64,000 bases of DNA from Asparagopsis taxiformis (taxonomy: Eukaryota > Rhodophyta > Florideophyceae > Bonnemaisoniales > Bonnemaisoniaceae): the NCBI GenBank assembly GCA_030407315.1, contig JALQPE010002695.1, positions 16,377-80,376 of the forward strand, written 5' to 3'. The translations under genes were made by a program, and so were the position numbers. The notes under the pieces were generated by a model, which was given only the letters and a program-made list of their open reading frames with translations, searched no databases and had not been told where the DNA came from. Positions 1 to 64,000 of this stretch are shown here, in pieces; the first letter of the stretch is position 1, and every line of letters begins with the position of its first letter.

Positions 1-302
1 CAACTGTCTTGTGGCGAACATTGACAGGTGCCGGTTGACTTTGCCTGGCAGACCGGCGCGGAGCATTGGGGATTACTTCTTCTTCGAATCCCAACCGCCT
101 GATGAAACCAAACGAAACATTGTCGGGAATCGGATACGACGCATTCCTGAAATACGTGTGATACCCCGTTGTCGTGTGTGACACAACTCTGTCGACATGC
201 CCTGCCCCGGCATGTTGTACATGGCCGTGACCGATGAAGACTGAACGTGGCGGAACGATTACCTTCTTCAGCTTCATCGTCTTGGCGTACATATCTAATT
301 CC
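1..302 (-). pseudogene. 3' part of locus A ParB/2OG-dioxygenase gene, cut off by copia insertion
   Basis: The minus strand is open from the copia border at 302 to base 1 and runs off the window. It continues, in the same reading frame, the dioxygenase coding sequence found beyond the copia element at 6728-7886 once the element and one copy of the 5-bp duplication are ignored. It encodes the C-terminal half of a double-stranded beta-helix: a VPPRSVFIGHG strand, then HVQHAGAG (about 212-223), which supplies the distal iron-binding His, and YHTYF downstream. Together with the HND motif at 6858-6866 this gives the HxD...H triad of 2OG-Fe(II) dioxygenases (PhyH/TET-like fold). The frame continuity is seen; the enzyme class is inferred from motif order. 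The true gene end lies outside the window. Confidence 0.7.
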
Positions 303-777
303 TGTTGAATCACTGCAAATAGGCCTCGAAGGCCTAATTCCGTGAGAAAACTTTGACTCTCGATTTCTCTATGAAGGAGTGCTCTGAGCGCTCCGAAACC
401 TATCTCATTGTATTCAGCGTCACCGAATTAGTCGGGTAGCAACTTCTCCGGGGCTCTTACGACACTCCATTACGGAGTAACTAGCCTCAGAAGTTTTAAT
501 TTGTTTGTCATAATTCAAATTAGTAATTAGAAATGCTAGGACGAGTTGAGGTCCTGGCACTGGGAAAAATGTTATGATATATGTACACGTGGCGATGGCA
601 TGATAGAAATCACACGTGTACCAGATTGGCAGGTGGTGATGGCAACGACAGACTGTCTGGACAAACCAAGAACAGGCTGTCCGACTCACCGTTGGCGCAT
701 CTCGCCAGTAGTAGAAATAATCTGGTGAGCTCGCAATTTTTAGTAAACACTGGTAAGCCACCATTTTGATTCTCACA
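303..777 (+). repeat. 5' LTR of copia copy 1
   Basis: The 475-bp direct repeat matches 6253-6727 apart from one noted difference. It starts TGTTGAATC and ends GATTCTCACA. Apparent ORFs of 60-118 codons inside it occur in both LTRs because they are copies of the same DNA, and they have no protein-family signature. U3, R and U5 borders cannot be set by eye. Confidence 0.93.
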
Positions 778-797
778 GGTTATGGGCCCAGCACGCT
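778..797 (+). other. Primer-binding site: initiator tRNA-Met half
   Basis: The 20 nt directly after the 5' LTR, GGTTATGGGCCCAGCACGCT, are the reverse complement of the anticodon arm of eukaryotic initiator tRNA-Met (GGGCCCATAACC, CAU anticodon). Priming from an internal cut in this tRNA, not from its 3' end, is known for Drosophila copia. Copy 2 has the equivalent site at 45407-45426, with GGTTATGGGCCCAG conserved. Confidence 0.85.
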
Positions 798-1203
798 TTC
801 GTGGTCGTTTCAATTTTATTTTGACCAGTGGTGAGTAATTTCGCCGGCGCGCGCGAACATATATTTCCAGCAGCCCTCGCTCCTCGCTCATTTTGCGTTA
901 CTTGGTACTCACGCTCTCCGCTCGTTGCGTGCTTCTCCTCTCGCTCGCTCGCTCGTATTGCCCATTCTTCCCGCGCGTTCTTACTCGTTTCTTTCTGCGC
1001 GTTGCACTCCGCCTCGCTCCCCGGCGCCTGTACGCCTCGCTCCGCTCGGCGCACTCCGGACAAAACTTTTCTGTCATCTTGACATCAATTGTCAACTATA
1101 ACTGTCACACTGACACTGTGTCATCACTACAGGTGACATCCTGTCAGTTTGCGACATACTTGGAATATCTCAAGACACTTGAGGCAACTCAAAGAAAAAA
1201 GTA

Positions 1204-1290
1204 ATACGGCGTTCCGTTGGGGACTCGAACGCACGACCAATAATTTTTGGTCTGCACAGTATTAACGACTGAGCAACTGGGCTGTTTTTG
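1204..1290 (-). other. tRNA-like sequence in copia leader, antisense
   Basis: On the minus strand this stretch has an A-box-like TTGCTCAGTCGTTAA, a foldable GACCAA/TTGGTC arm and a canonical B box GTTCGAGTCCC. Acceptor and T stems pair poorly, so it is a degenerate tRNA or tRNA-derived (SINE-like) piece, not a convincing functional tRNA. Copy 2 carries a related sequence at the same leader position and also antisense to the element (44941-45030). It could be an internal pol III promoter. Confidence 0.5.
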
Positions 1291-1459
1291 CCCAACCTAT
1301 TGGATCTACCGGCTGCTTCTATCTTGGCTCGTCTAAACCTTTCTCAACTCGGTTCTGCTCTTGTAAGTCCGCAACCTTGTCCTGATCGGTATAGCATTAT
1401 AGCCTTCACTACACATCAACTAAAATACATTGGTTTTCGTCTCGTCAACTCTATCAAAA

Positions 1460-1555
1460 GTACGTTAATACCTTTCATCTTTTGATCATTTTCAAGGTTT
1501 AGACCTTAGTAAGATCGGTATAACTCCTAACCTTTCGCCTTTACTTCTCCTGCAG
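1460..1555 (+). other. Leader intron whose removal creates the ATG of ORF1
   Basis: A GT-AG intron of about 96 nt is predicted: donor CAAAA/GTACGT after 1459 and acceptor TTCTCCTGCAG ending at 1555. The last exon-1 base A joins TG at 1556-1557 to give ATG TCT AGC AGT, the start of the zinc-finger ORF, which otherwise has no ATG at its natural start. Copy 2 has the same design with a better donor, CAAAA/GTAAGT (intron 44771 down to 44675, acceptor CCATAG). The splice signals are seen in both copies; use in vivo is inferred. Confidence 0.7.
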
Positions 1556-1977
1556 TGTCTAGCAGTGACGAAGAAGATCGTGTTCAGCCACGATTTGAAG
1601 AACCTCGTCCAAGGCTTCGCCGGGAAGGAGAATCTCTCCGCGATCGCGTCTTCCGGAAGGCTTATAGCATTGCCGAGAGGAGAGATAACAAGACGAAGTA
1701 CGCTGCGCACAAGGACGCGAATCGCTCTAGGTGCAAAGATTGCCACGTTTATCTCAATTCTGCCGAGTCGAGGGTCGCTCATTACAACGGCGCAAGACAT
1801 AAAAAGACAGTCGAACGTCTTAAAGAAGGAGGTCTAAAGGTTTGCCGACCGTGTGGAGTCATCGTCCGCACGAAAAGTGAATTCGACAACCACCTCCGCG
1901 GCCGTCGCCATCGAGGAATTGAGAAGGCACTCAAAATCTCCAAAGCTTCTAAAGCTTCTTCCTCCACTTCCGATTAG
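1556..1977 (+). CDS. Copia ORF1: double U1-type C2H2 zinc-finger protein
   Basis: A small basic protein of about 140 aa precedes gag-pol. After an acidic, Ser-rich start (SSSDEED) and an Arg-rich stretch there are two fingers: CKDC with HVYLNSAESRVAH and a second His in GARH, then CRPC with FDNH and RRRH. This is the C-x2-C-x12-H-x5-H spacing of U1/matrin-type C2H2 fingers, which bind RNA or double-stranded nucleic acid. A Ser/Lys tail follows. The start codon appears to be assembled by splicing. The 139-aa homologue in copy 2 (44256-44674) is well conserved, so the ORF is probably under selection. An extra zinc-finger ORF upstream of gag is not standard for copia elements. Roles in RNA export, packaging or host interaction are guesses. 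Confidence 0.75.
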
Positions 1978-2160
1978 ATAATTTCGTTTCTATACTCTAG
2001 GAATCTAGCTGATTTCGCATCCATAAACCTTGTTCACTTGTTCTCCTTCTTTCTTCGCTCTTAGCTAGAAGTTTCTATCCTATAGACCCCAGCTTGGTCC
2101 TCGACGACTATCAGTCGTCTACTTGGGAAAGGTCGAACAGATAAAACATATTAAAGAGCG

Positions 2161-5100
2161 ATGGAGAGCAATACATCTGGGATCCGAATAGAAAAGCTGG
2201 ACTACTCCAACTTCCATTCATGGAAACAAAATATGGAACTCATCCTCGGTCATCGAGAGGTAGACGAAATGATTGACTCGGAACTTTGTCCTCCTCGCCC
2301 TACAGACCCAGAAGAGCTTTCGAAATGGCTACGGAAGGATAAAACTGCCCGAATGGCCATCGGAATCACGTTGTCCGACGAGATGCTCAAGAATGTTACA
2401 CACACCACTACTGCTCTAGAAATGTGGCAAGAGATTTGTAACGTGCATCAAAGGCATACATTGCTCAACAAACTAGCCGCGAGGCGGGACTTCTATACTG
2501 CTACGATGAGACCAGGTGAGCAAATGCTGGTTTATATCAACCGGGTTCGACAAATGGCAACAGTATTGACCTCCATGGGTGTCAACATTGACGATAAAGA
2601 AATGGCCATGGCTGTTCTCAATGGACTTCCCTCTTCTTTCCAAACGCTTATTACTGCTCTTGATGCTATCGGGGATGAGGACCCCACCTTTACGTTCGAC
2701 AAAGTACGCAGTCTCCTTCTCCAAGAGGAGCGTCGAGCTGCGATCCAGAAACCTCGAGGGTCGTCTTCGGATACAGCTGCTTTGGTTTCCACAAGTGGAA
2801 AGCCTTCTGGAAACATCAACAGGAAGAAATGTACCCACTGTGGGCGTACGAACCATACAGAACCGTATTGTTGGCAGAAGTATGGCCGACCTCCCCGCTC
2901 CCGCTCGAACAAACCTCGCACTTCTGCTCACATATCTCAACGAGAGTCGAACTTAACCTCTATGGCTGCCGTAGCGATGGACACTGAACAGAACAAAGAT
3001 GATGAAGGAAAAGAGTATGTTTGTCTACTCTCATCATATTCTGAGTCGCTCAAGGAGATACACATCGCATCTACCTGGTACATCGACTCCGCAGCTACTT
3101 CTCATATGACGTTCGATCGAACAATGTTTGTTTCCTACAAGAAATTAAAACCTTTCAGTGTGACTCTAGGAGACAAATCAACTGCACTAGCTGTGGGATG
3201 TGGCGATGTTAAACTTTCAATCCTAGTAAACGGGAAAGAAAGAGTTTACCTACTTAAAGATGTCCTTCATGTTCCGTCATTTATTTTTTCCCTCATATCA
3301 GTGAGTACTCTCACTGCTCGTGGAATATCGGTACAGTTTACGAACAATGGAGTCATCTTAACTAAAGACGGAGGCGCGATAGCCACCGGACACAAACGTA
3401 ACGGACTCTATGCTATCGATCTCAATGTTCCTCCTAAAGAAAGGGATATTGGAATAGAATCTGCTTGTGTTGCTTCTCTGCAACTATGGCATGAACGATT
3501 AGGCCACTTCGACAAAAATGGAATATCTCGAATGGCACAAATCTCCGCGGTGAATGGACTCAGAATCAAAAACGACTCATCCCCGAAAACCCATCTGTGT
3601 GAAGGGTGCGTTACCGGTAAAATGCCTCGTGTAGCGATCCCGAAATCTTCTCTGACGAGAGCCTTTGAGATACTTGATTTAGTTCACACAGACCTAGCAG
3701 GGCCTATAGAACCACGCTCAAAAGGGGGAGCTCGATATTTCGTTACTTTCATTGACGACAAGTCTCGTTGGCTCACTGTCTATCCGTTGCATCGGAAGTC
3801 TGATTGCTTCGATGCATTCCAGCGCTTTCTGTGCTTGGCTGAAACACAAACAGGGCGAGTACTTCGTCAATTACGCTCCGACGGAGGGGGAGAATATTTC
3901 TCCAATGAGTTCTGCTCTTTCCTTGAAATGAAAGGCATCAAACGGCAGACGACTTGTGCATACACTCCACAACAGAACGGCGTAGCAGAACGTATGAATC
4001 GAACTCTGAAGGATCACATTCGAACCATGCTTCATCACAACTCTACTCCATTGGAGTTCTGGGCAGAGGCACTCTCTTGTGCTGCCTACATTCGTAATCG
4101 AGTTACTAGTCGTTCTCTTCCATCTGGAACGACTCCTTTTGAAATCTGGCACGGCCGAAAACCAAACATCGCGCACTTGCGCACGTTCGGCAGAAATTGC
4201 TGGTATAAAATTCCAGATAAACATCTACAGACGCTAGACTACCGTTCAGTCAAAGCGATAATGCTTGGGTACGCAGAAGCACAGAAAGCATACAAGTTAT
4301 GGGACTTCACAAATGAGAAAATAGTAGTGTCTCGAGATGTGATCTTCGACGAGACGAAATCGAAAAAGGTGACTAAGGAGTCTGACTACACAGAATTTGA
4401 CACTTTCTCTTATGAGACTTTTGAGAACCACACATCTGAGAACTCTCCAGGTTCTCGTACACAAAAGAACTCTCCTCCCTCTCCACCCTCAAGTCCCTCT
4501 ACTGAACATATCACATCACAGCCACAATCTCCTCCACCCACATCTGCTTCAGGACCTGACGTTTCCATTATTAATGCTCCTCGAAAATCTTCCCGTGCTC
4601 GAAAACCTCCGGGTGAATGGTGGAAAACCACTGCCATCGTTTCTGCTGCGGCTGATTCCACTCCAGAACACCTCCTCACCTTCGCTGAGGTGACCAAGGG
4701 GGAGGAGAAAGGTCTATGGATCGAAGCAATCCAATCCGAAATGGATTCTCTCCATGCAAATCGCACTTGGATTCTGGTCCCCCGCAGTGAAGCTGTCAAC
4801 CTTCTTTCTTCAAAATGGGTCTTCAAACGCAAAGATGTCATCAACGACAACGGAGAGCACTCAATAAAGCATAAAGCTCGGCTCGTAACGCGAGGATTCG
4901 AGCAGAAATATGGCATTGACTATGCCGAAACATACGCACCTGTTGTCAAGTTCTGCACTCTACGCATGTTCTTCGCTCTGACTGTTCATCACGATCTTTT
5001 CTGCGATCAGATGGATGTGAAGACAGCCTTTCTCTATGGTGACCTCGAACAAGAAATATACATGGAGCAGCCTGAGGGGTTTGTGAGTCCAGCGTATCCC

Positions 5101-6237
5101 AACCATGTCTGTAAACTTCAGAAAGCACTTTACGGTCTCAAACAGGCTCCAAGGCAGTGGCACGCTAAAATTGACGAGTTTCTCATATCTGAACTCACAT
5201 TCCAGAGCTCCCCGTACGATCCATGCTTCTATGTTAGGAACAGTAAGGATTCTATGGTGATCATTGCACTTTACGTGGATGATTTGTTGCTGGCCTCTAG
5301 CAGCAGAGACTTATTGGACGAACTAAAGGAAGAGTTCTGCAAACGCTTCGAGATGAAAGACTGTGGCAGAGCTCGAGTGTGCCTTGGACTAGAAATTGTA
5401 CGAGACCCTTCCAGAGGGCTGTTGCACTTGAATCAAACCCGATACGCCGAAAAGGTATTGGAACGATTCGGAATGGAAAACTCCAGCCCTGTTACAACTC
5501 CAATGCAAGCTCAGATCTCGATTGGGGATACCGAAACAGAGGCAATTGACTCCACACTCTACCGCAAAGCCATTGGAAGCCTAATGTATCTAGCTGTGGG
5601 AACTCGTCCTGACATCGCGTTTGCAGTCGGAAGACTTGCTCAGTTCGTCGAGACTCCAACCAAATCTCTCTGGGTAGCTGTGAAGCGCGTTCTACGATAT
5701 GTTTCAGGTACTAAAGGTTTTGGGGTACTTTACAAGGCCTCAGAGGATCTATCACCGGTAGTATTTAGCGACTCAGATTGGGGAGGCTGCACAATAAATC
5801 GGAAATCTACCAGCGGCTACGTCTTCATGATGGCTGGCGCAGCTGTGAGCTGGAAGTCTCGCAAGCAAAGCTGTGTAGCTCAGTCTTCCTCCGAGGCTGA
5901 ATACATGGCCCTGAGTGCTGCTGTAAAGGAGGCTATTTGGCTCAGCAATATAGTTGGTTTCGGCAGCGGGAACAGCTCCGCAGATCCGATTCTCATCAAT
6001 GTCGATAACCAAGGCTCAATCAAGATGGCCAAGAATGACGCATGGGGAACTCGAACCAAACATATCGACATCCAATATCATTTCGTCCGAGATTGTCTAC
6101 TGAAGGAGATGTTTGCAATTGACTACTGCCCAACATCTGAAATGATAGCCGACCTGCTGACTAAGCCTCTGCAACGCGTTCAGTTCATGAAGCTCCGAGA
6201 ACTTATGGGTGTGTCAGCACTGTCATCAATCGAGTAA
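2161..6237 (+). CDS. Copia gag-pol polyprotein, intact
   Basis: A 1358-aa single-frame polyprotein in canonical Ty1/copia order. The Gag domain (residues 1-190, KLDYSNFHSWKQ start typical of UBN2/DUF4219) is followed by a CCHC knuckle, CTHCGRTNHTEPYC, near residue 225. The aspartic protease has DSA near 308. The GAG-pre-integrase zinc region has WHERLGH and CEGCVTGK. The integrase core has HTDLAGP near 508, LRSDGGGEY and the glutamate in NGVAERMN. Reverse transcriptase carries YVDD near 1037, and RNase H has SSEAEYMAL near 1243. Integrase preceding RT defines copia as opposed to gypsy. No stop or frameshift is present, so the enzyme set looks functional. Gag and Pol share one frame, so their ratio must be set another way, perhaps by splicing or processing. 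Confidence 0.96.
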   Translation: MESNTSGIRIEKLDYSNFHSWKQNMELILGHREVDEMIDSELCPPRPTDPEELSKWLRKDKTARMAIGITLSDEMLKNVTHTTTALEMWQEICNVHQRHTLLNKLAARRDFYTATMRPGEQMLVYINRVRQMATVLTSMGVNIDDKEMAMAVLNGLPSSFQTLITALDAIGDEDPTFTFDKVRSLLLQEERRAAIQKPRGSSSDTAALVSTSGKPSGNINRKKCTHCGRTNHTEPYCWQKYGRPPRSRSNKPRTSAHISQRESNLTSMAAVAMDTEQNKDDEGKEYVCLLSSYSESLKEIHIASTWYIDSAATSHMTFDRTMFVSYKKLKPFSVTLGDKSTALAVGCGDVKLSILVNGKERVYLLKDVLHVPSFIFSLISVSTLTARGISVQFTNNGVILTKDGGAIATGHKRNGLYAIDLNVPPKERDIGIESACVASLQLWHERLGHFDKNGISRMAQISAVNGLRIKNDSSPKTHLCEGCVTGKMPRVAIPKSSLTRAFEILDLVHTDLAGPIEPRSKGGARYFVTFIDDKSRWLTVYPLHRKSDCFDAFQRFLCLAETQTGRVLRQLRSDGGGEYFSNEFCSFLEMKGIKRQTTCAYTPQQNGVAERMNRTLKDHIRTMLHHNSTPLEFWAEALSCAAYIRNRVTSRSLPSGTTPFEIWHGRKPNIAHLRTFGRNCWYKIPDKHLQTLDYRSVKAIMLGYAEAQKAYKLWDFTNEKIVVSRDVIFDETKSKKVTKESDYTEFDTFSYETFENHTSENSPGSRTQKNSPPSPPSSPSTEHITSQPQSPPPTSASGPDVSIINAPRKSSRARKPPGEWWKTTAIVSAAADSTPEHLLTFAEVTKGEEKGLWIEAIQSEMDSLHANRTWILVPRSEAVNLLSSKWVFKRKDVINDNGEHSIKHKARLVTRGFEQKYGIDYAETYAPVVKFCTLRMFFALTVHHDLFCDQMDVKTAFLYGDLEQEIYMEQPEGFVSPAYPNHVCKLQKALYGLKQAPRQWHAKIDEFLISELTFQSSPYDPCFYVRNSKDSMVIIALYVDDLLLASSSRDLLDELKEEFCKRFEMKDCGRARVCLGLEIVRDPSRGLLHLNQTRYAEKVLERFGMENSSPVTTPMQAQISIGDTETEAIDSTLYRKAIGSLMYLAVGTRPDIAFAVGRLAQFVETPTKSLWVAVKRVLRYVSGTKGFGVLYKASEDLSPVVFSDSDWGGCTINRKSTSGYVFMMAGAAVSWKSRKQSCVAQSSSEAEYMALSAAVKEAIWLSNIVGFGSGNSSADPILINVDNQGSIKMAKNDAWGTRTKHIDIQYHFVRDCLLKEMFAIDYCPTSEMIADLLTKPLQRVQFMKLRELMGVSALSSIE

Positions 6238-6240
6238 GCC

Positions 6241-6252
6241 AAAGAGGGGGAG
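6241..6252 (+). other. Polypurine tract of copia copy 1
   Basis: AAAGAGGGGGAG immediately precedes the 3' LTR, as expected for the plus-strand primer. The same tract (reverse complement CTCCCCCTCTTT) abuts the LTR of copy 2 at 39991-40002. Confidence 0.88.
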
Positions 6253-6727
6253 TGTTGAATCACTGCGAATAGGCCTCGAAGGCCTAATTCCGTGAGAAAA
6301 CTTTGACTCTCGATTTCTCTATGAAGGAGTGCTCTGAGCGCTCCGAAACCTATCTCATTGTATTCAGCGTCACCGAATTAGTCGGGTAGCAACTTCTCCG
6401 GGGCTCTTACGACACTCCATTACGGAGTAACTAGCCTCAGAAGTTTTAATTTGTTTGTCATAATTCAAATTAGTAATTAGAAATGCTAGGACGAGTTGAG
6501 GTCCTGGCACTGGGAAAAATGTTATGATATATGTACACGTGGCGATGGCATGATAGAAATCACACGTGTACCAGATTGGCAGGTGGTGATGGCAACGACA
6601 GACTGTCTGGACAAACCAAGAACAGGCTGTCCGACTCACCGTTGGCGCATCTCGCCAGTAGTAGAAATAATCTGGTGAGCTCGCAATTTTTAGTAAACAC
6701 TGGTAAGCCACCATTTTGATTCTCACA
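6253..6727 (+). repeat. 3' LTR of copia copy 1
   Basis: The 475-bp partner of the LTR at 303-777, with only one difference noticed, ends TCTCACA and is followed by the target duplicate ATTCC. Confidence 0.93.
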
Positions 6728-7886
6728 ATTCCAGCGCTTTGGAAAAGACGTACTTGTGGGACCCTGGACACACCCAGATAGGGAATGGGTCATCTCCGTT
6801 GGCAATAACAAAGTAACCCGGAAGTTGATCTTTGCGGTCGCGAGGAGGAACAGGGAAATCATTGTGTGGGACCTGCCGAGGACACCCCTTTCCCGTTATC
6901 AAAAACCGTCCCCCAGATGCCGGCATGACAAGTTTTTCTCCCGGTAAACCGCACTCTTCCAGCCCTATCAGCCGGACAAGGATTCCCAACCACACATCCA
7001 GCAGGGCTCGCCGCGTCACAAACTTGAACCGGTCGATATGCGTCTCATCGTTCTCGGCATAGTCAACCAGGCAGTGGCGCGTAGACGTGAAGCGAGCCCT
7101 CCCCTCATTCCGGTTCTTCTCATCTGTTTCATCGTCCCCTGTATTGACAATGGGACTCCACAGTTGCCGGTTCCCAGGGTCCTTGTGCACCTGCTTCCCC
7201 TCCCATGTTCCCGAGAAGTACCGAAACAATTCCTGGCTAGAAATTTCTTCCATGAGACCCAAGTCAAATGGGAACTTGTCCGACGCATCGAGGTAGCTTA
7301 CATCCGCGAAATTGTGCATCACCGTATACCCTCGTTCATTGATTTCCGTTTGGCAATTGTGGAAGTACGCCATACCAGTGCCGGCCTCATACGAATCCTT
7401 CCAGCTTGTAGACATTCGCGTAACCTGGGCGAAGTCCAGCCTCGAGGGTAGAAACGTCGATGTAGGCTCACACATCGCCTTGGCAGCCATCTTCCACGCT
7501 GCGAAAAACATCGGATAGATGGTGTCGATCTCGAAAACAAGATGACGAGCCCGATGTTGTTCCGGAATATGCAGCCCCTCAAACACAGGGTCCATCGCCA
7601 CTTGCTTCAAATACCTCACCTCTCTGCCCTCCTCATCGATTTCCACACTCTCCAATAACAACCTGAGCTCAATCGGGGGCAGACAGCCAACCCTCACCGA
7701 TGCGATGACATCCGCGGGACGCTGCGCCAGATGATGCCCTTCAGCTCGGTCTTTGACTTCGAAATCGTCAGGAAGAGATGGCATACGGTCGTCGAACAGG
7801 AGGTCGTGTTCAGAAGGAGAGTCACGAACGATGTAACCGTCTTCATCGACTTCCACTCCTTCCGGAACAGTGAATGTAATTGTCAC
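6728..7886 (-). pseudogene. 2OG-Fe(II) dioxygenase-like region of locus A, N-terminal part
   Basis: The 387-codon minus-strand ORF begins at a GTG inside a longer open stretch, so 7886 is not a true start; the frame is the same as that of the ParB ORF at 8136-10214. It starts with an acidic linker and TITFTVPEGVEV. Late in the ORF come FLITGKGCPRQ and VPHNDFPVP (HxD motif, 6858-6866), then GYFVIANGDDPFPIWVCPGSHKYV, a typical beta-helix core strand. At 6728 the copia element interrupts it, and the distal His lies at 1-302. Homologous layouts occur at loci B and C. Substrate is unknown: nucleic-acid bases are plausible because of the ParB fusion, but protein or small-molecule substrates are not excluded. 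Confidence 0.65.
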
Positions 7887-8135
7887 TTCGCGGACCCCCT
7901 TGCTTTCGGCTTGGCCCTCGTCTGCACCCTGTTAGTCTTCCTCGTCCGAAGCGGTATGGACAGATTCTTGGTTGGAGGGAGTCGCACCAGCACGTTGGTT
8001 ATCTTGGGGGACAATCTCAACGGCAGAATCGGGGGAACGGGCGGAGTCTTCGTCAACCTCATCACCGGAAACAGTGGCTTGTTGTTGATCGGTGGCTTTA
8101 TCAACAACGGCCTGCTCTTCTTCCCCGGCGGATTG
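7887..8135 (-). pseudogene. Degraded acidic linker joining ParB and dioxygenase parts of locus A
   Basis: In the frame shared by both flanking ORFs this stretch reads as an acidic Gln/Ser/Asp-rich linker (GEEEQAVVDKATDQQQ, then SGDEVDEDSARSPDS). It resembles the low-complexity linkers of loci B and C. It is broken by only two stops, TAA at about 8136 and TAA near 7930, each one C-to-T change from CAA. I infer one ancestral fused gene that has acquired two nonsense mutations. Translation in two pieces, or introns removing the stops, are alternatives. Confidence 0.55.
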
Positions 8136-10214
8136 TTATACCACAACCGGCTCTTCTTCCTCGAGGCGTGGGCTCCCCGTCGAGCGAAGTCGCTGTGAAC
8201 GGCGGCGGATGCCATGCGAAGCAGGCTCATGTTCGACATTCCGCTGCTTCTTGTGAGTGAGTCTCACATTGGCAGCAGAAGGGCGGCGTTTGCGTCGAGC
8301 CTTAGTCTTCTCCTTCAATGTCGGATTGAAAAACTCTTTCAAGTTCGTTTCCAAATCCTGTAAACGCGTGGTTCTCCGTCGCATTCGAACCTCACTGCTC
8401 CGGTCGTCCCCTCTATACATTGCAATGGCATTGGTGAGATGCCATTGCAACTCCTTCGGCTGCTTAACCGACCCAATTGCCATCTCTGTGCTCAGAAATG
8501 ACTTGCGCATAATACTCTTTGGGCGCCCAAACGCGGCGTACAGAGAATTTGCTATTGCAATCACGCGACGGACGTATGTATAGAAGTCGTTCACGTCAAA
8601 GCGTCCATCCGGACGTCCACCATGAGCAGGGTTCAAGTACTCCGAAAGACCACGCAAGACGAAGACAAAGTTTTCTTCCAGCAACTCGCGCACTATCTTG
8701 TGGTCCAGGTGCGTTATCCCAATCTCGTTGCGGCGCTCGGAATTGTTCAGCTCACGCAACACGTCGTCGAGAACAGGATGCTTTAGCGTTGCTATAGCCA
8801 AACGCGTCCACCGCCGGGCCGTGTTCGTTGAATTCATCATCCCCATGAACTGCGCCTCGAACAATGTTCGGATGACATCAGACTCACGCAAGTCGCCAGC
8901 GTTTTCCACGTTATTTGCAACAGCAATCGTACGAATGAACTGCTGGATGGACGACAAGATTCGAACCAGGGAGCGCTCCGTCAGTTGCGTCCCAGTCGTA
9001 TGGTTCGACTCTGCACTCTTGTGGATGATCTCATGAGGCTGAAGATCACTGTTGTCCTTGCGGTGAAGGTAGTACACATCCAGAGGCTGAGTAACCCAGC
9101 GCAAGCGGTTTGCGTCCTGTGGCAGCTTGGTTCTGTGCATACGGGTGAGGCGCGTGAAGTCATCGGCAATGCTATGCATAGCATTGAGACGATGCAGTCC
9201 GTCGATCACGGTCACGTTCGCATTGGCATGGAATTTGCCATTCTGGAACAGACGCGTGTCGACGGGCAGATGCGTGTTCTGCGACCTCAGCACCGTCACA
9301 GTGATACGCGAAGAGCTCACATACCCCACAGCCAACATATTGTTGCGCAGGTCCTCCACGTGGTCTTCTTTCACATCGCGAAGGGTCACGGCCGGTTCCA
9401 CTAGCTGCCTCACCAACACAGTCGCTCCTTCTCCGACGTAATCCGACGTCACAAACTTGGGCACCGTAATTTGCGTCCTCTGCTGCTCACGAATGCTTTC
9501 CGCCACCTTCGGTTCGTCGTCCACCTCGGTTACGTCCTGCGTAGTAGTTTCGGTGACGTTGGAGCGAGCAGGGTGCTTCGTGCCTCCACTGGAGGCTCTA
9601 GCAGAGCGAGCAGGGTGCTTCGTGCCTCCACTGGAGGCTCTGGCAGAGCGAGCAGGGCGCTTCGTGCCTCCCGAAACCGGGACGGAGCGTGCTGGATGCT
9701 TCGTACCCCCCGAACCAGTGATTTCGCCTGCTGGACCGGTACTGGGCATCCGTCCCGAGCTGGCCTGGTTCGTCGCTGCGTTGAAGTTTGACGCTGCAGC
9801 AGGGGTACGAATGTCGCTAGGGCCATCCTCCGCAGCGGGGCGCATCATCCGAGTATCCCAAGGGTAAAACGCCGCGGCGTATGCTCCACCCATCGTCTCT
9901 GGCGGTCCCTCGGCGCCATCAAACATGTACGGGAACGGGAGGTCCTTGAACTTGTCCTTAGTCGCAATGTTGCGCACGACGATATAGTCCGCCTCGTCGG
10001 TTTCCGGCAGCTTGTGGTTGTGCAGCGTGCGCGGAAGGCCAACATCACCACCAGCAGTGCTCACCGAAGCCGTCCCAATATGCACAGCCAAACCGTCCAC
10101 GTCCGCAAACAAATTGACATCGACGCCGCGCTTGAGTCCGCGCGACTCCGCTGACGCGCTCACTTGATCACCGCAAACCGTTGAAAACAAACTGCTGAAA
10201 TGCGTATCCGCCAT
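8136..10214 (-). CDS. Locus A: ParB-like nuclease/CTPase-fold protein
   Basis: A 692-aa protein starts at ATG 10214. The N-terminal 250 residues are low complexity, with tandem SGGTKHPARSARAS-like repeats (coding 9555-9720). The ParB-like domain spans about residues 255-345: a V-R-x-LVEPAVTLRDVKEDHVEDL segment, GYVSSSRITV, and the signature VTVIDGLHRLNAM, equivalent to the GxHR motif of ParB/sulfiredoxin folds. A conserved all-alpha region follows (ESNHTTGTQLTERSLVRIL), then a basic KARRKRRPS stretch that could be a nuclear signal. Loci B, C and D and the gene at 48982 carry the same module. The ORF stops at a TAA that appears to be a nonsense mutation before the dioxygenase half. Bacterial ParB proteins bind CTP and DNA; the role here is unknown and probably DNA- or nucleotide-related. 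Confidence 0.7.
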   Translation of the reverse strand: MADTHFSSLFSTVCGDQVSASAESRGLKRGVDVNLFADVDGLAVHIGTASVSTAGGDVGLPRTLHNHKLPETDEADYIVVRNIATKDKFKDLPFPYMFDGAEGPPETMGGAYAAAFYPWDTRMMRPAAEDGPSDIRTPAAASNFNAATNQASSGRMPSTGPAGEITGSGGTKHPARSVPVSGGTKRPARSARASSGGTKHPARSARASSGGTKHPARSNVTETTTQDVTEVDDEPKVAESIREQQRTQITVPKFVTSDYVGEGATVLVRQLVEPAVTLRDVKEDHVEDLRNNMLAVGYVSSSRITVTVLRSQNTHLPVDTRLFQNGKFHANANVTVIDGLHRLNAMHSIADDFTRLTRMHRTKLPQDANRLRWVTQPLDVYYLHRKDNSDLQPHEIIHKSAESNHTTGTQLTERSLVRILSSIQQFIRTIAVANNVENAGDLRESDVIRTLFEAQFMGMMNSTNTARRWTRLAIATLKHPVLDDVLRELNNSERRNEIGITHLDHKIVRELLEENFVFVLRGLSEYLNPAHGGRPDGRFDVNDFYTYVRRVIAIANSLYAAFGRPKSIMRKSFLSTEMAIGSVKQPKELQWHLTNAIAMYRGDDRSSEVRMRRRTTRLQDLETNLKEFFNPTLKEKTKARRKRRPSAANVRLTHKKQRNVEHEPASHGIRRRSQRLRSTGSPRLEEEEPVVV
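9555..9720 (-). repeat. Coding tandem repeat in locus A
   Basis: About four copies of a roughly 48-bp unit (TCCACTGGAGGCTCT and GCAGGGTGCTTCGTGCC core on the plus strand) encode SGGTKHPARSARAS repeats. The two middle copies are nearly identical, so they arose by recent slippage or unequal exchange. Confidence 0.75.
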
Positions 10215-10564
10215 GGTTGTTAGTTGTTGAGTTGGAAAGGAAAAGAGATGGTTGACGTTGACGTATTGGAGTGATGTGGATAGTAGGTTTCACGTTGCTT
10301 GAAGAATGGTCGTGAACGCCAATCGCTGGAAATAATAACACAATACAACCGAAATTTTGTTAGGTACACACCTATCGTGACCGCTGGAATGCAAGACAGG
10401 CAATCGAGATGTGAGTGTCCGTTCGGAACGGGCCCGAGTCGGGCTCTCGAAACCTGACGAGGTGGCGTGAAGCAGGCAGTGTCCTTGATGTGTAATGTGT
10501 TAAAATTACAGCTGTCAAGCTAGGCGGCTTTTGGGGCGGCTGCGAGCACCCCTTTATCCGGGGA
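10215..10564. other. Upstream region of locus A
   Basis: Non-coding by my reading. It contains the presumed 5' UTR and promoter of locus A (minus strand). I see no clear TATA box or conserved gene. A short ORF of 129 codons overlapping 10372-10761 has no family signature. Confidence 0.4.
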
Positions 10565-10725
10565 ACACCCTGATTTGAGTTAAAATTTGGGCTATTCTCA
10601 AAACATGCACATGTGAACATGTTTTTGAGATGGGGGTGTGCCGTACGGCACAATCGACCCGCCCAAATCGTTGATTTTTGCAAGATTTTTTGTGCCCGAA
10701 ATTTTAGAATTTCTGGGCTGGCCAG
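10565..10725. repeat. Direct repeat copy 1 upstream of locus A
   Basis: About 161 bp beginning ACACCCTGATTTG and ending CTGGGCTGGCCAG, repeated at 11066-11228 at roughly 93-95% identity by eye. Inside lie a hairpin around ACATGCACATGTGAACATGT and the palindromic GTGCCGTACGGCAC. It may be a short interspersed or solo terminal repeat. Confidence 0.8.
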
Positions 10726-11065
10726 CAGTGCATCTGAGCTGGACATCCACCGGACGTCCATTTCAGGTTGGTCGTGTGCTGCCTACATCCACGCATTGCA
10801 GCAACTAAGCAGGCGGGTTCACTACTAATATAAAGTGCACGGAATATGAGTAACGTGATGGGTGAGTAGTGTTTGTGTTGAGGGAGTAAGGCGGGACCAT
10901 TATGAAACACGGAAGAAGATTTCTCCCTAGCATAACTTAGGCCTGAAGCCTGGAATCGACCCATCTTTCGGCGCCATTTAGCCTCACAGTTAGTGCTTAC
11001 AGAAGCCAGTGATGACCCCGCTCGGGGCGGCGGCCGGTGCCTGGGGCCGTTGTGGCCAAATTAAG

Positions 11066-11228
11066 ACACCCTGATTTGAATTAAAATTTGGGCTATTCTC
11101 AAAAACATGCACATGTGAACATGTTTTTGAGATGGGGGTGTGCCGTACGGCACAATCGACCCGCCCAAATCGTTGATTTTTTACAATATTTTGGCTGCCC
11201 GAAATTCTACAATTTCTGGGCTGGCCAG
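11066..11228. repeat. Direct repeat copy 2
   Basis: Second copy of the 10565-10725 sequence in the same orientation, with small indels (AAAACATGC versus AAAAACATGC). The roughly 340 bp between the copies is not obviously coding. Confidence 0.8.
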
Positions 11229-11753
11229 TAATGCAATAGCTATCTGCTCTAAACCGATTCTAACAAGCAGAAAGAATCCTCTCCATGACGATGCTCTCGA
11301 ATTGAGTGCAATGCAACGGACTCCCTCCAAGAGAACGATAAAGCATCGTCTTTTCCAAGGCATTTCCGTACGAAAAATAATCGAAAAACATATTTGACTT
11401 TAACCTAACAGCTATCGCGAGCACCGTACTCAGCTATATTTCCTCTGTAATTTCCTTCCTCCAACCAATCAATAGCCGCTTGGTCACAGGCTTAAAAGCC
11501 TTCCACTATCTGTCCTATCCATCGAAGACCCTCGGAGGGTTCGATCCAGGCCTTGATCACCCATGATGGGTGTGCAACCCGAGAAAACGAAAATGGAACA
11601 TATTGCGACAGGGACGAGATATCATTCAATGAAAGAGAAGTTCTCTTTCGTTTACTTTTTCTAACAAGATTCTAAACGTCTACAAACCCTATGTCGTCCG
11701 TCCGTTTTCATCCCGGAGAGATGTGGATGTGAGGTAAGACGCAGTGGTGATAT
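11229..11753. other. Intergenic stretch left of the giant CACTA element
   Basis: No ORF here has a recognisable family. The last bases before the element are GGTGATAT. If this is the true flank, the 3-bp target duplicate should be TAT, which is not found at the other end (TTG). Confidence 0.3.
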
Positions 11754-12130
11754 CACTACGGTGTTAAAAAGGGGGCCTCAGACAGTACTGCGAGACAGTG
11801 ATTTTTACTGTCTGAGACAGTAAAAATCACTATGCGGCAAATGAAAATTAATGCCACACTTGGAGACAGTGATTTGCACTGTCTGGCAGACAGTACGGAA
11901 CACTGTCTGCAGACAGTAAAAAACACTGTCTCACAGTACTGTCTGAGGCAGTGAATGGAGACAGTAAAAATTAATGATTTATTCAATAGTTGGATATGAT
12001 GTAATTTACTGTACTGGGCAGTGTTGGCGGATAGTGTTTTGTATTGGCCAAGGCAACATGGCCGGATAGTGAAATACGCTGCCTGGGACAATAGATGGAA
12101 CCAACACGGTGCACTGTCCTGGGCAGTACC
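11754..12130. repeat. Left TIR and outer subterminal palindromes
   Basis: After the 12-bp TIR come dispersed inverted units such as GACAGTGATTTTTACTGTC and AGACAGTAAAAAACACTGTCT, the same motif family as at 36370-36730. They are likely transposase-binding sites. No credible coding sequence is present. Confidence 0.75.
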
Positions 12131-12490
12131 TGGAGACAGTGATTTTCACTGTCCTGGGCAGTACCTGTAGACAGTACTTTGTGCTGCCCTGGGCAGTACC
12201 TGTAGACAGTACTTTGTGCTGCCCTGGGCAGCACCTGTAGACAGTACTTTGTGCTGCCCTGGGCAGCACCTGTAGACAGTACTTTGTGCTGCCCTGGGCA
12301 GTACCTGTAGACAGTATTTCGTGCTGCCCTGGGCAGCACCTGTAGACAGTATTTCGTGCTGCCCTGGGCAGCACCTGTAGACAGTATTTCGTGCTGCCCT
12401 GGGCAGTACCTGTAGACAGTACTTTGTGCTGCCCTGGGCAGCACCTGTAGACAGTACTTTGTGCTGCCCTGGGCAGCACCTGTAGACAGC
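12131..12490. repeat. 35-bp tandem array of palindromes (left subterminal)
   Basis: About ten head-to-tail copies of a 35-bp unit, each containing the perfect palindrome GTGCTGCCCTGGGCAGCAC and a GTAGACAGTA(C/T)TT(T/C) stretch. Long ORFs in two minus-strand frames here are only this repeat read through and are not genes. Confidence 0.9.
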
Positions 12491-14291
12491 AAAAGTAGTG
12501 TCCTGATATGGTAAAATTCGGTGTCTGGGAGTGGTGGATGAGATGGAGCGTCACGCTGTCGTGGGCATCTTTCTGGGGTAGAGGAAGGCAGTTCTAGCGC
12601 TATGAGGATGGGGCATGGACGGTATTCATATGGGAATGGACAGAATAGTACGGCTAGGAATTTTTATTTCGTAGTGACTATGATCTAGCGAGAGGTATAC
12701 GCGGTAGGATAGGTAGCAATCTAAGAGGGTGCGATATGGGAAGCTTCACTCTGGATTTGTTTATTTGCGCAGGCTACATTGAGAATAAACAATCCCTATG
12801 TTAAAAATGCTACTACAACTAACACTATTCCGACGAGTAAAACTAAAACTACTAGAAAAGTCTAGAAATCTATCAACTGATTGAGCTGCATGAATAAGCT
12901 AGGAAATGAAGAGAAGAAGAAAAAATGATGTATAGAAAGGAAACAAGTTAGTGACGTTGAATTGGAGAGGGAAATTGATGGTGATTAGGAGACTAACGTA
13001 CCTTAACAAATACCATTGCATCCCAAATTGAGATATGTACTCACAGGCAGAAAAGAAAATTAGTGGAGAAGTGGTAAGAGAGAAAGATAAATGAAAGTAG
13101 AAGTGGAACACTCACCGACTGGAAACCTGAGAAAGAGAAAACGAATAGAAAACTGGGTTAGTGGCGTGAGTTGTGGAAACGTACCATCATGGTTCATATC
13201 TGTCGGAGACAAAGCAACAACTTCGGCTCTGGAAGCAGTATTGATGATCTACAACTTACGCTTTGGAAGCAGTATAGATGATCTGTACTGCTTCCACAGC
13301 CGGAGTTGTTGCTTGTTTCCGACGGATATGAAGATGGAAACAGGGATTTCCAGAATCTGTTGTTTAAGTAGCACTCTGCGGGCGGAAATGACGTGTAGGA
13401 GAACAATAGAGGGATGAATTTGAAACGGAGCGGTGCGATGGGAGGCCCAGAAAAACGATACCTAGGGTGCGAATTACGCTTTGAAGCACATGACCTGGCA
13501 GAACAGGCGCAAAATTATTGTATCTTCTACCGCCTTCTCTAGTCTATAATGACGTCATCACTACAGAAATATAGGAAAAACACTAGCATATGGGGCCTAC
13601 TGGAAAGGGGGAGGCGAGGAGTAGGAAAAATGGCGCACTTTCCTGGACGAGGAGTCCGCGCTTCCAGTGATGATTTGGACGGTATATATCGATGACGTCA
13701 TTGCATGCTCTGAGCACACTTGGCAGGCAGTCAAAGCGGGCCACGTGGATGTGGGCGGCTAGGAAACAGCAGTGTGGGAGAAATTTTATAATTTTCATGT
13801 TGCAAGCGAGCAGTGAATCTGCATTGCAATATATAAATTTATGCTAATTTAAGATATCACACCGAGTACGATTCAACGAGAGATTGTGCTTTCAACTTGT
13901 AAATAGGGCCGAAAATGGTAGAGTATACGAGTAGGAAGTACGTGTATGAGAAAATCAGATTCAGTATTAGTGCCTAGAGCATCACTGCGAAATAAACGGC
14001 CGTTTTCCGGAAATGGATACATCTTGGCTGGGTTTGTGGTTAGGGGATGCGATACAAGATAGCAAAACGATGTTGAGTCCGGATGAAATAGCAATCAATG
14101 TGCATAAAGCAATGAGCATAGGGCAAAGCATTGTGGTGAACCAGTTCATTGGATCGAATGAAAGCCTGGAAAGGTTTCGTAACGGTTAAAAGTAGTAGTA
14201 CTGTATTGAGATAGTAGTCATGTCATAGAAGTTTAGAGTTGTATTCTATGCAACAAAACTGAGCGAAGAAGAAAAGAACAAAAACATCAAG
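12491..14291. other. Non-coding left arm of the giant element
   Basis: About 1.8 kb between the subterminal array and the transposase gene. I see no protein-family signal. It holds a foldback repeat at 13193-13332 and presumably the transposase promoter and 5' UTR. The region is purine-rich on the plus strand around 12890-13150. Confidence 0.45.
13193..13332. repeat. Foldback (inverted repeat) of about 58-bp arms
   Basis: The left arm 13193-13250 (TTCATATCTGTCGG...GATGATCT) is complementary to 13276-13332 (AGATGATCTGTACTG...GATATGAA), with about 85-90% match and a roughly 25-bp loop holding a further GGAAGCAGTAT copy. It may be a MITE-like foldback or hairpin RNA. Confidence 0.7.
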
Positions 14292-17200
14292 ATGGCTCCG
14301 AGACGGACTCCTATTCGAAAGAAAACCACAAGTCGTAGGACAAAGGCGAGATTCGATTCACTCAATGTGGCCAGTCCCAGTAAACAGCTTCCTGGGAAAC
14401 TGCAGGGAGAAATCCGCAGCAGTGATGCAGCCTGCATGAACAAAGAAATCCCGAGAGGTAATGAGCTACGACGTGAGTGTACCACAGATGACCTATTGGA
14501 GTCCCCAATCCCTATGGGTGACACAATAGAAGGTTGTATTGATGTGTACAGCAACAACGATGAAGCTGGAAGTGACATCTACGTAGCATCGAGCACGCTA
14601 ATGGAATCGGAAGAAGCAACCGGACGAGGTTCTGATTCCATTTCAACTGGAGGCCCGATAGACCGAAATGCTGGGGATGAAGCATGTGGTGATTTCAAGG
14701 CATTACTACAATGGCCTGCGATGTATGGGGCTCTTCAGCTGAGTGGAACTCAAAGAATGACAAGAGCCCACTATGAAGGTACCCTGTTCGGAATGAATTT
14801 CCGCAGAGATCCAAGTGAGCACGTCCCGTCGGACTCTGTGATGCGACAGAAGATACTACCATTCTTGAGGAAACACTGCTATGCAAAGAGCTGTGACATC
14901 GAGTTTCCGATAGACCTTCGAAAGAGCGGAGCAAGAGCTGCACAGCATCGAGGTGCAGTAGGAACCCGTGGAACAACAGATGACAGAGACAATTGTGGAG
15001 GAATGGCGAAAGTTCGTATTGTACTCCCAAGCACATGGGCTCTGAAAGATGTCCAGACTCGACCAATCTTTGAAGCATTCCGCAGTGATGCGAACAATCG
15101 AAGCTCGGAAGGAGAAAAATCAACCGCAGAGTGCAGCATTGAAGATTCGTTCATTGCAAAGTGCAGGAGGGGTGTTTTGAGCGACCCATTCGTTCGCACA
15201 GCAGTTGTTCCCATTGACAGCGATGGGAAAAAGGGTTTGAAGCACATTTATGTACCTGATGGAACAGCAATTCGAATCCGATGTCATCCAGGAGCTCGTC
15301 AGGTTGCCGTCATCGAAAGAGCAAAAGGGTTCAGGAAGAATGACAGAGATGGTGGGAAACCGAAGAGGAGAAGAGTGGCGGTTACGTCGTTGTGGGAACT
15401 TCATGCTAGGACCATAGTTACCTATGAGGCTCGACACGACGGTGAGCATGATGTGCATGTCGAAAAATATCTGCAGCCGCGAATGTCACATCTATTGGAA
15501 TGGGAGAGGCAGCATGCTCTGCGAGCGATATCGCAATGTGTAATCGGAGCAGGAGCCAAGGGAAAAGGAACACGAGCTGGGGACGTGATAACCGTTCTAT
15601 TACCAATTGGAATGGAAGAGGGTGATATTGTTCCACACGTCGTATTGGTGAACAGGTATTTGAAAGAGCAGGTCGGAGAAGCATCCACCATGTTACTTTG
15701 CTTTTCACCGGGCGCGAGCTTTGCTGAAGCCAGAAACCCGCCCGATAGACTAGGAAGCCCCAACTATGAAGAAATTCGTGTTTCAGGGGTGTTCTCGGAT
15801 GGTTTCGGAGACCACAGGTCGCAATGGCACCCAGCGTCTCCGCGAGAAGATGCACCATGTTGGGGAAAGCTGGAGGATGGTCGAAACTACTTTGTTTACC
15901 GATTTCTCCTTTACACGGATGACTTTGAACCATTCACAAGCAGGAAGGGAAGTTTTGGTGGATGCTATATGTTACCTCTCAATCTACCGCCTCGGAAAAG
16001 GGGAAGCTACCAAGCGGTTCGAGTGATTGGTTTGCCACCTCCGGGAGTGTCCACAAATTGTGTATTGCGATATATCGTTCAAGATATAGTGCGAGGAAGC
16101 ACAGAGGGTTTCCCAACGAAAAATGCAGAGGGAGAAGATATTGTGGTATTTCTAGACCCAGTGGGGAGCATTGGAGACTATCCTGCAGTTTCACATACCC
16201 TGGATGTTCTTGGACACACATCAAACTCTCCGTGCCACATCTGCAGTTTCCGCAAATATGACCTGAGCAGTACTGGTGGCACGAAGAATGCATACACTTC
16301 GGTAGTGAACGGGCAAACATCGACGCATGCCAGGAGCAAGTATCGGAATGCATCGACACGTAAGGATGCCACAGAAACCCAGCTTCGCACTCTCGGACTG
16401 GCTGCAGAAGAAGGGGAAGATTTACCATTTCATGTCCTGAGCACTTCCTTGGAAGCAGTGCAGGAAGAAGTACCGAAGACGGAAAACGGAGTTTCAGTTG
16501 TCCCAGCAATTTTTGACCCGTACCGTTCCGCAGTGATAGCACCTGACCATCTATTGTCTGGACTGGCACAAGATGTACTGAACGCTTGTATTTCAGCTGC
16601 CAGCCCACGAATTCGAGAGGTAGCTGAATTGCAAATTCTGGGCGCTCTGAAGAAGTTCAGGATGGGAAGGCAGAACCGTTTATTTGGAACCAACAATCTG
16701 CTTTCCATGAACATGAGTGACATATTCAGTGTGCTTCTGATAGCACCTATGGCATTCGAAAACGCAGCTCGAATGATGGATGGGAAAGGGGAAGGTCATC
16801 GTGAAAAATTTGATGGGGCCGTCAAACTAGTAGTGATGTTTCAGAAGCTGGTTTCGTGTATTAGTTTCATGCCCGTATGGTGGAAAGACGGTCCCCATGA
16901 AGTAGAGACGGCTGACGGAGAAGGTGGCAGGAATGAATACATTCTGGGAAGAACTGTAGACTACGTGGAGACGTTGAATGAGTATTGTCGGAAAGTGAAG
17001 GGAGCAGGAGCACATTTGGACAAGCCTAATGTTCATCGTCTTGTCGAGTTTTGTGTTCATACGCTTCCTGCCTACGGCTCTGTGAAGCACGTGCAGGAGC
17101 TTATATTCGAACGGATGCATCAGCCGCTGAAGAAAGGTGTGAGAATGTCCAATCACCAAAGCGAACAGCTTTCAGCGCTGGAATTAGTTCTTGCGGATGA

Positions 17201-18095
17201 CTGGCAGACGAGAGTGGCCATTGTTTTGCGCGAAATCGGCATGGAGCCACAACATTGGTCCTCGTCCGAATGCTCTCAAATGGTCAACGTTCTTTCACAG
17301 GAGCTAGGGAGAGAAATAGATGTGGAAGACGAGGTAGTGAAAAACTGCTTCCAGGAACCGGTTCTCCAGCTTCTCTCCCAGCGTCGAGGAAAGATATTGT
17401 CGGCGGATGGTGAAATTGTGACGTGGAGAGGGCATGGAGGTATATCTATTGACGAGGTCAAGGAGTACATGAATGGAAAATGTGATATGGCAGAGGGTGC
17501 TGTAGGTGTTTTCAAACGGTTCTTTACCGAAAGGTACGGAAGCGGAACAAGCGGGTGTGGAAAGTATGCCGAATGGGTGAGAAGAGTTTCTAGAAGCACT
17601 ACGACAGAGTGGGGAAGGAAAACAGTGCAGAGGTCTGGCTCTCTAGAATCAGGAGCTATCATCCATGCTGTTTGCCCTGAACAGATGACATGTGAGGATG
17701 GTGCAACTTCACAAGCGATTCTGTACCCGGCGTCTCGTCTCACATCAGAGATAATGCGGGGAAGAATTAATTATGAACCGCGGTTTTTTATTGTTCTAGC
17801 GTTCTTTATCCTGAGGAACGAGAGTGCGAGAGATGAGCAAGGTACAGCTTATGGAGTTTGCCTGGGTTTGCAAAAAACTGATGAAGGAGTGTTCAAGGTC
17901 GAAGAGAGGCGACGAACAGTAATTGTGGAGATGAGTGAGGGAGTCACTGAGGTGTTTGGTATGCACTATTGCAATGGGAGTGTATGCGAATATGATGAGA
18001 ACATGAGGGAGGTAAGGCACGGACCCGGACTGCTGGAGGGTGGAGAGATATATGCACTATGTAGGCGAGACGGATTTCCACCGAGGGCTGCATGA
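14292..18095 (+). CDS. TNP2-like transposase of the giant CACTA element
   Basis: A 1267-aa intact ORF with its ATG in good context (CAAGATGG). The N-terminus is basic and Ser-rich. The RNase H-like core is recognisable from YTDDFEPF (about residue 542), a GSFGGCYMLPLNLPP strand, PPGVSTN, then LDPVGSIGDYPAVSH (about 620) followed by the zinc-binding CHICSF (about 647). A motif equivalent to DPMH is seen in FDPYRSAVIAPDHLLSGL. Late in the protein, LIFERMHQPLKK (about 938) matches the E-x2-H-x2-LKK end of TNP2 cores. This is the layout of CACTA/CMC-superfamily TNP2 transposases. It should bind the subterminal GACAGT repeats and cut at the CACTA ends. No stops or frameshifts are seen, so it may be functional. 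The C-terminal 250 residues are not assigned. Confidence 0.8.
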   Translation: MAPRRTPIRKKTTSRRTKARFDSLNVASPSKQLPGKLQGEIRSSDAACMNKEIPRGNELRRECTTDDLLESPIPMGDTIEGCIDVYSNNDEAGSDIYVASSTLMESEEATGRGSDSISTGGPIDRNAGDEACGDFKALLQWPAMYGALQLSGTQRMTRAHYEGTLFGMNFRRDPSEHVPSDSVMRQKILPFLRKHCYAKSCDIEFPIDLRKSGARAAQHRGAVGTRGTTDDRDNCGGMAKVRIVLPSTWALKDVQTRPIFEAFRSDANNRSSEGEKSTAECSIEDSFIAKCRRGVLSDPFVRTAVVPIDSDGKKGLKHIYVPDGTAIRIRCHPGARQVAVIERAKGFRKNDRDGGKPKRRRVAVTSLWELHARTIVTYEARHDGEHDVHVEKYLQPRMSHLLEWERQHALRAISQCVIGAGAKGKGTRAGDVITVLLPIGMEEGDIVPHVVLVNRYLKEQVGEASTMLLCFSPGASFAEARNPPDRLGSPNYEEIRVSGVFSDGFGDHRSQWHPASPREDAPCWGKLEDGRNYFVYRFLLYTDDFEPFTSRKGSFGGCYMLPLNLPPRKRGSYQAVRVIGLPPPGVSTNCVLRYIVQDIVRGSTEGFPTKNAEGEDIVVFLDPVGSIGDYPAVSHTLDVLGHTSNSPCHICSFRKYDLSSTGGTKNAYTSVVNGQTSTHARSKYRNASTRKDATETQLRTLGLAAEEGEDLPFHVLSTSLEAVQEEVPKTENGVSVVPAIFDPYRSAVIAPDHLLSGLAQDVLNACISAASPRIREVAELQILGALKKFRMGRQNRLFGTNNLLSMNMSDIFSVLLIAPMAFENAARMMDGKGEGHREKFDGAVKLVVMFQKLVSCISFMPVWWKDGPHEVETADGEGGRNEYILGRTVDYVETLNEYCRKVKGAGAHLDKPNVHRLVEFCVHTLPAYGSVKHVQELIFERMHQPLKKGVRMSNHQSEQLSALELVLADDWQTRVAIVLREIGMEPQHWSSSECSQMVNVLSQELGREIDVEDEVVKNCFQEPVLQLLSQRRGKILSADGEIVTWRGHGGISIDEVKEYMNGKCDMAEGAVGVFKRFFTERYGSGTSGCGKYAEWVRRVSRSTTTEWGRKTVQRSGSLESGAIIHAVCPEQMTCEDGATSQAILYPASRLTSEIMRGRINYEPRFFIVLAFFILRNESARDEQGTAYGVCLGLQKTDEGVFKVEERRRTVIVEMSEGVTEVFGMHYCNGSVCEYDENMREVRHGPGLLEGGEIYALCRRDGFPPRAA

Positions 18096-18215
18096 TTTTT
18101 AGGGAAGAATAAAATGAATAACCAGATGCATCACATATGAATTGTACACTCTAGGGCGGTGGTGGATTGGTGCAAAGTAGTGGGGAGAGGATCTGAGAGG
18201 ATGGAGGGAGGTATG

Positions 18216-18610
18216 CTTACAGCAAAGTCATCGTTACGATGACTTTGCTGTAAGAAAACGTTTCCATTACAGTGGCCAAGAATTTTTTACCGGGTAAAAA
18301 AATCGTGGCAGCTGTAATGATTTGCTGTAAGGAACCGTTTCCTTGCAGTGGCCGAAGAATTTTTTACCGGGTAAAAAATCAGCAAGAAATTTTACCGGGT
18401 AAAAAATTGTGGCCGCTGTAATGATTTGCTTTCTTACAGCAAAGTCATCGTTACGATGACTTTGCTGTAAGAAAACGTTTCATTACAGCGGCCACAATTT
18501 TTTACCCGGTAAAGAAATCATGGCTGCTGTAATGTTTTCTTTTCTTACAGCAAAGTCATCGTAACGATGACTTTGCTGTAAGAAAACGTTTCATTACAGC
18601 AAATTCATCG
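18216..18610. repeat. Nested-palindrome cluster 1 (between transposase and locus B)
   Basis: Three copies (18216-18254, 18433-18471, 18544-18582) of a 39-bp perfect or near-perfect palindrome with arm CTTACAGCAAAGTCATCGT. They alternate with a second palindrome whose arms are CATTACAGYGGCCA and TGGCYGCTGTAATG around a TTTTTACCSGGTAAAAA core. A truncated arm follows near 18600. The same two palindromes recur at 22787-22965, 23566-23716 and 28101-28389. They do not encode protein. Confidence 0.9.
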
Positions 18611-19274
18611 ATAGTTAAGGTTAAGTAACCAACTTTAGGATGTCCAGAGGACCTGCTCGTTGTAAGGAATATTGATCAACTGACGAAGAGGAAGCATTTT
18701 GAATCGACTAGGGTAGGAACGCAATGAGATTTGGTATGCAAGAAAACTGAATCGCAGTAGTGAATAGGTAGTTGAAATGAATTCATATTGATGTTCTTTG
18801 GTGTATTGTCCATTGGAGCACATTGAAAACCATTTATATGATCACCGTTTAAATAGTCTATGAATCCTTTGCAGCCGAGTACGCCAATAGGAAGAAATTC
18901 AAGCAGTGGCCTGCACGGGAACCGTTCATTTGTGAGTAGCAAAAGTTAGTGTAGAAATGAATTTTTCAGACTTGTAGGAGAGGTGGATCGTAGTAAATGT
19001 ATAAAACTCACGTAGAATCGATTGATAGGAATCAATGGTACGGAAGAAGAAGCGAGGTGGAGAGTGTGGATGAAATAGGTTGTTGGAATATGAATGATAA
19101 TTGACGTGGTGAGGTAAACGGGTTCGATTGCATTATATGCGCTAGAGGTACATACTATTAGGTGTAGATTGATGGAAAGGGCTAAACGCTTTGTGGAGGT
19201 ATCAGGATCAGGTAGAGTCAGAGGTGCTGAGCGGGTGCAGCGTAAGGTTCATCAGGACTGAACGTAGGTAGGGA
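18611..19274. other. Upstream region of locus B
   Basis: A/T-rich, non-coding by eye, presumed promoter and leader of locus B. It contains GAGGTACATACTATTAGG near 19145, with a similar GAGGTACATATTATTT just upstream of the other TNP2-like gene near 37442; this may be chance. Confidence 0.3.
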
Positions 19275-20798
19275 ATGTCTTGTCCGGACAGTATAAGAGA
19301 GGAAGCTGAGAGACGGGAAGCGCACTCGGAGGTACCACAATTGTGGATTTCATCGTCTACACAACATTTGAACAGAGAACCGATTGAACGAACTGAGATT
19401 GCAGGGATTACAATGGGAGACAATAGTATCATGAATACTACAGCGGAGAAGAGCAATTCTCCTTCTGCTGAAGAGAAAAGCATCACTATTGCTCAGTACA
19501 GCTCTTCTAAAGTGCAAGTTGATCCTCGCAAAGTGAAATTTCCGACAGTGACCTCCCGTTTGGTGCGACCGGGTCGTGTAAACGAACTGGCCAGCATTTT
19601 CATGGATAGAGGTTTCTCTACCACTGGAACTATGATTACAGTCTGCAAAATGGAAGATAACGAAGGAGACGAGTTTTACTGCATCGATGGCTCTCATCGC
19701 ATAGCTGCTCTGCAACTATGCCTGGAGAAGTACTCAGGAAAGAACAGGGATTCCTTGGAATTGGTTTGGGTACAACAGTTGATTGCGCCGAACGGGCGTC
19801 TAATTTTCGATGCGCTGGAGGTTCTGAAACTGTCTCTCGAAGCCAATATACAAACTCACGATGTCGCTTCTGTGAGCATTGCCGACAATGTGTGTGCGGT
19901 CATAGAGTTTCTCAGGTTTTCCAACCAGATGGATCTTCCTGTTGTCCGGCTTATTCCTATTCTGAAAGAAGTGAGCTATATTCTGCCGTCCGACAGGAAC
20001 CGTTCGGAGAACTCGTATAGGCAGTACATCAACATTGCGAAGGGGTTCAATCGCACAGACAGCGTTGCTTTCGTGTACTGGAGCTCTATCCCTAGCGTTT
20101 ACAATGCTTTGGATAGGAACAGAGAAATCGAGGATGCAAGAACCGAGGGAAGAGATCCGGACTTTTCTCGAATTGACTCTGCCGATATGTACGGGTGCGT
20201 GCTCGATCTTGTCAATAACGCAATATTCCGCAATGGCACGGACGGACGCGGGACGCGCGATAAGGAGTGGTTCCAGTGGTTTGTGCTCGAGATGACAGCG
20301 TCGTGGACAAGGATGAGGAGGAAGAGAGGACTTGTCAGAAATATCGGAAGCGGAAGTCCGTTCACGATGCGCACTTGGCTACTGGCTCTGTTGGCCATCT
20401 ATGATATGGCAGAGGTCGTCCGCAAGTGGTTGAACTCTGCAACGATGGAGGAATTCGTGCGAACGGATTTGGCAGCAGAAAACGCGAAGGAGGTCGGGGA
20501 TAATGATCATCGCATTGGAGAGCGCATTGTATTCGTCCTTGTCGACTTTCATGACGACGTGGTAGACAGTAGCAGTCTGAGAACCAAGAACGGGATGTTT
20601 ACAAACAGTTTTTACGACAAACTGGAATATGCTACCGGGACAAAGGCAATGCAGGAGACGAAAGCGGAGGAGGAGAGGGAACGGAATCGCATGACCCCCG
20701 GAGAAATAGAAAAAGCACTTGTTGATGGCGCCAAAGCAGAAGACGAAGAAGCACCTACTGCCGCAGAACAGGGAAATAATTCTACAGAGAAGGAAACT
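19275..20798 (+). CDS. Locus B, first part: ParB-like domain
   Basis: The ORF opens at ATG 19275; a second ATG in better context lies at 19413 (ACAATGGG). The ParB-like domain covers about residues 85-150: VTSRLVRPGRVNELASIFMDRGF, then FYCIDGSHRIAAL (about 136-146), the GxHR signature. Next is the conserved segment IQTHDVASVSIADNVCAVIEF, also present in locus C as MNFHTHNVSEVTVADNVCSVMEF, then an alpha-helical region with VLEMTASWTRMRRKRG. The native frame runs into an acidic linker and is lost at a 7-bp repeat near 20799, where the dioxygenase half continues in the next frame. Function is unknown; a DNA-recognition or nucleotide-binding role is inferred from the ParB fold. Confidence 0.7.
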
Positions 20799-20808
20799 GG
20801 TGGAAACT
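20792..20808 (+). other. 10-bp microduplication causing frameshift in locus B
   Basis: GGAAACT occurs twice separated by GGT (20792-20798 and 20802-20808). Treating ten of these bases as a tandem-duplication insertion restores a single frame linking the acidic KET linker to TSGPVQAEEGVSAE of the downstream ORF. I see no better intron boundary here. It could also be an assembly error. Confidence 0.6.
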
Positions 20809-22536
20809 TCTGGTCCTGTTCAAGCAGAAGAAGGAGTATCTGCCGAAGCCCAAGCAGAGCAGGAAGTTTCTGCTGTTGTGGAGGAAGAACAGGAAATTAC
20901 TCCAAATGTGGTGGCTGAAGAAGTGATTCCTGCTGTCGCGACGAAAGCAATAGAAGAGGCACCTCTGAGCACCCCGAAAGAAGCAGAAGACCGTCCTGCC
21001 GCAGCAAAAGAGGGAGGACAGGAACGTCCTGCCACGCGTCTTGCAGCAGCTGAGAAGAGGGAAGCAGAACGTCTTGCTGTTCTCCAAAAAGAACAGGAAC
21101 GTCTTTCAGCTTCAAGGGCAGAGCGGGAAAGTCGTGCCAGGGATAATTCGCCGGGAAGGATTGTCAGAGAAGATCTTCCTCAGGGAAGGAAACAAAGCGG
21201 CGATACGCAAAGTCTGGATATCAACTTGGACAATAGTGGTCGCATGGACATAGACACGCCTGGACAACAAGCTGGAGATGCGCAGAACCGCTCTGTGATA
21301 TTGAAACTTCGAATCAGGACACCAGAAACTTACAGCACTAGCCCGGCCGAAGTGGACAAGGAGAATTCGGGAAGAAGCAGGAGTTCTGGTGGAAGCGGCG
21401 ATGAAAACGAGTCCAGGTTGGATAAGAAGCGAAGAAGGGAAGATACTAGCGCGAAGTTTTCTGAGCCCAATACGCCGGATGACAACATTGAGATTGGGCC
21501 TCCCCGGGAAAAGAAGAGTAGAGTCAATGCAAGAGAACGAACGACTGGAGAAGAAGCACCACTCTTCACTGACGAGCAAGAAAACTCCCTTCCAGACCGC
21601 ACATTCGCAGAGGACATACCTGAGAAGCTGCCTTTATGCGTTCCTTCCAACTCGAGAATGAAGTATTATATCACAGAAGAAGACATTGATACAATCCGGA
21701 CGGAGATAATGGAAGCAGCTGCAGGCTACTCTACTTTGGTATGTCCCCTCGGTTCTTGTGAAAGCCAACAATACTTCAGCTACCAGAGAAGAATGATCGA
21801 CGAGCTTGGTTACGTGGTGTTGCAAGACATTTTCTCTTCTACTACAGTGGGAGCAGCTACGCACGAGTTATTCACACAGATGGCCAGCACATTCCAAGGT
21901 ACTACAAGTGGCTCAAGTGCAAGTCAGAAGAACCCGTGGAAACCACTTCGACCGAAAGACAGCACTGGTGTATTCAAGACGGACCGGAAAAGCATCTGCG
22001 ATGACCTTGAGCAAGAAAGCGCGCGGCAGTACAGGAACAAGCTGATTCTGGAGCTAGGTAAGGCGATTTGTGCGGAGAACCTGAAGCTCGGGTTTGGAAG
22101 AGAAGAAGCGGTGGTCTTTCCAGAAACGGGTCTTCGTCTGATTTTGACCGCAGAAGGTAGTCAGGAGCAACTTATGCATACCGATGTTCCCGTCCGTGAG
22201 GGAACTGGAACTGGTCCTCTCAACTCGCCATCATATTTCATGATGGCTGCTGGTGCGGATGGGTTCATCATTCGTATCGCCAAGTTCAGCCATGTGTGCC
22301 TAAGTCATCCAGCGAAAGACAAGTACCGCGTGCCAGTGACGAACGTGCGCATCCCACCGTATTCCCTGCTTGTATGCCGAACGGACGTGTATCACGGAGG
22401 AATGGGATTCGCGGAGGGTCGTTCTTCGGTGAGGTACCAGCATCCTATCCGGTCCCATCTATCACTGCGAACTTCCAGGGAGAAGTTGCTACAGCCTCCC
22501 TTCAATGTCAACTACTGGGAGCGTTTAGATATCTGA
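20809..22536 (+). CDS. Locus B, second part: 2OG-Fe(II) dioxygenase-like domain
   Basis: After a long Glu/Ala/Arg-rich linker with coiled-coil character (about 20810-21600) comes a globular domain starting near SRMKYYITEEDIDTIRTEI, conserved in locus C as SRMKYYMESTTVETVRAEM. The catalytic core has TGLRLILTAEG, MHTDVP (HxD, His codon at 22177), SPSYFMMAAGADGFIIRIAK, IPPYSLLVCRTDVYHGG (distal His) and VRYQHP, a candidate 2-oxoglutarate-binding Arg. This order matches double-stranded beta-helix dioxygenases of the PhyH/TET-JBP/AlkB type. The TGA stop is at 22536. It probably forms one protein with the preceding ParB part. Substrate is unknown; modified DNA bases are an attractive hypothesis. 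Confidence 0.68.
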   Translation, partial: SGPVQAEEGVSAEAQAEQEVSAVVEEEQEITPNVVAEEVIPAVATKAIEEAPLSTPKEAEDRPAAAKEGGQERPATRLAAAEKREAERLAVLQKEQERLSASRAERESRARDNSPGRIVREDLPQGRKQSGDTQSLDINLDNSGRMDIDTPGQQAGDAQNRSVILKLRIRTPETYSTSPAEVDKENSGRSRSSGGSGDENESRLDKKRRREDTSAKFSEPNTPDDNIEIGPPREKKSRVNARERTTGEEAPLFTDEQENSLPDRTFAEDIPEKLPLCVPSNSRMKYYITEEDIDTIRTEIMEAAAGYSTLVCPLGSCESQQYFSYQRRMIDELGYVVLQDIFSSTTVGAATHELFTQMASTFQGTTSGSSASQKNPWKPLRPKDSTGVFKTDRKSICDDLEQESARQYRNKLILELGKAICAENLKLGFGREEAVVFPETGLRLILTAEGSQEQLMHTDVPVREGTGTGPLNSPSYFMMAAGADGFIIRIAKFSHVCLSHPAKDKYRVPVTNVRIPPYSLLVCRTDVYHGGMGFAEGRSSVRYQHPIRSHLSLRTSREKLLQPPFNVNYWERLDI

Positions 22537-22786
22537 TGAAATTAGTTCTTAATAGCATTCTATGGCAGGCATCAAGGCCGCCTTCAAGTAAACGATGAAA
22601 GTTAGGCTAGTACATGACGTTTGCGTATGTAGACGGGTCAGGAGATATACAATACTCAATTTAATATGAGAAGGGGAGGAAACTATGGTGGGCACTACTA
22701 GAATAGAACAAGGTAATATCGCAGTCGTCTTTGGTTACAACATTGAGGTGAGGAAGGCTTACAGATGATGCAGTTTCGCTGGGGTG

Positions 22787-22965
22787 CTGACAGCAAAGTC
22801 ATCGTAACGATGACTTTGCTGTAAGAAATCAAATCATTACAGCGGCCACAATTTTTTACCGGGTAAAAAATTCTTGCTGATTTTTTTACCCGGTAAAATT
22901 TTCTCACCACTGTAATCAAACCTTTCCTTACAGCAAAGTCATCGTAACGATGACTTTGCTGTAAG
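22787..22965. repeat. Nested-palindrome cluster 2 (between loci B and C)
   Basis: Two copies of the 39-bp palindrome (22787-22825 and 22927-22965) flank one copy of the ACCCGGT-core palindrome. Outer arms GGCTTACAGATG (22757) and CGGCTGTAAGC (22985) extend the symmetry, so the whole block can fold as one large hairpin. Confidence 0.9.
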
Positions 22966-23565
22966 CATCCCGGGTAAACGGCTTCGGCTGTAAGCGGTTG
23001 GGAGTTTCGTCCGTCTCCCACCCTGGGAAGGGTGAGAAGGGAAGTGTGGAGCCGGGAACATCGTACAACGATGGTTTGGACGACTGTTGACGGCTCTGGG
23101 GAGCACTCTGCGTCGTGCAAGCCTGGTTTGCGCTGGCTGCACTACCTGGTATTGAACGGTTCTGTGCGCAAAGTTTACTCATGAAGGAGGTAGGGTGTTG
23201 TGTACCACACCAACCATAGTTACTAACATTTGCAGTGTACTCTAGTGATGTAATTATTATTCTAGTTTCTAACTATACAATGATATTAAGTAAGTCAGAT
23301 GTGCACAGAGCATGGTCTAAGCCTAGCACGGTAGAGAAAGATGGAAGAAAGATTGAAGGGTAGGCATGCAGAGGTATGAAGGCAGCAGTATGTGTAGACT
23401 ATGGCAGTGGTAAGAAAATATTTCATGCACCAAAGGGTGGGCAGAGTGACATTAGAGAGGTGGTGTGTAGGGGGAAGGTAGGTGGAGATGATGAAGGAGG
23501 ACAACAGAAACTGAGAGCGAGGGTTGAGACCAACGGCTTACAGATGGAGCAGTTTACCAGGGATG

Positions 23566-23716
23566 CTTACAGCAAAGTCATCGTACGATGACTTTGCTGT
23601 CAGGAAACAAAACATTACAGTGGCCATGATTTCTTTACCCGGTAAAAAAATTCCTGGCCTCTGTAATGAAACGTTTCCTTACAGCAAAGTCATCGTAACG
23701 ATGGCTTTGCTGTAAG
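23566..23716. repeat. Nested-palindrome cluster 3 (between loci B and C)
   Basis: Two palindrome copies (23566-23603 and 23678-23716) flank the ACCCGGT-core palindrome, with outer arms GGCTTACAGATGGAGC (23535) and CTGAGCTGTAAT (23732). Same family as clusters 1, 2 and 4. The 600 bp between clusters 2 and 3 are non-coding by eye. Confidence 0.9.
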
Positions 23717-23949
23717 GATCCTTGGTAAACTGCCTGAGCTGTAATTGTCGTACAACGAAAAGTGATGTGGAAGGTTCGGATTGGTCAACCGCTGAATATC
23801 ATTACCAGGGTGTATACTAATAGGAATATGTCAGATCTCTAAGTTTCGCCTATCTTACTCAGCTTACGCAGCAAAACAGCTTGTCGTTCAGATCTTCTTC
23901 TCTCTTTCTCAATCTTTCACTCTTCGTTTGTCAATCACTCACCAAAGCA

Positions 23950-26900
23950 ATGGCTCAACAATCCCCCAACGCTTTCGACCGCCAGGTGCGCTCTGCCAGC
24001 CGCCGTGACAACGATTCTCCCACTCCTTCTCCCTCTCCTTCTCCCTCTCCTTCTCCTTCTCTGGCCCCCCCTGTCCCCATGGACGTTTGCGAAGCTGCTG
24101 CAGCGCTGACCCAGCTCAGCCCAGCACCTAAGCCCGTCCCCTCCCCCCCTTCCGCTTCCGATCCCGCGGTTGTCCCGACAATCGACGCTGGCGTTCCCGC
24201 AACTCCGCTTCCGGCTCAATCTGCCGAAGCGGCGCCAGCCGTCGAGGGATCTGGTGCTCCTCTGCCTAGCTCGCCTGCTCCGGACATGATCATCGCGTCC
24301 GGCAGCGACTTGGCAGAGGATGCGGAGAAGGTCGATGATCACAACGCTCGTGACATCGTACCGAACAAGCCTCTCCGCAGCACCAGGCTGGCCTACCCTG
24401 GCACAGTGCCCATCCCGGTGGATGTGGACTACGACATAAGTCCGGAGAGCTGCCGAAACATTCCAGTCTTCATTTCCCCCCTGGATGTTTCTCCTCCGGC
24501 AGTCGTGTCCAGGGTGGTCAGGCCGCATCGCGTTGATGAGTTGAAGAAAACGTTTCTCACTCAGGGATTTTCCGTGATTGCTTCACGCGTGTCCGTCTGC
24601 GAGGTGATTGATTCCAATGCAAAAGTACGACTGCAATATGTCGATGGATCTCACCGAGTGACCGCGTTGAAGGCCATTCTCGAGTCGGCTGGACCTGCTC
24701 CTGCGAAGGACAGTCCAGAGTGGGAGGAGTTTGTCAAGTCTGACATCTACCGTCGCTTTGGAACTATTCCAGTCGACTTTCTCCTCCCACCGACTCGGCT
24801 TGGCCGGGATGTCTTCTGCTCCGAAGAAGTACTCCCGCTTTCACGGCTGATGAACTTCCACACCCACAATGTCAGCGAGGTAACAGTTGCTGACAATGTG
24901 TGCTCTGTGATGGAGTTCATCAATATCCACCGCCTGGGAAAGAAGAAGATCGAGCCGACCGTTCAATACATTAAAGAACGGAAAGCGCTGAGCTGGATTC
25001 GTCCGAGACAGCTCATGCGCTACGTCTCGATCGCGCGAGGGTTCAAGACCATTGAAAGCCCTGCTTTCAAGTACTGGTCGAGCATCCCGAACAGGCCGGA
25101 GTTCGTGCAGTTCTCTTCGACCGAGGATCTGGCTGGTTGTACGGTGAACTTGTTGTTCAATGGGTCGTTCAGGAGTGCTCCGGATGTGCAGAAGTGTTTC
25201 ATCCTGGAGATGACGGCGCGCTACACTTGTAGCCGTCGGTCGGCCGGGCTGAAACCGTACTCGGTTGGTACCATTGGGCAGGAATGGATTGCTGGTTTGT
25301 TGGAAATCTTCGGGTACGTGAAGGAGGTGGCCGAGTACTGGAACGTGTCGGATGTGTTGAGGATGCTGGATGGGTCAATTCCCAGCCGGGGTGACCCGAG
25401 CAAGAGCTTCGACATTCGCTCGCGCGTTGTCGAAGTTCTTGCTCAGATGGTCCCCAAGAAGGGGTGCTGGGCAGACTTCCGTCCCAAGGAAGGCCCCCCC
25501 GATGGTTACAGTTACGAAAATATTTTTCCCCGTAAGAAGTCTGTCTTCGGGAAGGACGCCAGGAAAATGCTCCTGCGCGTCACTGGGTACCGCGACATGC
25601 AAATGCGGAAACGCTTTCACGCGATGTACCCAGACATCCCACATGCTGCGCTCCCAGCCACATGTGGTGATGATGCCCCCATCCCTTCCTCTTCCAATTC
25701 CTTGCCCATCCCTTCATCCTCCATTCCTTTGCCCCCACCACCTCAACTGGAATCTTCCAGCAATTCCGAGGTTGCCCCTGTTCCTGTCTCTACCCCTGCC
25801 GTGTCGGCATCCTCCCCTGCGGTGACCCCGGTCAAGCCGACTGCGCGTGGTCCCCAGGATGGCAGCGAACGCTCTGGTCCAGTTTCCCACGCCGGGACTG
25901 GTACCCCCAACCGTCCTGTCCAAGCCGCGCAGGAGCAGGTCTCACCGGCTTCGCAGCCTGAGCCTGCGACTCCGGCTGCCGAGCAGCACCCTGCTGCTCC
26001 GGCCCCCGCTGTCGAAGCTTCCCGTTCTGCATCTGCTAGCAGTTCGGGAAGCTCCAGCGATGACAGTTTCGTCCCTTCACCATCCGGTGGGGTTGGACAG
26101 AAGACGGTTGCGAGGATTTCGACGGAGGGCCCTACTCCCGAGAATGTGGTCGAGGGCAGCAGTGCGAAGGGCGGTGCAGATCCTGACGAAGATGTCATTG
26201 AAGTCAGTGATTCTGCACCGCCCGGAGTGGAAACTTCTGGGAGGAAAGTGATGCCCAGAAGGAGTACCCGCCTGCAAGCGAGTCGTTCCGGTCGTGGTGG
26301 AACGGCGGGTGGTGCTGTGGAGGTCGTCGAGCTGGAGAGCGCCCCCGAGGATGCGGGTGAAAACTCCATCCTCGGGAAGCGTAACTTGGAAGCCGCTTCT
26401 GCGACGCCCGAGCCTTCTACCAAAAAGAGAAGGCTCGGTGAGACTTCATCAAAGTCGTCGTCAAAGAAATCCAAGTCGGCTTCCCGAGGTCGCTCTCGGG
26501 AGCCGGTTCTCCAGTTCGACGACGCCCAGGAGAATCCCATTCCCGACAGCATCGTCGATGAGAATGTGGCCGCCGTTCTCCCCAGCGCAATTGCGTCTGG
26601 CAGCCGGATGAAGTACTATATGGAAAGTACGACGGTGGAGACGGTTCGGGCGGAAATGAGGGCGGCAGCATTCCAGGCAGCTGCATCGCCGGGTGCTGAG
26701 GATACGGTGGTGGACAGGTACTTTGCGGTGAAGAAGGCATTGTTGGAAAACTTGGGGGTTATTGTTATGGAAGGCCTGTTGGCATCGTCCACGGCTGGTA
26801 ATGCGACGCATGAGTTGTTCGGTCACTTCGCTAGGCAGTTCCCGCTGGTTGAGGAGGTTGAAAAACCCTCCCAGCAGTCTGATTCTAACGATGACGACAG

Positions 26901-27234
26901 GGAGCCACAGGACGAGCCGCCAGCTTTCGCAAAGCCCGGCTTCGATCCTTCGCCGTGGCAGTTCATCCACAACGTGGGTGATGCGAAGGACCGCATCGAT
27001 GGTGGTCGTGGGCGCCTCTCTCTGCCGCGGCGTGAGTTGTGCGACAAGTTGGAGGAGGGGAATTTGGAGATGTATAAGAACAAGTTGGTGGCAGAGCTTG
27101 CTCTTGGTGTTTGTGCGGAGTTCTTGAAGTTGGGAATGGAGGGTGAGGATCCTGTCTTCTTCCCGAAGACAGGATTGCGGCTGCTTCTTACAGCAGATGG
27201 GGCTGCGGACCAGGATGGGCACACGGACTTCAAG
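23950..27234 (+). CDS. Locus C: ParB-like + 2OG-Fe(II) dioxygenase fusion, main exon
   Basis: Start chosen at ATG 23950 (AAGCAATGGCT), the first ATG in the frame. A Pro/Ala/Ser-rich N-terminus is followed by the ParB-like domain: ISPLDVSPPAVVSRVVRP, then LQYVDGSHRVTALKAI (codons near 24640). The conserved MNFHTHNVSEVTVADNV block and helical region follow. A long Pro/Ser/acidic linker (about 25650-26580) leads to SRMKYYMESTTVETVRAEM and the dioxygenase core TGLRLLLTADG, GHTDFK (HxD; His codon at 27220). The frame closes shortly after, and the rest of the core lies in the next frame at 27267-27596. This copy proves that ParB and dioxygenase parts belong to one polypeptide. GC content is higher than in locus B, suggesting different codon bias or history. 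Confidence 0.75.
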
Positions 27235-27266
27235 GTAGCGACGAATAGTGTTGGAAGTCCTACCAG
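27235..27266 (+). other. Possible 32-nt mini-intron or frameshift in locus C
   Basis: AAG/GTAGCG at 27234/27235 and CCTACCAG at 27259-27266 give GT-AG borders. Removing the 32 nt joins HTDFK to SPSYFMMSSGADGF in frame, matching locus B. Such an intron is far shorter than usual in most eukaryotes, so an indel frameshift is a strong alternative. Confidence 0.45.
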
Positions 27267-27596
27267 TCTCCATCATATTTCATGATGTCGAGCGGAGCCG
27301 ATGGGTTCTCTATAGTAGTTGCCCCTTATAGTCATGTATGCCTGGCCAATCCGGACGCCGATATGTGGAAGGTTCCCCCTCTCATCTTTTGGGTGCCACC
27401 CTATTCCGTATTGGTTGGTCGCGGTGACCTTTACCATTACGGGGTCGGCTTCAGCCGAGGAGATCTTCCTGCAGGCGAGAAGTTAGTCTATGGCCTGCCC
27501 ACGCGCGGCCACATCTACTTGAAGACGGAGAAGGACGTCCTCACGGACCACATCCACACCGTCGAATATTACAAGTACGATAGGAGCAATAGATAG
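27267..27596 (+). CDS. Locus C: C-terminal dioxygenase segment
   Basis: Starting at TCT 27267 the frame reads SPSYFMMSSGADGF, then VPPYSVLVGRGDLYHYGVGF (distal His) and LVYGLPTRGHIYL, colinear with the end of locus B. It ends at TAG 27596. It has no start of its own in a sensible place and is best read as the last exon, or frameshifted end, of locus C. Confidence 0.65.
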   Translation, partial: SPSYFMMSSGADGFSIVVAPYSHVCLANPDADMWKVPPLIFWVPPYSVLVGRGDLYHYGVGFSRGDLPAGEKLVYGLPTRGHIYLKTEKDVLTDHIHTVEYYKYDRSNR

Positions 27597-28100
27597 CATA
27601 TCAGAAGTATTAAAACCTATACTACTGTTCCCTGCTATAAAGTTCTGTCTTTCTCATCTCAACATTGTTACCTTAGCCCACTTTTCAGTTCTCATCTATA
27701 CATCTGTCCTTCATCTCATAGTTTAGTGCTACTCAGCAGATTGCTTGCTACTTTTTAATATTAGTCTACAACGTTATATGATTTTACTAGCTAGGCCGTA
27801 GGGGGAGACTAGTTTCAACCCTTGACAACGCGCAGATTTCGACTACGAGAGCCGTCACTGTGATAAATTATTTGTAGAATTTTCGTCTATCTTCCCACCT
27901 ACACTAGGCTACCTATATATATACAGGGTATAACCTGAACAGAGACCACGTGAGGTAAAATACTCCTGAGAGCTGCTCACAGCCGTACAGACCTTTGCTG
28001 AGCAATTTACCCGACTTCAAACTTCGCTTCTTACCTTTACCAAGATGAGAGAAGGACGAAACTCCCTGCTGCTTACAGCCGAAGCCGTTTACCAGGGTTC
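27597..28100. other. 3' flank of locus C
   Basis: A/T-rich, no gene visible. It is the presumed 3' UTR and terminator region of locus C. Confidence 0.35.
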
Positions 28101-28389
28101 CTTACAGCAAAGTCATCGTACGATGACTTTGCTGTAAGGAACCGTTTCCTTGCAGTGGCCGAAGAATTTTTTACCGGGTAAAAAATCAGCAAGAATTTTA
28201 CCGGGTAAAAAATTGTGGCCGCTGTAATGATTTGCTTTCTTACAGCAAAGTCATCGTTACGATGACTTTGCTGTAAGAAAACGTTTCATTACAGCGGCCA
28301 CAATTTTTTTACCCGGTAAAGAAATCATGGCTGCTGTAATGATTTGTTTTCTTACAGCAAAGTCATCGTAACGATGACTTTGCTGTCAG
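28101..28389. repeat. Nested-palindrome cluster 4 (between loci C and D)
   Basis: Three copies of the 38-39 bp palindrome (28101-28138, 28239-28277, 28351-28389) alternate with two ACCGGGT-core palindromes. Outer arms GCTTACAGCCGAAGCCGTTTACC (28070) and GGTAAACGGCCCGCACTGTAAT (28396) close the structure. The middle part is nearly identical to cluster 1. Confidence 0.9.
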
Positions 28390-28693
28390 CATCCCCGGTA
28401 AACGGCCCGCACTGTAATGGGGTGACTGCTTCTCCTACATCGCTCTCTTACTGGTGTTCTACATGCTGCGTTGCTACACAATTTCGCACTCACATCTTTC
28501 TAGTTTCTCTCCTTTTCGTATCCATAGGTATAGCAGTAGAAAAGTGGATAGTTTGCACTCCAGGCCGCAGATGCCTTCCTGCAGTCATGTCACGATTGTT
28601 GTAGTGTAGTCTATAATATCTAGCGCTCTTGGAAGATGATGCACAGTCTATTGTCTCTGTCAATGCGTGTTTACTCAAATCTATCAAAGTAGC

Positions 28694-31600
28694 TCAGTTA
28701 GCTGGCCAATATTTTCTACCATAGTCAGCAAATATCTCCTCATCAGCTTCAACGTCTCTGGTCAGAACGACCTTGACAGCATGGGGATTCTTGATATTCG
28801 AAGCAAAGTCCGGTTTGTCTATGGCATCGCCTTGTCGAAACTCGGCTGACTGTGTTCGACTCACCTCGGTCGCTTTCTCCGTTCCGTCAATGACCCGACA
28901 ATCATTGAGGTAGCTGGTACAATTATAGACCGCTGGAACGAGCCAGACCTTCCGAACAGGTGCACCCCTCCCTATGTACGTGGTTTCCAATTCCATGTTG
29001 TAGTCCTGGAACCTCTCTCCTGTGCACCCAAATCCTTCCGGGCCGTACATCACTGATCTCTGCGGTTCCGAGTCTCGAATCTTCGCATAGAAAATCGTCC
29101 CGTTGTACCAGCCAATGACCGTCCCCTTCTTCAGTTTCTTCGCCGCGAATACGCCAAACCCACCACCTCTTACCTCCGATTGCGAAACATAGACACCGTA
29201 GAATGCGGCATCAGCAGCCAGAATCGCGTCCGGGTCTATGCTCCAAAACGAGTGCATGTCCTCGGCCGGCCACTGGTCCATAGGCACCCCGCTCAATCTG
29301 TGAAGCATAGACCCGTCCTTCTTCATTGACGCAACGAACACAAGCAGATGGTTCGGCAATGCTGTCACAGCAGGTAAACCTTCTGGTGCATCTGAGATGT
29401 GCTTCTGACGAAGCCTTGGAGCTTTTCCTGTGACCGGTACCGACTCGTCCCCAAGAATACTCTCCACCTCACGCTGCAAGATCCCCCCATATCGCCCGGC
29501 TTTCACCTCACTGACGAAAGCATGCAGTATCCACTCCTGCGATGCATCGTGGCACCTTTTTTCCTTCTCACACCCAATGAACCGACGATACGTACCATCC
29601 CTCAACGTCATACACGCTATGGCTGTGCTGTATGTTCCCGAGAAGAAATCCATCACGATATCGTTCTGCTTCGAAAATCGTTCCAGAAGCTCACGAAGAG
29701 TGGTCAACGCCTTCTGCTCATGGCGCAGTCGGTTGTTCTGCCCATCGTATTGAGCTTCACCAGCCGACAACCTCGGAACGTTGTCAATCGCGTTGGTGAA
29801 CCCAGGGTGCCTCGATATGTCCGGATTGTGCAACCTGTAATCCACCATATCGTATGCAGCCATACCCTTCCCCCGCTTATACGCATGGATAACGAAATCG
29901 TGCATATTATGCAGTGTGCACGTTTTCGTCGATGGATTGGACGTAAAGCTGTGTGGTCGGCGAGATAGCACGACTGGAACACTGTCCACAATCATCTTGC
30001 CAGGCTCGGCATTTCTGATTGCATCCATCCATGCCACGAGTTGGCGCACGCTGGAATAGATTAGAGCATGACCGCCAGGCCGAAGAACTCGAACTATTTC
30101 ACACGCAACACTCGCCAACTCTTCCGGCTCCAGAATATCGTACTCCGAGTTTTCTCTGCCGCCTTCCCGCCTCGTGTTGAATGGAGGATCAGTGAGCACA
30201 AGCTGAACACTGTCCTCCAACACGCCATCTTCCAGGAAACTAATTTTGTCCTCCACCTCTTTGGCTACATCAGTGGCGTCACAATTCACAGTGTGAATGT
30301 AACGCCCCATCACAGCTTCCAGCTTGGTGACATATTCCGGCTTGGTTTCCTTTCCGACGTCAACGAGCGGTGCTTCTGTAGGCGATACAGTGTCAACCTC
30401 CATAGCGTCATCCTCGGCCGCACCTTCTCTTGTTGCTGTTTCGCTAGCAACCGCCGCATTATCGTCCTCTCCACCACCGCGCTCCAGCCTAGCCTTCTTC
30501 CTCTGTGGCTCCAGACTATCCTCTTCTATATCCTCGCTGCCATTGTTTGGCACTGCTGCGGATATTTCCATCTGCGCAGGTGCACCTTCAAGGATGCCAG
30601 GCTCGGGCGTATCCTCAAGACTGTGCAACTCATCCATGGTCAGAGGAAGCTTTCGTTGCTCTCGGGTTCGCAATAACCAAGCCTTCAGCCTCCTCTGACC
30701 ATCCAGGGCATGAGACGTGTTCAACTTGGCTCGCATGAACGAGTTCAAGCCGAACTTGTCAGGAGTGTCGAAAAGCAAGGCTCGAAGTCTCTGCATCAGC
30801 TGACCACGCTCGGCGAACACATTCACCTCAGTGACACATTGGCGTATCGACAGCAGGAAGGCGCTTGTCAATGATCGCAGCCTTGCATCCACAGCCACTG
30901 GAAGGTCGGCACAGAACCCGTTTTCACTGTCTACAGTTTTCGGGACAATGGTCAGGTTTTTCCGATGCTCCTCGACCGCGCAGCCATCAGACCGATTCGG
31001 GAGTGACCTGAAGCAAAGGCTCGCAGGATCGAATACCATGAACGGCCAGCACATCGATTCAACATCCTCATACCCCAACACTCTTGCCCCGGTATCCCAC
31101 GCAGCTAACACACGGTCGACAACAAATCCAAGCTGGTTGGCTTGCGCACTGGATGTTGCAATTCCAACCATTCCACCACCACCAATGGCCCCGGATGTGG
31201 CTCTGGCCCGCCTAGATGGCACACTGCCCATCTCCTTACTGCGAATAGCCAAGATACACTGGCACATCATAACCATCAGCCTCCTGAACCGCTTCTGGCT
31301 AGCCTGCAAAGAATCTTGCATGTCGGATGTAGCGCCGTCTAGAAAGTACCTGCTCGAAAGCAGTTCGCGGTTCAGTGGAGAGGACAATTCTCCGCGGGGT
31401 GTCTTGCCAAACATTTCGACGGCACGAGAACTAGTCACCCCCACCTGTTTCGGAAACTCAACCATCCTCGGAGAATCACCCATCTCTGCATTGAGTCCCC
31501 ATGCATGACAAAACATTTGCCACAGACGCAAATCAATCGCACTCGAATCTTCTGCTCGGTGATACGGCCGAAGCACAGCCAGGATAGACATGCATGAGCT

Positions 31601-32161
31601 GTACTGCGGTTTACCACTCAGGCTTGAAGCAATTTGGCCGCTTGGATCGCAGGACTTGATCCAGCCCAACACATCGGCCATCCTCACAGACGAAATATGA
31701 GCGTACTTGTCCTTTCCGTTTTGGACCCAGTACTCGTCTCTGAGATCAACGGCGATCATCAGATACTCAACAAACATCATGCGCCTTTGCAGGCCTGCAA
31801 TGTCGTTGGATGTCGTCGCTCTCACACGGTCCAGCACAACAGCAGTACTGCTGTTGGTGTCCGCCACGATAGACTCTTCTCGCATAGGAATCGTAACGCC
31901 AGGAGGAAAGACGCCCTTCTCCATTCCACGTACAATTGCCATGCAGCGGTGCGCTCCATCCAATATCTCCAGAACGCCTTCTCGAAACCTGCCAGTCACG
32001 GGATGAGCTGTGTCATAACCGCTGTTGCGAATGCTCTCCATGAGCGCTTCCACATGACTTGCATCAACATCGCGAATCGATACGAATTTGCTGACTTGAT
32101 TGGGGTCGATGAACACCCATCCGTCGTGCTTTTCACCGTGATTGTGGAACGTTCCTTCCAT
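28694..32161 (-). CDS. Locus D: ParB-like + DNA amino-methyltransferase + SET fusion
   Basis: Start set at ATG 32161; three upstream codons begin with TTG. The 1155-aa protein has three recognisable modules. First, a ParB-like domain at about residues 15-85 (VFIDPNQVSKFVSIRDVDASH, then EILDGAHRCMAI). Second, a beta-class-order DNA methyltransferase: motif IV TDPPFNTR near 660, then VLRPGGHALIYSS and NMHDFVIHAYKRG, and motif I-like DIVMDFFSGTYSTAIACM near 835. DPPF is typical of N6-adenine or N4-cytosine enzymes. Third, a C-terminal SET domain at about 990-1158 with RGGGFGVFAAKKLKKGTVIGWYNG, YLNDCR in place of the usual NHSC/NH block, and DVEADEEIFADYGRKYW. SET domains methylate lysines, chiefly on histones. 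An acidic linker and KKARLERGG lie between modules. A protein that could mark both DNA and histones is striking. The ORF is open throughout. Confidence 0.82.
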   Translation of the reverse strand: MEGTFHNHGEKHDGWVFIDPNQVSKFVSIRDVDASHVEALMESIRNSGYDTAHPVTGRFREGVLEILDGAHRCMAIVRGMEKGVFPPGVTIPMREESIVADTNSSTAVVLDRVRATTSNDIAGLQRRMMFVEYLMIAVDLRDEYWVQNGKDKYAHISSVRMADVLGWIKSCDPSGQIASSLSGKPQYSSCMSILAVLRPYHRAEDSSAIDLRLWQMFCHAWGLNAEMGDSPRMVEFPKQVGVTSSRAVEMFGKTPRGELSSPLNRELLSSRYFLDGATSDMQDSLQASQKRFRRLMVMMCQCILAIRSKEMGSVPSRRARATSGAIGGGGMVGIATSSAQANQLGFVVDRVLAAWDTGARVLGYEDVESMCWPFMVFDPASLCFRSLPNRSDGCAVEEHRKNLTIVPKTVDSENGFCADLPVAVDARLRSLTSAFLLSIRQCVTEVNVFAERGQLMQRLRALLFDTPDKFGLNSFMRAKLNTSHALDGQRRLKAWLLRTREQRKLPLTMDELHSLEDTPEPGILEGAPAQMEISAAVPNNGSEDIEEDSLEPQRKKARLERGGGEDDNAAVASETATREGAAEDDAMEVDTVSPTEAPLVDVGKETKPEYVTKLEAVMGRYIHTVNCDATDVAKEVEDKISFLEDGVLEDSVQLVLTDPPFNTRREGGRENSEYDILEPEELASVACEIVRVLRPGGHALIYSSVRQLVAWMDAIRNAEPGKMIVDSVPVVLSRRPHSFTSNPSTKTCTLHNMHDFVIHAYKRGKGMAAYDMVDYRLHNPDISRHPGFTNAIDNVPRLSAGEAQYDGQNNRLRHEQKALTTLRELLERFSKQNDIVMDFFSGTYSTAIACMTLRDGTYRRFIGCEKEKRCHDASQEWILHAFVSEVKAGRYGGILQREVESILGDESVPVTGKAPRLRQKHISDAPEGLPAVTALPNHLLVFVASMKKDGSMLHRLSGVPMDQWPAEDMHSFWSIDPDAILAADAAFYGVYVSQSEVRGGGFGVFAAKKLKKGTVIGWYNGTIFYAKIRDSEPQRSVMYGPEGFGCTGERFQDYNMELETTYIGRGAPVRKVWLVPAVYNCTSYLNDCRVIDGTEKATEVSRTQSAEFRQGDAIDKPDFASNIKNPHAVKVVLTRDVEADEEIFADYGRKYWPAN

Positions 32162-32674
32162 GGCGAACAAAGGTAGAGTTTTTAAGAAAGGGATAGTTGG
32201 TTGCTGCTTGACCAGGGTGGCGCAAAGCAGAAGTTGGTTGTTTAAAACAAAGTGTCAGCGAGTGGTAGCACTTCGGTGGCTGTTTCCTTTCCACCCCTGT
32301 CCGAACCTTTACAAGATAACTACATCGACTGTTAGCTCAATAATCAATGTAATACTAAAGTAATACTCAAAATATTTTTCCATGCAATTTATTGGGCCCC
32401 GTAACATCTCTAAGCGTATCTTTGTAGTCCAATCGTATGCATCCGACATTCACTTCTAGAACGATTATTCACATCAAATTTTATGCTGCAATCAGTTCAT
32501 GGCAGACATCATCCACACTGACGTGTCAATTTTGTCAATTGTCCATTCTATTTCTACACCACCTAAACATCTCTTCTGGACCTTTCCAATCCTCCTAGTA
32601 TATACTACTCTTTAGCAGAAGGTAACGGTTAGGCTTTCACTAATACAACAATTCTATCCCATAGCTATCCCAAC
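32162..32674. promoter_or_regulatory. Shared divergent promoter region of D and E
   Basis: Locus D reads leftward and gene E rightward from this 513-bp gap. AGTATATACTAC near 32596 is a TATA-like palindrome about 75 bp before the E start codon. No ORF of interest is present. Promoter use is inferred from gene orientation only. Confidence 0.4.
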
Positions 32675-34036
32675 ATGCTTCCTCTCGCTCCAAACGACGT
32701 TATAGAAGTTCAATGGGAACTTCGGCCGTTTGGGAGGAAACGAAAAATTGTGTGGTGGTCTGCAATCGTCAAGGAAATTACTCAGGTCAAGACTGAAACA
32801 GACCCATTCCTCCATGCATTGCTCGAATACAAAGCTGAATATGGTTTCGACTCTACCCTTTCTCAAGTCAAGATTTCAGATCGTAACGAGCTCGTCGACA
32901 AGGATTCCGGAAGGGTTCTCCCGTGGCGAAGTGGTGAGCTTCGCAGTATGGACTCACCTGCATCCCCAGCAGAGAGAGACCCGGACTACGGCATTGACCA
33001 CACTCGCCACCGCCACCGCGGCATCCTTCAAGATTGCACTGCGGATCAAATGAAGAAGACCATAGCAGAAATGCTGGCAAGATTGGAAAAGCTGGAGTCA
33101 GCTGCCAAACATCCTCTTCCCCCTCCATTCGATTCCAACAGCTCCATGACCTCCTCTGCTCTGACTGTATGTAGCATTCTGTTTCAGAAGCTTGGTGTGT
33201 ACACGGACAAGCCCCTCTCCCTCCGGATGACAAAATCCGAGCACTCCAGGGGAATGCGACAAACATCGCAAGAAGAAATCAGAGTACAGGCTGACTGCTC
33301 CCTTGCTCAATTCCGCACTATTGCCATTCAATGCAAGGCGAAAGAGAATCGTGACGTTCTCTTCCAGCCGTCCTTTGAGGACATCACCTTTCCCTCTGGA
33401 AATGAGTCGGATCTTTCCATCATTTTCCCCACCTTTCAGGCACTATGTGACTCCATAGGTACCTCGCAACACGGGTTCCAGAAAATATTGGTGAAGAGCA
33501 GGGCGGAACGCGATGGAGGCAGCTCATCGATTGTCCGAATTTTAGGAAATCTAGTCGACGTTGATTGCTCTCATGATGCTCCTTCTTCCGCATTTCTCGT
33601 CGGCTCATCTGCTTACGTCCTGTCCAGCCCAGACCAACGTATGACAGTTCTTTGCAGAGACTCCTACGAGTTTGACCATGTCAACAATACATTTTTACAT
33701 CCCCTATGTCTTAGCCAACTATCACAGTCTAGCATCGTGGACTCTTTCCACCTACGTGATAAGGCTACTGTTACTTATGGAGCAACGTTTTCGTTACTGT
33801 GGAGACGTATTCAGCGCCGAGCTTGTTACAGCACTTTCCAGCCTCTATCAACCGCAGAGACGTTTGGTACACTACATCTACGCTTACCTTGCTGTATTTT
33901 CAGTGGTACTACTACATGCCAGGAGCTTGAAGACATTGGCTATGAGGCTATCTCTCGTCTTGGCTTCAATGCGGATTCAGACACTACCCACCCACCCTCT
34001 CCTCCACCTGCCACCTGCAGTCCGGAGCAAAAATGA
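32675..34036 (+). CDS. Gene E: Tudor/Agenet-like N-terminal domain protein
   Basis: A 453-aa protein. The first 85 residues (NDVIEVQWELRP, KIVWWSAIVKEI, LLEYKAEYGFDSTLSQVKI, GRVLPWR) follow the pattern of small beta-barrel readers such as Tudor/Agenet/SGF29-type domains, which bind methylated lysine or arginine. A short helix (KKTIAEMLARLEKLES) follows. The remaining about 280 residues, with SLLWRRIQRRACYS and a Pro-rich end, match nothing I know. Divergent from D and convergent with F. If the domain call is right, it could read the mark made by the SET module of D; that link is inference. Confidence 0.5.
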   Translation: MLPLAPNDVIEVQWELRPFGRKRKIVWWSAIVKEITQVKTETDPFLHALLEYKAEYGFDSTLSQVKISDRNELVDKDSGRVLPWRSGELRSMDSPASPAERDPDYGIDHTRHRHRGILQDCTADQMKKTIAEMLARLEKLESAAKHPLPPPFDSNSSMTSSALTVCSILFQKLGVYTDKPLSLRMTKSEHSRGMRQTSQEEIRVQADCSLAQFRTIAIQCKAKENRDVLFQPSFEDITFPSGNESDLSIIFPTFQALCDSIGTSQHGFQKILVKSRAERDGGSSSIVRILGNLVDVDCSHDAPSSAFLVGSSAYVLSSPDQRMTVLCRDSYEFDHVNNTFLHPLCLSQLSQSSIVDSFHLRDKATVTYGATFSLLWRRIQRRACYSTFQPLSTAETFGTLHLRLPCCIFSGTTTCQELEDIGYEAISRLGFNADSDTTHPPSPPPATCSPEQK

Positions 34037-34311
34037 TAAAGCACACCTATCCGTAGTTATCCTGTTCCTGGGTATTCCATTCTAGAGCTCCTGTGGCCAT
34101 CAATTTCTAGTAAAGACGGATACCCTCGCCCCTTCCTACTTCGACTATTCCACTACCTGTCTCTGCGCTTTTCCTTCGACTTGACACTATCGTCTGACTG
34201 GTTTCCTGATGTCTCGCATCTATCTACTTCCATCTATTACAAAATTCAACTCAACAGAAATTTTATTTCTTCATTCTTCGTCTACTACACCGAAACTGGT
34301 TTCATCCGATA
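34037..34311. other. Convergent 3' gap between E and F
   Basis: T/C-rich non-coding interval of 275 bp where the convergent genes E and F should terminate. No hairpin cluster of the CTTACAGC family is present here. Confidence 0.4.
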
Positions 34312-35838
34312 CTACTCCCCTTCATTCTCGATTTCATCATCGACGAATACCTTCACATATTCTGCATCTCCTCCGTCCTCTTCCATAGACCTGAAGCTCT
34401 CCTCCAGCACTGATTCCCCCCCATCGTCTACATTCAGTTCTTCATATCTATCACGCGATATAGTCAAAACCTCCTCATTCATGAACCGACTACTCACCCG
34501 CTCCCCGGGAAGAAGCAGTTTCACTGCTTCATTGATTTCCCGGATTTGCGCTCCTTCCACCTCTGTTCCACTTTGAAATTTCAAAATCGTTCGGAACCCG
34601 TATGCAAGTATGTAGATGAATTGCAAGGAGTATTCTGAACGTCGCAGGAACATGTTCTTATCAGAACATTGCGTGTAGGCGACTGCAAAGTTCAGTGCAA
34701 CCTCTACTAAATTGATCCTCCTAGTCAAAAACCTCTTGTCCGGTTCTCCAATTATTTGAACTTCGTACTCGACTTTGAATAGCATTTCTTTTCGCACTGC
34801 AATGAAGTCGCGAAGAATCTTCATATTCTTGTCATCCATTGCTGCACGCTCCGCTGCATTCATTTTCCTCTGCGCCGAGTACAGACTTGGAACTGACTCA
34901 ATGTCCAGCCCACCGTCGTGCAAATGATGCTCCATTCGGACTGAACCTTGAAACCCACTGTATAGAACGAATCCAAGATCTCGGATGAACCGGTTTCGCA
35001 CATGATCTCTGGACTTGTTCATAAACCCGGTCACTGCTGTGAGTGCCGATTTCGTCACAGTGATGCCTACCTCCTTTCTGTGCAACGGCCCATTGTCTCC
35101 AACCTTTCTTCGCTTCTGCTTTCGAGCGGCCCCATCACTTCCCTCGGACGTCCCATGCATTCCATCCATGCGAGCAGAGTCCGTTCCGCGAATTGTCTCC
35201 TCAATGGTCCCGGTAGTCACATACCCCCGCGCCCTCCACCGTTCGATACCTTCCGACGTTCCATTGGAGCTGGAACGGTCTCCTCCCTCTCTGAAAGAAT
35301 TGTTTTGACACGTATTCTTGATTAAAGAGGTCACAACTTGGCAGCGCAATTCAATGTGGTTCCGGCCGGCAAGCGTCCTATTGAACACATCCTTTCGCTC
35401 ATTGCTCTGCCTGGCGAACATCAGCGTATTGATTAGCTGGCATCCGTTGAAATGCCTATCCCTCTTATCCACCATTGCCTTCGTGTACGTTGGAACAACA
35501 GCACACAGCACAGCACACACCATTTCGAACGTGAACGATTTCTCCGCATCCTGCGCAATGCGGAGACGTTCCCTGTCCTTCTCGGAGGCGATCTTCTTCG
35601 GATGTCCTTGTCCCTGGCTCAGAAGCCCATCGACGATGCTCTTGACCTCCTGCATATCGGTGTTTAGCATGGAGACAGTCTTGGCGACATTTCCGAGAGT
35701 CTCGCGTAATTGAATGGTGCTCTTCTCGACGGCATCCATTTTATCACTCAGGGCTTTCAACTCTGCAGTGATGTTCGAAAAGCCCTCACGCGTTATTTCG
35801 GAAAATGCGGCGATGCTTACGGAGGTTTCGGGATTCAT
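34312..35838 (-). CDS. Gene F: coiled-coil protein of unknown function
   Basis: A 508-aa intact ORF from ATG 35838. Residues 10-75 show heptad spacing (GFSNITAELKALSDKMDAVEKS, then LGNVAKTVSMLNTDMQEVKSIVDGLL), a likely coiled coil for oligomerisation. A basic KQKRRKVG near residue 250 could be a nuclear signal. A helical region contains FMNKSRDHVRNRFIRDLGF and a very acidic tail ends the protein. I do not recognise a catalytic motif. As the last gene before the right subterminal repeats, it could be an accessory transposition protein (analogous in position to TnpA of En/Spm), but no sequence evidence supports that. Confidence 0.55.
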   Translation of the reverse strand: MNPETSVSIAAFSEITREGFSNITAELKALSDKMDAVEKSTIQLRETLGNVAKTVSMLNTDMQEVKSIVDGLLSQGQGHPKKIASEKDRERLRIAQDAEKSFTFEMVCAVLCAVVPTYTKAMVDKRDRHFNGCQLINTLMFARQSNERKDVFNRTLAGRNHIELRCQVVTSLIKNTCQNNSFREGGDRSSSNGTSEGIERWRARGYVTTGTIEETIRGTDSARMDGMHGTSEGSDGAARKQKRRKVGDNGPLHRKEVGITVTKSALTAVTGFMNKSRDHVRNRFIRDLGFVLYSGFQGSVRMEHHLHDGGLDIESVPSLYSAQRKMNAAERAAMDDKNMKILRDFIAVRKEMLFKVEYEVQIIGEPDKRFLTRRINLVEVALNFAVAYTQCSDKNMFLRRSEYSLQFIYILAYGFRTILKFQSGTEVEGAQIREINEAVKLLLPGERVSSRFMNEEVLTISRDRYEELNVDDGGESVLEESFRSMEEDGGDAEYVKVFVDDEIENEGE

Positions 35839-36369
35839 CTTGACCTTGCAATTGGAGTTTGCTAAAAGGAGAATTGCTTTGAAGGAAGGATGTCACGCTT
35901 AGTACAGCAGTGTTGTAGCAAATATCATTTCAGTGGATGCATCCATCCTGGTCTACTCTACATAATAATAATGCTTCCCAGTGCTCCGTAACGGTTATTT
36001 TTCATAATTTAGTGGTGGATGGTGCGTATTCTTTCCTTTGCCACCACCCACGTCCTGTGCATACCACACCTCGCTACCAGACTGACGTCTCCTACTAGAC
36101 ACTTTCAATGCAAAGATAGATAGGTATAATTTGAAATGCTAAACTCAACATATTATAGCTACTCTGTACATTCTCTCCTTACGGTGAGACAAACCAGATA
36201 TGTTCTGTTCTCCCAATCTTCCTTTCTACAACGTCCTATTCAGCATCTAGCTTCCCCGCACCCAACTATCTGTAAAGCACCATCACAATTAATATAGTCG
36301 TATACCACACACCATTCCAATATTTACCTTCACACCAACACTATGCTCCATATTTCCTCTAAGTCCACT
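35839..36369. other. Upstream region of gene F
   Basis: Non-coding, A/T- and C-rich; presumed promoter of gene F (minus strand). Nothing else seen. Confidence 0.35.
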
Positions 36370-36744
36370 CCACCAGACAGTGTTGTCAAACAATGCACGG
36401 TACTACCCGCAGACAATACAATTTGCTATCTACACTACTGTCTACAGATTTCCCCAGACAGTGCAGTAATACAGTACAATGTATTGTCTCAGACAGTAAA
36501 ATGTACTGTCTGCACATACTGTCTGGCGGCAACACTTCCGGACAGTAAAATTTACTGTTCTGGACAGTAAATTTTACTGTTTTTGGTACTGTCCAGATTT
36601 CGTGCCAGTTTACTGCTGCAGCAGTATTCTGAAATTTCCAGACAGTAAATTTTACTGTCTCCGCGCACTGTCTTGGCCAGACAGTAATTTTTACTGTCTC
36701 AGACAGTAAATTTACTGTCTGTTTTCATTCTCAACACCGTAGTG
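36370..36744. repeat. Right subterminal palindromes and right TIR of the giant element
   Basis: Dense GACAGTAAA/TTTACTGTC inverted units (for example CAGACAGTAAATTTTACTGTCT near 36641) in the same family as 11754-12130, ending in AACACCGTAGTG, the inverse of the left terminus. The last 18 bp, with four flanking bases, form TCAACACCGTAGTGTTGA, itself a palindrome. Confidence 0.78.
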
Positions 36745-37467
36745 TTGAGGATGTACCAGTTTAGGTCAAGTGAAAATATCACTGCATAGTCTCATTCATA
36801 CAAATAGTTCTTATTTGACGCTTGGCATTGCCAAGTAATCACTCAGCCTTTACTATCATGATTACATGATATCGTAATGTGATTGTGATCAGATTGTGAT
36901 GAATAAAGAGTCATCATTGGTTCAAAACGACAGAACCTTGTTCGAGAAAGGAAGCTTATATAAGCCACATTTTCAATCAGTTTCAGGCTCTATTATATTC
37001 GAGGAAATGCGAATTCATTACGGGGACTTCAGATTATTCATTGGTAGAAAGTTACTAAGACACCTATTATGCTATGACAGCCTTTAATAGAAACAAAGAA
37101 GGGCTTGAAATCAGGTTTGGGTTCAGATTAGTAAACGTCATGGAGGTGTTTTTACTTCGAAGCAATCAGTTGAGATCCGAGATTGCATCGCCTGTATTCC
37201 AGGCTGAGTTGAACTTGGATGTCATAACATTCAAGTACCGCGGTATTCAGTACTTCACATCACTGAATCTTGTAGATTCACCAACTCATTGAGCTCTCTC
37301 CCCGAGATAAACGGGCCTGTCAAATAAACTTCGGAACGATACTTTAACTCTTCGTGAAACATTCTAATCCAACTACGCATAAATATTCGTAAATGGGTGC
37401 TATTTTCAATAGAACAAAGCACTCATAACTTATACACGCCAGAGGTACATATTATTTCTGGGATGAA
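36745..37467. other. Interval before the second TNP2-like gene
   Basis: A/T-rich; short ORFs of 63 and 72 codons lack family signals. It may contain the left end and promoter of the decayed second CACTA-like element, but I could not find a matching terminal repeat. Confidence 0.3.
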
Positions 37468-39503
37468 ATGAGTTCTTCAGCCGAAAGCTTCATGAGTGTG
37501 GAAGTAATATCCGATCAGCTTGAAGATATCATGGATGAACTGGAGCAGGAGAGAACAATTGGTCGAAGAGCTACTTGGCTTCGACAGGAGCTTCTTCGAT
37601 GCCCAGAAGATACAACCCATTCAGATTCAAGTTTTCTGTCTAGTGAAGAAGAGACGAGTTCTGTTGACAATATTACAGAGTATAGAGAAGAGAGAAGCGC
37701 ATTTATTCAAAGATGGATGACGAACAGACATCATTACTCCGAAGATCATTGCAACACTGAAGACATGCGTGTTTCGAAAGAAGATAATTTATCGCGAAAC
37801 GGATCTTCTCTTCTCTCAGATGAATCCAGAAGTGATGAATGCTCTGATCTCTCCCTCGATTCAGACGATGACGAGTTGCGGAAGTTTGCAGAGCTTCTCA
37901 ATGTCACTGAACGTGCAAAGATGTCTGAAGCTAACACAACAGCACTATTACGTACATCCTTTGTGAATGCACATATGTCGTACAAATCTTTGCTGTCAAA
38001 ACTAAGGAAAGTTGCCAACGTACCTCGAAGATACTACCCAATGTGCAGAGATGGCCACATGGCCGCTACAGGAGAACTATCAGGCCTTGAGGTTTGTGCA
38101 CTAGAGAGTTGTGGCAAGCCAATTGATCTAACGCGTAGATTTTGGTTCTCGCTGGTATCAGACCAGCTGAAAGCCCTTTGTGGTGCAGAAGAATCCTTCA
38201 CAGAAATATTTGAAGGCTGCAAGAGAGCCAGGCAGTCTGTCTCACTCCCTCAGCGAGAGATATTCTCAGACTACTACGATGGAAATCTTTTCCGCAACCT
38301 ACATGGGGAGAAATCTTCGCAATGGAATGAAGAAAATGAAATTAATATTTTTCTAACTTTCTCTTCAGACGGGTTCGAGCTGTTCCAAGGTCGAGGAACA
38401 GCACACCAATCTTGGCCATTGGCTTTCACAATTCTCAACTTCAATGTCCATCTCAGATTCCTGGCCTCAAACTCCCTTCTATGTGCGTTCGTCCCAGGAT
38501 CACACAGTTCTTTGCATTTTGACTCATTTCTAAATCCGATATTTCAAGATCTCAAGTCTCTAGAAAATGGTGTTTATACGGAATGTCATGATGGGAAAAG
38601 GAGACTACTGAGAGCTTTCGTCTTATTCATCACTGCCGACTTTCCGGCTGCGAGTAAAATATTGGGTTTTTCAGGTCACAATGCGAAGCTCTTCTGTCGT
38701 CACTGTATGAAAGAAGCAAGGCATGACCCTGCATGTGGAGGAGTTCGGGCTATTCCAGATGGAAATTCAGAATTGAAGAATAACATACTACGCGGAGCTT
38801 CTGGTTCCCACTTCGATACATGGGTGCAAACGGAATGCCCAAATCCTCGTACTAGTGATGAAACTAGAGATATATGGGATGCTCTTGAGCTATACAGCTC
38901 CCGTTCTATTCACTGTACTCCTTCTCAACAAAGCATTACGCTCTCAACGGGAATCAAAAGAAAACCAATAGTATCTTTACTTGGTTTAGATTTCGTGAGG
39001 TCTTTCCCATATGATCCCATGCACCTCTGCCTTCTTGGATTCGTGAAACATACTCTACATCTGTGTCTTGGACTTGAAAAAAGGTCTGTGAGACTGAAAG
39101 CAAACTACATCATCGACAATGATACTGTTTCGGAAATTGACACTTCACTAAAGAAAAGTGCCTGCAGTGTTCCATCTTCCTGGGGGAGACCACCGCTCTC
39201 CTTGGAGCTTATCAATAGGTACAAAGCAGAAGATTATAAGATGTTTTGGTTTGTACTATGCCCCTGTCCTGTTCAGTGGCTCAAGGGTAGATTCACGGCT
39301 GCTACGGCTCTGGTCGATGATTTCAAAGCTACTACACATTGTACTCAACGCTACACCTGATTTTGATGACATTGAGGAAATGAAAAAGTTGGTTGTTACT
39401 ATTCAAGTGTTGTTCACTGATATATTTTACATCAATGAAGCTTATGGCTTCTGCTTTAACACCTACGACTCATGCTATTCTCCATTTACCGGACATGCTC
39501 AAT
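37468..39503 (+). pseudogene. Second TNP2-like transposase, 5' part (frameshifted, then cut by copia)
   Basis: The ORF from ATG 37468 encodes an acidic Ser-rich N-terminus followed by a TNP2/Plavaka-like core: EINIFLTFSSDGFELF, SWPLAFTILNFN, FVPGSHSS, then ITADFPAASKILGFSGHNAKLFCRHC (about residue 390) and the classic YDPMHLCLLGFVKH (about 515). Near 39240, at GTTTTGG, the homologous reading moves to the next frame (FGLYYAPVLFSG, then SMISKLLHIVLNATPDFDDIEEMKKL), which runs to the copia border at 39503. It belongs to a different lineage from the transposase at 14292. The gene is broken by the frameshift, copia copy 2 and the DUF7869 element; the pieces continue at 45921-46073 and 58735-59474. 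Confidence 0.78.
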
Positions 39504-39990
39504 TGTTGATAAAGTTTGGTCGCTTACCGAGCGTTTACTGAATCTGCGAGCTCACTACATAATTTGTATTCTCGCCGAGGTGCGCCGGCAGTGCTAAGGA
39601 CAGCCTGTTGAAGGCTGCTGCAGACAGACTGTCACTGACAGTCTGTCCTAGCAAGCACCCGCTGCCAATCTGGTACACGTGGGCTTCTCTATCATATCAC
39701 CCACACGTGTACACTTATCATAACATTTCCCCTCTGCCATGATGGCAACCCATCTTGGCATTTCTAATTACTAATTGAAACTATGACAAACAAATTGAAA
39801 CTTCAGAGGCCAGTTACTCCGTAATGGAGTGTCGTAGGAGCCCGGAGAAGTTGCTACCCGACTAATTCGGGCACGCTGAATACGATGAGATAGGTTTCAG
39901 AGCGCTCAGACCACTCCTTCTAGGAGAAATCGAGGGTCAAAGTTTTCTCACGGAATTAGGCCTACCAGGCCCATTCTCAGTGAGTCAACG
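39504..39990 (-). repeat. 3' LTR of copia copy 2
   Basis: 487-bp LTR, partner of 45427-45915. In element orientation its first base is C (CGTTGACTC), a mutation of the expected TGTTG terminus next to the polypurine tract (39991-40002). Confidence 0.9.
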
Positions 39991-42900
39991 CTCCCCCTCT
40001 TTGACCTGCTCGATGGATGAAATATCTGACACGCCGATCATTTCCCGGAGCTTGATAAATTGAACTCGTTGCAGAGGCTTGGTTAACAGATCTGCCGCCA
40101 TATCTGATGTGAGACAGTAGTCAATGCCGAACAACGTCTTGAGTAAGCTGTCTCGGACGAAGTGATACCGAATGTCGATGTGTTTGGTACGAGTTCCTGA
40201 GGCATCGTTCCTAGCCATCTTGATGGAACCTTGGTTGTCGACATTGATTAGGATCGGATCCGCCGAGCTGCTTCCACAGCCAAACCCAACAATATTACTC
40301 AACCAAATAGCTTCCTTCACCGCAGCGCTGAGAGCCATATATTCAGCTTCGGAGGAGGATTGCGCTACACAACTCTGTTTGTGAGATTTCCAGCTCACCG
40401 CTGCTCCAGCCATCATGAACACGTATCCGCTGGTGGATTTCCGATTGATCGTACAACCACCCCAATCTGAGTCACTATATCCGACAGGTGACAGAGGCTT
40501 CGATGCCCTGTACAGCACACCAAGGCTTCGAGTACCAGAAATGTATCTTAGAACACGCTTGACAGCAACCCAGAGAGATTTGGTTGGAGTCTCCACGAAT
40601 TGGGCAAGTCTTCCAACAGCAAATGCGATGTCGGGGCGAGTTCCCACTGCGAGATACATCAAGCTTCCAATGGCTTTGCGGTATAATGTAGAGTCGATGG
40701 CCTCTGTTTCAGTATCACTGATGGAAATCTGAGCCTGCATAGGGGTTGCAGCAGGGCTTGAGTTCTCCATGCCGAATCGTTCCAATACCTTTTCAGCGTA
40801 CCGAGTTTGATTCAAATGAAGTAGTCCTCTAGGTGAGTCCCTTACGATTTCCAGCCCGAGGCACACTCTAGCTTTCCCACAATCTTTCATTTCGAAGCGT
40901 CTACTGAACTCAGCCTTCAGCTCGTTCAACATGTCTCTGCTGCTTGAAGCGATAAGGAGGTCATCAACGTAGAGGGCAATGACTATCATCGAATCTTTAC
41001 GGTACCTCACGTAGAAACATGGGTCGTACGGAGAACTCTGGAATTCTAGTTCTGAAATGAGAAACTCGTCGATCTTTGCGTGCCATTGCCTCGGAGCCTG
41101 TTTTAGTCCATACAAAGCTTTCTGCAGTTTGCAAACATGATTAGGATACTTCGGGTCGACAAAGCCCTCCGGTTGTTCCATGTATATGTCTTGTTCGAGG
41201 TCTCCGTAGAGGAAAGCTGTCTTAACGTCCATTTGATCGCAATGGAGGTCGTGATGGACAGTGAGAGCGAAGAACATGCGAATAGTGCAGAACTTGACAA
41301 CCGGTGCATATGTTTCAGCATAGTCAACACCGTACTTCTGCTGGAATCCCCGAGTTACCAGGCGAGCTTTATGTTTGACCGAGTGCTCACCAGTTTCACT
41401 GACAACATCTTTGCGTTTGAACACCCATTTGGATGAAAGTAGGTTGACAGCTTCACTGCGAGGGACCAAAATCCAGGTGCGGTTTGTATAAAGGGAATTC
41501 ATTTCAGACTGAATGGCACCGATCCAAAGGTCTTTCTCCTCCCCCTTGGTCACCTCAGTGAAGGTGAGGAGGTGTTCTGGAGTAGGATCGGGCGCGGTAG
41601 TGACGAGTGCAGTGGTTTTCCACCACTCACTCGGAGGTTTGCGGGTGCGAGACGATTTACGGGGAGCATTGAGTAACGAGGCATCTTGACTGTAGGATGG
41701 CGTTGGCGGAGGTGATTGAGGTGAAATATGGTCCGAATCTGAACCTGAATGGGAGGAAGAAGATTCATTTCTGGGAGTTCCTCCATAAGGTTTTTCCCTC
41801 ATTGGGTCTTGTGAGGTATCTTCTAGACTGACATCAGCTCCAGTAATGTCTAGATGTGACGGTAGTTTCCTCGACCTCGTCTCCTCGAAAACGACATCGC
41901 GAGAGACAACTATTTTCTCATTCGTTAGATCCCACAGTTTATATGCCTTCTGTGATGTTGCATACCCTAGCATGATAGCCTGAACAGCACGAGAATCGAG
42001 CGGTTGGAGATGTGTGTTCGGCAGTTTGTACCAACAAATGCTTCCAAATGTTCGCAGGTGTGCAATGTTTGGCTTCCGCCCATACCATAGCTCATATGGA
42101 GTGGTTCCAGCGGGGAGAGCACGGCTGGTGAGACGATTGCGAATGTAGGCAGCACAAGAAAGTGCTTCCGCCCAGAACTCCAATGGAGTGGAATTGTGGA
42201 GAAGCATGGCCCGCATATGTTCCTTAAGGGTGCGATTCATGCGTTCCGCAACTCCGTTTTGTTGGGGAGTGTAGGCACAGGTAGTTTGACGTTGGATACC
42301 CCTGTCTTCAAGGAAAGAGCTGAATTCGTTTGAGAAGTACTCTCCCCCTCCGTCTGAGCGTAGTTGACGAAGTTTGCATCCTGTTTGAGTTTCAGTGAGG
42401 CGCAGAAATCGTTGGAATGCATCGAAACAATCCGACTTACGGTGGAGCGGATACACAGTTAGCCAGCGAGACTTATCATCGATGAAGGTCACGAAGTATC
42501 GAGCTCCCCCTTTCGAACGTATTTCCATTGGCCCTGCCAGATCTGTGTGGATCAGTTGGAGAAGCTCGGAGGCTCTTGTCTCGGAGAATTTTGGGATAGC
42601 AGCACGAGGCATTTTACCAGTAACACACCCTTCACATAGATTTTCAGATGGGGACTGCTCAGGTTTGATTCGGAGTCCTTTGACCGCTGATGTCTTTGCC
42701 ATACGAGAGATTCCGTTTTTGTGAACATGCCCACGTCGCTCATGCCACAGTTGCAGTGACGCGATGCAAGCTAACTCGAAGGGCTGTTGTTTATTTCTGG
42801 AGGGCATGTAGAGGTCAATTGCATAGAGCCCGTGGCGTCTATGGCCAGTAGCTATTGATTCCCCGTTTTGGGTTAAGAGGACTGCATTGTTCGTGAACTG

Positions 42901-44070
42901 AACTCCAATTCCTCGAGCCGTGAGAGTACTTACGGATATGAGTGAGAATACGAAGGAGGGGACGTGGAGAACGTCCTGGAGTATGCAGATTCTTGCCTTC
43001 CCATTCACAAGGAGTGACAGTTTGACATCGCCACATCCTACTGCTACAGAAGTGGATTTGTCTCCGAGAATCACTTGGAACGGAGTCACGGAAAGGTACG
43101 AGACAAACATTGAGCGATCGAAGGTCATGTGTGAGGTAGCAGCGGAGTCGATATACCATGTAGATGTGATTTGTACCGACTTAGCTGAATCTGAACAGGC
43201 TGACAAAAGGCAGACGTACTCCTTTTCTTCCTCATTGCTCGGTTCAGTCTCAGTGGCTACGGCTGCCATAGAGCCAATATTCCCCTGTGCCAGAGACAAG
43301 TTCGGAGAACTGCTTGGTTTATTATTCGAACGGGAGCGAGATGGTCTTCCATACTTCTGCCAGCAATATGGCTCGGTGTGATTTGTTCGACCGCAATGGG
43401 TACACTTCTTCCGGTTGTTCCCAAACTGTTTTCCAGACTTGGAAAGTAGAGCGGCTGTGTCTGTTGAGGAACTTCCCGGTTTTAAAATAGCTGCCCTGCG
43501 TTCTTCCTGAAGGAGGAGACTGCGAACTTTGTCGAATGTGAAGGTAGGATCTTCATCTCCAATTGCATCAAGAGCGGTTATCAGCGTCTGGAAGGAAGAT
43601 GGGAGGCCATTGAGAACAGCCATAGCCATTTCTTTATCATCAATGTCGACGCCCATTGCTGATAGTACCGTTGCCATTTGTCTAACACGGTTGATGTATA
43701 CGAGCATCTGTTCACCTGGCTTCATAGTCGCTGTGTAAAAGTCGCGCCTTGCAGCGAGTTTGTTTAGGAGAGTGTGCCTTTGATGCACGTTGCAGATCTC
43801 TTGCCACATTTCTAAGGCAGTCGTGGTGTGTGCAACATTTTTGAGCATTTCATCCGACAAGGTAATTCCGATAGCCATTCGAGCTGACTTGTCTTTGCGG
43901 AGCCATTTTAAGAGCTCTTCTTGGTCTGTCGGACGTCTAGGGCGAAGATTAGGATCAATCATGTCGTCCACCTCGCGGTGGCCAAGGATGAGTTCCATCT
44001 TCTGCTTCCATGAGTGGAAGTTTGAATAATCCAGCTTCTCGATGCGGATGCCGGAAGTATTACTCTCCAT
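39985..44070 (-). CDS. Copia gag-pol polyprotein of copy 2, intact
   Basis: A 1361-aa polyprotein clearly homologous to that of copy 1, with the same order and motifs: Gag, CCHC knuckle CTHCGRTNHTEPYC, protease DSA in WYIDSAATSHM, integrase HTDLAGP/RSDGGGEY/NGVAERMN, reverse transcriptase YVDD and RNase H SSEAEYMAL. The main difference is in the variable Pro/Ser-rich spacer between integrase and reverse transcriptase. One change is WHERRGH where copy 1 has WHERLGH. The ORF runs through the polypurine tract into the LTR. No stops or frameshifts. Confidence 0.95.
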   Translation of the reverse strand: MESNTSGIRIEKLDYSNFHSWKQKMELILGHREVDDMIDPNLRPRRPTDQEELLKWLRKDKSARMAIGITLSDEMLKNVAHTTTALEMWQEICNVHQRHTLLNKLAARRDFYTATMKPGEQMLVYINRVRQMATVLSAMGVDIDDKEMAMAVLNGLPSSFQTLITALDAIGDEDPTFTFDKVRSLLLQEERRAAILKPGSSSTDTAALLSKSGKQFGNNRKKCTHCGRTNHTEPYCWQKYGRPSRSRSNNKPSSSPNLSLAQGNIGSMAAVATETEPSNEEEKEYVCLLSACSDSAKSVQITSTWYIDSAATSHMTFDRSMFVSYLSVTPFQVILGDKSTSVAVGCGDVKLSLLVNGKARICILQDVLHVPSFVFSLISVSTLTARGIGVQFTNNAVLLTQNGESIATGHRRHGLYAIDLYMPSRNKQQPFELACIASLQLWHERRGHVHKNGISRMAKTSAVKGLRIKPEQSPSENLCEGCVTGKMPRAAIPKFSETRASELLQLIHTDLAGPMEIRSKGGARYFVTFIDDKSRWLTVYPLHRKSDCFDAFQRFLRLTETQTGCKLRQLRSDGGGEYFSNEFSSFLEDRGIQRQTTCAYTPQQNGVAERMNRTLKEHMRAMLLHNSTPLEFWAEALSCAAYIRNRLTSRALPAGTTPYELWYGRKPNIAHLRTFGSICWYKLPNTHLQPLDSRAVQAIMLGYATSQKAYKLWDLTNEKIVVSRDVVFEETRSRKLPSHLDITGADVSLEDTSQDPMREKPYGGTPRNESSSSHSGSDSDHISPQSPPPTPSYSQDASLLNAPRKSSRTRKPPSEWWKTTALVTTAPDPTPEHLLTFTEVTKGEEKDLWIGAIQSEMNSLYTNRTWILVPRSEAVNLLSSKWVFKRKDVVSETGEHSVKHKARLVTRGFQQKYGVDYAETYAPVVKFCTIRMFFALTVHHDLHCDQMDVKTAFLYGDLEQDIYMEQPEGFVDPKYPNHVCKLQKALYGLKQAPRQWHAKIDEFLISELEFQSSPYDPCFYVRYRKDSMIVIALYVDDLLIASSSRDMLNELKAEFSRRFEMKDCGKARVCLGLEIVRDSPRGLLHLNQTRYAEKVLERFGMENSSPAATPMQAQISISDTETEAIDSTLYRKAIGSLMYLAVGTRPDIAFAVGRLAQFVETPTKSLWVAVKRVLRYISGTRSLGVLYRASKPLSPVGYSDSDWGGCTINRKSTSGYVFMMAGAAVSWKSHKQSCVAQSSSEAEYMALSAAVKEAIWLSNIVGFGCGSSSADPILINVDNQGSIKMARNDASGTRTKHIDIRYHFVRDSLLKTLFGIDYCLTSDMAADLLTKPLQRVQFIKLREMIGVSDISSIEQVKEGER

Positions 44071-44255
44071 GGCTCTGCAGTAAGTCTTATCTGTTCGACC
44101 CTTCCCAAGTGGACAACCGATAGTCGTCGAGGACCAAGCTGGGATCTATAGGATAGAGACTGTCTAGCTAAGAGCGAAGTGGATGGAGAACAAGAAAGCA
44201 AGGTTTAACGATACGAAATCAGCTAGATTTCTAGTGTCTAGAGGAGAGAGAGAAA

Positions 44256-44674
44256 CTACTTATCGGAGGAAGAAGAAGCTTTGGAAGCTTTGGTGATTTC
44301 CAGGGCCTTCGCAATACTGCGATGGCGGTTGCCTCGAAGATGGTTGTCGAACTCACTCTGAGTCCGGACGATGACACCACAGGGCCTGCAAACTTTTAGA
44401 GGACCCTCCTTGAGGCGCTCGATGGTTTTCTTGTGTCTGGATCCGTTGAGATGAGCAGCTCTGGACTCAGCGGAATTGAGATATACGTTGCAGTGAGAGC
44501 ACCTGGAACGGTTTGCAGCCTTGTGAGCGGCGTATTTCTTCTTATTGTCCCTTCTTTCGGCGATGCTATACGCCTTTCGGAAAACACGGTCGCGAAGAGA
44601 CTCACCGTCGCGTCGAAGCCTCGGAGCTGGCTGCTCGTTATTCGGCTCGATGCGATCCTCGTCACTACTAGACA
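44256..44674 (-). CDS. Copia copy 2 ORF1: double U1-type zinc-finger protein
   Basis: About 139 aa, homologous to 1556-1977, with both fingers conserved (CSHCNVYLNSAESRAAH/GSRH and CRPCGVIVRTQSEFDNH/GNRH). Its start codon is also assembled by splicing: exon 1 ends CAAAA before GTAAGT (plus-strand 44772) and exon 2 begins TG at 44674, giving ATG TCT AGT AGT. Conservation of the fingers while the leader drifts argues for function. Confidence 0.75.
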
Positions 44675-44771
44675 CTATGGAGATAGAGAGAGAGAAGAGG
44701 TTAGCAGTTATACCGATCAGTACTAAGGTCTAAACCTTGAAATTGACCGAAAGATGAAAGGTATAACTTAC
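44675..44771 (-). other. Leader intron of copia copy 2
   Basis: A 97-nt GT-AG intron in the same position as 1460-1555 of copy 1. Donor AAAA/GTAAGT, acceptor CTCTCTATCTCCATAG. Confidence 0.7.
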
Positions 44772-44940
44772 TTTTGAAGATGAACGAGTAGGTAACCAAT
44801 GCAGAAGTTTATTGTTGTGTGACTTATTAATGCTATACCGATCAGGACAAGGTTGCTGACTTACAAGAGCAGAACCGAGTTGAGAAAGGTATAGACAAGT
44901 CTTTTATTAGGAGCAGTCGATTCCAGTATGTTGGCCTTAA

Positions 44941-45030
44941 GTGGGCCAGTAGCTCAGCGGTTAAGCCGTGCTGTGCAGCGCGGAATCTCGCGGTCGTGCG
45001 TTCGAGTCCCAGCGAGAGCGGGAGGAAATT
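44941..45030 (+). other. tRNA-like sequence in copia copy 2 leader, antisense
   Basis: GGGCCAGTAGCTCAGCGG provides a perfect A box and GTTCGAGTCCC a perfect B box, with a CGCG/CGCG anticodon-like arm between. Acceptor pairing is weak. The position and antisense orientation match the tRNA-like piece in copy 1, so it is a family feature of the leader and not a random SINE insertion. Confidence 0.55.
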
Positions 45031-45149
45031 TTTGTATTTGGCGCGAGATAGCTCCAGCGAGAGATCCGATGTGTTCCAAGAGATGTCACTTGATGACAGA
45101 ATTTTTGTGTCACGATGGCAGTAGATGTTGTCACTGTGACAGTCAGATG

Positions 45150-45360
45150 ACACGATGGTACGCCGAGCGTCAGCGAGGCGGACGCCGGGTGGCGAGGAAG
45201 ACGCCGGGTGGCGAGGAAGACCGCGGCGCCGCAGGAGGGAGCGCGACGCGCAGGCGAGCGAAAGCGCACGGATGCGCAGAACGGGAGCAGGAGGACGCGC
45301 AGGAAAGAAGACACAACGAGAAGAAACAAGGCGAGAAAGGTAAGACCCACGCCGACGCGA
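45150..45360. repeat. GC-rich short tandem repeats in copia leader
   Basis: GACGCCGGGTGGCGAGGAA is repeated in tandem (45180-45225), followed by GCG/AGG-rich sequence. The equivalent leader of copy 1 (840-1050) is also GC-rich with CTCGCT repeats on the other composition strand. No ORF is supported. Confidence 0.6.
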
Positions 45361-45406
45361 AAGAGACACTCACTGCAGCGCTAGAGAATAAGAAACGACC
45401 CGAGCG

Positions 45407-45426
45407 AGCGCACTGGGCCCATAACC
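45407..45426 (-). other. Primer-binding site of copia copy 2
   Basis: In element orientation GGTTATGGGCCCAGTGCGCT, adjoining the LTR end CAACA. It shares the 12-nt initiator tRNA-Met anticodon-arm complement with copy 1. Confidence 0.82.
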
Positions 45427-45915
45427 TGTTGAAAAAGTTTTGGTCGCTTACCGAGCGTTTACTGAATCTGCGAGCTCACTACATAATTTGTATTCTCGCC
45501 GAGGTGCGCCGGCAGTGCTAAGGACAGCCTGTTGAAGGCTGCTGCAGACAGACTGTCACTGACAGTCTGTCCTAGCAAGCACCCGCTGCCAATCTGGTAC
45601 ACGTGGGCTTCTCTATCATATCACCCACACGTGTACACTTATCATAACATTTCCCCTCTGCCATGATGGCAACCCATCTTGGCATTTCTAATTACTAATT
45701 GAAACTATGACAAACAAATTGAAACTTCAGAGGCCAGTTACTCCGTAATGGAGTGTCGTAGGAGCCCCGGAGAAGTTGCTACCCGACTAATTCGGGCACG
45801 CTGAATACGATGAGATAGGTTTCAGAGCGCTCAGACCACTCCTTCTAGGAGAAATCGAGGGTCAAAGTTTTCTCACGGAATTAGGCCTACCAGGCCCATT
45901 CTCAGTGAGTCAACA
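45427..45915 (-). repeat. 5' LTR of copia copy 2
   Basis: 489-bp LTR, TGTTG...CAACA in element orientation, followed on the plus strand by TCAGT. Confidence 0.9.
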
Positions 45916-45920
45916 TCAGT

Positions 45921-46073
45921 GACTGTGGTCCTTTGATAGGTGTTTCCCAGTTCCTAATGGAGAGAATTGTTGGAGAATTAGGCGGTCTGGTGGGGTCCAG
46001 GAGGCGACCAGAAGCAAATCTTTTTCATAAGACACACCTTCTTTTTGCTCTACGAGTATTCAATGGTGGAATA
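45921..46073 (+). pseudogene. Second TNP2-like transposase, middle part
   Basis: In frame with 45933, DCGPLIGVSQFLMERIVGELGG and RRPEANLFHK match the GPL...FPxER..G.L...S..PE block that follows the core in TNP2-like proteins. The segment lies between copia copy 2 and the left TIR of the DUF7869 element. It is one base out of phase with the piece left of copia, indicating an additional indel. Confidence 0.65.
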
Positions 46074-46119
46074 AACACTGGTTTTTGTCTGTACAGAACG
46101 TACTTTCGAAATCAGAATC
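46074..46119. repeat. Left TIR of the DUF7869 element
   Basis: 46-bp terminal repeat, inverse of 58685-58730. The last GAATC is followed by sequence that diverges from the other end. Confidence 0.8.
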
Positions 46120-46212
46120 GGGTTTTTTCATAATGATTGAATAGGGGATATGACAAGTGTCATATTGATTGAAGCTATGTCAAGTTGATTGAATTTTATT
46201 TTGTCTTAGTGG

Positions 46213-48714
46213 TTACCTCAGCATTGATGCTAGCCCAGCTCGGATTTCTTTTTCTACTCCTACTCTAATTCTTTTGTTCGTGAGTGACGCGAATTCAGCA
46301 ATGACGGTGTCGACTGAAATAGTACTCTCCCATGGTACCGCCCTATTACGCTTTCGTATCACTGCAGGGCGATACTTCCCGGTCCATACATTCCCCTTAT
46401 CGTAGACCTCGTACCACCGAACTGATAATCTTTTGATAACCCCTTCACCGTTTTCCTCACAAGCTTTTATCTGCCCCAACCAAAACGGCATATCGGTTGT
46501 ACAACCTTCTCCGTTTACGGATACAAAGCGATTTACAGAATAAGGGAGGTCAGTCAACGGAGCCGAACATGCGTTCGAAATTTCGTCCTCCTCATGTAGA
46601 ACCAATCTATTCGAAACTTGATTGCGGTACACTCCGTTCAGCTCGAAGCACTCATGTAGGTTCCAGTGAAAAGGGTCATCCCTATTCGAATATACCTGTT
46701 CAATCAATGCATGCAATTGCATCATCTTTGACGTACTATTAACTCTGGTTTCCTCTGCTCGAAGTCTTAACATGACTTCGTCTCGATCCGGCGGACTTTT
46801 CAACACTGTGGGAGGAACTACTTTGAGATCCGGTGGTACCAATGTGAAGCCCTTTAGACCTAGTGTGATTGTTGGGAGGGGCTCCCATTCATCGTCGCAG
46901 GAGAGCTTGACGTTGCATGCCGTGTTGTACCAGCCAGTACGACGATCCGAACTTTCAGAGCGGAAAAACTTGAAGTACCTGTACTTTGAAAATGCATGCA
47001 CCTTTCCAATCGAATTTTCGTTCGTGCAAAGGCCAGAGAAATTTGCGACGTGATTCATACGACAAACAGATGGCTCCGGTGTGTAAGAAAGCCGTAGCTC
47101 CCTAATTAGATCGTCCATGGTAGCTGCATTATAGCAATGCAACCTCCGCGAGGTGCAACTGAACGCTTGGTCAATATCAGCATGAGTGTGCCCAATTGGT
47201 AGGAACGAAACTTGAACTTCAAGGAAAACACCCCATGCGACAAGGCACTCCAGATAGCAGAACAGAAACCTATTCTTGTTCTCTCTTGTGCAATTATCAA
47301 CTTGCACGAATAGTGTCCCTTGCAGTTTTGATCCCATAGCTTTCCTTGTAAGAGTCCTGTGTAGCGCCTCAATGATGTGGTTAGCGCCGGATTCGAACTC
47401 AGCAGTCATCGTGTAGAGCGAAAGGTGCTTCTGAACTCCATGCTCGAGAACGCCTATTAATTTCACTTTCAAGCTATGGCCCACGGTTGCTTTCGTATTG
47501 ACAATGAAATGAGGTAGGCCGTAGCTGGACTGGTCAGCCCCGTCGACAATCAATGATGTGAATCTTGATGGAAATAGCGCCGCCTGCTCACACTTCTTCT
47601 GGTACTCCCTTCGCTCCCGTGATACCATTTCAATATGCAGTTTACGGCGCTCAAGAAGTGGTGCAGTGCGAGAAGAATCAGTTCCGATCCTTTCCAGATG
47701 ATCCCGTAGGTATTCACACTCTGAACATTTCATAAATCTGTGGATTCTCCTGACCTTGATATGACTGCAGTACTTTTTCCAAGTTGTGTAAAAGTAACTC
47801 AAAGTGGGAAATGCCTTTCCGGGATACAGAACGTCGTACTGATCACAAAACATTTCGTATACAGGTCTCTTCTGAAAGAGAGGTAGGTGTTTCTCTGCTC
47901 TGTCTGGCATATCATCGGCAGTAGAAGATGCTAAACGGTCGAGGAAACAGATGATTGCATCCCTCTGTGGTGAAGCAGCATCTCTTCTCGCACCTTTGAA
48001 CAAGACTGAGGTTCCTTCTTCAGCAGATTTTTTAACTGAGCTCTGGAGATGTCGCGAAAACTTGAAGGAATACTCGAGGAAGCGATAACAAACGGGCCTT
48101 CCTGAGAAATAGTACACTTTCTTGTTGGCCTGTAGCATGCTCAGTAAATATTTCCGCCGTTCTTCCCTGTTCCATAGAAGGACTCTTCCTGCTTCGTGGC
48201 GCAAGAATACGATATCGGTTTTCCAGAAGCACCTCTTCTCACAACACGTTTTTTTGCGAATGTCCATAGCTGAGAGAGAGTTGATGAATTTTTTTCTCTT
48301 CTGCCGCATTGTACTCATCGTAGATTGAGACGGAACAGCTGCTATGTGATCAGAAGTAGCGCATTCTCCATTTCGAAGTCTAGAAAATGGCCTCTTCAGT
48401 TTTGTTACAGGCTTGGAGATGGGCGAGGTTGAAATGTTATTTGTTTCGTTACCAAAATCGGAACTCTCCTCGGAGTGACTGTGTGCAGTGTTATTCTGCG
48501 TGCCGTTGCCGGGACAAGAACCAGGTCTCGAGAGAACAGCGTTGTACCATGAGGTGCTTCCTGTGCTTTGATACTCGATGAAAGGAGTACCACATGGAGA
48601 TGTATCGCTCACGTGACGAGAAGATAACGAGCGCAACATATGTTCTTCACTCGACTGCTCTTCACTCGACTGCAATTGGGAACGGAATTGAAGTGGCGGC
48701 CGAAAGTGATTCAT
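46213..48714 (-). CDS. DUF7869-type transposase
   Basis: Start set at ATG 48714 (MNHFRPPL); upstream in-frame codons begin with TTG. The protein of about 833 aa has an N-terminal Cys/basic domain (TCCEKRCFW, then RPVCYRFLEYSFKFSR), a middle zinc-like MKCSECEYL, and an RNase H-like core with LIVDGADQSSYGLPH, TLFVQVDNCTRENKNRFLF and FLPIGHTHADIDQAFS. This D...D...HxDID set is the signature of DUF7869 proteins, widespread in algae, protists and marine animals. At the C-terminus, MPFWLGQIKACEE with VRWYEV and GKYRPAV resembles a small chromatin-reader barrel that often ends such proteins. I infer it mobilises the surrounding TIR element. No stops are present. Confidence 0.72.
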   Translation of the reverse strand: MNHFRPPLQFRSQLQSSEEQSSEEHMLRSLSSRHVSDTSPCGTPFIEYQSTGSTSWYNAVLSRPGSCPGNGTQNNTAHSHSEESSDFGNETNNISTSPISKPVTKLKRPFSRLRNGECATSDHIAAVPSQSTMSTMRQKRKKFINSLSAMDIRKKTCCEKRCFWKTDIVFLRHEAGRVLLWNREERRKYLLSMLQANKKVYYFSGRPVCYRFLEYSFKFSRHLQSSVKKSAEEGTSVLFKGARRDAASPQRDAIICFLDRLASSTADDMPDRAEKHLPLFQKRPVYEMFCDQYDVLYPGKAFPTLSYFYTTWKKYCSHIKVRRIHRFMKCSECEYLRDHLERIGTDSSRTAPLLERRKLHIEMVSRERREYQKKCEQAALFPSRFTSLIVDGADQSSYGLPHFIVNTKATVGHSLKVKLIGVLEHGVQKHLSLYTMTAEFESGANHIIEALHRTLTRKAMGSKLQGTLFVQVDNCTRENKNRFLFCYLECLVAWGVFLEVQVSFLPIGHTHADIDQAFSCTSRRLHCYNAATMDDLIRELRLSYTPEPSVCRMNHVANFSGLCTNENSIGKVHAFSKYRYFKFFRSESSDRRTGWYNTACNVKLSCDDEWEPLPTITLGLKGFTLVPPDLKVVPPTVLKSPPDRDEVMLRLRAEETRVNSTSKMMQLHALIEQVYSNRDDPFHWNLHECFELNGVYRNQVSNRLVLHEEDEISNACSAPLTDLPYSVNRFVSVNGEGCTTDMPFWLGQIKACEENGEGVIKRLSVRWYEVYDKGNVWTGKYRPAVIRKRNRAVPWESTISVDTVIAEFASLTNKRIRVGVEKEIRAGLASMLR

Positions 48715-48981
48715 GGTGGGGAAACGATCAGATTTGTTTCGGTGACTGCGGAGTGGCTTTGATGGAAGCTTGAGGTAATAGAAATGGAAACAAATGGATT
48801 TCTGCAAAATGACTCAGTGGACTTCAGCTCGATTTCTCATGATACTAACGGGCAGCGACGGTCAGTATCCGCCGCCGGAACCAAATAATGAAATCTGGTT
48901 CCTCTAATCCGGATTAACTAGCACCAATGGATCATGAAAAATGATTTGTCATTGACAAAGTGTCTGGATATCGATGGAATA
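48715..48981. other. Gap between transposase and ParB-methyltransferase genes
   Basis: Both genes read leftward; this 267-bp gap holds the methyltransferase 3' end and the transposase promoter. It contains GATTTCATTATTTGGTTCC/GGAACCAAATAATGAAATC-like inverted words around 48880-48905. Confidence 0.4.
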
Positions 48982-51936
48982 CTATTTCGACTCGGGAAAA
49001 CTTTGACTTCGTTTCGGTTCCATGCTGAAAATATCCCAAGCGAATATTCCAAGCAGTCCCTTCAACGTTTCCGGAGGGGGCTCCACACCACCGTAACAGT
49101 AAGGATAGGTTCGGTCTCCGGAACCCTCTCTCAGTTCGAATTTGTAGCACGAAACGAGTTTCTCTCCCTTCTTTTCGAATCTAGAAAGGGGGATATTGTG
49201 AATAGTAGTTTGAAATTGATCACCAGTAGACAATGGACGAAGCAAAGTTGCTTCTCCCACCGTTTTCCCAGATAAGCACAAATTGACAATATCCCCGCCT
49301 CGGAATATGTGGTCTGGCCGATCATCACGCTCACTTTCCGCTTGGCAATTTCTGTCGTCCTTCCGTTCCTGAAATCCTTCTTTGTCGAGACCAGAACCCA
49401 ATTCCTGGTTGGGAACAGATTCCTGGGAAGAGCGTATAGTGTCCTCCACGCATTCTCCTGTTTTCCGCCTCTTAGACCTTCGAATAGGTTTGATTTCTTG
49501 GTTGTATAATATTTCAGCTACAGAACGGAGTCTCTCGTACGCTAAACGAAAAGTGTTGGCACTGGCCTCAATTATCACGCACGAACGAGCAGTTCTCATG
49601 GCTGCAATGGCAGTTGTTAATGTACCCCCGTAAGCATCGATGACAGAACCACGTTCCGGACAGAACGTATTGATTACTTCCGAAAGCAAACTGATATTCT
49701 TTTCTTCTGTCAGAACTGGTGACTTTGTTCCTGGAGTGAGGAGCTTGTCCTTCGGAACAGGAACTCCAGCAATTGCAGCGAACTTTCGTTTCGTGTCAGT
49801 TGAGATGAAGTGATACGGGCTACGAAGGTCAGGTTTGAACCCATCTGTTCGGATTCCCGGAGCTCTTGCGAAAGCGGCAAATTCACAAGCATTCTGTGGA
49901 AACGTATCGCCTCGGTGGTGCTGAATAGTACTCGTATCCTTCATAATAACAAAAGGGTAGTCCGGACATTCAAAGCCTGCATTTCGGAGCTCATCAGTGA
50001 GGAGGGGAAAGTTCCGAACAGAAACGAAACAGAAGAACCAGCCCCCAGGCTTCAAAACCCTTCTTGAAAACTGGCATAGATCCTTGATATCTTTGTCGGA
50101 AATAAAGTTATCGTAAGGTGAATTACGAAGCGATCTGGATCTAGGTGTACCGTACGGAGGATCAGTTAGCATCATATCTAGAAGTGGTTGCTCATCTGTC
50201 CAGAACTCCTTATCGAACTCTTGCCATTTCATCTGGTGGCAGGTTATCTTCATTTCGAATACGTATTCGATGTTGTCATGTTTGCCAGCCCCAAGGGAGT
50301 TTCGCTTTGCGCGTAGGTTCAGTCTCTCAGAGTTGACACTTTGAGTTTCTGCAACTTTCTCCAGTGTTTTCGGTGCTGACTCACGTTTCGAACTTTTTTT
50401 TGCTTCAGTACCCATTCTGACTGCGTCTTGGACAGAGCCAGTAGTAACCTGACTGAACTTAGGCTCTTCTCCAACATTTTCCTGCTTATTTAATTCCTGC
50501 ACTTCGCACGGGGGTGGACCGTGGATCAGGTCAACATCGTCTCCCGCGCGGGAATTAGGGTTGGGATCTCCGGATGTCCTTTCATCTTGCCGAAAATCGG
50601 TCTCCTTCTCTTTAGAATCCTGGTCCGGTTCTTTGTTTCGACTTTCGGCATATTTCTTCTCTTTCAAGGGGGCTATCTGTGGACAAACTTTCCTGTACTG
50701 GTTCAGGAGTGAATTCAGAACGTCATGGTCATTGCCGAGGTTTTCTGTGACTTCGGCATCAAACTTTGTAGTGCGAAGCAAGTTTTTTTTCGTTGCCTCC
50801 ATTTCAGGAGGCCATGTACTATCTTCATGTAGACTTTCAAATTTGCGAGCCTCTTTCATTGCTGCACACGTGAGTTCGAACTGCTGTACTGTTATCTTGT
50901 ATGAAATCGGTTTAAACTTGTTCAATTTGGAAAGATCTCGCATTCTATACAATGTGCAAACTTGAATTTCCTCAGCATCTGGTCCAGAAGCGTTCATAAA
51001 CTTCGTCGCCGACTTCAGGGAAGTAATGTTAATAAAGTTCCGATATACTCTGGTTTCCACTGTAGATATCTTTGAATCACCTCCTCGACGAACGTCTTTG
51101 GTACCAGAAATGGATCCTACAAGATCAGGGAACTCTGAATTCATTATCAAACCGATCTCATCCACCACCCTGTCGGGTAGTCGAAGAGCAGTGGCAGCAG
51201 TTTGTCTGATGGTATTGTCCTTCAAGTGTGTGGAGCCGTCGTATGCTGCTGCTACTTGCTTGGCCGAGGGTTTCCGGGATGACATGCTCTGTAATCTCTC
51301 AGCCTCCTCCTTCATGCCATGAAGCATATCATAGAAAGTGGTTTCGATGTAAAAGTTCGAGTTATGCTTTCGATTCTGGTGTCTCCCGAGCTGCTTCAGT
51401 ACATGAATAGACTGCCCCCCATCAAGAATTGTGACCGGCCATAAGAACGAGTCCCACCTTTCTGGTATTTCTTGCATCAGCTCTTGTATTGCCGTAAGTC
51501 TGTGCATCCCGTCGACGACACCGTACCAGACAGAGCGGCTTTCTACTTTCGCTTTCGATTCGCTAAGGAGCTCTCCATCCGAGCCAGTTTGGGATTTGAA
51601 GAAATCCAGCACGTGTCTTTTCAACGACCCTGTCAGCTCGACAACGATGGCATTGTCGGAACCGGCTACAAAGCCATCTACACCATCTGTTCCATCACAC
51701 GCCGAATCATATTTCATCGATCCAGTGAATATCAGTTTCATTCGTTCCACACCAGACCGCACGATATTCCGAACAGCAGTAAGCGGTATACACCCGCGGG
51801 GGTCGACACGGGTATTCATTGATCCTTCCATGACATCCCCGAATAGAACTTCAACTGAGTCTTGAAATCTTCCGGAACGAAGTTCCTTTCCATGCCCGGA
51901 AGTTTTCGCTCCAGGTCTTGTGCTTGGCTTCTTCAT
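48982..51936 (-). CDS. ParB-like + DNA amino-methyltransferase fusion
   Basis: A 984-aa intact ORF from ATG 51936. The ParB-like domain (about residues 45-180) has DPRGCIPLTAVRNIVRSGVE and WYGVVDGMHRLTAIQEL, the GxHR motif. A helical part follows (HQNRKHNSNFYIETTFYDML, then AAAYDGSTHLKDNTIRQTA). After a charged linker the methyltransferase shows motif IV MLTDPPYGTPRSRS near 591, then RVLKPGGWFFCFVS and, later, motif I-like SVIDAYGGTLTTAIAAM near 764, so the order is beta-class as in locus D. DPPY indicates N6-adenine or N4-cytosine methylation of DNA. A basic RRSKRRKTGE follows. The C-terminal 90 residues (VGEATLLRPL, then PPPETLKGLLGIFAWDI) resemble plant CACTA-associated DUF8039-like domains; that match is tentative. 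Unlike D there is no SET domain. Confidence 0.82.
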   Translation of the reverse strand: MKKPSTRPGAKTSGHGKELRSGRFQDSVEVLFGDVMEGSMNTRVDPRGCIPLTAVRNIVRSGVERMKLIFTGSMKYDSACDGTDGVDGFVAGSDNAIVVELTGSLKRHVLDFFKSQTGSDGELLSESKAKVESRSVWYGVVDGMHRLTAIQELMQEIPERWDSFLWPVTILDGGQSIHVLKQLGRHQNRKHNSNFYIETTFYDMLHGMKEEAERLQSMSSRKPSAKQVAAAYDGSTHLKDNTIRQTAATALRLPDRVVDEIGLIMNSEFPDLVGSISGTKDVRRGGDSKISTVETRVYRNFINITSLKSATKFMNASGPDAEEIQVCTLYRMRDLSKLNKFKPISYKITVQQFELTCAAMKEARKFESLHEDSTWPPEMEATKKNLLRTTKFDAEVTENLGNDHDVLNSLLNQYRKVCPQIAPLKEKKYAESRNKEPDQDSKEKETDFRQDERTSGDPNPNSRAGDDVDLIHGPPPCEVQELNKQENVGEEPKFSQVTTGSVQDAVRMGTEAKKSSKRESAPKTLEKVAETQSVNSERLNLRAKRNSLGAGKHDNIEYVFEMKITCHQMKWQEFDKEFWTDEQPLLDMMLTDPPYGTPRSRSLRNSPYDNFISDKDIKDLCQFSRRVLKPGGWFFCFVSVRNFPLLTDELRNAGFECPDYPFVIMKDTSTIQHHRGDTFPQNACEFAAFARAPGIRTDGFKPDLRSPYHFISTDTKRKFAAIAGVPVPKDKLLTPGTKSPVLTEEKNISLLSEVINTFCPERGSVIDAYGGTLTTAIAAMRTARSCVIIEASANTFRLAYERLRSVAEILYNQEIKPIRRSKRRKTGECVEDTIRSSQESVPNQELGSGLDKEGFQERKDDRNCQAESERDDRPDHIFRGGDIVNLCLSGKTVGEATLLRPLSTGDQFQTTIHNIPLSRFEKKGEKLVSCYKFELREGSGDRTYPYCYGGVEPPPETLKGLLGIFAWDIFSMEPKRSQSFPESK

Positions 51937-53259
51937 TGTTTAGGTACAGAATGCCTGCAGATGTCAAGAGGAAATGGAAATAAATGGGGGTCCTGATATC
52001 CGGTACGAATCCAGTTCAGCCTACCCTTAGAGCGGAGAAAGAAAGGCCGGAGAGGTCCAGAACGAAAGAATGTTCTAGCAGCAGAAGACGGGAGCTTTCC
52101 AGTCACTCCAGGCAATGAACGAAAGTGAAAAAAGAACCCCTGGACATACAATAGAACCCACAGTGTATAAATGATGGAAGCTCATTAGGCCAAATCAGTC
52201 TTTGTCACGTGCTACGATCGTCGGCGCCAAGTCACTCTTAGATCTGATGTGCAGGGGGGCTGCAGCTCACATAGGTTTCTAGTTGTTATGCCGAGACGGC
52301 CCTAAATTTGTTATCAGTAATGGGAAATTACTATTTCGTTATGCAGTTGGGCCAGTTCCATCCAATTAAAAATCATATGACGGGATTTTATTTCGTATTT
52401 TGGTTCTTGAGCCGATTTCGTACTTTTTCCTGTTCTGATTGATGTCCAAGATCATCACAGCCAAGTTGCTGTATGCCAAATGATTTCTTGACACGTTTGC
52501 GTACCATTTCCAGGGTTTTTCTTTGTTACAGCTTGTAGAAGCAATGTACGTAGTATCCATATTGCGGGATAGGTCTTTCAGTGAGTGCACGATTCATAGC
52601 TATGGTTCGCATTCGAAAAAATTTTGTTTCTGATCGTTCCAAAGTATACCTTCAACTATCAACAACTGCTGCCTTTACCGCTACCCTCACCATGACTTTT
52701 GGTGCGAACCAAAATATCAGTTCGTTCAGCATCATATCTGTCCACAGTCTATTCGAAACCACTCAACTTATCCAAGTTGTGCCACCAGATGCGATACCTC
52801 ATTTCGAAACTGGCTACTTGAACTTCAGAGCCATATTGAAGGCTTGAACTACATAGATTACTTCCTAATTTGTCTATTGATGTCACGAACATTTGAAGAT
52901 GAAAGGTTGAATGCAGTTCACCGAACAGGATAATCAACATTGTTTGCGGCATTTCCTACTCACACCCATATAGAATTTTCTGATATAGAACAGTGTTACC
53001 ACTTGGAACCTTATGTTCCAGCTCGTTGGAACTGTTCAGTTCACGACCTGTCGTGGAACTGCTCAGATGTGGTGTCGAAAAGACATTTTGTCAGAACTAT
53101 TCAAATGTATGCCATTCGACTGATCAGTCATCAGCAAAGCGCTGCACAGTCGGCAGCCACATGGCAACCGAACTTGATCAGAAGTTCGTTCCGAAGTCTA
53201 TAAATATAGTGTTCTGCGTTCATACTTGGATTCTGTTTCACTTCACTATCCTATCAACC
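51937..53259. other. Non-coding centre of the DUF7869 element
   Basis: About 1.3 kb between the divergent genes at 51936 and 53260. No ORF with family signal. It presumably holds two promoters. Confidence 0.35.
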
Positions 53260-54282
53260 ATGGACGCGCCCTTCAAGAAGCGCAATTTACAGCATGCAAC
53301 GCACCACCAACCACCGTCTCCGTCACCATCCCGGCCAGCCTCGTCTCGTACTCAGCGCTACAGCGCTAGAGCAGCGAAGATCGCTGAGTTGAATGCGGCT
53401 GGAAAACTGGGTTCCTTTAAATGCTGTGATAATCGGGCATGTTTTGCTGTTGTCGATGGGGACAAGCTGTACGAAGATACGAAAGCAATGTCAGTGAGCA
53501 CTACTGCTGTTCGCAACAAGTATTTGCGTTCGCTCTATGACTGTGTGTCCGAGATGTATACGTATAATGGAAGGGTCGTGTGCTATGAGTTTCTAACCAA
53601 GTCATTCGGGTTCTCCAGGGAGATGCAGTGGTCTAACAAAAAATTTCTAAAGCGGGCTTATCAGATGCTGGTGGTCAAGGGAATCGTGAAGATTTTGGAC
53701 GGTGATTCTACGCGCCGAGGAGCTCACAGAGTGGAAAATTTAGATGGAACGGATACTGGCGGACTCGCGGAATTGCAGGAAACCGGGCAAAGCGGTGCAG
53801 ATGGGAGGGGGACAAGCGGTACAAAAAGTGACGGAATTGGACGTCGGGACGTGGCTTCAGGTGTAAATCAGGAAATGGCAGAGCAAGGACATCAGAAAAT
53901 GGATGCGCGCGCGCACGACGAGGACCAAGACAACCCCACGGACACCACCATGCGCCCCTCTCTCCCGTTACCCGAAAAAAATGGGTTTGTGGTCATCCGT
54001 GGTAATGAGTGTACTCCTGAAGAGCCATTCTGGGTCGGAAAGGTACAGAGCGTAAGGAAGAGAGGGGCGGGCGTCACAAAGCTGCGCATACACTGGTTTC
54101 AGAAGGAAGGAGATGCATTCGAAAGCCGCTACAAGCCTTGCTTTGTATTGAATACACCTACTCCCTGGTGTGACTTCGTCGATCCCAGCTCGGTGATTGC
54201 CACATTCCCCTCTCTCCCCGAAATGCGCTTACCAAAAAGTATTTTTCAGGACTTGAAACTACATTCCCAGCGCCTCCGTTAG
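53260..54282 (+). CDS. Short DUF7869-transposase derivative lacking the catalytic core
   Basis: Starts at ATG 53260 (CAACCATGGAC). The 340-aa protein keeps the N-terminal domain of the transposase at 46213 (FKCCDNRACF, then GRVVCYEFLTKSFGFSREMQ) and its C-terminal reader-like domain (EEPFWVGKVQSV, LRIHWFQ, SRYKPCFVL, SSVIATFPSL). In place of the RNase H core it has a short Gly/Glu/Asp-rich linker. Such a core-less form could be a regulator or repressor that competes for DNA ends or partners, as truncated transposases do in other systems; this is inference. The ORF is open and not an obvious recent deletion, since the two proteins are diverged throughout. Confidence 0.65.
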   Translation: MDAPFKKRNLQHATHHQPPSPSPSRPASSRTQRYSARAAKIAELNAAGKLGSFKCCDNRACFAVVDGDKLYEDTKAMSVSTTAVRNKYLRSLYDCVSEMYTYNGRVVCYEFLTKSFGFSREMQWSNKKFLKRAYQMLVVKGIVKILDGDSTRRGAHRVENLDGTDTGGLAELQETGQSGADGRGTSGTKSDGIGRRDVASGVNQEMAEQGHQKMDARAHDEDQDNPTDTTMRPSLPLPEKNGFVVIRGNECTPEEPFWVGKVQSVRKRGAGVTKLRIHWFQKEGDAFESRYKPCFVLNTPTPWCDFVDPSSVIATFPSLPEMRLPKSIFQDLKLHSQRLR

Positions 54283-54378
54283 TCTCACCGTAAAAGAGTT
54301 TTCCAAAGTTTTGCAAAGTTACTTTGCAACACTCATTGTCAGCCTGTCTTTCGTGAGCTCACGGAGGCGCCGGAAGAG

Positions 54379-54800
54379 ACATCCACGCCATGGCATCTCA
54401 GGTATACACATGTGCACAATCGTGGTTCACTTTACGCTCAAATAATGCAACAAAAACACAGCCACTTACAGGCGGGACATCCACGCTATGGCGTCTCAGG
54501 TACACACATGTGCACAATCATGCAAACTCATTGTGCACATTACGCTCAAATACAACAAAAACACAGCCACTTATTGGCGGGACATCCACGCCATGGCGTC
54601 TCAGGTACACACATGTGCACAATCATAGTGCAAATTACGCTCAAAGAATGCAACAAACACACAGCCACTTATTGGCGGATATCCACGCCATGGCGTCTCA
54701 GATACACACATAGCGTCTCAGGTGCACACATGTGCACAATCATTGTGCACATGACGCTCGAAGAGTGCAACACAAAGACAGCCACTTATTCGCGGGAGGT
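54379..54800. repeat. Minisatellite, about four units of 98-105 bp
   Basis: The unit starts ACATCCACGCCATGGCGTCTCAGG, contains ACACATGTGCACAATC and ends CAGCCACTTATTGGCGGG. Unit starts are near 54379, 54477, 54582 and 54680, with a partial fifth. ORFs across it are repeat read-through. Confidence 0.85.
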
Positions 54801-55570
54801 ACGGCGTGTGAAGTACAACATTTCACGGAGCGATGTGCTTCAATTTGAAGCACAACAGGTCGTTACAAAATTTTGAGTCATAATTTTGAATTGTGACATC
54901 TGATCAAATTTGTACTCGCGGCCGGCGGCTTTCTACTGGAAGCACGCCGGCCATTTCACTGCCAGATAGTATGTTTGTAAGCCGTGCATCCATGACCCTC
55001 CAAGGCCTTCAAATCGTTCCCTCTCCCTTCCGACTCCCAAATCCTCTGTGTCCAGCACCATGTGTGTGATGAAGACATGGTTGCCATCTCCTCCAGGACA
55101 TTTTGTACTACCTGCATCTGTGCATCTTCCTTCCCGCTTTCGTCGCGAGGGCGGTTCAGGTTACTGTCATCAGGTTGGGCGTTGTTTTCAATTTTTAGAC
55201 GACCGGAACAATTGTTCTTTCCTTTTTTGGGACGAACACCAATATGAAAGAGAAAGTTCGATTTGGACAAGGCCGATGCGTTCAGGGTAATCAGGAACTG
55301 ACGAAAAAGAAGCGCACAATTGATCTACACAATAACATTGCGACTGCTCTGCTCGATCAGGATAAAGATCGTTGATTGGATGGTCACTTTCAGGTGGAGG
55401 AGGAGGTGGTTGCTCGTCCAGGAAATTTCGATGTGGAACGCATTCTAGCGTGAATACGTGATGCCAGGGGTTCAAAAAGGGGGAAAGAGTATCTCGTAGA
55501 TGATGCAGTCACCCTGGATGATCCAGACTCTTGAATCTCCCTATCCGATGCTTTGCCGCCCCTCCCCCAA
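54801..55570. other. Unassigned interval before the NLR-like relic
   Basis: Minus-strand ORFs of 104 and 95 codons overlap here in different frames (54956-55270 and 55188-55475), without a recognisable family. A G/T-rich GGTGGAGGAGGAGGTGG lies near 55392. It may be the remains of a captured gene. Confidence 0.3.
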
Positions 55571-55790
55571 CAATATGCACCTTGCCGAGACAACCACTAT
55601 CAATGCGCACGAGAGGCCCGCATGAAAGCAGCCGTGGGAAGCACTTGCGGGGGCCATAGAAGATTCAGTCAAGATCAGTGCACGTCGACTGTGCCGATTT
55701 TGCGCGCGCAAATTTGTTGCGCAACAATATGCACCTTGCCGAGAAAACCTCTATCAATGCGCATGAGAAGCCCTCATGAAAGCAGCCGTG
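55571..55790 (+). repeat. Direct repeats around the NLR-like relic
   Basis: CAATATGCACCTTGCCGAGA...GCCGTGG occurs at about 55571-55635 and 55726-55790. Between them, GGGAAGCACTTGCGGGGGCC and the next 12 bp (55636-55667) duplicate part of the pseudogene at 56477-56508. This marks local rearrangement. Confidence 0.75.
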
Positions 55791-58020
55791 GCTGTTCCGC
55801 CTGCTGTTAATGAACTAGTTCGAACGACGACTGTCGCACTGGTAGGGCCGCATGGTGTCGGGAAAAACCACCCTGGCGACTGCTTTGGTAGAAGATGTCG
55901 AGCTTTTCATAGCTGCGCAGATGGTTTGGCTTGGATACAACTCGGTCCAGATATCAACGATAAGGAGCTTGCAGACCAGATTATTCATTGCGTAGAAACG
56001 ATTATCGCTGGGGACTTTCGAAGCTCGGTTCGAAGTTGCAGCTCCCTTCAGTCTGTTGTTTCGGAAGCTTCTCGCTTGTTGCAATATGTATCTGCCCTCA
56101 TTGTAATTGATGATGTCTCAGGCCCCCGCGCACAGCATGCTCGCTCAGCATGCTTTTGATATAGTCATTTGAGCTCTATGCTGCTCCAGCGTCACGTTTT
56201 ATACGGCTCCAGTAGATGCTGATGAAGCCACTGGTGATTCTCTATCCCTGTATCATGTCACATGTGTTCCCAAGCTATTTGTTCAACCTCTGGATCCTAA
56301 TAGCCAAGAGTCCCACCTTATCTTTCGGAGTTGGCTACGCCCCACCAAGTCAGACGGAAATCGGGAGAGTATGGGAACATTTGTTCGAGAACAGGCAGCT
56401 ATCGTTGCAGCTTGTCACGGGATCCCTCTGACTCTAGCGATGACTGCAGGCTTTCTGTCCAAGTTTCAAGGAACATGGGAAGCACTTGCGGGGGCCATAG
56501 AAGATTCACCATCTGGTGAAGAGACGATCGAAAGAATAATGCGTATTTTGCAATCGCGTGGAGGCAGCAGGTTCTTGTCTCAACTTCGTGCAATCGCAAC
56601 TCTTCGGCATGGTGTTTGGGTATCTCTTTTCACGTTGGCTGACCTGCATCATTGGCACATATTAAACGGAGATGCAATTACGAAACTCAATAGCTCAATT
56701 TGCGACTTTCAGTGGATCACACAACGGCTTCAGAGGGATGGCTTAATTGGAGTAGTTACGAATCTAGCTTGGCGGTTTCTGCTAAAGAAGGTCGATGGAA
56801 CAACACCGAAGCGGAAAGTTTACAACCCATCTTGACTGCTATTTTAGGTACAGCCAAGCTGAGAAAGTACGAGGGCCTTTAGGAAACTGCAATGCCTACT
56901 TTTCTTGTCTCTAGATGAAACAGCCAGGCGCCCGTGGCTAAGGCCAATCCCTGCCGTAAATTCCCGTATTCCGCCCTCATTCATAGTACCAATGTCCACC
57001 GACTCCCTCGATAGTAGTGCTCCAAGTGCGTACTTCAGCTGCCTTGCTGCGACCGCGTCCGGAAAAGCTGTCTTCGGCGACAGACTTGGGAATATCAACG
57101 TTTACGACCCGTCTACCGCGAAAACGATTGTTTAATGGACTGCATCGGAAACTGGAGGCAACCGCAACAGCAGGGGCGTAGGCGCGCTTGCCACAGCGCA
57201 AGATTATGTTATCTCCGGCCATTTTGGGGGAATGGTATTCTTGAGGTCGATCCGATCTGGAGAGACAAAAGCTCTTCAGAACACTTGAGATCGAAGTGAC
57301 AACATTACGTCCATATCTGCTTTGGAAAATGGAACAGTGGCAGTGGGATCACAAAAGGGATGCCTGTATGTGTTGAGAAAAGTTCTGCAACAGGGATCTT
57401 CAGTTCTAAAGTTTGATTTAGAAGGCCATTGTGATGAGGTGACGAGCTGGTACATTTTCCCGGATGGACGGCGTATTGCAAGCAGTAGTTATGATGGATA
57501 TGCGGCGATCTTGCACTTGAGTTCGAATGGGTATCGACGAATTTCACTGAATGGACACAAACCGGATGTGGGACATAAGGAGAATTACATCACCAACTTT
57601 GCATCTATTTCGGTAGGAAAGCGGCTTTTGTCCGCATGTCGCGGAGGAGCAGTGAGTGCATGGGATGCAACGAACGGGGATTGCTTGTGGACACAGCGAT
57701 GCGGATTTGAATTCAGTCGAAGTTTGTCGTTACAGGCTTATGGAATAGAACATTTTGCATCGGAAATGACGGACAGTGTGGAGGGGATGAATATGTTGAA
57801 AATTGGATTCCCATACGTTGTGACAAGAGGAAAAGGACCGTGCGAGCTGCAGGTGATAGCAGCTGGAGGAGAAGGGGATACGCTGACGACGATTACGACT
57901 GAGCAGGCCATATCCACTTGGCTGGAGGTGTGGCAACCAGCGAGTCAGCGCATTTTCGTTGCCGTCTCGTATTCTGACGGGCATCTTTCCTCGTTTCAGC
58001 TTGTAACATCATTGAAGTGA
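55776..58020 (+). pseudogene. NB-ARC/WD40 (NLR-like STAND ATPase) pseudogene
   Basis: A P-loop (VALVGPHGVGK) is followed after one extra A in GGGAAAAACC by TTLATALVEDVELF in the next frame, then GLAWIQLGPDINDKELADQI, LIVIDDV (Walker B), and, further on (56371-56835), CHGIPLTLAMTAG (the GLPLA motif of NB-ARC) and AIATLRHGVWVSLFTLADL. Downstream 56905-58020 encodes WD40-like blades: GHCDEVTSWYIFPDGRRIASSS, VAVGSQKGCLYVL and LLSACRGGAVSAWDATNGDCLW. Several frameshifts and stops (for example after 56835, at 57135 and near 57287) break it. NB-ARC with WD40 is the architecture of APAF1-like and many microbial or algal STAND sensors. It is probably a host gene captured by, or present in, the TIR element; alternatively introns explain some of the breaks. 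Confidence 0.68.
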
Positions 58021-58684
58021 TCGATAACTTAACTGAAGTGCTTGAAGTATTGCATACGTTTTAGGTTTAAATCTCTAGCAACTGAATCCGCTAAGCGCTC
58101 CGCACTAGTCATCATCTAGCTTTTAACTTGCAAACTAATAAACTACAAAGGCTGCGGTTCGCCCGAACTATCTCCATGATTCACCTTCCTTCTGTACTGC
58201 TCACATGAACCATCAATCTTGCTGTTGTTGCTGTGGATACATGGGGAGGGATGAGGATGGAGGAATAAGCGGTTGAGGTGCAAGAGAAGGCGTGGACGGT
58301 AACCGACATGTATCTATCTATGAGATGAGATGCACCAACGCGGCAAGCAAATATGACAAAAAGAAACACGGTGCACATATAGTTTTTTTTATAAATAAAT
58401 ACAGATAATGTTATCAAATATGAACTCTAGTATGGCCCGATTGTTTTGGAAACGACGAATACAGTTCAAGCGCAACTTTCAAGGCAGAAGCGAGCAAATT
58501 GTCGACAGGCTGTCAGGATTGTATATGAGCTAGGCTACGACAGGCTGTAAGACAAACAATTTGGGCTGGGCAGTGATAAACTTGGAACTGTCTGCGCAAT
58601 TCCAGCCAATCAGTCAATATGTTTATCTCATTGGCCACAATTCAATCAACTTCAGAGTAATCAATCAACATCGAAAAATTTGCA
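58021..58684. other. Right non-coding arm of the DUF7869 element
   Basis: A/T-rich, no gene. It includes the inward continuation of the right TIR (CAATTCAATCAAC near 58640), matching GTTGATTGAATT at 46181 in inverse. Confidence 0.5.
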
Positions 58685-58730
58685 GATTCTGGTTTCGAAA
58701 GTACGTTCTGTACAGACGAAAACCAGTGTT
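58685..58730. repeat. Right TIR of the DUF7869 element
   Basis: Inverse of 46074-46119, ending CCAGTGTT and followed by the duplicate AATA. Confidence 0.8.
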
Positions 58731-58734
58731 AATA

Positions 58735-59474
58735 GAAGAAGGATTCAAGACAAAAAAGAGTTTGCGGATGAAATTGGAACGGCTGACCTTCGATGAAAGC
58801 GATGACTCATTTTCGGACTCAGTACGACTGAGACTTTCCAGAGGTAAACCCGTTTCAGGGTTCAGCAGAATTACTGCTGCTACATCACATATTTCTTTGA
58901 ACTTACCTCCAGGTTCAGTTGATGTTTCAGTCATCCAAATTCTCAAGCATGAGAGAATGACTATCATTCCCTGCGATTCAGAAATCCCGCTTGATGTTGA
59001 AACTATGGAACACTACAAAAACGTTTGTCAAGGCAAATTGATTCTTCCCGACAAAAGTTCTGCGTTGCATGCAACTTCGTCGTTAGTGGGGAGGATTACC
59101 GAATGGATGCCTTTCATAACGTTGTTGACCTATACTATGGGTACGTGGATGAGATATGGGAGGTTCAGTTTTCATATGTGGATTTTTATACGTCGGTTCG
59201 GAAACATGGATCTTCTACGCTTGCACGAGTATACTGGGAAACTGGTCTATTCTGCGATCATCGCAACGGGCTGCACTTTTCAAAAACATCGAAAAGATAT
59301 TCAATGCGTCCAAAGCAAAGTAGTAGATCAGTGGAGCATGTTGGTTGTATCAATCGAGCAGTTGCTTTCATGGAAATCAATGAGCGGAGATACTACATAG
59401 ATCCTCAGCACGAAATCTTAAAGCTCTATGAGGGTAATGAACATGTGAGGGTGCGAGGTTTGATGCAAAATTGA
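58735..59474 (+). pseudogene. Second TNP2-like transposase, 3' part
   Basis: EEGFKTKKSLRMKLERLTFDES continues the frame interrupted at 46073. Near 59060 the reading moves to another frame with CNFVVSGEDYRMDAFHNVVDLYYGYVDEIWEVQFSYVDFY, which resembles the DUF4216-like region after TNP2 cores (YYG.v.eI.el.y). RAVAFMEINERRYYIDP and a TGA at 59472-59474 end the gene. The shift may be an indel; I see no clear intron. The right end of this decayed element was not found. Confidence 0.62.
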
Positions 59475-60463
59475 TTTTCACAAGATGGTAAACAACTGTT
59501 TAAACAAGGCTTTCTAAGTGATTAGTTATTAGTAAAACCGGTACATGAGCTGCAGCAGTGTTGAAGTGTGTGTCATCGACTTTTAATAGTTATGTAGTTG
59601 ATTATTACGTCCCAAGATTACAATTTTAAGTGCGTATGTACATGTACGTCATGTACATCCGTGTCACCATAAAATGACATGACTAACGTCATTTCAATTG
59701 TTTCGAATGCTACTTGAATTCCCTGTTTCACAATTACACCCCTCCAGCTATGGCATGAACAACTATTGAAGAACGTACTGTCTCTCGGGGTGTATATGAT
59801 TCACGGCAAACAAGGTAGTCATTGGGTCGAATACTGGACCTTCAGCGAATACATGCTTCCACTCCTGCATTAAACTATCCACCACTTTCCTGTTCTGCAG
59901 ATATTTCAAACTCATAAGTCCCTGTTTTCATCATTAACACTCCCATCACAGAATGAGTCCCCAGCTTCTACTTGAAAATAATCTATTACATGTTCTGCAG
60001 TTGACTAAAGTATATTTGGTAATCACATCTATTACATATACACTTCTGAGATCAGGGTCATCAATTCCAGTAGAGATCGTACGCTATCAAGACTATTAAC
60101 CATTAGTACACTCATAGCTGTATTTATCATTCTGGAGGCTTACTGAGCTACTTTTACTAGCTTGAAGCCGATAGATAGCCAAAAAATGCAACATAACAAC
60201 ATAAATTTCCGGCATTTTTACACCTCTGGAATCCTGTGCTGTTGAGCTCATGCAATGAAATGACTTATAGTATTTATCACTCTATCTCTATAATATCAGT
60301 TTCACTTATCTTTCTCTTCTTTCTTCTCTCTCTGCAAATCTCTCTGACATCAGTTACTTTGAGACCCGATATGTTGCTCCTCCCATCTGTTTCAGCAAGG
60401 TCTTGGATAACCTCAATGGAAACTTGTAACAACTATCAATTATCAATCCTCTGTAAGCGTCAA
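59475..60463. other. Non-coding A/T-rich interval
   Basis: No gene is supported. TGTACATGTACGTCATGTACA near 59638 is a short near-palindrome. It may hold the right end of the second TNP2-like element. Confidence 0.3.
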
Positions 60464-61461
60464 TTACAAAGCAGTGATCCACTTTTTCCTCTTTTCCACC
60501 CGAACGATCCATAATCCTTCCTTTCGATCAGCCAACCAGGTGAATTCGTTGCCTTCAAATAGATTTCTCTCTACTCGAGAGATCTTCTTGACACACAAGT
60601 GTATCTTGCGGTCCTGAACCAGACTGTTCAAGTCTCTCAGACTTTTCACTTTTGGAGCATTGTTACGCCAACAAGACATTGCCTCCTCAGCTTTGATTCG
60701 TCCAGCCAGACAATCAATTGCATTCACCATCGATGCCACTGCACAAAATCCAGATTTTTGATGCATTAGCACTTCTTGTTCACGACGCGCATGATATTTT
60801 TTATATTCTTATTGGCGCTCGCGCTCCAGGACCACCAATAAAAACCAGAATTCCCCTGTTCTGCAAGCACCAACTCTCGAGCTGACTTCCAATGGCACCG
60901 TTGCGTGGATGAAGTGCTAGGAACTTCCCAGAAGCTCTTCTTGCAATTTATTTTCCCATCCTCAAAATGTATTTGAGGCCACTGTTTACGAATTTGATCT
61001 GCAAAAAATCTGACTTCACCATCTCATATCATTGATCCCACCGGTTCCTATTTCGTAAACCATAGTTTCCATCACTGGCACGTCAGTGTCGCTTCCAGAC
61101 TTCCAGAGACTGGAAGTCAATCTCATAGTATGACTCGTACCCTTCCCTTTACACTCGCTTCCATACAACTTTCCGTTTTCGATTTTCAGACCACTTTTGT
61201 CAACGCTGCCATCACCGCACATGACCCACTCAACGGAAATTTCGCTCCCTTTGCTCATTTTGCAACGCGTAGGAAAGATCCACCGTTGCCATCAGCCCTC
61301 CCAGAACCAAAGAGACTCGCATGGACTATCTCTTGATTGTGGAAATGATGGTGGGTGGTGTACTGTCCTGCATATTCCCTCGTGAGCTTCCTTTTTGTGC
61401 TTCTCCGTCGAGTGGGATGCTGGCTAATAGCGCCCCATTTATTCCCACTGAATATTCTCAA
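60464..61461 (-). pseudogene. Degraded protein-coding fragment, possibly protease-like
   Basis: The minus strand has adjacent open pieces in shifting frames: 61255-61461, 61016-61258, an open stretch reading DGEVRFFADQIRKQWPQIHF (about 60960-61020) and 60464-60772. The last contains SGFCAVASMVNAIDCLAG, resembling the Cys-containing active-site helix of papain-fold proteases, and ends WIVRVEKRKKWITAL. No His partner is certain. It could be an exon series or a decayed transposon-encoded protease; identification is weak. Confidence 0.3.
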
Positions 61462-63040
61462 ACGACATCATATTGGAGTACTAGTGAAGGATGGATTGTA
61501 TATCTATCATCCAATTTCTACAGTCAGACTATCCCGCACTAAAATTGAACTGCTTACTGTTCTATCACGATGCCACGTAACGAAAATGATCGTGCAGTGC
61601 AGTACGTATTAATGCACCGTTATGATTACGAGTTCAGGATCTTGCATTCATGGAAATGTGCACTTTCATCTAGCTCTATGTAAGTATATGTTGTAGAGCT
61701 AATTTTCATGGATTCAGATGTTTCATATCAATATGGTGCTTGCTACGTGGAGCTTATTTCTATGTTTCATTATGAGGCATACATTACTACACTCTTGCGC
61801 ACCAGTGTAATCTGGAGGTGATGTTGTAGACTACTACGTGGATGGAAAATGCACTGCTCATAATATTTCTAATCTTCTACTGAACATTAGGAGTGTGTTT
61901 GGATATGGATGTAGCTATGGACCACAGAAGTAATGCGTTCACCATACCCCGGCATCCCATTGATGACCAATTGGCTACTCAAAGGACCATACGTGCATCC
62001 ACGGATCGCGTCGCGTCGCATGCGCGCGGTTCGCATCGTGTCAGCCTGCCAGTGATTGGTTCGTTCAATATCCACTTCTTTATATATTGCAAGACTGTTC
62101 ATGTTTTAGTTTATGAATACACGCACAAACAGACACGTATGCGGGTTTGCAGTAAACCTACGGTGCGGCCCGTCTTTTTATAAAACATGGTATGCGGTAT
62201 TCCATACGGTAATGATGATTGTAACCATTAGCCTGGTACGGATGGAGAGACCACCACATGCTTAGGCCTGGCAGCTGTATCAGCCCGAATGAGAGTCCAA
62301 ATTTAGATATAGCACGTTCCCACTCACACGATTATTGAGAGGAAGATACGTTCTGTCGAGCTTTCACTCAGTGGCGCGTCGTCGGCCATATATTGCATGA
62401 ACTCATGATTCTACTGTGATTTATTAAATTAAAATTTTGGAATTCTTTGTATTCCCAACTCAGTACGGCGCTGCCGTCAAGCCACGGTGCTTGCGATACT
62501 CACCACGCGCCGTGACAGCGTGCAGTGATCTACTTCCGTAGACGATTTTCCACCGCTCGTTAACCTCTGATTTGACCCACGTTTACCCTCTGGTGTATTC
62601 GTTGCTTTTGGAAACATCTACAGTACGTACGGGTGCTGGCCTACGTACCGACCTCCGCTCATTCTACAGTGGAACAATGAGTTTTTCCCTCCAAGCCATA
62701 ATAGGCAGTTCACAGCTTAGATTCTCCCTTGCCTGTCATCCTTGCGCGCTCGAGCGTGGATCCACTTTACCCACACCATACCACTCCATCCATCCAGTCA
62801 TGGTGCGCAAATAAATTCACGGCCACATCCCTACCCACAGCTCCACTGCCACCCCTACTCCGCGTTCATCCTGCCGTTCCGCCTCCCATGCACCCTCCAG
62901 TTCTCTGCCCATCAACAATTTAAACGCATCATCATTCGTCTTTGTACAATTCCATCATCAATGTGCCATCAAACTTGACTGCACTACCTGCCTCCATCCA
63001 ATTGCAATCCAACCCGTTACATTTCACCCTCTCTCTGTAA
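61462..63040. other. Non-coding interval
   Basis: About 1.6 kb without a supported gene. Short ORFs lack family features. Confidence 0.3.
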
Positions 63041-64000
63041 TGGCTCGCTCCAGCACACTTTCCCTGTCCGCTATGATTCTGTGGGACTCGTCCCGTATTG
63101 CGCTGCGAGCGGTCGCGGGAGGGAGGGACAATTCCAGGCGTCTGGAATGGGCGCCAGGAAGGGTCGCTTAAGCGGTACGCTCGAGAGCGTGAGTGGGTGT
63201 GTCGATAGGGAATCAGCCGCGAAGAGCCGCGTTGGGAATCAATGGCCTCAGTGACGTGGCAAGGCAATTGTCGCCCAAGGGCGAATGGGCGCGTGCCGCC
63301 TTGCATTGTGCACCCGGGCCACATTGCTTGCGCGGGACCCTTCGGCGAGCGTGCAACGTGGTAGCGATATATGCGCGATTAGTCACACACGTGTGCGAGC
63401 GGGAGGATTCTCCCGTTACAGGTTGTGCACGTGTATTTGTTACGGCTAGCCGTTTCTATTAGTTTACACGTAGCAACGTAGCAACGTAGCAGCTTACTCT
63501 GTAAGGCCCTGGCCACATAAACCACCCCACAAGGTCCATTGGACGCCGGACCGGGACCATTGGTCCTGGTCCGGGCCCGGCAGTCAGTCTCGTTGACCAT
63601 TTTAAGGTCAAACGGATTGACCACTAAGCTACAATAAAGGCAGATCGTCTCGGTTCCAAATCTTTCGACGTGGTCGTTTAACTTACAACTAAACGGCGGC
63701 GGCAATTCCCTTACCGGATACCCGCTGCTCCGTTTCGATCTCCAATTGGGGATCGCTCGCACATTTCCCCAATTGCCCGCCGCGCGAACCTCCTCCGGCG
63801 GGGGTGCACGTGGATTGCCCTAGGGCATTTCGCCCCACGGTAGTGGAGAACCTTCCCGCTTCTTTTAACGCCGCTAGGCGACCGGAAGGGGCCTTCCGCC
63901 CACCGGGACAAGGCTACCGACTGGGAGTGCTGTCGGTTGGCACCCCAGCCGGTCAACCGTAGCCAACGCCCGCAGGCTTTTCAAACGGTCCCGACCGCTG
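63041..64000. other. GC-rich block of unknown identity at the right edge
   Basis: GC content rises sharply relative to the preceding A/T-rich region. On the minus strand TAGCTTAGTGG (near 63625-63635) matches a pol III A box, followed by a CCTTAAAATGG stretch, but no good B box is visible. CAACGTAGCAACGTAGCAGC is a short tandem at 63474. Hairpin words such as GGTCCATTGGACGCC/GGACCATTGGTCC occur near 63535-63570. I could not match it to rRNA or to a protein family. It may be the start of another element continuing outside the window. Confidence 0.35.

Follow-up and report, generated by a model that had tools for sequence, protein, structure and literature searches.

Does the stretch from 11754 to 36744 of the window, by which we mean the whole 64,000 nucleotides of Asparagopsis taxiformis DNA that were analysed, hold one giant transposon equipped with its own enzymes for chromatin modification, or unrelated pieces that happen to lie together? 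A sequence-only reading had proposed a single CACTA element whose inverted ends and subterminal GACAGT palindromes enclose six genes, among them a candidate DNA writer, and candidates for a DNA eraser, a histone writer and a histone reader. We find that 11754..36744 (forward strand, 24,991 bp) is one copy of a CACTA-type transposon of about 25 kb, and that the management of its own chromatin by such an element is plausible, although wholly inferred.

Borders, copies and insertion history

The left terminal inverted repeat, CACTACGGTGTT (12 bp, 11754..11765, forward strand), returns on the reverse strand at the right end (36733..36744), and the window contains no further exact match. The 12-bp match by itself was rejected as proof of an element, as the same sequence with up to two mismatches is found five times in the window against 3.55 expected, which is chance level; the element is established by its further copies instead. 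The left subterminal region (11754..12493), which contains a 35-bp tandem array (12114-12489) that varies between copies, and the palindrome-rich right subterminal region (36145..36744) are both dense in GACAGT/ACTGTC, the motif occurring 32.4 times per kb over the initial 740 bp of the element and 26.7 times per kb over its final 600 bp, compared with 0.47 per kb in its interior and 0.56 per kb in the rest of the window, or 57 to 69 times the interior density. Termini that start with CACTA in inverted symmetry and subterminal repeats are features of the CACTA class, and the ends and palindromes around the cargo were confirmed as first described.

The genome assembly (141 Mb, 3156 contigs) was searched with the first and last 200 bp of the element, giving 1130 and 875 first-look candidate places respectively. 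For each end 40 of these were scored and all were 100% identical to the query (40/40 and 40/40); nearly all remaining rows were repeat hits to those places, produced by the palindromes. Full copies with identical borders are present elsewhere, and three were read whole (C168, 26,148 bp; C74, 25,264 bp; C44, 27,188 bp). Taking only matches longer than 100 bp, all three are collinear with the window copy end to end across all genes, with main blocks at 98.3-99.8% and the left-end tandem-repeat region at 94-97% in C44 and C74, and each has abrupt borders at CACTACGGTGTT followed by unrelated flanks. Length varies among copies through the 35-bp array and through spacer duplications. In flank lists where duplicates were merged, common inner bases were required and the window copy's own ends were added from the window, the flanks of the further left and right ends also differ, except for L010 and L011, which have a common flank. 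These two (contigs C355 and C347) share an identical right-end flank and represent two haplotypes or an assembly duplication. Two other places, L008 and L039, are element copies inserted into other element copies, near positions 5906 and 92 of the element. Contig C337 at its end and contig C64 at its start stop exactly at, or no more than 3 bp from, the right terminus, a sign of the assembler breaking at the element repeat.

Target duplications of 3 bp were sought in eight full copies, namely the window copy, C168, C74, C44, C1830, C1561, C797 and C1573. The clearest history is that of C797, where a 24,319-bp insertion, read at its two junctions, lies in the sequence that forms the window copy's right flank, the right-hand target, with a GTT duplication; the left junction reads ...GATTTGTT|CACTACGG and the right junction ...CCGTAGTG|GTTGAGG, with the empty target given by uninterrupted copies as ...GATTTGTTGAGG. 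C1573 has CCC on both sides, which taken by itself may be coincidence, at 1 in 64 per copy. The expected duplication is therefore seen in two of the eight copies and was found in none of the other six. The window copy is one of these, with TAT at its left flank and TTG at its right, and we considered and rejected this as an argument against transposition, since both flanks are themselves repeats (left, 40/40 scored places; right, 23 places, some partial) for which uninterrupted copies show the empty target (L069 and L070 on the left side, L073 and L074 on the right), and since the copy is composite. The window's left junction recurs in C797 at a distance of 2.9 kb from the right-hand target, so the window copy combines the left end of one insertion with the right end of a second, brought together either by recombination or through assembly collapse; its right junction is one base short of that in C797. 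A composite origin, which explains the window copy, may also account for the other five copies that have no duplication (C168, C74, C44, C1830 and C1561).

A fragment of a different CACTA element lies at 37429-39357 (Pfam Transposase_21, E 4e-15), and the main element's right end sits in the same repeat as this fragment (23 places, some partial). Two Copia polyproteins that are 81% identical, at 2155-6234 and 39988-44145, flank the element on either side.

The gene for the methylase-SET protein was also followed through the genome. It is open over 1186 codons at 39/39 scored places, a sample biased toward intact genes because these scored highest among 3838 candidates. A right terminus was sought for 18 such places, for one of which (C818) the position lies beyond the contig, and in 15 of the remaining 17 right-end stretches the right terminus lies about 4.5 kb from the gene; the two misses hold element interior sequence instead, in one case inverted. 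In this sample the methylase gene therefore nearly always travels with the right end. The left terminus is present in 4 of 13 left windows and the partner end was found in none of four additional windows (C337, C121, C104 and C92), which suggests that many copies are incomplete, shortened on the left side or rearranged. Outside the eight full copies are right-end stretches whose left window lies beyond the contig (C2268, C931, C2450, C1734 and C667), places with a right end and no left end in the window searched (C2046, C1833, C2805, C436, C390, C1728 and C1772), one place with the left end only (C1569), one with neither end (C2260), and C818. As far as this comparison of cargo with ends was run, it ties the methylase gene to the right end but only in a minority of windows to the left. 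The shared ends, the collinear copies, the empty site with its 3-bp duplication and the RAG1/Transib-fold transposase described below uphold the reading of the locus as one CACTA element.

Transposase and cargo

The transposase is encoded by a 1288-codon frame (14229..18095, forward strand) and its core folds like RAG1/Transib. Its catalytic residues are likely D564, D650 and E961, the D and E being assigned on the spacing of RAG1, which we take to apply here. A zinc pair, C669/C672 (C(2)C motif), follows D650; where an H(3-4)H motif is looked for before the last E, H936 is invariant, the residue four positions on is an invariant E940 (H-x3-E), and the next H is at 944. These alignments used 13 of the 14 proteins found, P0016 being left out as 100% identical to P0002. 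Pfam Transposase_21 (tnp2) did not match P0002 at E up to 0.1, nor the three relatives, out of 13, that were compared with the limit raised to E 10, so that the proposed TNP2-like protein holds as a transposase of RAG1/Transib fold but is not matched by the tnp2 family.

Gene C (28694..32254, reverse strand, 1186-codon frame) joins a ParB-like stretch with the motif DGAHR (31805..32137, reverse), an N6_N4_Mtase domain (29537..30208, reverse; E 2.4e-16) and a SET domain (28718..29161, reverse; Pfam SET 27.5 bits against a cut-off of 22.4, E 4.3e-6), and the claim of a DNA writer and a SET domain in one protein is thus borne out. The methylase has motif I and DPPF before SGT, an order that we assume to mark the beta-class. 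The SET domain retains DYG; at the place of the usual SET catalytic motif, NHS, it has NDCR and so lacks the usual histidine, and the same column reads ND in four of five diverged relatives, P0012 being the one that differs. Among 5.8 billion proteins searched, with 7996 candidates scored, six passed, one of them the same protein (P0008), and the only one with an informative name comes from the red alga Chondrus crispus. Precomputed Pfam assignments place methylase and SET together in three of the five others, while a ParB-like start is seen in none of the five in the alignment, though two are short. The methylase-SET pair therefore seems older than the ParB fusion of the element.

Genes A and B each combine a ParB-like domain with a candidate 2OG dioxygenase domain. 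In the window, gene A (19272..22536, forward strand) is frameshifted into two overlapping frames (19272-20918 and 20710-22536), and it is a single 1087-aa frame in all three other copies; its paralogue gene B (23824..27285, forward strand) is frameshifted so that its reading frame stops prematurely within the candidate 2OG domain, and is a single 1257-aa frame in one of the three (C168). The two are 44% identical over their last ~200 residues, where an HxD...H motif can be read by eye in both as HTD ... YH. The 2OG-dioxygenase label given to them reflects this motif and drew no support from family, sequence or structure searches: the C-terminal domains match no Pfam family, TET/JBP included, up to E 10, a profile search of the PDB returned two chance rows only, and a structure model built from 4 sequences reached a pLDDT of 32. 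As a motif-level guess, the products of genes A and B may erase DNA marks.

For the ParB-like label, DGxHR is invariant in all five ParB-like stretches from the window and copy C168, two PHROG ParB-like matches are weak (E 0.003 and 0.02), and the sole PDB row for the profile at E up to 10 is a weak one (E 0.17) to SbnI, which we take to be a member of the ParB/sulfiredoxin superfamily; Pfam ParB did not match these stretches. The 467-codon protein (32633..34036, forward strand) has no family match, and the Tudor domain ascribed to it, and with it the histone reader, is unsupported, with neither a Pfam match up to E 10 nor a relevant PDB row. The coiled-coil-labelled protein (34312..35892, reverse strand) has 526 codons, or 537 in two other copies, and its family searches gave only weak sub-threshold matches, none informative. 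Of the gene content first described, then, all six genes are present as reading frames, with the transposase, DNA methylase and SET identities standing, the ParB-like one weak, and the 2OG and Tudor ones not confirmed.

The genes are collinear when aligned across copies and are frameshifted at least once in every one of the four copies read: genes A and B in the window, the transposase in C168, gene B, the methylase-SET gene and the coiled-coil gene in C74, and gene B in C44. These frameshifts may be real, or they may be sequencing or assembly errors. Codon differences from the references, summed over all copies in comparisons that are not independent, comprise 30 nonsynonymous, 34 synonymous and no nonsense changes and overall give little sign of selection. 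By gene, the nonsynonymous to synonymous counts are 5:2 for the transposase, 3:0 for gene A, 4:17 for gene B, 12:5 for the methylase-SET gene, 6:7 for the 467-aa protein and 0:3 for the coiled coil, and on these codon counts constraint appears visible only in gene B and perhaps in the coiled coil.

Similar cargo lies nearby in the window. A second, unrelated transposon (46074..58730), complete in appearance and read here in one copy, has 49-bp inverted ends that are 94% complementary and a 4-bp duplication, AATA (46070-46073 and 58731-58734). It encodes a 985-aa ParB-like plus N6_N4_Mtase protein (48982..51939, reverse strand) with no SET match, whose methylase is 27% identical to that of gene C over 206 residues, and a DUF7869 protein (46213..48813, reverse strand) that we infer to be its transposase. 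By eye, this transposon also contains fragments that look NTPase-like and WD40-like. Furthermore, window positions 6726-10289, outside the main element, hold a 717-aa ParB-like frame followed by a frame that resembles the candidate 2OG domain at the gene B C-terminus (32% over 106 aa, E 2e-5), and this is perhaps a third carrier of ParB-like modifiers. At least two types of transposon in these 64 kb thus carry a ParB-like/methylase gene.

A model for the element and its alternatives

We propose, with a probability of roughly 60%, that the locus represents an autonomous and recently active cut-and-paste element of CACTA type (CMC clade), about 25 kb long, whose accessory proteins act on its own DNA and nucleosomes. 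The transposase would cut at the CACTACGGTGTT ends and make 3-bp target duplications, as represented by two copies, for one of which the empty site is known. Most likely, the accessory proteins would act on the DNA and nucleosomes of the element itself, keeping it expressible or marking its ends. In this process the ParB-like domains may serve as DNA tethers or nicking enzymes, and the methylase fused to one of them, judged by its family, would add an amino-group mark (6mA or 4mC) to DNA. The SET domain, again by family, would methylate a protein, with a histone as the probable substrate, and the products of genes A and B might oxidise a DNA or protein mark, provided that they are dioxygenases. 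Through such activities the cargo would serve an anti-silencing purpose. Against this proposal count the frameshifts, the little sign of selection, the motif-only dioxygenase, the SET domain without its NHS histidine, the six of eight copies without a duplication, the CCC match that may be coincidence, and the bias of the 39 methylase places toward intact genes. A more elaborate form, which we put forward as tentative and less likely than not, makes the ParB-like domain a shared addressing module that directs three kinds of enzyme, an amino-methylase, a SET protein and two oxidases, to the element's own DNA, where they would set and erase marks over the life cycle, a bacterial-style design traded among unrelated red algal DNA transposons.

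Silencing may also be no issue at all. Dam makes Tn10 transposition depend on replication or on hemimethylated DNA, and the methylase of gene C could mark new DNA and couple transposition to replication in the same manner, with the other cargo building the transposition complex. The dense subterminal GACAGT palindromes would serve such a complex as candidate binding sites, and the ParB-adenine methylase fusion of Bacillus cereus is, in the part of its description considered here, a nonspecific nicking enzyme (PMC5512222). This account leaves the SET domain unexplained, and the methylase is not known to prefer particular sites; we regard it as doubtful.

Still more unlikely, in our view, is that the cargo consists of host or other mobile genes captured passively and of no benefit to the element. 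The cargo frameshifts of the window copy, C74 and C44 (the fourth copy read, C168, is broken in its transposase only), the lack of any sign of selection in the methylase-SET gene and gene A, and the related ParB-like genes outside the element would all fit passive capture, but the methylase-SET frame is full-length at every scored place, albeit in a sample biased to intact genes, genes A and B have diverged as paralogues and each keeps an open frame in one or more copies, and ParB-like/methylase genes are carried by two kinds of transposon. Finally, that several separate elements were nested or joined by the assembler into a false 25-kb unit is very improbable: the window copy does unite two insertion sites, contigs C115, C146 and C191 end less than 8 kb from a left end, and left or partner ends are often missing from the windows searched, but gene order and ends are identical in four copies at different places, and in C797, by its junctions, both ends lie 24.3 kb apart in one target with a 3-bp duplication.

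This element and its unrelated neighbour with a ParB-like/methylase protein would allow a direct test of whether transposons write an epigenetic state of their own, beyond resisting that of the host. The methylase cargo further raises the prospect that 6mA or 4mC serves this organism as a working mark.

Comparison with known systems

Plant En/Spm (CACTA) elements have CACTA ends and subterminal repeats, duplicate 3 bp of their target, use a DDE transposase of the CMC clade and encode two proteins. The element described here shares all of these features except the last: it has six proteins, among which Pfam Transposase_21 finds no match and a TnpA is not recognised. Among the openly licensed papers listed on red algal transposons, neither title nor abstract opening names such an element.

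The closest published parallel that we found, within the portions of that article drawn on here, is the fungal TET+ DNA transposons, which span 11 lineages including Kyakuja, EnSpm and Plavaka (Kojima 2025, PMC12730594). Some of these have CAC..GTG ends and 3-bp duplications, and in them, as here, a DNA transposon carries dioxygenase cargo (here a candidate), with a similar kind of cargo appearing in unrelated transposon lineages (PMC12730594). Their dioxygenase is argued to undo silencing (PMC12730594). The sequence-only reading had named fungal KDZ transposons with TET/JBP genes as a parallel in principle; unlike the TET+ elements as presented in those portions, ours gives no TET/JBP match, and its candidate 2OG domain is fused to ParB, doubled, and accompanied by a DNA methylase and SET.

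Other single components have precedents in the excerpts of the literature used here. SET methyltransferase genes ride on DNA transposons in Phytophthora, the HarbingerS and MuDR elements (cited in PMC12730594), which belong to other transposase superfamilies and for which that excerpt mentions no DNA methylase/ParB fusion. Retrotransposons of dinoflagellates and charophytes carry cytosine methyltransferases (PMC5890265), and are thus also transposable elements with a DNA methylase; as far as that excerpt goes, theirs are C5-cytosine enzymes, in contrast to the amino-group methylase on a cut-and-paste element found here. The bacterial/phage fusion Bce_0392 places a ParB-like domain ahead of an adenine-type methylase, as in gene C, and nicks DNA, but in the excerpt consulted it is not on a eukaryotic transposon and SET goes unmentioned (PMC5512222). 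Transposons with one chromatin gene are a kind already known, and what this element would add is the union, in one young repeated element, of a DNA writer with a SET domain and with candidate erasers.
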